Shown: positions 1 through 37,539 of the stretch, in pieces | Layout of the letters: every line of letters starts with the position of its first letter | Numbering within the stretch: position 1 is the stretch's first letter | Origin: an uncultured Bacteroidales bacterium | Lineage (GTDB): Bacteria; Bacteroidota; Bacteroidia; Bacteroidales; UBA932 | Direction: 5' to 3' | Assembly (NCBI GenBank): GCA_946538425.1 | Contig: CAMNGM010000006.1 | Coordinates: forward strand, 1-37,539 | DNA length: 37,539 bases | Position numbers and translations under genes: made by a program | The notes under the pieces: model-generated | The model's input: the letters and a program-made list of their open reading frames with translations, nothing else | What the model was told of the DNA's origin: nothing | Database searches by the model: none

Positions 1-47
1 CCCCGAGATTACAAATCACGTGCTCTGGCCAACTGAGCTATATCGGC
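1..47 (-). tRNA. tRNA-Thr (anticodon TGT), truncated by window start
   Basis: The reverse complement reads GCCGATA TA GCTC AGTTGGCCA GAGC A CGTGA TTTGTAA TCTCG GGG: acceptor 5' strand, D-arm and anticodon arm with TGT at 34-36. The 3' half lies outside the window. Confidence 0.9.
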
Positions 48-82
48 AGCTCATTCGGATCCTTCAATCGCGAAAGGGATTG

Positions 83-113
83 CAAAGGTAGTGCTTTTTT
101 CCAAACTTGCAAA
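83..113 (-). promoter_or_regulatory. Bacteroidetes-type promoter (-33 TTTG / -7 TACCTTTG) for the tRNA
   Basis: On the minus strand, TTTTG (110-114), a 19-nt spacer, then TACCTTTGCA (81-90). This matches the known TTTG-N19-21-TAnnTTTG consensus and lies about 36 nt upstream of the tRNA 5' end. Confidence 0.7.
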
Positions 114-216
114 ACTTTTTGCATTATTTTCGTCCGAAAACGCAAATTTCTTGAAGGACGATGCCAGGGTCCAGGTAATAAACCCTCACTTCGTGCGATC
201 CGCGAGGCTGGCCGGA

Positions 217-2085
217 CTATCGTTTCAGCAAATCCACGAGAATCCCGTAGATGGATTCCGTGTCCAGGCAGCACTCGGCCCACTGGGCCTTCTGCGTGTC
301 CTGGGCGATGAACCGGTCGGGAATGCCGAGCCCTTTGATGATGGGCGACTCGGTCCGGCCGGCGAAATACTCGCACACGGCGCTGTACAGGCCGCCCTTC
401 AAGGCGCCGTCCTCCAGGGTGAGGATCACCCGGAAGCCGGAGACTTCCTCCAGGATGGAGGTGTCCAGCGGCTTGAGCCAGCGCATATCGTACACGGAAG
501 GGGCCACCCAGTAGTCGGTCTTGTGCCGGAGCGCGGCCTCCAGGGCCCGGTTCGCGACGGGGCCGAGGGCGAGGACGGCGACGTCCTTCCCTTCCAGGAG
601 TTTCTCGCCCTTGCCGACGGGGAGATTCTCAAACGGCGCCTCCTTCCAGTCGACCCCTTCCCCGCACCCGCGCGGGTAGCGGATGATGTAGGGGCCGCCC
701 TTGAGGGACAGTCCGGTGTACATCAGGTTCTTGAGCTCGCGCTCGTTGCGCGGCGCGGCGATGACGGTGTTGGGGATGCTCCGGTAGGCCGCGAGGTCGA
801 AGCAGCCGTGGTGCGTGGCGCCGTCCTCCCCCACCAGGCCGGCCCGGTCAAAGCACAGCACGACGGGCAGGTTCTGCAGGGCCACGTCGTGGATGATCTC
901 GTCGTAGGCCCGCTGGGCGAACGAGGAGTAGATGTTGCAGAAGGGTTTCATCCCGGCGGCGGCGAGGCCGGCGGAGAAGGTGACGGCGTGCTCCTCCTCG
1001 ATGCCCACGTCGAAGAAACGCTCGGGGAAGGTCTGCTCCAGCAGGTGCATCCCGCAGCCCGTCGCCATCGCCGGCGTGATGCCGACGACCTTCGGGTCCT
1101 TCCGCGCAAGTTCCACGAGCGTCTCGCCGAAGACGTCCTGGTAGCGGGCGGCCGGGTAGACGGTCTTCTGCTGCTCGCCGGTGACGGGGTCGAAGCGGCC
1201 GGGGGCGTGCCAGGTGGTGGGATCGGCCTCCGCGGGCGCGTAGCCCTTGCCCTTGCGCGTGATCACGTGCAGGATGCGCGGGCCCTTGAGGTCGCGGAGG
1301 CGGCGGAGCGTTTCCGTCACCTGCGCGATGTCGTTCCCGTCGATGGGCCCGAAATACCGGAAGCCCAGGGCCTCGAAGATGGCGCCGCCGGACTCGCGCA
1401 CCAGGTTGGACTTCGTGTCCATCACCCGGCGCTGGACCCAGTCGCGGAGCTTTCCTTCGCCCAGGCGGTTCCAGATCTGGCCTTTCACCTTGTTATAGAG
1501 GTTCGAGGAGGTGACGCGGAGCAGGTAGTCGTGCAGGCCGCCCGTGGCCTGGTCGATGGACATGTTGTTGTCGTTCAGGACCACGAGGAGGTCCGCCTTC
1601 GAGGAGCCGGCGTTGTTCAGGCCCTCCCAGGCGAGGCCGCCCGTGAGGGCGCCGTCGCCGACGAGGGCCACCGCGCGCTCCCCGGAGCCGGTGAGGCGGG
1701 CCGCCTCGGCAAAGCCGAGGGCCGCCGAGATGGCCGTGGAGGAGTGCCCGGCGCCGAAGGGGTCGTACGGGCTCTCGTCCCGCTTGGGGAAGCCGCTGAT
1801 GCCGCCCCGGGTGCGGTTGCGCTTGAAGGCGTCCCGCCGGCCGGTGAGGATCTTGTGGGCATAGGCCTGGTGCCCCACGTCGAAGACAAGCTTGTCCTTG
1901 GGCGTGTCGTACACGGCGTGCAGGCCCACGATGAGCTCCACGGCGCCCAGGCTCGAGCCCAGGTGCCCCGGATTCTTCGCGCAGCACTCCACCATGTACT
2001 GACGGATCTCCGCGCACAGCTGCTCGAGCCGCGCGGTGCTGAATTTCCGGATATCCGCCGGACTGTTTACCTTCTCCAACAACAT
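217..2085 (-). CDS. dxs: 1-deoxy-D-xylulose-5-phosphate synthase
   Basis: The translation contains NPGHLGSSLGAVELIVGLHAVYDTPKDKLVFDVGHQAYAHKILTGRRD, GDGALTGGLAWEGLNNAG and the C-terminal transketolase domains. The start is set at MLLEKV (2085), because upstream in-frame Mets precede the putative promoter. Confidence 0.95.
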   Translation of the reverse strand: MLLEKVNSPADIRKFSTARLEQLCAEIRQYMVECCAKNPGHLGSSLGAVELIVGLHAVYDTPKDKLVFDVGHQAYAHKILTGRRDAFKRNRTRGGISGFPKRDESPYDPFGAGHSSTAISAALGFAEAARLTGSGERAVALVGDGALTGGLAWEGLNNAGSSKADLLVVLNDNNMSIDQATGGLHDYLLRVTSSNLYNKVKGQIWNRLGEGKLRDWVQRRVMDTKSNLVRESGGAIFEALGFRYFGPIDGNDIAQVTETLRRLRDLKGPRILHVITRKGKGYAPAEADPTTWHAPGRFDPVTGEQQKTVYPAARYQDVFGETLVELARKDPKVVGITPAMATGCGMHLLEQTFPERFFDVGIEEEHAVTFSAGLAAAGMKPFCNIYSSFAQRAYDEIIHDVALQNLPVVLCFDRAGLVGEDGATHHGCFDLAAYRSIPNTVIAAPRNERELKNLMYTGLSLKGGPYIIRYPRGCGEGVDWKEAPFENLPVGKGEKLLEGKDVAVLALGPVANRALEAALRHKTDYWVAPSVYDMRWLKPLDTSILEEVSGFRVILTLEDGALKGGLYSAVCEYFAGRTESPIIKGLGIPDRFIAQDTQKAQWAECCLDTESIYGILVDLLKR

Positions 2086-2108
2086 AATCGACCTCGCTAG
2101 GGGGAATG

Positions 2109-2116
2109 CAAAGATA
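2109..2116 (-). promoter_or_regulatory. putative dxs -7 element TATCTTTG
   Basis: TATCTTTGCA on the minus strand about 20 nt upstream of the dxs ATG. No -33 box at canonical spacing was recognised. Confidence 0.5.
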
Positions 2117-2225
2117 CGCATTTTACACAAAATACGGTGAGGAATGGGCGGTTCTCAAATAATTTTAGTAATTTCGCCCATGATTGGGCCGTAGGGCCCC
2201 GCAAGCAATCTAAAACCTTTACGAT

Positions 2226-3845
2226 ATGACTGATACCGTCAACAAGACGCTGCGCGATTCGGCGGCGATGCGGTGGACAGCGCTGCTGCTCCTGGCACTG
2301 GCGATGTTCTGCGCCTACATTTTCATGGATATCCTGTCCCCGATCAAGGACCTGATGCAGGAGACCCGCGGCTGGGACTCCACGGCGTTCGGCACGATGC
2401 AGGGCTCCGAGGTGTTCCTCAACGTTTTCGTGTTCTTCCTCATCTTCGCGGGCATCATCCTGGACAAGATGGGAGTGCGCTTCACCGCCGTCCTGTCCGC
2501 CGCCGTGATGCTCGTGGGCGCGTGCATCAAGTGGTTCGCCGTGAGCGAATCCTTCATGGGCAGCGGCCTGGAGACCTGGTTCACCAACAACCTGAACTAC
2601 ATCCCGCTCTTCGACGAGCTGGGCGTGTCCCCGTTCTACCGGGGGATGCCGGCGTCGGCGAAGTTCGCGGCCTGCGGCTTCATGATCTTCGGCTGCGGCT
2701 GCGAGATGGCCGGCATCACGGTGAGCCGCGGAATCGTCAAGTGGTTCAAGGGCCGTGAGATGGCCCTCGCGATGGGCTCCGAAATGGCCCTGGCGCGCCT
2801 GGGCGTCGCCACCTGCATGATCTTCTCGCCGTTCTTCGCGAAGCTCGGCGGCCGCGTCGACGTCTCCCGCAGCGTCGCCTTCGGCGTCGTGCTGATGTGC
2901 ATCGCCCTCATCATGTGCATCGTGTACTTCTTCATGGACAAGAAACTGGATGCGCAGACGGGCGAGGCCGAGGAGAAGGACGACCCGTTCAAGGTCAGCG
3001 ACATCGGCAAGATCCTGTCCGACGGCGGATTCTGGATCGTCGCCCTGCTGTGCGTGCTGTACTACTCCGCCATCTTCCCGTTCCAGAAGTATGCGGTGAA
3101 CATGCTCCAGTGCAACCTGACGCTCACCGCCCCGGCCGCCGACTCCTTCTGGGCCGGCTCCAGCGTGACCATCGTCCAGTACATCATCATGCTGGTGGTC
3201 GCCGCTGCGGGCTTCGCAAGCAACTTCCAGAAGAAGAAGAGCAACCAGTACCTGTTCCTGGGCATTTCCATCGTCTCCCTCATCGCGTACTGCTATATGG
3301 GCTATATGCGCCAGAGCGCCGAGTCCATCTTCGCGGTGTTCCCGCTCCTGGCGGTGCTCATCACCCCGATCCTGGGCAACTACCTGGACCGCAAGGGCAA
3401 GGGCGCGTCGATGCTCGTGCTCGGCGCCATCCTGCTGATCGCCTGCCACCTGACCTTCGCCTTCGTCCTGCCCGCCTTCAAGGGCAACGCCGTCGGCGGC
3501 GTCATCGTCGCCTACACGACGATCCTCGTGCTCGGCGCCAGCTTCTCGCTGGTTCCCGCCGCCCTGTGGCCGTCCGTCCCGAAGCTCGTGGACGCCAAGG
3601 TCATCGGCTCCGCCTACGCCCTGATCTTCTGGATCCAGAACATCGGCCTGTGGCTGTTCCCGCTCCTGATCGGCAAGGTCCTCGACAAGACGAACCCCGG
3701 CGTGACGGATCCCACCCAGTTCAACTACACGGCCCCGCTCGTGATGCTGGCCTGCCTGGGCGTCGCCGCCCTCGTCCTGGGCCTCGTGCTGAAGGTCGTG
3801 GACAAGAAGAAGCACCTCGGCCTCGAGGAGCCCAACATCCAGTAA
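2226..3845 (+). CDS. MFS transporter, paralogue 1
   Basis: 539 aa with about 12 hydrophobic segments and the conserved block FSLVPAALWPSVPKLVDAKVIGSAYALIFWIQNIGLWLFP, shared with the next gene. Confidence 0.85.
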   Translation: MTDTVNKTLRDSAAMRWTALLLLALAMFCAYIFMDILSPIKDLMQETRGWDSTAFGTMQGSEVFLNVFVFFLIFAGIILDKMGVRFTAVLSAAVMLVGACIKWFAVSESFMGSGLETWFTNNLNYIPLFDELGVSPFYRGMPASAKFAACGFMIFGCGCEMAGITVSRGIVKWFKGREMALAMGSEMALARLGVATCMIFSPFFAKLGGRVDVSRSVAFGVVLMCIALIMCIVYFFMDKKLDAQTGEAEEKDDPFKVSDIGKILSDGGFWIVALLCVLYYSAIFPFQKYAVNMLQCNLTLTAPAADSFWAGSSVTIVQYIIMLVVAAAGFASNFQKKKSNQYLFLGISIVSLIAYCYMGYMRQSAESIFAVFPLLAVLITPILGNYLDRKGKGASMLVLGAILLIACHLTFAFVLPAFKGNAVGGVIVAYTTILVLGASFSLVPAALWPSVPKLVDAKVIGSAYALIFWIQNIGLWLFPLLIGKVLDKTNPGVTDPTQFNYTAPLVMLACLGVAALVLGLVLKVVDKKKHLGLEEPNIQ

Positions 3846-5156
3846 ATGGCGCGGAAACACTCTTTGCGGGTGGCCTGCTGGGCCGCCCTCCTGTGTCTGG
3901 TGGTACCGATGTTCGCATCGTACTACTTCGACGACATGTTCTCCAGCATCTCGTACCTGTTCCAGGATTCCGGGCTGACCCAGCTCGGCTGGGACGAGAA
4001 TGACTACGGCCGGTACACCAGCGGCTACAGCGTCCTGTGCATCTTCGGCGGCCTCGCCCTCTTCGGCATCCTGCTGGACAAGTGGGGCGTCCGGGTGGCC
4101 GGCACGCTGTACGTGGGGATGATGGTGGCCGGCGCCGGCCTCGTGACCTGGGCCATCCTGTCCGGGCAGAAGAACTCCGCGACGCTCGCCTACGCGGGCT
4201 GCATGGTGTTCGGCCTCGGCAGCGAGATGGCCGGGACGGTGGTGAACCGCTCCATCGGCCGCTGGTTCAAGGACGGGGGGATGGCGCTCGCGATGGGCCT
4301 GCACCTCGCCATCGCCCGCCTGGGCACCGCGTTCGCGCTGGTCATTTCCCCGAAGCTGGTCGCCCAGCAGGCGGACCACGTCTACTCCCTCGCCGAAACC
4401 GCCCGTCCCGCCCTCCTGGGGATGGGGCTGATGGCCCTCGGGCTCATCCTCTGGGCGGCGTTCGTGGCGATGGACGCCAAGCGTTTCCCGAAGCAGGGCG
4501 GCACGGCCAACAAGGCCGACGACTTCCGCTTCGCGGATGCGTTCAAGGTACTGGGCAACAAGAACTTCTGGCTCCTGGGCCTGCTGTGCGTGCTGTTCTA
4601 CAGCAGCATCATCGCCTTCAAGAAATTCGCGGGCGCCATCCTGATCCCCCGCTTCGACATTCCCGCCGAGGCCGCGGGCTGGATGGTATCGATGCTTCCC
4701 TTCTCCACCGTCATCTTCGCGCCCCTGTTCGGCCTGATGGTGGACCAGGTGGGCAAGGGTACGCGCTGGATGATCTTCGGGTCCATCCTCGCCCTCGCCG
4801 CGCACCTGCTGCTGGCCTTCGCCCCGTCCGGCGTGCCGCTGTGGGGCTACCTCGCGATGGCGATGCTGGGCTTCGGCTACTCCCTGGTCCCGGCCGCCCT
4901 GTGGCCCAGCGTCCCGAAGATCGTCCCGGACAAGATCCTGGGCACGACCTTCGCGCTCATCTACTGGGTCCAGAACCTGGGCCTGCTGGTGTTCAAGCGC
5001 CTGGCGGGCGGCATCCTCGGCAGCGAATCCGGCACGCCGGTCACCGTGGAACTGATGTTCACGGGCCTCTGCGTGCTCGCCCTCGTGACCGCGCTCCTGT
5101 TCGCCGCCAATTCCCGGAAGCACCCGGAACTGCGGCTGGACGCCCCGAACAAGTAG
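3846..5156 (+). CDS. MFS transporter, paralogue 2
   Basis: 436 aa polytopic protein. The block YSLVPAALWPSVPKIVPDKILGTTFALIYWVQNLGLLVF is homologous to the upstream gene. The ATG abuts the previous stop (TAA|ATG). Confidence 0.85.
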   Translation: MARKHSLRVACWAALLCLVVPMFASYYFDDMFSSISYLFQDSGLTQLGWDENDYGRYTSGYSVLCIFGGLALFGILLDKWGVRVAGTLYVGMMVAGAGLVTWAILSGQKNSATLAYAGCMVFGLGSEMAGTVVNRSIGRWFKDGGMALAMGLHLAIARLGTAFALVISPKLVAQQADHVYSLAETARPALLGMGLMALGLILWAAFVAMDAKRFPKQGGTANKADDFRFADAFKVLGNKNFWLLGLLCVLFYSSIIAFKKFAGAILIPRFDIPAEAAGWMVSMLPFSTVIFAPLFGLMVDQVGKGTRWMIFGSILALAAHLLLAFAPSGVPLWGYLAMAMLGFGYSLVPAALWPSVPKIVPDKILGTTFALIYWVQNLGLLVFKRLAGGILGSESGTPVTVELMFTGLCVLALVTALLFAANSRKHPELRLDAPNK

Positions 5157-5183
5157 CGCTTCCCCGCATCAACGTCCCTAACT

Positions 5184-5217
5184 GCGTAAGGTGGTCCAAA
5201 GATGGACCACCTTACGC
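5184..5217 (+). terminator. strong rho-independent-type hairpin terminator
   Basis: Perfect 15-bp stem gcgtaaggtggtcca-AAGA-tggaccaccttacgc followed by gtttt, between the convergent MFS gene and uvrA. Confidence 0.85.
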
Positions 5218-5244
5218 GTTTTACCCTTGGACCCACCGTGGGCG

Positions 5245-8037
5245 CTACAGCACGTCTTTCAGGAACGGGCCGGTGACGGAGGCGGGGTCGAGGACGAGGT
5301 CCTCGGGAGTGCCCTGGGCGACGATGCGTCCGCCGCGGCGGCCGCCTTCCGGGCCCATGTCGATGAGCCAGTCCGCGCTCTTGAGCACGTCCAGGTTGTG
5401 TTCGATGATGATGACGGTGTTGCCGGCCTCCACGAGGCGGTCCAGCACGCCCAGGAGGACCTGGATGTCCTCGAAATGGAGGCCCGTCGTGGGCTCGTCC
5501 AGGATGTACAGGGTGCGGCCGGTGGAGGGGCGGGAGAGTTCCGCGGCCAGCTTCATCCGCTGGCTCTCGCCGCCGGACAGGGTCACGGCGGACTGTCCCA
5601 GATGGACATACCCCAGGCCCACGTCCACCATCGCCTTCAGTTTCGTGGCGATCTTCGGGATGGGCTTGAAGAACTCGTAGGCCTCGGCGATGGGCATTTC
5701 CAGCACGTCGTTGATGTTCTTGCCCTTGTAGCGGACGGCGAGGGTGTCCTCCTTGTAGCGGCGGCCGCGGCACTGGTCGCAGGGCACGTGGACCGACGGG
5801 AGGAAATTCATCTCGATGACCTTGATGCCGGCGCCCTTGCACTCCTCGCAGCGTCCGCCGGGGACGTTGAAGGAGAAGCGGCCGGCCTTGAAGCCCCGCA
5901 CCTTCGCGTCCTGCGTTTCCTCGAACAGGGTGCGGATGTCGTTGAACACGCCGGTGAAGGTGGCCGGATTCGACCGCGGGGTGCGGCCGATGGGCGACTG
6001 GTCGATCTCGATGAGCTTGTCGATGTGTTCGATGCCTTCCAGCGCGTCGTACGGCAGGGGTTTCTCCTTGCCGTGATAGAACTTCTGCTTGAGGATGGGC
6101 ATCAGCGTCTCATTGATGAGGGAGGACTTGCCGCTGCCGGAGAGGCCGGCCACGCCGATGAAGCAGCCCAGCGGGAAAGACACGTCGATGTTCTTGAGGT
6201 TGTTGCCCCGGGCGCCGCGCAGTGTGAGGGTCTGGCCGTTCCCGCGCCGGCGGCGGGCCGGCACCGGAATCGTCTTCCGCCCCTGCAGATAATCCAGCGT
6301 CACGGACGGGCCCACGACGGCGTGGGAGGCGGTTTCCGCGTCCATCGGCTCGCCCTTCAGCAGCGTCCCGAGCGGGGCGCTGAGGCAGATCCTGCCCCCC
6401 TGCTCCCCCGCCCCGGGGCCCACGTCCACGAGCCAGTCGGCGCTGTACATCGTCTCCGCGTCGTGCTCCACCACCATCACCGAGTTGCCCTCGTCGCGGA
6501 GGGCCTTCAGCGAGGCGATGAGCTTGCGGTTGTCCTTCTGGTGCAGGCCGATGGACGGCTCGTCCAGGATATAGAGCACGTTCACGAGCTTGGAGCCGAT
6601 CTGCGTCGCCAGGCGGATGCGCTGGCTCTCGCCGCCGGACAGGGACGCCGTGGCGCGGTCCAGCGACAGGTAGTCCAGGCCCACGTCCAGCATGAACTGG
6701 ACCCGCTCGCGCAGTTCTTTCAGGATATCGCGGGAGACGTTCTTCTCCCGCTGGTTGAAGCCGGCGGGGATGTCGTCCAGCCACTTGCGCAGCTCGGTCA
6801 TCTCCAGCGCGGACACGTCGGCGATGGTCTTGCCGTCGATCCGGAAGCAGAGGGCCTCCTTCGACAGGCGCGTGCCCTGGCAGTCGGGACACACGACGGT
6901 GTCCTCGATATGGTCGATCACGCCGCCCCAGGCCTCCATTTCGGACAGGCCGCCGTCCCCCACCCGGAACAGTTCGTCGGAGCCGTACACGAGCAGCATC
7001 ACCGCCTCGTCCGGGAGGGTGCCGACGGGCTCGTACAGGCTGAAACCGTATTTCCGGGCGATGGAGCGGACGATGTCGAACTTCCGGCTCTCGCGGACCT
7101 TCCCCAGCGGGACGATGGCCCCGTCGGCGATGGACACGGTCCGGTCCGGGATGATGGTGTCCACATTCACGTCCACGACGGTGCCGAGGCCCTTGCAGTG
7201 CGGGCAGTAGCCCTGCGGCGAATTGAAGGAGAAGGTGTGCGGCTGCGGTTCCTGGAGGGAGGTGCCCGTCACCGGGTCCACCAGGTGCTTGGAGAAATGC
7301 TGCAGCGCGCCCGTTTCCAGGTCCATCACCGCCACCGACCCCTTGCCGGCGGAAAGCGCCTGCGCCACGGAGTCGCGCACCCGCTTGTCGTCCCCCGCCC
7401 CGGGCTTGAGACGGTCCACGACGAGCTCGATGAAATGGGGCTTGTAGCGGTCCAGGGCCTGCACGCCCTGCAGCTCGAGGATTTCCCCGTCGATGCGGAC
7501 CTCCGTGTAGCCGCGCTTGCGAAGCTGGTCGAACAGCTCGCGGTAGTGGCCCTTGCGGCCCCGCACGAGCGGCGCCAGCAGGTAGCACTTGCGGTCCCGG
7601 TACGTGGTGAGGATCAGGTCCACGATCTGGCCGTCGGTGTAGCGCACCATCTCCTCGCCGGACTCCGGCGAGATGGCGCGCGAACCCTTCGCGTACAGCA
7701 GGCGGAGGAAGTCGTAGATCTCCGTGATGGTGCCCACGGTGGAGCGGGGGTTGTTCCCGGTGGTCTTCTGCTCGATCGCGATGATCGGGCTCAGGCCGTG
7801 GATCTCCTCCACCTCGGGCTTCTCGAGGATGCCCATAAAGTGCTTCGCGTACGTGGACAGGGTGTCCATATACCGGCGCTGGCCTTCGGCATAGATTGTA
7901 TCGAACGCCAGCGAGGACTTCCCGCTGCCGGAAAGCCCCGTCACGACGACGAATTCGCCCCGCGGGATGTCCACATCCACGTTCTGCAGGTTGTTCGCCT
8001 TGGCGCCCCGCACCTGTATGTACTCCTTCTGCTTCAT
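5245..8037 (-). CDS. uvrA: excinuclease ABC subunit A
   Basis: The translation from [56 protein letters not shown] includes two ABC signature motifs (LSGGESQR x2), CxxC zinc modules and [20 protein letters not shown]. The longer ORF upstream of 8037 is not UvrA-like. Confidence 0.95.
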
Positions 8038-8044
8038 AGGAATG

Positions 8045-8052
8045 CAAAGGTA
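8045..8052 (-). promoter_or_regulatory. putative uvrA -7 element TACCTTTG
   Basis: TACCTTTGCA on the minus strand, 7 nt upstream of the uvrA ATG. It matches TAnnTTTG. Confidence 0.5.
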
Positions 8053-8157
8053 CGGAAAAAAACGCACTTTTGGAGCGTCGCCCGGACGCCTGGGGCGGAT
8101 TGCCAGTTTTTCAACCAAAATTGTCTGTTCCTCTCCCCGGATTGTCCTTTCCCGCCA

Positions 8158-8165
8158 TATATTTG
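8158..8165 (+). promoter_or_regulatory. putative -7 element TATATTTG for the GH18/BACON gene
   Basis: TATATTTGCA on the plus strand just upstream of the ORF start. No clear -33 box. Confidence 0.45.
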
Positions 8166-8185
8166 CATAACAAATGCTGAACGAT

Positions 8186-9511
8186 ATGCGAAAAATGTAC
8201 AGACGCTGGCTGCTCCTCCTGCCGATCCTGGTCGTCTCTTCCTGTGGAAAACCGGAAAAAGGCGAAGCGGTCCCTCCGAGACGGATTCTCAACGTGTCCC
8301 CCACCGAAGTCCGGGTGGAAGCCAAGGAGACGGTTTTTTCCCTGGATGTCGACTGCAGTTTCGACTATGCCTTGGAGATCGACGCGGACTGGGTCGAACG
8401 GGTGGCGGGCTCGCCGGCGGCACGGCCGGAGTTCTCCGTCCGGGAAAACCCGTCCGATTCCGAGCGGAAGGCCACCCTCCGGTTCTACGACCCTTCGGAC
8501 CGGTATTTCTCCGCGCGGGTGAGTCTGGTCCAGGACGCCGGCGCCGGACCGCAAGGCGGGGGCGGACACGTCGTGGTCGCCTATGTGACGTCGTGGTCCT
8601 CCCCAATCCCCGACCCCCGGTATATGACCCATATCAACTACGCCTTCGGCCACGTCACCTCCTCGTTCGACGGGGTCCGCATCGACGGGGAAGGCCGGTT
8701 CCGGCAGATGGTCGCCCTCAAGGAGAAGAATCCGGCCCTGAAAGTGCTCCTTTCCGTGGGCGGATGGGGAAGCGGCGGATTCAGCGAGATGGCGTCCACG
8801 GCCGGGCGGAGGGAGGCTTTCGCCCGCGCCTGCAAGAAAATGCTGGACGACTACGGCGCCGACGGCGTCGACATCGACTGGGAATACCCCGGCAGCAGCG
8901 CGGCCGGAATCGCATCGTCGGACCGGGACAAGGCGAACTATACGGAGCTGATGAAGGCGATCCGGAGCGCCATCGGTTCGGGGAAGCTGTTGACGCTGGC
9001 TTCCTCCTGCGATGCCGGCTATATCGATTTCAAGGCCATCCTGCCCTATGTGGATTTCGTGAACATCATGGCCTATGACATGGCCTCGGCTCCCCAGCAC
9101 AACGCGCCCCTTTACCGGGAAAAGGACGGAAAGAGGTCCCCTGTCGCCGGCTGGTACACCTGCGACGAGGCGGTCAGCGCCCACCTGAAAGCCGGCATCC
9201 CCGCGGACAAGCTGGTCCTGGGAATGCCCTTCTACGGCCACGGCAACAACACGTACGGCAGTTTCGTCTACTACTGCGACATCAAGGGTCCCAAAGGCGG
9301 GGATACCGAAAAATGGGATGACGTCGGACAGGTCCCCTATTATGCCGACGCCTCAGGGAAGCTCACCCTGGGCTTCGACAATGTCCGCTCCATCGAAGCC
9401 AAGTGCCAGTATGTCCTGGACAAGGGCCTCCGGGGCGGGATGTACTGGGAGTATTGTTATGACAACGGCTCCCTGGATTTGGCCAAGGCGGTGGCGAGAA
9501 AGCTGCTCTAG
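8186..9511 (+). CDS. GH18 chitinase-like lipoprotein with N-terminal BACON-type domain
   Basis: Lipobox VVSSC. BACON-like segment ILNVSPTEVRVEAKETVFSLDVDCSFDYALEIDADWVERV...RKATLRFYD. GH18 catalytic DGVDIDWEYP, MAYDM and GGMYWEY. ATG at 8186 is preferred over 8174 because of the -7 position; 8174 is also possible. Confidence 0.88.
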   Translation: MRKMYRRWLLLLPILVVSSCGKPEKGEAVPPRRILNVSPTEVRVEAKETVFSLDVDCSFDYALEIDADWVERVAGSPAARPEFSVRENPSDSERKATLRFYDPSDRYFSARVSLVQDAGAGPQGGGGHVVVAYVTSWSSPIPDPRYMTHINYAFGHVTSSFDGVRIDGEGRFRQMVALKEKNPALKVLLSVGGWGSGGFSEMASTAGRREAFARACKKMLDDYGADGVDIDWEYPGSSAAGIASSDRDKANYTELMKAIRSAIGSGKLLTLASSCDAGYIDFKAILPYVDFVNIMAYDMASAPQHNAPLYREKDGKRSPVAGWYTCDEAVSAHLKAGIPADKLVLGMPFYGHGNNTYGSFVYYCDIKGPKGGDTEKWDDVGQVPYYADASGKLTLGFDNVRSIEAKCQYVLDKGLRGGMYWEYCYDNGSLDLAKAVARKLL

Positions 9512-9532
9512 CGCGCTCCTGAGCGAAAAACA

Positions 9533-9565
9533 AAAGGGGCCGGCTCGAAGCGAGCCGGCCCCTTT
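9533..9565. terminator. bidirectional hairpin terminator between convergent genes
   Basis: Perfect 15-bp stem aaaggggccggctcg-AAG-cgagccggccccttt between the plus-strand GH18 gene and the minus-strand IPT lipoprotein gene, with A/T-rich ends on both sides of the stem. Confidence 0.85.
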
Positions 9566-9581
9566 CCGTTCTACGGTCCGG

Positions 9582-10919
9582 TTACCAATCCACCTTGATC
9601 TGGATCTTGGTGACCGTGATGTCGCCGCCGATGATGAGCGCCGTCTCGGTCCCGTTCATCGTAGCGGCCATCCCTTCGGAGACTTCGAATTCCAGGAAGT
9701 CCTCGCCGCCGGCCAGGAAAATGTTGTTCGGGCTTTCCCCGCCGTCGCGGATGTAAGGAGCGCCCCACCAGCCATCGCACAGGCAGAACTGCTGAGGTGC
9801 ATCGTGGTGGGCGAACGTGAGCCGGATCGTCTGGCCGGCTTCCGGGGTGATGGCCGAGAGGTCCAGCTCGGAGGCCGGGAGGTACCACCACCAGCCGGTC
9901 GTGTATTCACCGGTCCAGAGGGTCGGATACTCGCGGAAGAACTCGACTTTCTTGAGCAGGTAGTTTCCGGAGCAGACCACGAGGCCGCCGCCGGACTTGA
10001 TGGTGGCGACCATCCCCGCCGTCAGGGCGAATTCGACTTCGGTGACGCCGGCGGCCACATCCTGGGAGATCCAGTCGGCCCAGTTCGCATCATACAGGCA
10101 CACGTTGCAACCGTTCGGATTGTCGATCGTCAGACGGATCATCTGGCCTTCCCGGACCACGATCCCCTCGAGATTGAGAAGGTCGGTGGTGAGATACCCG
10201 TAGGTCGACCAGTCGTGGATATCGATTTCGCCTTCCCAGACGGCCACATATCCTTCGCCGGCGGCCTGCTCTCCGCCTCCCGAAATCTTGTCGGACAGGG
10301 TCACCTCCGGCAGCGTGTATTTCTTGCCGCTGCAGTCCTCGAGGACGATCCGGGCCGGTCCGGCCTGGATGCCCATCGGGGAATAGATGTACAGGGAGCC
10401 GGTCGCCTTGCGCTTGAATTCACCGGCAGGGACGACGATGTCCTTCCCGTCTTCTCCCGGGAAATACGCCTTGGTGATGAACTCGAGGTCCTTGCCGTAC
10501 ACCTCCAGGCATTCGTTGATCTGGATTTCCTTGTCCAGCGGAGCCACGGTGGAAGGCGTGGGATCGCCCAGCGTCAGGGCCATCACCGACTCGGCCGTTT
10601 CGCCGTCGGCCTCCACGATGACCGTTCCCCCTTCCGCAGAAACGCCCGCAGGGGTGGTGACGGAGATGTATCCGCTTCCCACCTTGACGATGTCTTTCGC
10701 GGTGACATTGCCCGGGAAGACGACGGCCGTCGCCTTCTCGAGACCGGTACCGGTGATGGTGACGACCTGCCCTTCGATCACTTTCGTCGGCAGGACGGAC
10801 TTCACGACGAGCACATCGTTGGCATCCGTGTCCATCGTCTCGCCGCACGAGGTCAGCGCCACGTTCGCCAGCAGTGCGAATCCCGAAGCCAGCAGAAGAT
10901 GTATGATGTTCTTTTTCAT
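9582..10919 (-). CDS. IPT/TIG-domain surface glycan-binding-like lipoprotein with duplicated C-terminal domain
   Basis: Lipobox ALTSC from MKKNIIHLL. IPT-like VLPTKVIEGQVVTITGTGLEKATAVVFPG. Last gene after SusC/SusD, the usual position of a surface glycan-binding protein. Confidence 0.75.
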   Translation of the reverse strand: MKKNIIHLLLASGFALLANVALTSCGETMDTDANDVLVVKSVLPTKVIEGQVVTITGTGLEKATAVVFPGNVTAKDIVKVGSGYISVTTPAGVSAEGGTVIVEADGETAESVMALTLGDPTPSTVAPLDKEIQINECLEVYGKDLEFITKAYFPGEDGKDIVVPAGEFKRKATGSLYIYSPMGIQAGPARIVLEDCSGKKYTLPEVTLSDKISGGGEQAAGEGYVAVWEGEIDIHDWSTYGYLTTDLLNLEGIVVREGQMIRLTIDNPNGCNVCLYDANWADWISQDVAAGVTEVEFALTAGMVATIKSGGGLVVCSGNYLLKKVEFFREYPTLWTGEYTTGWWWYLPASELDLSAITPEAGQTIRLTFAHHDAPQQFCLCDGWWGAPYIRDGGESPNNIFLAGGEDFLEFEVSEGMAATMNGTETALIIGGDITVTKIQIKVDW

Positions 10920-10953
10920 AAATCCTGATTGTTTGATCGTTCGTTGCATGAGT

Positions 10954-12648
10954 TTACCAATTCGGGTTCTGCTTCAGACTGCCGTTCTTCTGGATCTCGG
11001 ACTGAGGGATCGGGTACAGGTTGTACTTCTCGTCCCACTGGCGGGTCTGGGTCGAACGGTTGAGAATCACGTTGCCGGCCGCATCCAGCCGGAAATCGGC
11101 CACGGCGACGTTCTTGAAGAAATCGGCGCCCTTCTTCCAGCGGCGCACATCCCAGAAGCGGTGGCCTTCGAAGGCGAGCTCCACCATCCGCTCGCGCATA
11201 TAGCGCTCCTCGAAGCCGTCGTTCCCCTTGAACGAGGGCATATCGATGTCGGGACGGCTGCGGAGCACGTTGACGGCCTCGTTGGCCGACATCCCGAACT
11301 CGCCCTTCGCATCGGCGTCGCCGTAATAGTTGTACATCGCCTCCGCGTAGTTGAGGTAGACCTCGGCAAGCCGCATCACGATCCAGTTGTGACGGCTCGT
11401 GGTCTGGTTGTTGGCGGTGGTGACGCAGTTGCCGTCCACGAACTTCTTCAGGTAGTAGCCCGTGGGAGTCGCCCCGTATTTGGGCGCCCCGTTGAAGCCG
11501 CCCCGGTAGGTCTCGACGGCGATCTGCTGCGCCGCATTGGCCGGCCAGAGGTCGCCGTTCTTCACGACGGTGAGTTCGAAGCGGGGATCGAGCCCGTCAT
11601 ACGGTTTCTCGGCGGTCACGTCCACGTTGCCGGGGTGTTTCTCCCGGAAGGTCTTTCCGTCCGCCTTGTATTCGTAGGCGTCCACCAGGGCCTGCGTGGG
11701 GCAGTTGCCGGAGTTGCCGTTCTCCACGCCCACGGGGTAGTTGTTCTTCTCGAAACGGTTGTCGGCCTGGGTTCCGAGGACGAAGATGAATTCCGGATTG
11801 GTGAAGGTCTCGTGTCCCCAGAGGTTGGCATAGGCGCTCAGGCTGTAGCCCCAGCGCTGCGCATTGTCGATGAGGACCTTGCTCGCCGCGGCAGCCTCTT
11901 TCCAGAGCTCCTTGTCGTTGTCCGTATTGAACAGCGGGGAGGCCTGATACAGAAGGGCGCGGGCTTTCAGGGCCAGGGCGGCGCCGCGGGTGGCGCGGCC
12001 GATCTCCTGGCCGGGGATGTCCTTGAACGACACGGGCAGATACTCGGCCACGGCGTCGAGTTCGTTGACGATGAACTGGAAGACCTCCTTCGAGGGCGTG
12101 CGCTCCAGGGAGTTGGCCTGCTCGTTGGTGAGCGTCGTCGTCACCAGGGGCACGTCGCCGTACGTGCGGACCAGGTCGAAGTAGAACCAGGCACGCAGGA
12201 AGCGCAGCTCGTAGGGGAACAGCTCGAACTGCTGCACCATCGTCTGGTAGTTGGGATCGTACTCATAGTCCGACAGGTCGATCTTGTGGATGCGCTCCAG
12301 GTACATATGCACCTGGGCGATGGCGCGGTAAGACCGGTCCCACGTGTTGGAGAAAGGGTTCGAAGGGGTCCATCCCCCGTTGTAATACTTGTGGATCGGG
12401 GAAAGGGACAGCGCGAACTGGGCTTCGTCCGTGGCGCTGGCCAACATCGCGCCGTTGCCGTAGATGTCGTCCTTGAATTCGCTGGGAAGCTGCGCATAGA
12501 CATCGTAGACAAGCGCCTTCACGCCGTTGATGGGGCTGTTGTAGGTCCACTCTTCGTCACGGTTCGACGCTTCGTTGTAATCCAGGTTGGCGCAGCCGGC
12601 AAGGGCCGCCGCCGCCACGGTTGCGAGCGCATATACTATCTTTTTCAT
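10954..12648 (-). CDS. SusD/RagB family outer-membrane lipoprotein
   Basis: Lipobox AALAGC. SusD C-terminal hallmarks YMRERMVELAFEGHRFWDVRRWKKG and LYPIPQSEIQKNGSLKQNPNW. Confidence 0.95.
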   Translation of the reverse strand: MKKIVYALATVAAAALAGCANLDYNEASNRDEEWTYNSPINGVKALVYDVYAQLPSEFKDDIYGNGAMLASATDEAQFALSLSPIHKYYNGGWTPSNPFSNTWDRSYRAIAQVHMYLERIHKIDLSDYEYDPNYQTMVQQFELFPYELRFLRAWFYFDLVRTYGDVPLVTTTLTNEQANSLERTPSKEVFQFIVNELDAVAEYLPVSFKDIPGQEIGRATRGAALALKARALLYQASPLFNTDNDKELWKEAAAASKVLIDNAQRWGYSLSAYANLWGHETFTNPEFIFVLGTQADNRFEKNNYPVGVENGNSGNCPTQALVDAYEYKADGKTFREKHPGNVDVTAEKPYDGLDPRFELTVVKNGDLWPANAAQQIAVETYRGGFNGAPKYGATPTGYYLKKFVDGNCVTTANNQTTSRHNWIVMRLAEVYLNYAEAMYNYYGDADAKGEFGMSANEAVNVLRSRPDIDMPSFKGNDGFEERYMRERMVELAFEGHRFWDVRRWKKGADFFKNVAVADFRLDAAGNVILNRSTQTRQWDEKYNLYPIPQSEIQKNGSLKQNPNW

Positions 12649-12662
12649 AAACGTATCTCGGA

Positions 12663-15440
12663 TTAGAAGGTTAAGGTGACACCGATGTTGACGCCCTTGA
12701 ACAGGGGATATGCCGTCGAAAGCACTTCGGCATCCATCGCGGCGACATTGTCGAAGGAAAGGAGGTTCTCGCCCTGGACAAACACCTTGGCGGCACAGAC
12801 GGGCAGCTTCTCGAGCAGGGCGGCCGGAACCTTGTAGTAGAGCTCCATGTTGCGCAGCTTCAGGAAGCGGACGCTCTTGTACCAGATGTCGCTGGCCTGG
12901 GCGTTGTTGCTGTTGTCCTGCGTGGTCAGACGGGGATAGAGGGCGTTTTCGCCGGCCACATCCCAGCAGTGGTTGTTATAGTCCACGGAGAGGTTGCCGT
13001 TGTTGCCCAGGCCGCCCCAGATGGCCGCGGGAAGGTACTTCATATAGTTGCCGGTTCCCTGGAACCAGGCGTTCAGGCCGAAGCCCTTGTACTCGACGCC
13101 CAGGTTGAAGGCGTAGTTGAGCTCCGGGATGCCGGTGGCGCCGTCCAGGCTGGCGACGTCGAATTCGTTGACGACCTTGTCCCCGTTGAGGTCCCGGTAT
13201 TTCACGTCGCCGGGCCGGACCTGGGAGTACTCCTGCGGGAAGCTGGCGGCGATGTCGGCATCGTCCTTGAAGAATCCCGCCGAATGCAGGCCCCAGGCCT
13301 CGTTCACGCGATGGCCCACGGGATCGCTCAGCGGATACACCGGCGTGCCGATGTACCGGGTCACCACATTGCGGGCCCAGGACAGGTTGGCCCCCAGGTT
13401 CAGGTGGAGGTCGCGGGCGATTTCCTTGGCATACTTGGCGCCGACCTCGAAGCCGTAGCTGGCCACCTCGCCGACGTCGTTGTAGGAGGACTGGATACCG
13501 ACCACGGAGGAGTTCTCATGGCTGGCGGACAGCATGATGTGGCTGCGCAGCTGGTAGAAAGCATCCGCCGTGAAGTCCAGCGCACCGGCCAGGCGAAGGT
13601 CGGCGCCCAGGTTGAAGCTGGCGGCAGTCTCCTGCGAGAAATCGGTGGTGGGGAAAGCGTCCAGCGAGGCGCCCCAGGTGGAAGAATAATCGGTGCCGAT
13701 GATCACATACCCGTGCGTGGCGTCCCAGGTAGGCAGCCACATCCCGTAGGTGGGCATATAGTCGGTATGCTGGAGACCGGCCGAAGCGCGCAGCTTTCCG
13801 TAATTGAGGAAGCCGGCTTCGTCGTTGTCGAAGATCCAACCCAGCGAAAGGACCGGAGAGAAGGCCCATTTGGACGGGTAGGAACGGCTGGAGCCGTTGC
13901 CTGCGAGCACCAGGTCGGCCACGTAGCGGTTCTGCCTGTCATAGTGCAAAACGCCCATGATGTTCTTGCGGTAGAAGCTGTTCCCGCGTCCGTTGGCATT
14001 GATGCTGACATTCTCGTAGATGGCGGCCGCGTTGAAGTGGTCGTCGCCGAAGAAAGAGTGGCGGTAGTCGATCGCGGCGCTGGCCTTGACTTTCCACCAC
14101 TGATTGTCGATCCAGTTGCTGAAGGTCAGGTTCACCTCCTTGTTGCCGAAGGTATTCAGGGCGACGTTGTTCTTGTCGCCGACAGCGCCGGTATAACGCT
14201 CGTAGCCATACTCGTGCGCCTTGTGGGAATTCTCGGCATAGATGGCGGCATTGGAGTAGCCGGCGCTCGCCCAGAAGCTCAAGCCCGCCAGGAGGAAGTC
14301 CAGTTTTTGAGTCAGCTTGGCATCCACCCACAGCTGACGCTGGTGCGTTTTGTAGAATCCGGAGTCCTGGACCTTGGCCACGGGGTTGGCGTCGCCGAAG
14401 GCTTCGTTGCCGCCCCAGATCCCCGTCGAAGTCTTGAAGGGGAAAGCGTTGGCCGGCAGGCTGTAGACGGCGGCGACGGCCCCATCGGCCCCGATGTCGG
14501 ACGGCCGGAGGGTCTCCTGGAACATGCCGAAGAGATTCACCGCCATCACGGTGGACGGGGTGATGTCGATATCCAGGTTCGTGCGGATATTGGCCTTGGA
14601 CTGGCGCAGCTGGGCATTGTAGTCGGCCTGCCTGGCGTCCTTGAATGCGCCTCCCGCGTCGATGAAGTCGATCAGGGAGTAGTATCTCACCCGGTCCGTC
14701 CCGCCTTTCACCGACACATAGGCATGGTCCTCCTTGGAGATACCGGTGAACGTCTGGTCCTTCCAGTTGACATTCGGGTAGAAGAACGGGTCGGAGCCGT
14801 CCTTGAAGAGGTTCAGTTCCGCATCGGTGTACGCGACGGGGAGCCCGTCGCTGATGCGCGCGTAGTTGACGGCGCTGGCATACTCATAGGCGTCGGTCAT
14901 CTCGGCGAATTCGGGGGCGAACTGGAATTTGTGGCTGTAGTCCACTTTCACCTGCGCCTTGCCGATGGCGCCGCGCTTGGTCTTCACCAGGATGGCCCCG
15001 TTCACGCCGGCGTGTCCGAGGAGCGCGGTCGCGGCCGCGTCCTTGAGGACGGTGACACTTTCCACCTCCTCCACGCTCAGGCGGTCGATCGGACGCTCAT
15101 AGCCGTCCACGAGGATGAGGATGCCCTTGTCATTGAGCGTGTGGTAGCCGCGGATATTGAACGCGGCTCCCTTGTTCTCGTCACCGGAGAAACCGCCCTG
15201 CGACAGGGCCGTCAGGCCGGCCAGACGGCCGTACAGGGCCTGGGCAAGATTGTTTGCCGACGTCTGCTGCAGCTCTTCGCCCGTGATCGTGACCGCGGAG
15301 GCGGTGCTCAGGAAATCACTGGACTCCACACCGTAACCCAGGTCATAGGCCTTCGCATTCTTGTCGTTGAGTTTCACTTGCGCGTTTGCCGACAAAGTGA
15401 GAACGGCACCCGCAAGCAAGAACATTCTACGTATATTCAT
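12663..15440 (-). CDS. SusC/RagA family TonB-dependent transporter lacking the usual N-terminal CarboxypepD_reg-like domain
   Basis: Plug motifs NIRGYHTLNDKGILILVDGYERPIDRLSVEEVESVTVLKDAAATALLGHAGVNGAILVKTKRG. The plug begins almost directly after the signal peptide. Confidence 0.93.
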   Translation of the reverse strand: MNIRRMFLLAGAVLTLSANAQVKLNDKNAKAYDLGYGVESSDFLSTASAVTITGEELQQTSANNLAQALYGRLAGLTALSQGGFSGDENKGAAFNIRGYHTLNDKGILILVDGYERPIDRLSVEEVESVTVLKDAAATALLGHAGVNGAILVKTKRGAIGKAQVKVDYSHKFQFAPEFAEMTDAYEYASAVNYARISDGLPVAYTDAELNLFKDGSDPFFYPNVNWKDQTFTGISKEDHAYVSVKGGTDRVRYYSLIDFIDAGGAFKDARQADYNAQLRQSKANIRTNLDIDITPSTVMAVNLFGMFQETLRPSDIGADGAVAAVYSLPANAFPFKTSTGIWGGNEAFGDANPVAKVQDSGFYKTHQRQLWVDAKLTQKLDFLLAGLSFWASAGYSNAAIYAENSHKAHEYGYERYTGAVGDKNNVALNTFGNKEVNLTFSNWIDNQWWKVKASAAIDYRHSFFGDDHFNAAAIYENVSINANGRGNSFYRKNIMGVLHYDRQNRYVADLVLAGNGSSRSYPSKWAFSPVLSLGWIFDNDEAGFLNYGKLRASAGLQHTDYMPTYGMWLPTWDATHGYVIIGTDYSSTWGASLDAFPTTDFSQETAASFNLGADLRLAGALDFTADAFYQLRSHIMLSASHENSSVVGIQSSYNDVGEVASYGFEVGAKYAKEIARDLHLNLGANLSWARNVVTRYIGTPVYPLSDPVGHRVNEAWGLHSAGFFKDDADIAASFPQEYSQVRPGDVKYRDLNGDKVVNEFDVASLDGATGIPELNYAFNLGVEYKGFGLNAWFQGTGNYMKYLPAAIWGGLGNNGNLSVDYNNHCWDVAGENALYPRLTTQDNSNNAQASDIWYKSVRFLKLRNMELYYKVPAALLEKLPVCAAKVFVQGENLLSFDNVAAMDAEVLSTAYPLFKGVNIGVTLTF

Positions 15441-15474
15441 ATTCTACAAGTCTTATTGATGGTTAAAATCCGGA

Positions 15475-17436
15475 TTACCAACCGGGGTTCTGGTTCAGTC
15501 CATAGCCTTTGTTGATCTCGTTGCGGGAAATCGGAGCGAGGTACCACTTCTCGGACCACTTGCTCGCCTGGTCGGCGGTGTCCCACCATACGCGGATGTT
15601 GTTGGTGCAAGGGATCTTCTCATAGATGCAGCTGGGCCAGGGTTCGCCGGGCTGGAGGCTGGTGTTGCCGCCGTAGTCGGCGGGATCCATCCGCTTGCCG
15701 TCGGCGTCCTTGCGCCACATCCGCAGCTGGTGGACCTGCTTCTTGAAGATGTCGGATCTCTTGTAGCGGATGAGATCGTACCAGCGGACATCTTCATAGC
15801 CGAATTCGCAGGCTCTTTCCTGGAACAGCTGGTCGATGAAGTTGTCCTTGTCCGTGGTCAGGTTCAGTTCCGGATTCATCACTTCCACCTTGCCCAGGCC
15901 CACGCGGGCGCGGACCTTGTTCATCTCGTCGCAGGCTTTCTGCAGATTGCCGGTCTGGGCCAGCGCCTCGGCGTAGCAAAGGTGGATGTCGGCCATCCTC
16001 AGGTAGGCATAGTTGGTGGGATAGTAGGCGGCGTAGCCGTTGTCACGCAGATACTTGAACAGTTTCAGCCGGGTCGACCAGGGGTTGTCGGTGACCTGGG
16101 GATTGAAGTTCTGGTCGATGTTGCCGCCCTGCCAGAGCTCGGTGCTGGAAAGGCCGCCGTACTGCTCGACCAGGTTGTTGCGGTTCACCACCATCGTTTC
16201 GTACAGGCGGGGGTCACGGTTCACGAAGATGTCGACATTCTCGGGGTTGTCCGTATTGAAGACATAGTCGTAAGGGAAGTTGCGGCCGTCCGCCATTCCG
16301 AACATCTCCATATATTCCAGGGTGAACAGGGCCATCCCGAACTCGTCCATTCCTTCGACGTTCCAGTCGCCGTTCCAGGCGTTGGTGCCGGGGCCCGCGT
16401 GGACCTCGATCACTTTCTCACTGTTGCCACGGAACCAGTAGGCGGCCCGGAACGCGTTGCAATAGTCCTGCTCGGTCGTTCCGGTGGGCTGAACCAGGGC
16501 GAAGTAATTGCCGTTGGCGCTGTTGGCCTGGAAGAAATCCTCGCAGGCCTTCAGGGCCTTCTGCCACAACTCTGGCTGATAGCCGCCCGTCCAGACCTGA
16601 TGGATGTCCTGGTTCTCTTCGTTGCGGGTGAATTCCATATACGGCTTCTCGTTGTTGAACAGCGGGGAGGCCACGAAGTTCCACAGCTTCACCCGCAGGC
16701 CATAGGCCGAGCCCTTGGTCAGGCGTCCCGAATTGTTGGCCTGGTCCTTCACATAGAAAGGAAGCCCGGGCTCGTCGATGGCGGCCTGGATCAGGGAGTC
16801 GATGAACTCCGCCGTCTCCAGCACGCTCATCCGCCGGCCGTCCACGATGTCGGCCGCCTCAAAGGCGCGGTCCACTTTCGGGAGTCCGCCGAAGTTGCGG
16901 AAGGCATCCAGGTAGCGCGACGCCATGATGACATAGGCCTCGCCCCGGAGCTGGCTCTTTTCGTTGTCGTCCAGGTCGGGGACCTTGTCGATATTCTCGA
17001 TGAACTGCCAGGCCTCCCGGACCGTGCGCCAGATACCGACACGGTCGCTGTTGTTGATGAAGGGCATCCGGACATTGGTCCCGTTGTCCTGGTCGGACTC
17101 GGTCAGGCTGCCCTGGTAGTAAGCGGACACCATGTGCCATCCGCAGTAGGACTGGCAGATGTCAGTAAGCGCGTCGGCGTGGGAATACCACAAGGCGCCG
17201 GTATAGGTGAAGGGGTTGTGCATGGCACCGTAGATGTGCCAGAGGAAACGCTTGGCGTTCTCTCCTTTGACGAAGATGGTATCGATGGTCACATCCACGC
17301 CGGGCTGCTTGTCCAGGAAGCGGTTGCCGACGCTGATCTCCTCCACGCAGGAGTTCATCGACCCCATTCCCGCAAGGACGGCGACGGCAAAAACGATCGT
17401 GGAAGCCTTTATTCTCATTTTCTCGATCAGTTTCAT
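15475..17436 (-). CDS. SusD/RagB family outer-membrane lipoprotein (large, about 650 aa)
   Basis: Lipobox GSMNSC. SusD hallmarks LFQERACEFGYEDVRWYDLIRYKR and YLAPISRNEINKGYGLNQNPGW. Confidence 0.95.
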   Translation of the reverse strand: MKLIEKMRIKASTIVFAVAVLAGMGSMNSCVEEISVGNRFLDKQPGVDVTIDTIFVKGENAKRFLWHIYGAMHNPFTYTGALWYSHADALTDICQSYCGWHMVSAYYQGSLTESDQDNGTNVRMPFINNSDRVGIWRTVREAWQFIENIDKVPDLDDNEKSQLRGEAYVIMASRYLDAFRNFGGLPKVDRAFEAADIVDGRRMSVLETAEFIDSLIQAAIDEPGLPFYVKDQANNSGRLTKGSAYGLRVKLWNFVASPLFNNEKPYMEFTRNEENQDIHQVWTGGYQPELWQKALKACEDFFQANSANGNYFALVQPTGTTEQDYCNAFRAAYWFRGNSEKVIEVHAGPGTNAWNGDWNVEGMDEFGMALFTLEYMEMFGMADGRNFPYDYVFNTDNPENVDIFVNRDPRLYETMVVNRNNLVEQYGGLSSTELWQGGNIDQNFNPQVTDNPWSTRLKLFKYLRDNGYAAYYPTNYAYLRMADIHLCYAEALAQTGNLQKACDEMNKVRARVGLGKVEVMNPELNLTTDKDNFIDQLFQERACEFGYEDVRWYDLIRYKRSDIFKKQVHQLRMWRKDADGKRMDPADYGGNTSLQPGEPWPSCIYEKIPCTNNIRVWWDTADQASKWSEKWYLAPISRNEINKGYGLNQNPGW

Positions 17437-17447
17437 AATCCGGGATA

Positions 17448-20400
17448 TTAGAAAGTTATGTTGAAACCGAAATTATAGACACGGGTCATCGGGTAGCGCG
17501 TGCTGCCGAATCCGGCCTGCGCCTCCGGGTCGTTGGCCTTGAAGCTCGTGAAAGTGAGCAGGTTATAGCCGTTCGCATAGACGCGGATGTTCTCGATGGG
17601 AACGCCTGGAATCTTGAAAGAGTAACCGATTTCCAGGTTCTTCAGACGGATATACGAGGCGTCCACCATCCAAGGGGCCGACATCGAACCGTTGTGGTCG
17701 CGCGAAGCCCTTTCCAGGGAGATGCGGGGCAGGATGGCGCCGCGGTTGTCCTCCGTCCAGGAATTGTCATACACCCATTTGTTGAGCATCGACTGGTTGC
17801 CGGTACCGAAGGCCGGCGTATAGAAGGAACTGAGCTGGCGGCTCACATTGGCCGCGCCCACCCAGGTCATGGAGAAGTCGAGCCCCCTCCAGCCCAGGGT
17901 CGCGTTCACGCTGCCGGTATATTCGGGGATGTCGCTGAAGCCGATGGCGTGGACATCGTTGGCATCCACTTTCCCGTCTCCCGTCAGGTCGACAAAGACG
18001 CTGTCGCCGGGGCGGAGGACAATCAGCTGGTCGGGCATATCCACCCCATAGGCGTCCTTGTAGCGCTGCTCGGTCTCGCCGGGGACATAGAATTCGAAGA
18101 ATTCGTAGCCGAAAGGCTGGCCGACGGGGTGACCCCGGTGGTACAGGTGATCGTATTCCTGTTTCACTTCCGCCATTTCCACCACTTTGTTCCGCGCGAA
18201 CGCGAAGACGGGCGCGATCGAATAGCTCACTTCGCCTGCGCGGTCGGCCCAGCGGAGGGTGAGTTCGTAACCGTGGTTCTTGACGCGGCCGTAGTTGATG
18301 GAGTTGGGCTTCAGCGCGGAGATGCCGGCGATGGTCGTCTGATTGGAGACCAGGATGTTCCGGCGGTCCTCCCAGAAGAAGTCGGCCCCGAGGCTCAGGC
18401 GGTCGCCGAAGAAGCGGATGTCCGCGCCATAGTTCTGCTTGAGGGCGGTTTCCCAGGTCACGTCGGGGTTGCCGGTCGTGGACTCGCGGGCGCCGGGCAT
18501 GAACGACCCGTTGGTGATGCCGAAGTTGCCGGTACGGTCGTTGGTCCACCAGGCCCCGCCGCCGTTGGAATAGAACTGCCAGGTGCCGGGCAGATACAGG
18601 AACCGGCCGATGCCCTGGTCATTGCCGACGGTACCTACGGAAGCGCGAAGCTTGAAGTAAGAGACGACGTCGCGGATGGGCTTCCAGAAGTCTTCGGAAG
18701 AAGCGATCCAGCCCAGCGAAACGGAAGGGAAGAAGCCGAAACGTTTTCCCTTGGCAAAGTTTTCCGACCCATTGTAGCCCATATTGAAGTCGATCATGTA
18801 CTTGGTCTTGTAGTCGTAAGTGACACGGCCGACAATGCCCACGTAACCGCGGGGAATGGAATTGTAGATGCCGCCGGGATAATAGTTCTTGGACTCGTTG
18901 TACAGGAGCAGGCCGCCCACATTGTGGTCGCCGAACTTCCGGGCGTAGTTCAGGCTGGCCTCCGCATACCAGTTCCGGCCGCCCCAGGTGGATTCGCCAT
19001 AGCCCAGGGGCCAGGTGTCTCCCTGGCGCACATACACGATCTTCGGAGAACCGTCCGCAGCGGTTTCGCCCTTGGCGATGGTCGCCTTGTAGTTGATGCC
19101 GCCGCCGGTGGTGCGGGATTTCTGCTGCGTGTAGTCGGAGTTGTAGGAACCCTTGACGCGGAAATCGAGGCCTTCGGTGATGAAGTCCAGATTGAGCTTG
19201 TACTGGAGGTCCAGGTTGACGACATTCTGGCGCTGGACGGTATAGCCGTGCTCGTAGATGAGGCCCAGGGCATCATTGCCCACGGCGCCCACCAGGTCGG
19301 GATCGCTCACGATGCGGCGTCCCTCTTCGTCCAGGCCGTAGCCCGACATCGGCGTACCATTGTTCAGGAGACCCTCCAGGCCGAAGAGGCCGGACTGTCC
19401 GTTGTACTCGCCGTTGCCGATGGAATTCCGTTTGCCGATCCGACCTCCGATGCCGATGGAAAGGGTGCTGCGCTTGGAAAGGTCCACATCCAGGTTCGCG
19501 CGGAAGTTGTAACGGCGGTACTTGAAGTTGGCCTCGTCACTCTGGCCGAAGGTCTTGAACAGGCCGTTCTGGTCGAGCGTACCCACGGAGACGAAATAGC
19601 GGGCGCGCTCGGTACCGCCCGACACATTCACGTTATACTGCTGCTGCCAGGCGTGGTCGTTCATCAGGTAGGTGAACCAGTTCGTGCTGGGATAGACGGT
19701 GGGCATATCCATGTCCTTCCAGTGCTGGATGGCTTCCGGGGAGAACTTCCACCCGTCCGGGGCAACCCCCTCCACCTCCTGGGCGTGGTTGTAGGCCGTG
19801 GCGTACTCATAGGAGTTGGCCGGCTCCAGGAACCGGGTGATCTGCTGGAGACCGGTCGACGCGGTCAGGGTGATGGTCGGCTTGCCCTCCCGACCCCGGC
19901 GGGTGGTGACCAGGATGACGCCGTTGGCGCCGCGGACGCCGAAGACGGCCGTGGCGGAGGCATCCTTGAGGATGGAGATGTCCTGGACCTCATTGGGGTC
20001 GATCTGGCTGAAAGAGCGTTCGATGCCGTCGACGAGCACGAGAGGCTCCGCGCTGTTGAACGAGCCGATGCCTCGGATGCGGATGACCGGGTCGTCACCG
20101 CCCGGGACACCGGAATACTGCACCGACTGCAGGCCGGGGAGCTTGCCCGCGAGGGTGTTTCCCAGCGAGGCGGCCGGCGACTTGAGCAAATCCTTGCCGC
20201 TCACGTTGGCGACGGACCCCGTCAGGGTCACCTTGCTCTGCTGGCCATAACCGATGACGACCAGCTCTTCGAGCATCTCGGAATCCGGTTCCAGGACCAC
20301 GTTCAGGGTAGCCGACGCCGCCACCACTTCCTTCTGCTTGTAACCGATATAGGAGAACACCAGGGTCGAACCCGCAGGAACTCCCGACAAGACATAGTTG

Positions 20401-20576
20401 CCGTTGGCGTCGGTGATCGCGCCGGAAGACTTGTCCAAAGTCTGCACGGCGGCACCGATCAGCGGCTCGTTCTGCTCGTCAGTAACACAACCTCGCACGG
20501 TCAGCGTCTGTGCGAAGGACACTCCCGACAGCAACAAGGCCAAGACGAGGAGGTAGAATCTGCAAAACTTTCCCAT
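17448..20576 (-). CDS. SusC/RagA family TonB-dependent transporter
   Basis: Signal peptide, CarboxypepD_reg-like domain (LTVRGCVTDEQNEPLIGAAVQTLD...), TonB box LEELVVIGYGQQ, and plug VRIRGIGSFNSAEPLVLVDGIERSF...ILKDASATAVFGVRGANGVILVTTRRG. Confidence 0.96.
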   Translation of the reverse strand: MGKFCRFYLLVLALLLSGVSFAQTLTVRGCVTDEQNEPLIGAAVQTLDKSSGAITDANGNYVLSGVPAGSTLVFSYIGYKQKEVVAASATLNVVLEPDSEMLEELVVIGYGQQSKVTLTGSVANVSGKDLLKSPAASLGNTLAGKLPGLQSVQYSGVPGGDDPVIRIRGIGSFNSAEPLVLVDGIERSFSQIDPNEVQDISILKDASATAVFGVRGANGVILVTTRRGREGKPTITLTASTGLQQITRFLEPANSYEYATAYNHAQEVEGVAPDGWKFSPEAIQHWKDMDMPTVYPSTNWFTYLMNDHAWQQQYNVNVSGGTERARYFVSVGTLDQNGLFKTFGQSDEANFKYRRYNFRANLDVDLSKRSTLSIGIGGRIGKRNSIGNGEYNGQSGLFGLEGLLNNGTPMSGYGLDEEGRRIVSDPDLVGAVGNDALGLIYEHGYTVQRQNVVNLDLQYKLNLDFITEGLDFRVKGSYNSDYTQQKSRTTGGGINYKATIAKGETAADGSPKIVYVRQGDTWPLGYGESTWGGRNWYAEASLNYARKFGDHNVGGLLLYNESKNYYPGGIYNSIPRGYVGIVGRVTYDYKTKYMIDFNMGYNGSENFAKGKRFGFFPSVSLGWIASSEDFWKPIRDVVSYFKLRASVGTVGNDQGIGRFLYLPGTWQFYSNGGGAWWTNDRTGNFGITNGSFMPGARESTTGNPDVTWETALKQNYGADIRFFGDRLSLGADFFWEDRRNILVSNQTTIAGISALKPNSINYGRVKNHGYELTLRWADRAGEVSYSIAPVFAFARNKVVEMAEVKQEYDHLYHRGHPVGQPFGYEFFEFYVPGETEQRYKDAYGVDMPDQLIVLRPGDSVFVDLTGDGKVDANDVHAIGFSDIPEYTGSVNATLGWRGLDFSMTWVGAANVSRQLSSFYTPAFGTGNQSMLNKWVYDNSWTEDNRGAILPRISLERASRDHNGSMSAPWMVDASYIRLKNLEIGYSFKIPGVPIENIRVYANGYNLLTFTSFKANDPEAQAGFGSTRYPMTRVYNFGFNITF

Positions 20577-20606
20577 TACATTCTGTGTATTAATTAATTG
20601 GATTTG

Positions 20607-21623
20607 TTACAAAGTATTCAGCAGCCCGTCCGCGACGGTCCGGGCGAGATCGTGCGCCGCGTTGTCCCCGGCATAGTCCCAGTACATCCCGCCGCGGAGG
20701 CCGTGCTCCACGATGTATCCGCATTTGATGGCCAGGGAACGGGGATTCTCGAATCCGAACACGTAATTCCGGAGGCTGTCCACGATGAAGGGCACCTGCG
20801 AGACTTCGTCCCAGCAGATGGTGTATCCCTGCTCCGTGACGTCCCTGTAATCCACGTAGCCGCCGAAACGGCGGGAGCCGCGGCCATAGAAAGGCATTCC
20901 CATCACGAGCTTCTCCGGCGGGACGCCGGCGGCGAGATGGGCCTTCACGGCGCCGTCGGATGTCAGTTCGGCGCTGAAGGCGGACGGGTACAGGCCCGAA
21001 TGGTGGGCGGTCCCCATCGACATGTCATAGGCCATCACGTTCACGAAGTCCAGATAGCCGACGACGGCCTTGTAGTCGATGTAGCGGGCCGTCGCCGAGG
21101 TGGCGATCGTCAGGAACCTGTCCGGACCCAGCGCTTCCCGGAGGTCGCGCATCAACAGGGTGAAGTTCTCCGTGTCGTCCGGCGAGGCGGAGATCCCCGC
21201 CATATCGGAGGTCGGATACTCCCAGTCGATGTCGATGCCGTCCAGGCCGAAGTCTTCGACCGCTTCCGCGCAGGAGGCGCAGAAGGATTTCCGGAGCGCC
21301 TCGTCGCCGGCCATCTCGCTGAAGCGGCCGCTCCCCCATCCGCCGACGGAGAGCAGCACGTTCAGCGCCGGGCTTTCCTCCTTGAGGGCGGCGATGGCGC
21401 GGAGCCGGTCGGGATTGTCGATCCGGACCGCGTCGAAGGTCGTGTCGACGTGTCCGAACGCATAGTTGACGTGGGTCATATACTGCGGATCGGGCATCAC
21501 GTCCGACCAGGAGGTCACATAGGCGACCACCACGCGGCCGGCGCCCGCCGTTTTCCTTCCGCAGGCGGAAAAAGCCAGGGCCAGGGCGGCGACAAGCAGA
21601 AGCCTGGTTGCGAATCTGTCCAT
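20607..21623 (-). CDS. GH18 chitinase-like lipoprotein
   Basis: Lipobox AFSAC. Catalytic LDGIDIDWEYP, MAYDM and GGMYWDYA. Clear paralogue of 8186..9511 without the BACON domain. Confidence 0.9.
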   Translation of the reverse strand: MDRFATRLLLVAALALAFSACGRKTAGAGRVVVAYVTSWSDVMPDPQYMTHVNYAFGHVDTTFDAVRIDNPDRLRAIAALKEESPALNVLLSVGGWGSGRFSEMAGDEALRKSFCASCAEAVEDFGLDGIDIDWEYPTSDMAGISASPDDTENFTLLMRDLREALGPDRFLTIATSATARYIDYKAVVGYLDFVNVMAYDMSMGTAHHSGLYPSAFSAELTSDGAVKAHLAAGVPPEKLVMGMPFYGRGSRRFGGYVDYRDVTEQGYTICWDEVSQVPFIVDSLRNYVFGFENPRSLAIKCGYIVEHGLRGGMYWDYAGDNAAHDLARTVADGLLNTL

Positions 21624-21632
21624 CGGCGCCGC

Positions 21633-22436
21633 CTATTTGTCAAAAGGATCCCCCGCCGGATCGCGGCTGACGATCCACCGGAAGGCGTTCACGAACATCA
21701 GGTTCTGGGTGGCCTCGGAGAAGCACTCGTCCCCGTGGCCCATGTTCAGGTAGATCATCCGGTAGTTCCGGTTGGTCCACACGACCGGCCAGTCGCCGCC
21801 GTACACGATGTCCTTGATCCCGAAAGGATAGTTCTTCGGGGAGAGCGACAGCAGCACCTGGATGTTCTCCTTGGCCCGGAGGTCCTCCTCCCACTGGTAG
21901 AACTCGCTGGCCGGCAGCACGAACGAGCCGGGCAGGTTCTTCGTGACCGGGTGGCTGTGCAGGTCCACGTCGGCGAGCGCCTGCTGGGGCGGCCAGTTGT
22001 TGCACTTGAACACGCCGCAGCCGAGGAATTGGGAGAACCAGGGCCAATGGGTGTTCCGGTCATTGTAGCCGGAGGCGTGGAAGCCGATCCAGCCGCCGCC
22101 GTTGTCCATATACTTTTCAAACGCGGCCCGCTCCTGGGGGCCGTTCGGCGCGGCATCGAGCATAATGATGCAGGTGTACTCCTTGAGCTTGTCGTACGTG
22201 TAGCCGGCAAGGCTAGTGGTGACATCCAGGTAGAATCCCTCGCCGACGGTTAGTTTCCGGAAGAACTCGACCCCCTGGCGAGAGAACTGCACATGCGCCT
22301 CCTCGGCGTGCTCGGTATAATAGACAAGCGCCTTGAAACGCGGCGTGCGGGCGTAGTTGGCCGGCCGCTCCTGGGCCGCGGCGAGGGCCGGGACCAGCAG
22401 CAGGGCAAGCGTCAGAAGTTGGTAGATCCGTTTCAT
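21633..22436 (-). CDS. secreted ThuA-domain protein
   Basis: Signal peptide LALLLVPALAAAQ, then FKALVYYTEHAEEAH, YMDNGGGWIGFHASGYNDRNTHWPWFSQFLG and PVVWTNRNYRMIYLNMGHG, the typical ThuA pattern. Confidence 0.85.
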   Translation of the reverse strand: MKRIYQLLTLALLLVPALAAAQERPANYARTPRFKALVYYTEHAEEAHVQFSRQGVEFFRKLTVGEGFYLDVTTSLAGYTYDKLKEYTCIIMLDAAPNGPQERAAFEKYMDNGGGWIGFHASGYNDRNTHWPWFSQFLGCGVFKCNNWPPQQALADVDLHSHPVTKNLPGSFVLPASEFYQWEEDLRAKENIQVLLSLSPKNYPFGIKDIVYGGDWPVVWTNRNYRMIYLNMGHGDECFSEATQNLMFVNAFRWIVSRDPAGDPFDK

Positions 22437-22455
22437 ATCGATACAGTTTTATGTT

Positions 22456-24765
22456 TCAGAATTCGGCGATCAGGGACAGCAGTTTCCCGGCGACGGTCAC
22501 CCAGACCTCCTTGTAGCAGGCGTTGTTCACCTGCGGCCACCAAGGCTCGTCGGTATCCTCCCACGTGCGGATGCCCACCGGCATCATCCCCGTGAGGAGC
22601 CCGCTGGAGAAACTGTCCATATCCGGGTAGTTCCACCCTTCTCCGTACACCATCGACTGGCCGAAGGGGTTCTTGCCCAGCATCCAGTACACCTGCTCCC
22701 GGGCGATGTCCGTCAGGGCGGGATCCCCCAGGAACCGGCCGCAGAGCGCGGCGCTCTTCCCCAGGGAGAGCAGGATGGCGTTGTTCCCGTTGAAGATGTT
22801 GAACCACACGGGGAAACGCTTGACATAATGGGTCGGGTCCACCTGGACGCCCAGGGACAGCTGCCGGGTGTACCGCTGCGTGGCGTCGGCCGGCGGGAAC
22901 AGGTGCAGGGCGAAGAAATTGTCCGTGTCCAGGTATTCGTCGGCGGCATACACCCCGCTCGGGATCATCCCGTAGGGGGCCGTATAGGGCATCAGCGCTT
23001 TCAGGTAACCGCCGAACAGGCGGATGGCCCCCTCCCAGCGGGCGTAGTCCGGATGGGAGGGCTGGGTGAGGCAGAGCTCCGTGAGCGCCTGCATATAGAC
23101 CTGCTCGCGGGACTGGTGGATGTAATGGACGATGGAGCGCCGGGTCGTATCCCGGTAGAAGAAGCCGCAGAGACCCTCGCCCACGGGTTCCGTCTCCTGG
23201 CAGTCCAGGGTATAGCGGACGGCTTCTGCCGCCCTGTCGGCATAGGTTTCCTCCCCCGTCAGCCGGTACAGCTGGCTCGCCGCCCAGGAGACGGTCGCCA
23301 TCCATTGGCTGCGGGAGGTATTGTAGCAGTGTTCGTAGGGGAACCGGAAGCGGTCGTAGCCGTCGCGGGCGAACTTCTCCTCGGCAAAGGCGAAATCGGC
23401 CCGGGCCGTCCGCAGCAGGCACGCCTGCATCGCCGGGTCCTCGGTGAGCACCCGGGCGGCGTAGGCTTCATAGCCGGCCTGCAGGTAATTGTCGAAGGCG
23501 TTGTCCTGGACTCGGACAGTATGGATGTCGTCGAAGGTGTCCAGCTTGCCGTCCTGCCAGATCAGCAGGCCCACGCTGCTGGCCCGGTATCCGTCCCCGA
23601 AACGGGTCCGGAGGGTGAAATCCAGGCCCCAGCGGGCCTCTTCCCGGAGGCGCTCCGCCAGGGCGGGGTCGAGTTCCCGGAAGCGCTCCGACGCTTCCAG
23701 CAGGGCGTAGGCGACGTCGCCCGTCTGCAGCGACTGCTGCGACAGGTCGCCGGCGTCGTGCCAGCCCCCGCCGAAGGAAATCGTCTCGCCGCCGTGATGG
23801 GCGAAAAGGTCCAGGTGGCACCGGCCGTGCACCCCCGGGACCGCATAGCCGCAGCGCTCGCCGAAAATGAAGCTGAGCGCCTTCCGGGCGGCGCCGTCCC
23901 AGCGGCCGTCCCCGACGGGAAAAGGATGCGAGACCCGGTCCCCCACCCGGAGCACATACTCGCCTTCCCGGGTGAACTCGGAGAAATCCGCCACGGCGAA
24001 GCGGCCCAGCGTCGTCTGCTCGGCGCGGACCTCTCCGCGGAAGACGGTCTTGCCGCCCCGCTCTTCCAGGGTGAACCGGCCGGTACAGTCCGCCGGCAGG
24101 ATGGCCGTCTTGGGACCGGACGCGGCATAGCCGCCGGTGGAAAGGACGATGTCCGTGGGCTGCCAGCCCCGTTCGGAGGGGATGTCCGCCGTCCGCTGCA
24201 GGAAGATGCTGTCGATCCGGAAGCGGCAGCTGTCGCCCGTCGTCAGGTCCCGTCCCCGCAGGGTCGCGGTGAAGCGGAGCTCCTGCGGTCCTTTCCGGGG
24301 ATAGTTCCCGATATTGAGCGTACACTCGTTCCAGCGGTTGTTTTCGAGGGAGATCAGGTGACTCGCCGGCAGGCAGGGCAGCCAGCAGTCCAGGTTCACG
24401 ACCTGCGCCCCGTCGCAGGAAGGAAGGATGCGGAAGGCGATGCGGTCATAGCCTTCCAGGTCATATCCCGACAGGTCAAGCCGGACGGAACGGCTTCCGT
24501 AGGTCGCATAGTCGGGATCGTCGGCCGGGCCCTTGGCCCGCGCCGTGGGCTGCGTCGCAAAGGCGAGGTCCAGCCGTCCCGCGACGGAGGTTTCCTCCAG
24601 TACGGGACGCGCCCGCTCCGCCGCCTCGAAAGAGCGCGAGCGGTCGGGGGCGAGAGGCAGGCCCCAGCCCGGCTCCCGGCCTGTCCGTTCCTCCACGGAC
24701 AGGCCGCAGCCGGGGACGGCCATCACAACCAACAACCAACCTATGATTGCAATATGCCTTGCCAT
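22456..24765 (-). CDS. glycoside hydrolase family 9 lipoprotein with N-terminal accessory and CelD_N-like Ig domains
   Basis: Lipobox AVPGC. RFAVADFSEFTREGEYVLRVGDRVSHPFPVGDG (CelD_N-like), FGGGWHDAGDLSQQ (GH9 catalytic Asp motif) and C-terminal GKNPFGQSMVYGEGWNYP. Confidence 0.85.
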   Translation of the reverse strand: MARHIAIIGWLLVVMAVPGCGLSVEERTGREPGWGLPLAPDRSRSFEAAERARPVLEETSVAGRLDLAFATQPTARAKGPADDPDYATYGSRSVRLDLSGYDLEGYDRIAFRILPSCDGAQVVNLDCWLPCLPASHLISLENNRWNECTLNIGNYPRKGPQELRFTATLRGRDLTTGDSCRFRIDSIFLQRTADIPSERGWQPTDIVLSTGGYAASGPKTAILPADCTGRFTLEERGGKTVFRGEVRAEQTTLGRFAVADFSEFTREGEYVLRVGDRVSHPFPVGDGRWDGAARKALSFIFGERCGYAVPGVHGRCHLDLFAHHGGETISFGGGWHDAGDLSQQSLQTGDVAYALLEASERFRELDPALAERLREEARWGLDFTLRTRFGDGYRASSVGLLIWQDGKLDTFDDIHTVRVQDNAFDNYLQAGYEAYAARVLTEDPAMQACLLRTARADFAFAEEKFARDGYDRFRFPYEHCYNTSRSQWMATVSWAASQLYRLTGEETYADRAAEAVRYTLDCQETEPVGEGLCGFFYRDTTRRSIVHYIHQSREQVYMQALTELCLTQPSHPDYARWEGAIRLFGGYLKALMPYTAPYGMIPSGVYAADEYLDTDNFFALHLFPPADATQRYTRQLSLGVQVDPTHYVKRFPVWFNIFNGNNAILLSLGKSAALCGRFLGDPALTDIAREQVYWMLGKNPFGQSMVYGEGWNYPDMDSFSSGLLTGMMPVGIRTWEDTDEPWWPQVNNACYKEVWVTVAGKLLSLIAEF

Positions 24766-24783
24766 CCGGATCTCGTTTCCATT

Positions 24784-25539
24784 TTATCTGTTACCACCGG
24801 CCGTCCAGTGAATCGCATTCAGCAGGAGCGTCCGGAAGTTTTCATCCGCCGCCAGCTCCGGACTGTGGCCGAACTGGAAATAGACATTGCGTCCCTTGCG
24901 GGCCGTATTGGTCCACACGACCGGATGGTCGCCCATCTTGACAGGCGTATCGAGCGTATAGGAGTTCTCGTCCACGGTGGCCAGCACGTGCACGTCCGGG
25001 CAGGCGCGCGGGTTCTTGTCGTAGGTGTAGAACTCATCGTCCCGGACCACGAACGTGGCAGGCACGCCGGCCATCACGGGATGGGCGGGGTCTTCCACGC
25101 AGACGGTCCCGTCCGTCAGCGGTTCGATATAATTCTCATAGCGGATGCCGCCGAGCAGGCCGGAGAACCAGTCCCACATCGGGAAGCCGTCGAACTCGCC
25201 CAGCAGCGAGGCGTGGTGGAAGCCCACCCAGCCGCCGCGGCCTTCGTCGACATACTTCTCGAAGGCCTCCACGGCCTCTTCCGGCCAGCCGTACGGGGCG
25301 TAGTCCAGCTGGACGATGACATCGAACCCGTCGAGGTATTCCTCGTTGAAATCCTTGGGATTGTGCGCTTCCGTCAGGACCAGGTTCTCCTTGGGAGCGA
25401 CGTCCCGGAGCCAGGGAAGGACGACTTCCGAGAAGGGTTTGTGGTGTCCGGCGTTCTCATAGAGGACCAGGACACGGGTCGGTTCCGGCTGGCAGGAAAG
25501 CAGCGCGGAGACCAGCAGGGGGAGAAGGATTCGTTTCAT
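24784..25539 (-). CDS. ThuA-domain lipoprotein (second copy)
   Basis: Lipobox SALLSC. RVLVLYENAGHHKPFSEVV, GRGGWVGFHHASLLGEFDGFPMWDWFSGLLGG and HPVVWTNTARKGRNVYFQFGHSPE. ATG overlaps the upstream stop as TGATG. Confidence 0.85.
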   Translation of the reverse strand: MKRILLPLLVSALLSCQPEPTRVLVLYENAGHHKPFSEVVLPWLRDVAPKENLVLTEAHNPKDFNEEYLDGFDVIVQLDYAPYGWPEEAVEAFEKYVDEGRGGWVGFHHASLLGEFDGFPMWDWFSGLLGGIRYENYIEPLTDGTVCVEDPAHPVMAGVPATFVVRDDEFYTYDKNPRACPDVHVLATVDENSYTLDTPVKMGDHPVVWTNTARKGRNVYFQFGHSPELAADENFRTLLLNAIHWTAGGNR

Positions 25540-26792
25540 CAGTCAGCAGTTTGTTTGATTCGGGAGCCGATCCGGGCGTACAGGAGCATCATGACCTCTC
25601 CGAACAGGACCAGCAGCCAGGACAGGCGCCAGCCGCCGAGCGTGTCGGCGAGGGCGCCCTGCAGGAGGGGAAGGATGGCGCCGCCCACGACGCCGATCAT
25701 GAAGACGCCGGACGCGGCGGACGTGTACTTGCCCAGCCGGGCGACGGAAAGGGTGAAAATCGCACCCCACATAATGGAGTGGAAGAGGCCCACGGCCGCC
25801 AGGATCCAGGGGTTGTCGACGAGGACTGCCAGGATCACGAGGACCGAGGCGGCGATCGTGGTGAAGGTCAGCTGCGTGCGCGGGCTGATCTTGCTCAGGG
25901 AGCTGCCCACGGCGCGGCCGACGAGCATCCCGCCCCAGTACAGGGTGGCGAGAAGGGCCGGCGAGGCGAGGCCCTTGTCGATGGCGTACATATTGATGTT
26001 CGCCCCGATGCAGACCTCCACGCCCACGTAGAAGAAGATCGCGACGACCCCGAGGGTGAGGTGGCTGAACGACCACACGCTCTTTTCCAGCTTCTCGGAG
26101 GTGTCGTTCCGCGTGCCGTCAATGTCCGGCAGGTTCAGCCGGCTCAGGAGCAGCATCACCACCAGCATCACGCCCAGCAGGGCCAGGAACGGCACCTGCA
26201 GCTGGCTGATGTGGATTTGGTCCATCGACAGGCCGCCGAACACCACGCCCGTCACGAAATACGGGGCCAGGGTGGTGCCCACCGAATTGGCCGTGCCGCC
26301 CACGGCGAGCCGCTGCACGGACTGGGTGCCCGGGACGTCACAGGCGGTCAGGTACGGATTGATCACCACCTGCAGGATGGTCGCCGAGGCGCCCACGATG
26401 AAGGAGCCCGCAAGGAAGATGACGAACCCCACGGGAATCACCGCCTGGCCGATGCGGAAGGCGCTGCCCTCGAAACGGACCGTGTACCAGGAAGAGGCGA
26501 AGAACAGGAACAGCCCGAGCAGCATCACGGCAATGCCCCGGAGCAACGTTCCCTTGTAGCCGTGGCGGTTCACCCAGCGGGAGCCCACGGGGCCGGCCAG
26601 CGGGTAGGCCAGGAACCACGAGAACGTGATGAGGGTGGCGAATGTGTTCTGGAAGCGTCCTGCGTTGGCCAGGAAGGCTTCCTTGAGGGGCGCCTGGAAC
26701 TGCGTGTTCGCCGTCGTGAGGAATCCCACCACGAAGAACAGGAACACGAGGGTCAGGAAGGGCCCCAGGTAGTTGGTCTTTTTCTCGGTCAT
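25539..26792 (-). CDS. MFS sugar transporter, FHS (FucP/NagP/GluP-like) family
   Basis: MTEKKTNYLGPFLTLVFLFFVVGFLTTANTQFQAPLKEAFL...; 12-TM pattern; FMIGVVGGAILPLLQGALADTLGGWRLSWLL. Lies in a PUL next to amino-sugar kinase/deaminase genes. Confidence 0.85.
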   Translation of the reverse strand: MTEKKTNYLGPFLTLVFLFFVVGFLTTANTQFQAPLKEAFLANAGRFQNTFATLITFSWFLAYPLAGPVGSRWVNRHGYKGTLLRGIAVMLLGLFLFFASSWYTVRFEGSAFRIGQAVIPVGFVIFLAGSFIVGASATILQVVINPYLTACDVPGTQSVQRLAVGGTANSVGTTLAPYFVTGVVFGGLSMDQIHISQLQVPFLALLGVMLVVMLLLSRLNLPDIDGTRNDTSEKLEKSVWSFSHLTLGVVAIFFYVGVEVCIGANINMYAIDKGLASPALLATLYWGGMLVGRAVGSSLSKISPRTQLTFTTIAASVLVILAVLVDNPWILAAVGLFHSIMWGAIFTLSVARLGKYTSAASGVFMIGVVGGAILPLLQGALADTLGGWRLSWLLVLFGEVMMLLYARIGSRIKQTAD

Positions 26793-26800
26793 AAGATGAA

Positions 26801-28369
26801 CTAGAAATTCGGGCCGCCGGTATCCCACCACAGGCGGGTGTTGCCGTTGTCGGCGCCGCCGAGCTTCGAGACGGCTTCCGTCATCTGGTTGTTATACTCG
26901 AAAGACTCCGGGAAAGTCATCCGCTTGACGTTGTCGTCATTCTTGAAGACGCCCTGGCTTTCGTTCACCATCACCGGGAACAGGACCGGGTAACCCGTGC
27001 GGCGCTGCTCGGACCAGGCCTCCATCCCGTCGGGGAAGGTGGCGATCCACTTCTGGATGATGATCTTCTGGAGCTTCTCCTCGTTGCTGGCGGATTCGAT
27101 CCACTTGGGAGAAACGGTGTTCGTCGCCGCGATGCTGTTCGCCGGGTTCTTGGGGTCGACATAGTCCGCAGGCACGTTGTCGCTCGAGAGGTAGGCCGTG
27201 GCGTCCCCCGCGCCCCACTGGGCAAAGGAGGTCTGGACGCCCTTCTCATACAGGGACTGCGCCGTGCCGCCCATATTGCTCCAGCCGCGGAGCGCGCCTT
27301 CGGCCCGCAGGAACCAGACTTCGGCGCTGGACATGATCAGGCCGGGGTCTCCGCCGCTGAAATTCGGGAAGGAGCAGCCGCCGTACGTATCCTTGACATC
27401 GATCTGGATGCCCATCCGGATCCCCTTGTAGTCCGCGCCGAGGCTCTTGTCGTTCGCGGGCTTGAAGTACTTCGGCAAGCGGGGATCGGCATAGCCGCCC
27501 AGGATGCTCTCCATCACCGCGTTCATACAGCAGTCGCCCCAGTCGGTCCCCAGGGTGGAAAGCGGGTTGACCCAGCCCTTTCCGACCACGGAAACCGTAC
27601 CTTCTTCCAGGACGCCGTCCGCGACCGCGGCCTCGGCCTTCTGGCGGGCCAGGGCGGGGCTGACTTTCACGATCCGCATCGCGGCGCGCAGCTGGACGGA
27701 ATTCGCGAACTGGATCCATTTCTGGAAGTCACCGCCCAGCAGCAGGTCGAAGGGCTGGAAAGGCTTGGCGTCCGGATACTCGGCCAGGAACGCCTTCAGG
27801 GCGGCCTTCGCCGCGTCCAGTTCCTCGAACACGTGGTTGTAGGCTTCCTCCTGGGTATCGAAGGAAGCGCCCGTGGCGCTGGTTCCGTACTTGCTGTACA
27901 CGACGGGGCCGTAGGAATCGCTCACGCGGATCATCGCCACTGCGCGCAGGATCTGCGCGACGGCATAGAAGTGCGGATACTCCTCGGCCCGGCTTTCGAT
28001 GCTGGTGAAGATCGGGCTCATCACGTCCCGGTAGGTCAGGTCCCACATCCCGCAGACCCAAGAACGGATCAGGAACAGCGTGGCGGGATTGATGTTGTTC
28101 TGGAACGGGGTGGGGGCCATCATATAGCCGCACCAGGTGTCGGCCGTCAGGTTCTGGGCCGTCTGCATTTCCCACGCCCACAGGCAGGTGTTGTTGTAGA
28201 TGCCCTGCTGGATGGTGGGGAAATACGCGCCCACGTCGTTGAAGTCGGCGGAGAGCAGCTCGTTCGTCACACCGTACGGGTTGGTATTGTATTCCTCCCA
28301 CTTCTTGCAGCCCAGCAGCGCGGTAGCGAGCACGGCCAGGAGGATGATCGAATATACCTTGTTTTTCAT
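26801..28369 (-). CDS. SusD-like lipoprotein (SusD_like_2 type)
   Basis: Lipobox TALLGC. EEYNTNPYGVTNELLSADFNDVGAYFPTIQQGIYNN and LQKIIIQKWIATFPDGMEAWSEQRRTGYPVLFPV, characteristic of SusD_like_2. Confidence 0.92.
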   Translation of the reverse strand: MKNKVYSIILLAVLATALLGCKKWEEYNTNPYGVTNELLSADFNDVGAYFPTIQQGIYNNTCLWAWEMQTAQNLTADTWCGYMMAPTPFQNNINPATLFLIRSWVCGMWDLTYRDVMSPIFTSIESRAEEYPHFYAVAQILRAVAMIRVSDSYGPVVYSKYGTSATGASFDTQEEAYNHVFEELDAAKAALKAFLAEYPDAKPFQPFDLLLGGDFQKWIQFANSVQLRAAMRIVKVSPALARQKAEAAVADGVLEEGTVSVVGKGWVNPLSTLGTDWGDCCMNAVMESILGGYADPRLPKYFKPANDKSLGADYKGIRMGIQIDVKDTYGGCSFPNFSGGDPGLIMSSAEVWFLRAEGALRGWSNMGGTAQSLYEKGVQTSFAQWGAGDATAYLSSDNVPADYVDPKNPANSIAATNTVSPKWIESASNEEKLQKIIIQKWIATFPDGMEAWSEQRRTGYPVLFPVMVNESQGVFKNDDNVKRMTFPESFEYNNQMTEAVSKLGGADNGNTRLWWDTGGPNF

Positions 28370-28381
28370 GTCAATCATATG

Positions 28382-31300
28382 TTAGAAGCCCAACTTGAGG
28401 TTGAAACCGTAGGAACGGGTGCCGGGGACACCGTAGAAGTCGACGCCCTGCGCGCCGGAGGCGGCGGACATGCTGTAGTCGGTATCATAAGGCGCATTGC
28501 AGTAGAACACGAACAGGTTGCGCGCGACGAAGGACAGGGACGCGCTCTTGAGCACCTTCGAGCCGGCGAGCACATTCCTGGGAAGGGCATAGCCGAAGGA
28601 CAGCTCGCGGAGCCGGATGTTGGTCGCGTCGTAGACATAGTACCCGGAGATGCCGTCACGGCCGCCGACGCGGCGGTAGAAGCCGCTGACGTCGTCGATC
28701 TTCTGACCTTCGAGCTCCACATAGCCCCGGTCTCTGGCCGCGGCGGTCGCCTCGGACACGCCCTGGATGTCGTTCATCGCCTGGGTCAGGGAAAGCGCGC
28801 TACCGCCGAACCGGCAGTCGACCAGGAAGCCGAGCGAGAAGCTCTTGTACTCGAGGGTGTTGTTCCAGCCCAGCAGGAAGTCGGGCGTAGCATTGCCGAT
28901 GTACTGGAAGCCGTCCGCCTTAGTGGGCAGGCCGGTCTCGTCGAGGGCAATCTTGCCCGAAGCGTCCCGGTTGAAGACATAACCGTAGAAATCGCCGTAG
29001 GAACCGCCTTCCGTGAGCCACATCCGGTAGGCGTCCGAACCGGAATCCGTGAGGACGAACTGGGTGATGTCGTCGTGCAGCTTGATGATGGTGTTCTTGT
29101 TCCGGGACATGTTGAACTGGGACTTCCAGATGAAATCCCGGGTCATCACGGGCGTGACGCTCACCATCGCCTCGATACCGCTGTTCTGGATGTTGCCGGC
29201 ATTGACATAGTAGTAGTTGTAGCCGCTGCCTTCCGGCGCCTTCAGCGTGAAGAGCTGGTTGGTGGTGTTGGTCTTGTACCAGGTGAAGTCCACGGACAGG
29301 CGGTTCTTGAAGAACTGCCACTCGGTACCGAACTCGAGGGAGGAGGAGATTTCCGGCTTGAGCTCGCCGAAAGCGGCCGTACCCACCGGGGTGACGGTGC
29401 CGTTGTAGTTGACGGAACCGGTCGGGTTGGTGATGCGCGTCGGCAGGTCGTTGCCCACCTGGGCAAAGGAGCCGCGGATCTTGCCGTAGTTGATCCAGGA
29501 CGGAAGAGAGAAGAGCTCGCTCAGCAGGAGCGTCGCGCCCACGGAAGGATAGAAGAAGCCCTTCTTGAAGCTGGTGGTATAGGCGAGCGCGGAGGACCAG
29601 TCGTTACGGGCGGTGACGTCCACGAAGAGGAAATCGCGGAAGCCGAAGTTCGCGGTGGCGAACAGGGCCGTGTTCTGCGTCCGGTAGGCGCTCTGGCTGA
29701 ACTGCTGGGTGATCGTGTTGGGAATGGTGAAGATATTCGCGTAGGCGAGACCGCAGTTGTAGGAGCTGGAATACAGCGAGTGGCTGCGGGAGTCGGAGAG
29801 GCTGCCGCCGAGGGTGGCGGTCACGCTGAAGTCGCCGAACTGCTTGTTGAAGGTCGCGAGGAGGTCGCTGTACAGCTTCGCGTCCGTGGACTGGCCGTAT
29901 TCATACAGACCGTTCCGGTTACCGGCGAGGGAGACGTCCGTGGTCGCGTACATCTTGACCTCTTCGCGGTCGGCGTTGGCGTCCAGGCTCGCGCGGGCCT
30001 GCAGGCTGAACCAGTCCGTGACGTCCCACTTGGCCGACAGGCTGGCGATGATGCGGTTGCGCACGTTCTGCCGGCTGGTCCGGTTCACCACCCACCAGGG
30101 GTTCTGCTCGGCCGGGCCGATGGACTTGTACCAGCTCTGGGCCATCAGGTTGCGGTCCGCGTCGAAGGTCTCGAATTCCTTCGCATAGGAACTCACGTCG
30201 TGGCCGACCGGGATGTTGTACAGACCGGGAATCGGGCTGGTGTAGGCGCCGCCCGGGCGGGGACGGTTCTGCACGTCCTGGTAGATGTACTGCATGCTGG
30301 CGTCCAGGGTGACGGCGTCCCACATCCGGGCCGTATTCCGGAACGTCACGTTGTGCCGGCCGAAGGCGCTGTTGGGATACAGGCCCCGGGAGGTCGTGTT
30401 GCCGTAGGAGACGTACGTCTGGTTCTTGTCGTTGCCGGTGGACACGGAAACGGTGTTCATCGCATTGACGCCCGTCTGGAAGAAATCCTTGATGAAGGCG
30501 ATCTTGTCCCAGGTGGGAGTCACCTTGTCACCCCAGCTGTAATAGCCCGTGCTCTCGCCGTAGCGGTTCTGAAGCTCAGGCAGGTACGCGACCTGGTCGA
30601 AGGTCGTGGTGGAGGTGAAATCCACCCGCGTTCCGCCGGCCTGGCCCCGCTTCGTGGTGATCATAATGACACCGTTGGCGGCCTCGGTACCGTACAGGGC
30701 GGAAGCGGAGGCGCCTTTCAGGACATTGATGGAGGCGATATCGTCCGGATTGAGATTGGACATCCCGTCACCGCCGTCGTGGCTGCCGGACAGCAGGCTG
30801 TTCAGCTGGGAGCCCTGGGAGTTCCGGATCGGAACGCCGTCCACGACATAGAGCGGCTGGTTGTTGCCATTCGCGGAACGGAAGCCGCGGATGGACACCT
30901 TGGTGGCGCCGCCCAGACCGGAGGCATTGGACGTGACGGTGACGCCGGCCGCCTTGCCGGCCAGCGCGTTCATCATATTGACGTCGCGGGCGCGGGTGAT
31001 GTCCTCGCTGGACACGGCCTGCGTCGAATAGGTGAGGCTCTTGGCCTGGCGCTGGATACCCAAGGCCGAGACCACGACTTCGTCCAGGATGGAGGCGGAA
31101 AGAGTCAGGGCCACATCGACGCGGGCGCGGCCGTTTACCGCCACTTCCGCCTCGTTGTAACCGAGCAGGGAGAACACCAGCGTCCCGTCGGAAGGGACGC
31201 GGAGGGAATAGGATCCGTTTTCGGAGGTGACCGTCGCCACGGACGTGTTCCCCTTCAGGGAAACGAACACGCCGACCAGCGGAGACCCGTCGTCCCCGTC

Positions 31301-31408
31301 CGTAACCTGTCCGCTCACCGTCCCAGGGTTCTGGGCGCCTAACCAGGCAGCCGGCGCAAAGAGGAAAGCCGTGCCGAGTGTCAGGATGATTTTTTTCAAG
31401 AATTCCAT
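28382..31408 (-). CDS. SusC/RagA family TonB-dependent transporter
   Basis: CarboxypepD_reg-like NTD (GTVSGQVTDGDDGSPLVGVFVSLKG), LDEVVVSALGIQRQAKSLTYSTQ, and plug VSIRGFRSANGNNQPLYVVDGVPI...LKGASASALYGTEAANGVIMITTKRG. Confidence 0.96.
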   Translation of the reverse strand: MEFLKKIILTLGTAFLFAPAAWLGAQNPGTVSGQVTDGDDGSPLVGVFVSLKGNTSVATVTSENGSYSLRVPSDGTLVFSLLGYNEAEVAVNGRARVDVALTLSASILDEVVVSALGIQRQAKSLTYSTQAVSSEDITRARDVNMMNALAGKAAGVTVTSNASGLGGATKVSIRGFRSANGNNQPLYVVDGVPIRNSQGSQLNSLLSGSHDGGDGMSNLNPDDIASINVLKGASASALYGTEAANGVIMITTKRGQAGGTRVDFTSTTTFDQVAYLPELQNRYGESTGYYSWGDKVTPTWDKIAFIKDFFQTGVNAMNTVSVSTGNDKNQTYVSYGNTTSRGLYPNSAFGRHNVTFRNTARMWDAVTLDASMQYIYQDVQNRPRPGGAYTSPIPGLYNIPVGHDVSSYAKEFETFDADRNLMAQSWYKSIGPAEQNPWWVVNRTSRQNVRNRIIASLSAKWDVTDWFSLQARASLDANADREEVKMYATTDVSLAGNRNGLYEYGQSTDAKLYSDLLATFNKQFGDFSVTATLGGSLSDSRSHSLYSSSYNCGLAYANIFTIPNTITQQFSQSAYRTQNTALFATANFGFRDFLFVDVTARNDWSSALAYTTSFKKGFFYPSVGATLLLSELFSLPSWINYGKIRGSFAQVGNDLPTRITNPTGSVNYNGTVTPVGTAAFGELKPEISSSLEFGTEWQFFKNRLSVDFTWYKTNTTNQLFTLKAPEGSGYNYYYVNAGNIQNSGIEAMVSVTPVMTRDFIWKSQFNMSRNKNTIIKLHDDITQFVLTDSGSDAYRMWLTEGGSYGDFYGYVFNRDASGKIALDETGLPTKADGFQYIGNATPDFLLGWNNTLEYKSFSLGFLVDCRFGGSALSLTQAMNDIQGVSEATAAARDRGYVELEGQKIDDVSGFYRRVGGRDGISGYYVYDATNIRLRELSFGYALPRNVLAGSKVLKSASLSFVARNLFVFYCNAPYDTDYSMSAASGAQGVDFYGVPGTRSYGFNLKLGF

Positions 31409-31431
31409 ATGTGAATGTGTTGTTGAGGTTG

Positions 31432-32169
31432 TCAATGACTGGATTCCAGCTTGGATGCGGCATCTTCGTCAAGCAAAACGGTACAGTCGGGGTGCAACTG
31501 GAGCACCGAGGCCGGCACGTCCTCCGTGACGGGGCCTTCGACCATTTCCCGCACGATGGCGGCCTTGGACGGGCCTTTCGCCGCCAGGACGATCTTCCGG
31601 GCGTGCATAATGTCCGCCAGCCCGAGCGTCACCCCTCCGAGGGGCTTGTCGGCGGGCGTTCCGGTCTCCCGGCGGATCCTTTCTTCCAGCTCGGGATACA
31701 TCACCGAAAGCCGGGCGCCGGCTCCGAAAGGGGAACCCGGCTGGTTGAACCCCAGATGCCCGTTCTCCCCGAGGCCCAGGAACAGGAAATCGACCCCGCC
31801 CCGCCGCTCGAGCTCCGCCACGAAGGCCCGGCAGTCCCGGTCGAAATCGTCCGATTCCACCGGCAGCATCAGGAACCGGTCCTCCGGGATGCCCAGCGGG
31901 CCGACGATCTCGTTCATCAACATCGTGTAGCAGGCGCCCGCGTACTCGCGCGGGACGCCCGCGACTTCGTCCTGGCCGAAGAAAGTCGCTTGGGAGCAGT
32001 CCAGGCCGGTCTCCCGGACCAGCTGGACGAAAGCGCGGTGGATGTCTCCCGTCGTCCGGCCCGTGGAAAGGCCGACGACGGCATCCGGGCGGCGCCGGAT
32101 GGCGTCCGCCATCATCCCGGCCGCCTGCCTGTCCAGCTGCTCAGGCGTGCGTAAAACAAGGATCTGCAT
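31432..32169 (-). CDS. glucosamine/galactosamine-6-phosphate deaminase family protein (NagB/AgaI-like)
   Basis: VVGLSTGRTTGDIHRAFVQ, FFGQDEVAG, LGLGENGHLGFNQPG, GVTLGLADIMHARKIVLAAKGPSKA and PASVLQLHPDCTVLLDEDAASKL. Confidence 0.85.
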   Translation of the reverse strand: MQILVLRTPEQLDRQAAGMMADAIRRRPDAVVGLSTGRTTGDIHRAFVQLVRETGLDCSQATFFGQDEVAGVPREYAGACYTMLMNEIVGPLGIPEDRFLMLPVESDDFDRDCRAFVAELERRGGVDFLFLGLGENGHLGFNQPGSPFGAGARLSVMYPELEERIRRETGTPADKPLGGVTLGLADIMHARKIVLAAKGPSKAAIVREMVEGPVTEDVPASVLQLHPDCTVLLDEDAASKLESSH

Positions 32170-32172
32170 AGG

Positions 32173-33114
32173 CTATTTGTTCATCGCGACGGCCGCTGCG
32201 CCCAGCAGGCCGACAAATTGCGGATTGAGCTTGGTGAGGACCACCCCGTGGGTGACGAAACGCATCGTATTCTGGTTCAGGCAAGCCTGGATCCGCTCGA
32301 AGACGTATTCGTTCGCGACGATGCTGCCGCCCAGCACGACCGTATCCGGGTCGGTCACCCGGACCATATTCATAATGAGGTTGGCGATGCCTTCCGCCGC
32401 GTTGGTCACCAGGACCGAGCACAGGGGGTCGCCGGCCTGGCTGAGGGTCACCACCTCCTCGACGGAAACCCGCTTCTCCCCTTCCGGGGGGAAGGTCAGC
32501 CGGGTCTCGTACCGGTCCTTGAGGAGCCGGGCGCAGCGGTCGATGCCGCTGCCGGAGGCGATGGTCTCCACGCAGTCCGTCCGGCCGCAGGCGCAGGGGA
32601 CGCCCACATTGACACCCACCCGCATATGCCCGGCCTCGCCGGCGTTGAAATGGCTGCCGCGGATCTGCCGGCCGCCCACCACCGTTCCCACGGCGATGCC
32701 CGTCCCGACATTGATGTAGACGAAATCCTTGGAGAACTGGCCCACGCCCCAGACCCGTTCGGCCCGGGTCGCGCTCTTGACGTCGTTGTCGATCCGGCAG
32801 GGAATGCCGTACAGGGCCGTCAGCTCGTCCGCCAGGGCGATGCTCTCCGTCCGGTGCGGGTCGATCTGGAGCCAGATGCCCCGGTTGGGGTCGACGCGGC
32901 CGATGAGGCCCACGCCCATCGCGACGGGCTTCTCCCCCACCCAGCCCACGTTGGCGACATAGTCGTCCATCGAACGGCGGATGATGTCGAAAGCGGCCTT
33001 CTGGTTGAAGAAGCCGGAGTCATACCGTTTATAGCGGAGGATGTTGCCATAGGCGTCCACTTCTCCGATGAGAAGCTTCGTTCCGCCGAGGTCCAAGCCG
33101 AGATAGGTTTCCAT
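32173..33114 (-). CDS. ROK family sugar kinase
   Basis: YLGLDLGGTKLLIGEVD, IDNDVKSATRAE, NVGTGIAVGTVVGG, GEAGHM and the CACGRTDCVE zinc motif. Confidence 0.92.
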   Translation of the reverse strand: METYLGLDLGGTKLLIGEVDAYGNILRYKRYDSGFFNQKAAFDIIRRSMDDYVANVGWVGEKPVAMGVGLIGRVDPNRGIWLQIDPHRTESIALADELTALYGIPCRIDNDVKSATRAERVWGVGQFSKDFVYINVGTGIAVGTVVGGRQIRGSHFNAGEAGHMRVGVNVGVPCACGRTDCVETIASGSGIDRCARLLKDRYETRLTFPPEGEKRVSVEEVVTLSQAGDPLCSVLVTNAAEGIANLIMNMVRVTDPDTVVLGGSIVANEYVFERIQACLNQNTMRFVTHGVVLTKLNPQFVGLLGAAAVAMNK

Positions 33115-33147
33115 ATCCGTGTGTCTGTTTTGTCAGGTTGTCGCCTG

Positions 33148-33155
33148 CAAACATA
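33148..33155 (-). promoter_or_regulatory. putative PUL operon -7 element TATGTTTG
   Basis: TATGTTTGCA on the minus strand in the 93-bp gap between the HTCS and ROK genes, about 34 nt upstream of the ROK ATG. Confidence 0.5.
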
Positions 33156-33207
33156 CGCACGGGTGCGTGGGAACGGGGTCGAAGAATCGACAAAAAAGGT
33201 TGAAAAA

Positions 33208-36200
33208 CTAATATTTGCTCGGGCTGACCCCGAAATGGCGGCGGAAACAGGAGCTGAAGTACTTCGGGTCCGAGAAGCCCACCCGGTCCGCCACTTCCGT
33301 GATGGTCAGGTCGTGGGCGGCGAGCAGTTCGGCCGCCCGCTCCAGCCGGAAGATCCGGATGAAGTCGTTCGGGGCCTTGCCCGTCACCGCCTTGAGCTTG
33401 TTGAAGAAGGCCGTCCGGCTCATCGCCACCTCCCGGCACAGGTCGTCCACCTGGAAGAGCGGGTCGGCAAAGGACTTCTCCATCGCGGCGAGGACTTTCT
33501 CCATGAAATCCCGGTCCAGCTGGTTGGAGTACTCGCGGCGCTTCTCTTCCCGGCCGGCGCGCAGGAGCAGCGACCGCAGGCGCTCCCGCTCGTGGAGCAG
33601 GTTGCTGATCCGGGCCGACAGGACCTGCGGGTCGAAGGGCTTGACCACATAGTCGTCGGCGCCCGATTCCAGGCCCAGGATGATGTGCTCCCGGTCGTCC
33701 ATCGCCGTCAGGAGAATGACGGGGATGTGGCTGGTCGCAAGGGTGGACTTGAGACGGCGGCACAAGTCATAGCCGTTCACCACGGGCATTATGACATCCG
33801 AAAGGACCAGGTCCGGCTGGGATTCCTCCGCCAGGCGGAAAGCCGTCTCGCCGTCGGCGGCGGACAGCGTCTCGAATTCGCCGCCGAGGGCGGATTTCAG
33901 GTAGGCGAGCATCTCCGGATCGTCCTCCACGACCAGGATCCGGCTCGGGACGGCCGCCGTCTGCGCCCCGTCGTCCACTGCGTCCGGCGCTTCCGGCGCC
34001 AGGATGACGTCGCCCGAAGGCCGGTATTCCATCGGGAAAAGCAGGGTGAACGCCGATCCGCTCCCCTCTTCGCTCTGCAGGGAGATGGACCCGCCCAGCT
34101 GCAGGACCAGCTGCCGGGTGATCATCAGGCCGATCCCGTAGCCGGTCTCGTCCACGTCCCGGGCGTTGGCGGCCCGGACCCCGCCGTTGAAGATGCGCGA
34201 ACGCGCCTCCGCCGGAATGCCGATGCCAGTGTCCCGCACCCCGAGCCGCCACATCTTGCCGGCGGGGGAAGCCGTCACTTCCACGACTCCCTTTTCGGTG
34301 TATTTCACCGCATTGGAAACGAGGTTCTGCACGATCCGGTCCATCTTCTCCCGGTCCAGCGGCACCGGACCGAGCCCCTCGTCCACCGTGCAGGTCAGAT
34401 TGATTCCCTTCTGCCGCGTCGCCGCCTGGAAGGGCTCCACCTCGTCTTCCAGGTATTCCTGCAGGTCGGTGGGCTCCAGGTACAGGCGACCGGCTTCCGG
34501 CGTGTCTTCCCGGAGGTCCAGCAGGCTGTTGATCATGGACATCAGGCGGTCGGCGTTGCGCATCGCCGTCGTCACGGACTGCCGGTCGTCTTCCGGCAGG
34601 GTGCTGTCCCGCTGGAGGTCGGACAGCGGCGCCTTGATCAGGGATACCGGGGTTTTCAGTTCGTGCGCGAACCGGATGAAGGTGTCCAGGCGCTCCCGCG
34701 TCATCCGCCGGGCCGCTTCCTTGCGGCGGAAACGGATGAAAAGGAGCACACTGCCCGTCAGGAGCAGGGCATACAGCAGCTGGGCGACAGTGGAAAGGAG
34801 TGGCGGACGCATCACACGGACATCCAGCTCCCGCGCGCCCAGCACCGAACCTGTCAGGGAATCGACGCAACGCACCCGGAACACATAGCGTCCCGGCGGG
34901 ACGGAAGGGTATTCCACGGTCGTGGCGGTCAGGCTCGTCCGGTCCACCGGGTCGTGACCATCCAGCCGGTACTCGAACAGGACGCGGCTCTGGGACCCGA
35001 AGGCCAAGGCCGAGAAGGAGATGGCGAACGACCGTTCCGAGGCCGGAAGCTTCACCCGGTCCAGGGCGTGGATCGTCTGGTTCTTCAAGACCTTCGCTTG
35101 CGCGGCGACATTGCCCGACAGGAGGTGGAACCCGGTCAGGAGGGGGACCACCGGCTCCGGCACGTCCCGGCGGATGCGCTCCGGGAAAAAGCGGAGCGCG
35201 CCCGACGCGGAGCCGAACACCAGCGACCCGTCGGAGAGCCGGGCGCTGGCCGTATGGTTGAACTGGACCGGCCCGATCCCCAGGTAGCGGTTCATCACCA
35301 CCGGTGTCTCCGCTTCGGGATCCAGGCTGTACATCGTTTCGTCAGAGACGGCCCAGACCCTGTCCGAGCTGTCGGTGGCGATGGAGATGACCGTCTTCCC
35401 GATGGCATAGGTCCTGCTCGTTCCGGTCGAGGGGTCGTACACGGTCATTCCCCCTTCGTGGCCCAGCCAGACCCGGCCCTTCCCGTCGCTTGTCAGGCAC
35501 CAGACCGCGCCTCCCTCCGGAAGCGCGGGGACCCGGGTTCCCACGCCGGTGTTCCGGTCGATGCGGAGCAGCCCCTCGCTGGAGGCCGCCCACAAGGCGT
35601 CTCCGGTCTGGAGGAAATCCCAGATGTTGGACGACGACATCGCGGTCTGGCGCCGCCCCCGGGCGTCATACCGCCCGTACGGGTTCAAGCCTCCCGCCCA
35701 GACCGACACCGTGTCGGCGCTGAGGGCGAACACATAGTCCAGGCTGTCGGAGACGGTCTCCCGGACACCGGACGGGCGGACCCGGAAGACAGGGAATCCG
35801 TATCCTCCCGCCCAGACCGAACCGTCGTCTGCCTCGGCCAGCACCAGGACATTCTCCGTGTCGGCGGACGGGAATCCGCGCCACGAGCCGTCCTCCAGGC
35901 CGTATCGGCAGACACCCCGGCCCGTTCCGAACCAGAGGGAACCGGCCCGGTCCTCCAGGATGGCGTTCACGCCGTCGGACAGGAGCGAGCCCGACACGCC
36001 GGGACGGTGGCGGACCCACCGCACATCCACCGGATCCGTGTCCAGGTAGCAGATTCCGTTCGAGGTGGTGGTGACCCACAGCACCCCGCGGCGGTCCAGG
36101 CACAGGTCGCTGACCGCATCGGCGCAGAGGCTTCCCTGCTCGTCCGAGGAGACATAATGGCTGACGACCCGGTCGCCGGTGATGTCATAGCGCACGACAC

Positions 36201-36846
36201 CACCCCCGTCCAGGCCGAACCAAAGCTGGTCCCCGTCCCGGACGATGGCCCGGACGGGAAAACGGGGAATGCCGGAAAGCGGACGGAAGGTGTCCGCGGC
36301 GCTGTCGTAGGAAAACGCCCCCGAGGAAAAGGTCCCGACCACCCAGATTCCGTTCCCCAGCCCGCAGAGGGCCGTCACGTTGGCATCCAGGATTCTCCGG
36401 GGTCCGCCGCCCTCCAGGCGGTACAGCCCCGTCTCGGTCCCGGTCAACTGCGCGCCGTCGGGGAGGCGGGCATCCAGGAGGGAGGACGGCATCCCGGCAG
36501 GAAGCGTGTCTTCCTGCTCGAAAGCGTCCTCTCCGGGGTCATACACGAGCACGTCCCCGCTGCTGAGGAGACAGCGGATCCGGCCGTCCGGACCGACGGC
36601 CAGGTCGCTGGAAGACGGGACGTACGCGCCGGAGACCGCCTTCGGGAAGACGTAATGGCGGAATTCGAGTCCGTCATACCGGTCGACGCCGTCCGAGAGG
36701 AAAAACCACAGGAACCCCTCCCCGTCCTGCCGGACCCGGTATACCCGGCGGCTGGACAGCCCCTCGGACAGGCCCGCCGGAACGAAGCGTTCCGCCGCGG
36801 CGCCCAGGCACCAGAAGGCCAGCAGCAGGGAGAGGATGCGTTTCAT
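33208..36846 (-). CDS. hybrid two-component system sensor/regulator (HTCS)
   Basis: Signal peptide, Reg_prop repeats, Y_Y_Y-like domain, TM segment, HisKA FAHELKTPVSLI, HATPase NLVSNAVKYT/DTGIGIPAE, receiver ILVVEDDPEM...LVLSDVIMPVVNG, and C-terminal AraC HTH (ITEVADRVGFSDPKYFSSCFRRHFGVSPSKY). Confidence 0.96.
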   Translation of the reverse strand: MKRILSLLLAFWCLGAAAERFVPAGLSEGLSSRRVYRVRQDGEGFLWFFLSDGVDRYDGLEFRHYVFPKAVSGAYVPSSSDLAVGPDGRIRCLLSSGDVLVYDPGEDAFEQEDTLPAGMPSSLLDARLPDGAQLTGTETGLYRLEGGGPRRILDANVTALCGLGNGIWVVGTFSSGAFSYDSAADTFRPLSGIPRFPVRAIVRDGDQLWFGLDGGGVVRYDITGDRVVSHYVSSDEQGSLCADAVSDLCLDRRGVLWVTTTSNGICYLDTDPVDVRWVRHRPGVSGSLLSDGVNAILEDRAGSLWFGTGRGVCRYGLEDGSWRGFPSADTENVLVLAEADDGSVWAGGYGFPVFRVRPSGVRETVSDSLDYVFALSADTVSVWAGGLNPYGRYDARGRRQTAMSSSNIWDFLQTGDALWAASSEGLLRIDRNTGVGTRVPALPEGGAVWCLTSDGKGRVWLGHEGGMTVYDPSTGTSRTYAIGKTVISIATDSSDRVWAVSDETMYSLDPEAETPVVMNRYLGIGPVQFNHTASARLSDGSLVFGSASGALRFFPERIRRDVPEPVVPLLTGFHLLSGNVAAQAKVLKNQTIHALDRVKLPASERSFAISFSALAFGSQSRVLFEYRLDGHDPVDRTSLTATTVEYPSVPPGRYVFRVRCVDSLTGSVLGARELDVRVMRPPLLSTVAQLLYALLLTGSVLLFIRFRRKEAARRMTRERLDTFIRFAHELKTPVSLIKAPLSDLQRDSTLPEDDRQSVTTAMRNADRLMSMINSLLDLREDTPEAGRLYLEPTDLQEYLEDEVEPFQAATRQKGINLTCTVDEGLGPVPLDREKMDRIVQNLVSNAVKYTEKGVVEVTASPAGKMWRLGVRDTGIGIPAEARSRIFNGGVRAANARDVDETGYGIGLMITRQLVLQLGGSISLQSEEGSGSAFTLLFPMEYRPSGDVILAPEAPDAVDDGAQTAAVPSRILVVEDDPEMLAYLKSALGGEFETLSAADGETAFRLAEESQPDLVLSDVIMPVVNGYDLCRRLKSTLATSHIPVILLTAMDDREHIILGLESGADDYVVKPFDPQVLSARISNLLHERERLRSLLLRAGREEKRREYSNQLDRDFMEKVLAAMEKSFADPLFQVDDLCREVAMSRTAFFNKLKAVTGKAPNDFIRIFRLERAAELLAAHDLTITEVADRVGFSDPKYFSSCFRRHFGVSPSKY

Positions 36847-36859
36847 CGGGAGGACAGGC

Positions 36860-37539
36860 TTACAGGGTCTGTCCGCCGATGAACTCGCGCAGGATGGATG
36901 TCGGCGGGACGGCGGCGATCTCCTCGGGGGTGAGGGCGACGATGTAGTCGAGGAACTTGAGGAGCCGGATGGCCTCCGTATAGGCCGGCGAAGAGGGGTG
37001 GATCCGCCGCAGGAGGGGCTCCGCGTAGTATTTCAGCAACGGAAGCTCGTACAGGAGGGCGGAGTTGAACTGCGCGTCGGCATTCTCCTGGAAGGGGAAG
37101 ATGTACTTGTTCTCGCCGCGGCGGACGGAGGGCCAGCGGAGGATGGTGGCTTCGGGGCTGGTGCCGCGGTAGCGGTAGTCCCGGACCATCCGGCGAAGGA
37201 GCCGGTTGTCGGTGGTGGAGATGTTGTTGTTCTCGTCCACGTTCAAGGAGGTCAGGGCCGATGCGTACAGGCGGAAGATACGCCGCTGGTCCACGGAGGG
37301 GACCATCGCCGGATCCAGCGCGTGGATCCCTTCCATAATGAGGACGTCGTTGTCCTCCAGCTGCATGAAGTTGCCCTCGAAGAAGGGCTTTCCCTGCTTG
37401 AAGTCATAGCGCGGGACCTCCACCCTGCCGCCCGAGAGGAGCGTGTTGAGGTGGTTTCCCAGCAGTTCCAGGTCCATCGCCTCGAGCGCCTCGAAGTCGA
37501 ACTCGCCGTCCTCGTCCAGCGGCGTCCGGTCGCGGGACA
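36860..37539 (-). CDS. udk: uridine kinase-like nucleoside kinase (C-terminal part; gene continues past window end)
   Basis: DRTPLDEDGEFDFEALEAMDLELLGNHLNTLLSGGRVEVPRYDFKQGKPFFEG...DVLIMEGIHALDP. The frame is open to position 37539. Confidence 0.85.
   Translation of the reverse strand, partial: SRDRTPLDEDGEFDFEALEAMDLELLGNHLNTLLSGGRVEVPRYDFKQGKPFFEGNFMQLEDNDVLIMEGIHALDPAMVPSVDQRRIFRLYASALTSLNVDENNNISTTDNRLLRRMVRDYRYRGTSPEATILRWPSVRRGENKYIFPFQENADAQFNSALLYELPLLKYYAEPLLRRIHPSSPAYTEAIRLLKFLDYIVALTPEEIAAVPPTSILREFIGGQTL

Follow-up and report, generated by a model that had tools for sequence, protein, structure and literature searches.

PULs with several SusC/SusD transporter pairs are common, which raises the question of why a locus keeps more than one pair. 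Tandem-repeat susC/D loci (trsusCD) were described by Lapebie et al. (2019; PMC6499787), who argued against simple fusion on the basis of the conserved gene order and suggested heterodimers for multiple SusCD pairs. For the levan transporter Bt1762-63, the N-terminal extension and the Ton box of SusC were reported to be essential (Gray et al. 2021; PMC7782687). The locus analyzed here resides on a window of 37,539 nucleotides (the whole stretch of DNA that was analyzed) from an uncultured gut-type Bacteroidales bacterium. It resembles the chitin utilization locus ChiUL of Flavobacterium johnsoniae (Larsbrink et al. 2016; PMC5127042) in possessing a chitinase-type GH18 lipoprotein, NagB, an MFS transporter, two-component control and more than one SusC/D pair. 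The features by which a PUL is recognized, namely adjacent susC/susD genes, CAZymes and a sensor/regulator, are present in the form of three susCD pairs, one GH9 and two GH18 genes and a hybrid two-component system (HTCS) regulator. As a whole, the locus is best explained as a chitin or chitooligosaccharide PUL, which we consider probable.

Its core is a run of 14 minus-strand ORFs extending from 33114 (ROK) to 9582 (IPT) and separated by gaps of -1 to 34 nt, assuming the likely ATG starts at 31408 (SusC1), 26792 (MFS) and 10919 (IPT). This agrees with the first-pass annotation, which had listed 14 minus-strand genes with gaps of at most 34 nt and a TGATG overlap at 25539 that proved to be real. 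Based on Pfam and NCBIfam profiles, the run begins with a ROK sugar kinase (32173..33114; PF00480), by family a probable GlcNAc or GlcN kinase, and a NagB-type glucosamine-6-phosphate deaminase (31432..32169; PF01182), whose best NCBIfam matches are GlcN-6-P deaminase models, scored below the cut-offs of those models. These are followed by SusC1 (28382..31408), SusD1 (26801..28378), an MFS sugar transporter of the GluP/NagP type (25539..26792), the ThuA-domain lipoprotein ThuA1 (24784..25539), a GH9 protein with a CelD_N Ig domain (22456..24765), the secreted ThuA-domain protein ThuA2 (21633..22436; PDB matches 4jqs/4pxy) and the lipoprotein GH18a (20607..21623). SusC2 (17448..20576), SusD2 (15475..17436), SusC3 (12663..15440), SusD3 (10954..12648; also matching SusD-like_3) and an IPT/TIG lipoprotein (9582..10949) complete the run. 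The latter is predicted to be a surface glycan-binding protein (SGBP-B-like), its top Foldseek matches being SGBP-B proteins from glucan PULs. One SusD_like_2 and two RagB/SusD proteins had been assigned initially; SusD2 and SusD3 do belong to PF07980, but SusD1 is best described by PF12741 (SusD-like; 545 bits versus 245 bits for PF12771, SusD-like_2). The functional locus is wider than 9582-33114, since it also comprises the same-strand HTCS regulator at 36846-33208 (Pfam domains Reg_prop, Y_Y_Y, HisKA, HATPase, receiver and AraC HTH), which immediately precedes ROK in Bacteroides relatives too, and the convergent lipoprotein gene GH18b on the plus strand (8174..9511).

Regarding the substrate, SusD1 is related to the chitin-binding SusD proteins CusDI (5J90; E-value 1e-118) and AqSusD (8J0P; 3e-125), and both platform tryptophans of CusDI, W65 and W280, align to Trp. 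Together with SusC1, which features an N-terminal extension and the Ton box DEVVVSALG, it forms a pair that, as judged from sequence, is of the chitin CusD-I type. GH18a (motif DGIDIDWE) and GH18b, homologous to each other by eye, both feature the chitinase-type motif and match chitinase structures, for which reason chitinase activity is predicted. These two proteins share the locus with NagB, the ROK kinase and the NagP-like MFS carrier. The GH18 family also includes endo-beta-N-acetylglucosaminidases, and the target could accordingly be a GlcNAc-containing glycan of the host, such as complex N-glycans; weak, sub-threshold matches to the EndoS TIM-barrel model point in this direction. However, both proteins match the general GH18 model and chitinase structures far better, SusD1 is a relative of chitin binders, and the locus is devoid of mannosidase, sialidase and galactosidase genes. 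A host-glycan target therefore appears improbable, and an N-glycan PUL in particular is unsupported because the EndoS-model matches lie below the cut-off.

Within the window, neither a GH20 chitobiase nor a multimodular ChiA with two GH18 domains was detected; the GH18 proteins are all single-domain, and six GH20 matches are located on other contigs of the genome. Moreover, nagA and PIG-L genes were not found in the assembled genome, where the search covered about 56% of the genome. The chitin route may perhaps proceed partly via glucosamine, as the GH9 protein resembles exo-glucosaminidases. In a Foldseek search with its structural model, the first seven matches are all structures of the GH9 exo-glucosaminidase type (V. 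cholerae VC0615, PBPRA0520 and a V. parahaemolyticus relative), ranking before all cellulases; the model is of moderate quality (mean pLDDT 71.7) and shares 17-19% identity with the Foldseek matches over the structural alignment. In the sequence search alone, GH9 glucosaminidases and cellulases were not separable. The GH9 protein is thus probably an exo-glucosaminidase, as far as the modeled fold indicates. Furthermore, ThuA1 is fused to GH9 in Xylanibacter/Prevotella ruminicola. The locus ties GH9 and ThuA proteins to amino-sugar use and thereby offers a testable pathway for the poorly understood secreted ThuA family.

The downstream part of the run, SusC2-D2-C3-D3 with the IPT lipoprotein, is a tandem-repeat susCD unit whose order is conserved across Bacteroidota. 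As in described trsusCD loci, the four genes are adjacent on one strand (gaps of 11, 34 and 14 nt), and the SusC tree, a quick tree with long branches, splits by repeat position (SH-aLRT 98 for the SusC2 clade and 99 for the SusC3 clade). The C-D-C-D order is retained down to about 35% identity, and in Bacteroides and Prevotellaceae the nag module and GH18 repeatedly accompany the unit. Xylanibacter ruminicola has ThuA2, ThuA1-GH9, the regulator, ROK, NagB, MFS and SusC2-D2-C3-D3-IPT-GH18 all in collinear arrangement, and in Prevotella ruminicola KHT3 GH20 and PIG-L de-N-acetylase genes lie beside the tandem unit. Some relatives carry the left-hand set (regulator, ROK kinase, NagB, MFS, ThuA, GH9 and GH18) in separate operons, others collinear with the tandem unit; in the collinear cases the separating gap measures 180-222 bp and usually bears a promoter.

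The first-pass annotation had placed a break at 20576/20607 and offered a fusion of two PULs as one explanation. A unit does have its 5' edge here: in most close relatives SusC2 heads a separate block behind 180-488 bp of sequence that frequently contains a TAnnTTTG motif, compared to 30 nt in the window (20577..20606). The fusion part did not hold: a clean fusion point of unrelated PULs at 20577-20606 was ruled out because the left-hand genes, which are the same gene set in relatives, are linked to the tandem unit there. According to the annotation, halves that are always unlinked in relatives would have refuted its proposal; this is not the case, since among about 12 close relatives at least six have them linked, while others have them apart. 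That two unrelated PULs (33114-20607 and 20576-9582), each with its own glycan, abut or were fused would be compatible with the separation of tandem unit and nag module in B. oleiciplenus (30 kb apart) as well as in B. fluxus and the same-genus genome G338 (other contigs), and with other tandem-unit clades that occur without nag genes. Yet a ROK orthologue (66-74%) is present in all nine tested relatives carrying a close (73-90%) tandem unit, the nag module adjoins the unit in at least six loci, and both parts are accompanied by GH18 genes, GH18 adjoining SusC2-D3 in several relatives; two unrelated PULs are accordingly unlikely. The roughly 85% identity of the tandem unit across families, versus 56-59% for UvrA, raised the possibility of its recent transfer from Bacteroides. 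This was not adopted as a conclusion: conservation of the unit is at about the same level everywhere, its GC3 of 0.83-0.88 matches the window, and in the tree the copy in the window clusters with that of the same genus.

Concerning transcription, the motif scan identified TATGTTTG (33148..33155, minus strand), which fits the TAnnTTTG consensus of the Bacteroidota -7 box, precedes the ROK start by 41 bp and lacks a clear -33 TTG. Within the 93 nt preceding ROK this is the sole occurrence, and shuffling that gap yields the motif in 1.9% of cases. Its absence from the 23.5-kb run is weak evidence alone (shuffle mean 1.03, zero in 39% of shuffles); each of the five occurrences in the window is close either to a gene start or to the end of the contig. 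The terminator scan yielded a single strong intrinsic terminator, a 16-bp stem on the minus strand (9532..9566), located where the IPT and GH18b genes converge. Terminator-like sites overall were as frequent as in shuffles (one scanned half has 10 versus 10.3 in shuffles, the other 9 versus 10.5), and no minus-strand site within the run falls in an intergenic gap. The initial description of terminators, none in the gaps and strong ones at the 3' end, is thus correct except that one stem was found instead of several. An Rfam search gave no match. All 14 genes are likely encoded on one transcript starting from a promoter just before ROK, and the single operon proposed at first is plausible given one promoter-like box, no internal box, no intergenic terminator and tiny gaps. 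For one mRNA 23.5 kb is long, and weak internal promoters may exist. Less probably, the run could comprise two or three transcription units, the internal promoters lying ahead of SusC1 (31409-31431), SusC2 (20577-20606) or both: TAnnTTTG is found in seven of 11 regions upstream of SusC2 in relatives (1.7 in shuffles), where 180-488 bp precede the gene, and at 31415-31386 there is a weak sigma70-like site. In the window, by contrast, the SusC2 and SusC1 junctions measure 30 and 23 nt and are free of TAnnTTTG, and the sigma70 scan showed nothing beyond shuffle level, the sigma70 consensus being unsuited to Bacteroidota promoters.

The tandem unit differs internally in the N-termini of its two SusC proteins. 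The N-terminal extension (PF13715), a domain that precedes the Ton box, is present in 41 of 41 proximal SusC and in none of 45 distal SusC. Likewise, the canonical Ton box before the plug was recognized in all 41 proximal proteins (slight variants in eight) and in 0 of 45 distal ones, the final count being taken from the alignment. Like SusC1, the proximal SusC2 resembles the levan SusC in carrying both elements, whereas the distal SusC3 lacks both. According to profiles and alignment, both N-terminal elements are missing from the distal SusC in this clade of tandem susCD units. No description of a distal SusC without a Ton box was found in the literature searched. Tentatively, the distal SusC of this clade, with its SusD, may have lost autonomous TonB coupling and may act as the obligate partner to the proximal SusCD; one such arrangement would be a mixed SusC2D2-SusC3D3 complex in which one barrel is energised and the other is not. 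Such a partnership would explain why the C-D-C-D order was kept across Bacteroidota. A distal SusC consistently devoid of two elements essential in the levan SusC provides a sharp test of the heterodimer idea.

Based on the observed gene content, spacing, motif positions, homology and conserved order, a mechanism is proposed in which the single transcript, substrate, enzyme activities and locations are predictions. One hybrid two-component regulator would control a PUL for chitin or related beta-1,4-GlcNAc chains. Putative surface GH18 lipoproteins would cleave the chain into pieces, which would be held by SusD1, SusD2, SusD3 and the IPT lipoprotein and imported with TonB energy by SusC1 and SusC2; it is possible that the three transporter pairs serve several size classes of one glycan. 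In the periplasm, GH9, aided by ThuA partners, and GH20 enzymes encoded elsewhere would release amino sugars, which the MFS carrier would move to the cytoplasm for conversion to fructose-6-phosphate by the ROK kinase and NagB. The locus itself may have been assembled from one gene set of relatives, comprising the nag/GH9/ThuA/GH18 genes, the tandem unit SusC2-D2-C3-D3-IPT and the CusD-I type pair SusC1/D1, whereby the promoter-bearing gap before SusC2 would have shrunk to 30 nt. Compared with its relatives, it thus appears as a case of separate operons collapsing into one run.

Compared to known systems, the closest solved folds to the GH9 protein are the Vibrionaceae exo-beta-D-glucosaminidases VC0615 (6GDT) and PBPRA0520 (5DGQ/5DGR), from which it differs by its low identity and about 200 extra N-terminal residues; they, too, stand in an amino-sugar context. 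With ChiUL (PMC5127042) the locus shares a CusDI relative retaining both Trp residues, but it lacks the multimodular ChiA and GH20, uses an HTCS instead of separate CusS/CusR, and adds ROK, GH9, two ThuA proteins, the IPT lipoprotein and a tandem susCD unit. The trsusCD loci (PMC6499787) agree with it in their adjacent C-D-C-D genes on one strand, their proximal and distal SusC clades defined by position and their conserved order; the text searched of that report mentions neither the N-terminal extension nor TonB, and the loss in distal SusC seen here is a new addition to the trsusCD picture. Chitin-type uptake loci are an already known kind; the loss in the distal SusC is the new point, and it concerns a widespread branch.

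Fourteen consecutive minus-strand genes extend from 33114 to 9582, and ORF calling and spacing confirmed the tiny gaps reported in the first-pass annotation (-1 to 34 nt with likely start codons). Pfam and NCBIfam assignments gave the order ROK kinase, NagB-type deaminase, SusC1, SusD1, MFS transporter, ThuA1, GH9, ThuA2, GH18a, SusC2, SusD2, SusC3, SusD3 and IPT/TIG lipoprotein. The sole strong terminator, a 16-bp stem at 9566-9532, was located just outside the 3' end of the run, as previously noted; other terminator-like sites did not exceed the number obtained from shuffles, and the minus-strand ones inside the run all lie within coding sequence. Housekeeping and transport genes outside the locus encode UvrA, Dxs, two MFS proteins and a uridine-kinase-like protein (Pfam/NCBIfam). 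The two MFS transporter genes are arranged in tandem (2226-5156) and bear no relation to the PUL. The window is a single contig of a draft genome that is 56% complete.

The -7 box of Bacteroidota corresponds to TAnnTTTG. Five matches were detected, namely before ROK (33155), before uvrA (8052), by dxs (2116), before the convergent GH18b gene (8158; gene at 8174-9511) and near the contig end (90). Every match in this GC-rich window is close to either a gene start or an end of the contig, which makes the motif informative for this genome. The ROK-side box is placed in a 93-nt gap, only 1.9% of whose shuffles contain one, with no clear -33 element ahead of it. Within the 23.5-kb run no match was found, which by itself is weak evidence given a shuffle mean of 1.03. 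Together, the box before ROK, its absence further inside and the lack of intergenic terminators indicate that the whole run is likely transcribed as one unit. The end of an inverted repeat, ACGCACccGTGCGT (33148-33168), overlaps the start of the ROK-side box; the repeat represents a possible operator.

The first-pass interpretation was supported in part: a single transcript was retained as likely from gene spacing and the -7 box, but a chance fusion of two PULs was rejected, since the genes of both halves belong to one set in relatives. In Bacteroides, the hybrid two-component regulator (HTCS), ROK, NagB, MFS and GH18a genes form a single block. The tandem unit SusC2-D2-C3-D3-IPT adjoins this block at L045, lies at a distance of 30 kb in B. 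oleiciplenus and elsewhere occupies a separate contig. Xylanibacter/Prevotella ruminicola has the series [ThuA2]-ThuA1/GH9-regulator-ROK-NagB-MFS, with the tandem unit on the same strand 180-222 bp downstream. In a genome of the same genus (G338), the tandem unit is located beside GH18b and a divergent HTCS, and ROK, MFS, ThuA1, GH9 and GH18a are encoded on a different contig. Moreover, a ROK orthologue (66-74% identity) was present in 9/9 tested carriers of a close tandem unit. Judged by this linkage and the ROK orthologues, nag-module genes and tandem unit are one gene set with variable operon layout. TAnnTTTG occurs in 7/11 SusC2 upstream regions of relatives (1.7 in shuffles), and the corresponding region of the window is reduced to 30 nt without the motif. 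Owing to this shortened gap and the common gene set, the window looks like a compacted version to which SusC1/D1 was added.

When SusD3 was used to scan 84,980 species genomes, 53 loci were obtained, nearly all full-length ones keeping the order SusC2, SusD2, SusC3, SusD3; the five-gene arrangement is one unit. Identities reach 73-90% in Bacteroides, Xylanibacter and Prevotella and approximately 35% (SusD2 about 24%) in Chitinophagaceae and Sphingobacteriaceae. Compared with Bacteroides or Prevotellaceae, SusC2, SusD2 and SusD3 are 81-86% and SusC3 73-79% identical, versus 56-59% for UvrA and 46-59% for GH9, GH18a and NagB. Tandem susCD proteins (10954-20576) are thus about 85% identical across families at this UvrA identity. 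Such an excess over UvrA and partner genes may reflect either slow evolution or exchange. Three further tandem susCD units were found in the same draft genome (contigs C38, C35 and C9), the one on C9 having a GH18 gene 40 nt upstream. The IPT lipoprotein is predicted to resemble surface glycan-binding SGBP-B proteins in fold.

The N-terminal extension (PF13715) was identified in 41/41 proximal but 0/45 distal SusC proteins of these tandem units, and all 45 distal proteins, which are short, possess the plug domain (Pfam). In alignments, every proximal and no distal SusC carries the Ton box (E/D/N)xVVxx(Y/F)G, small variants included; most distal proteins read (V/Y)DLG(Y/F)G or lack the motif. 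In the levan SusC, Ton box alteration caused a growth defect like SusD loss, and removal of the extension abolished growth (Gray et al. 2021, PMC7782687). Lacking both elements, distal SusC may draw its energy supply from the adjacent protein, or it may be a partner that does not transport. Since variant sequences are tolerated in Ton-box binding, distal SusC may also have a non-canonical box. No earlier report of this feature was found in the literature searched, which is not proof of novelty; it is testable and possibly new.

Regarding the substrate, GH18a and GH18b are chitinase-type by motif, Pfam and structure matches. For the GH9 model (mean pLDDT 71.7), the top seven Foldseek matches, with 17-19% identity, were exo-glucosaminidase-type GH9 structures (V. 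cholerae 6GDT, Photobacterium 5DGQ/5DGR, V. parahaemolyticus 3H7L), which outranked every cellulase. A single ORF beside nag genes encodes a fusion of a ThuA domain with GH9 in Xylanibacter/Prevotella ruminicola (L130:3731-6616, L131:5318-8281); since both form one protein there, ThuA and GH9 are regarded as functionally linked. P. ruminicola KHT3 encodes a PIG-L-type de-N-acetylase and GH20 directly after the tandem unit (L053:13079-15819), with two GH18 genes likewise close behind the unit. In the draft genome that includes the window, the assembled portion yielded neither NagA nor PIG-L, but it does contain GH20 genes outside this locus. Utilization of chitin or chitooligosaccharides is the simplest model, possibly in part via glucosamine, whereby de-N-acetylation would be followed by GH9, the kinase and NagB.

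The pair SusC1/D1 differs in kind from the other two. In family relatives, it directly adjoins GH9 and heparan-glucosaminide-acetyltransferase-like genes; in one of these (L035:5425-9205), the acetyltransferase-like gene and a metallophosphoesterase gene are located beside SusC1-SusD1-GH9. Along the full length of SusD1, matches were obtained to the chitin-binding AqSusD (8J0P, E 3e-125) and to CusDI from F. johnsoniae (5J90, E 1e-118), and both tryptophans of the proposed chitin platform of CusDI (W65, W280) align to tryptophans in SusD1. The tandem unit shows the same arrangement as trsusCD, which accounts for about 3% of loci and whose conserved synteny was taken to argue against simple fusion (Lapebie et al. 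2019, PMC6499787). In agreement with that study, SusC proteins grouped by position, the proximal and the distal ones each forming a clade of their own, next to one another (SH-aLRT 98 and 99, in a tree built by a quick method and containing several long branches).
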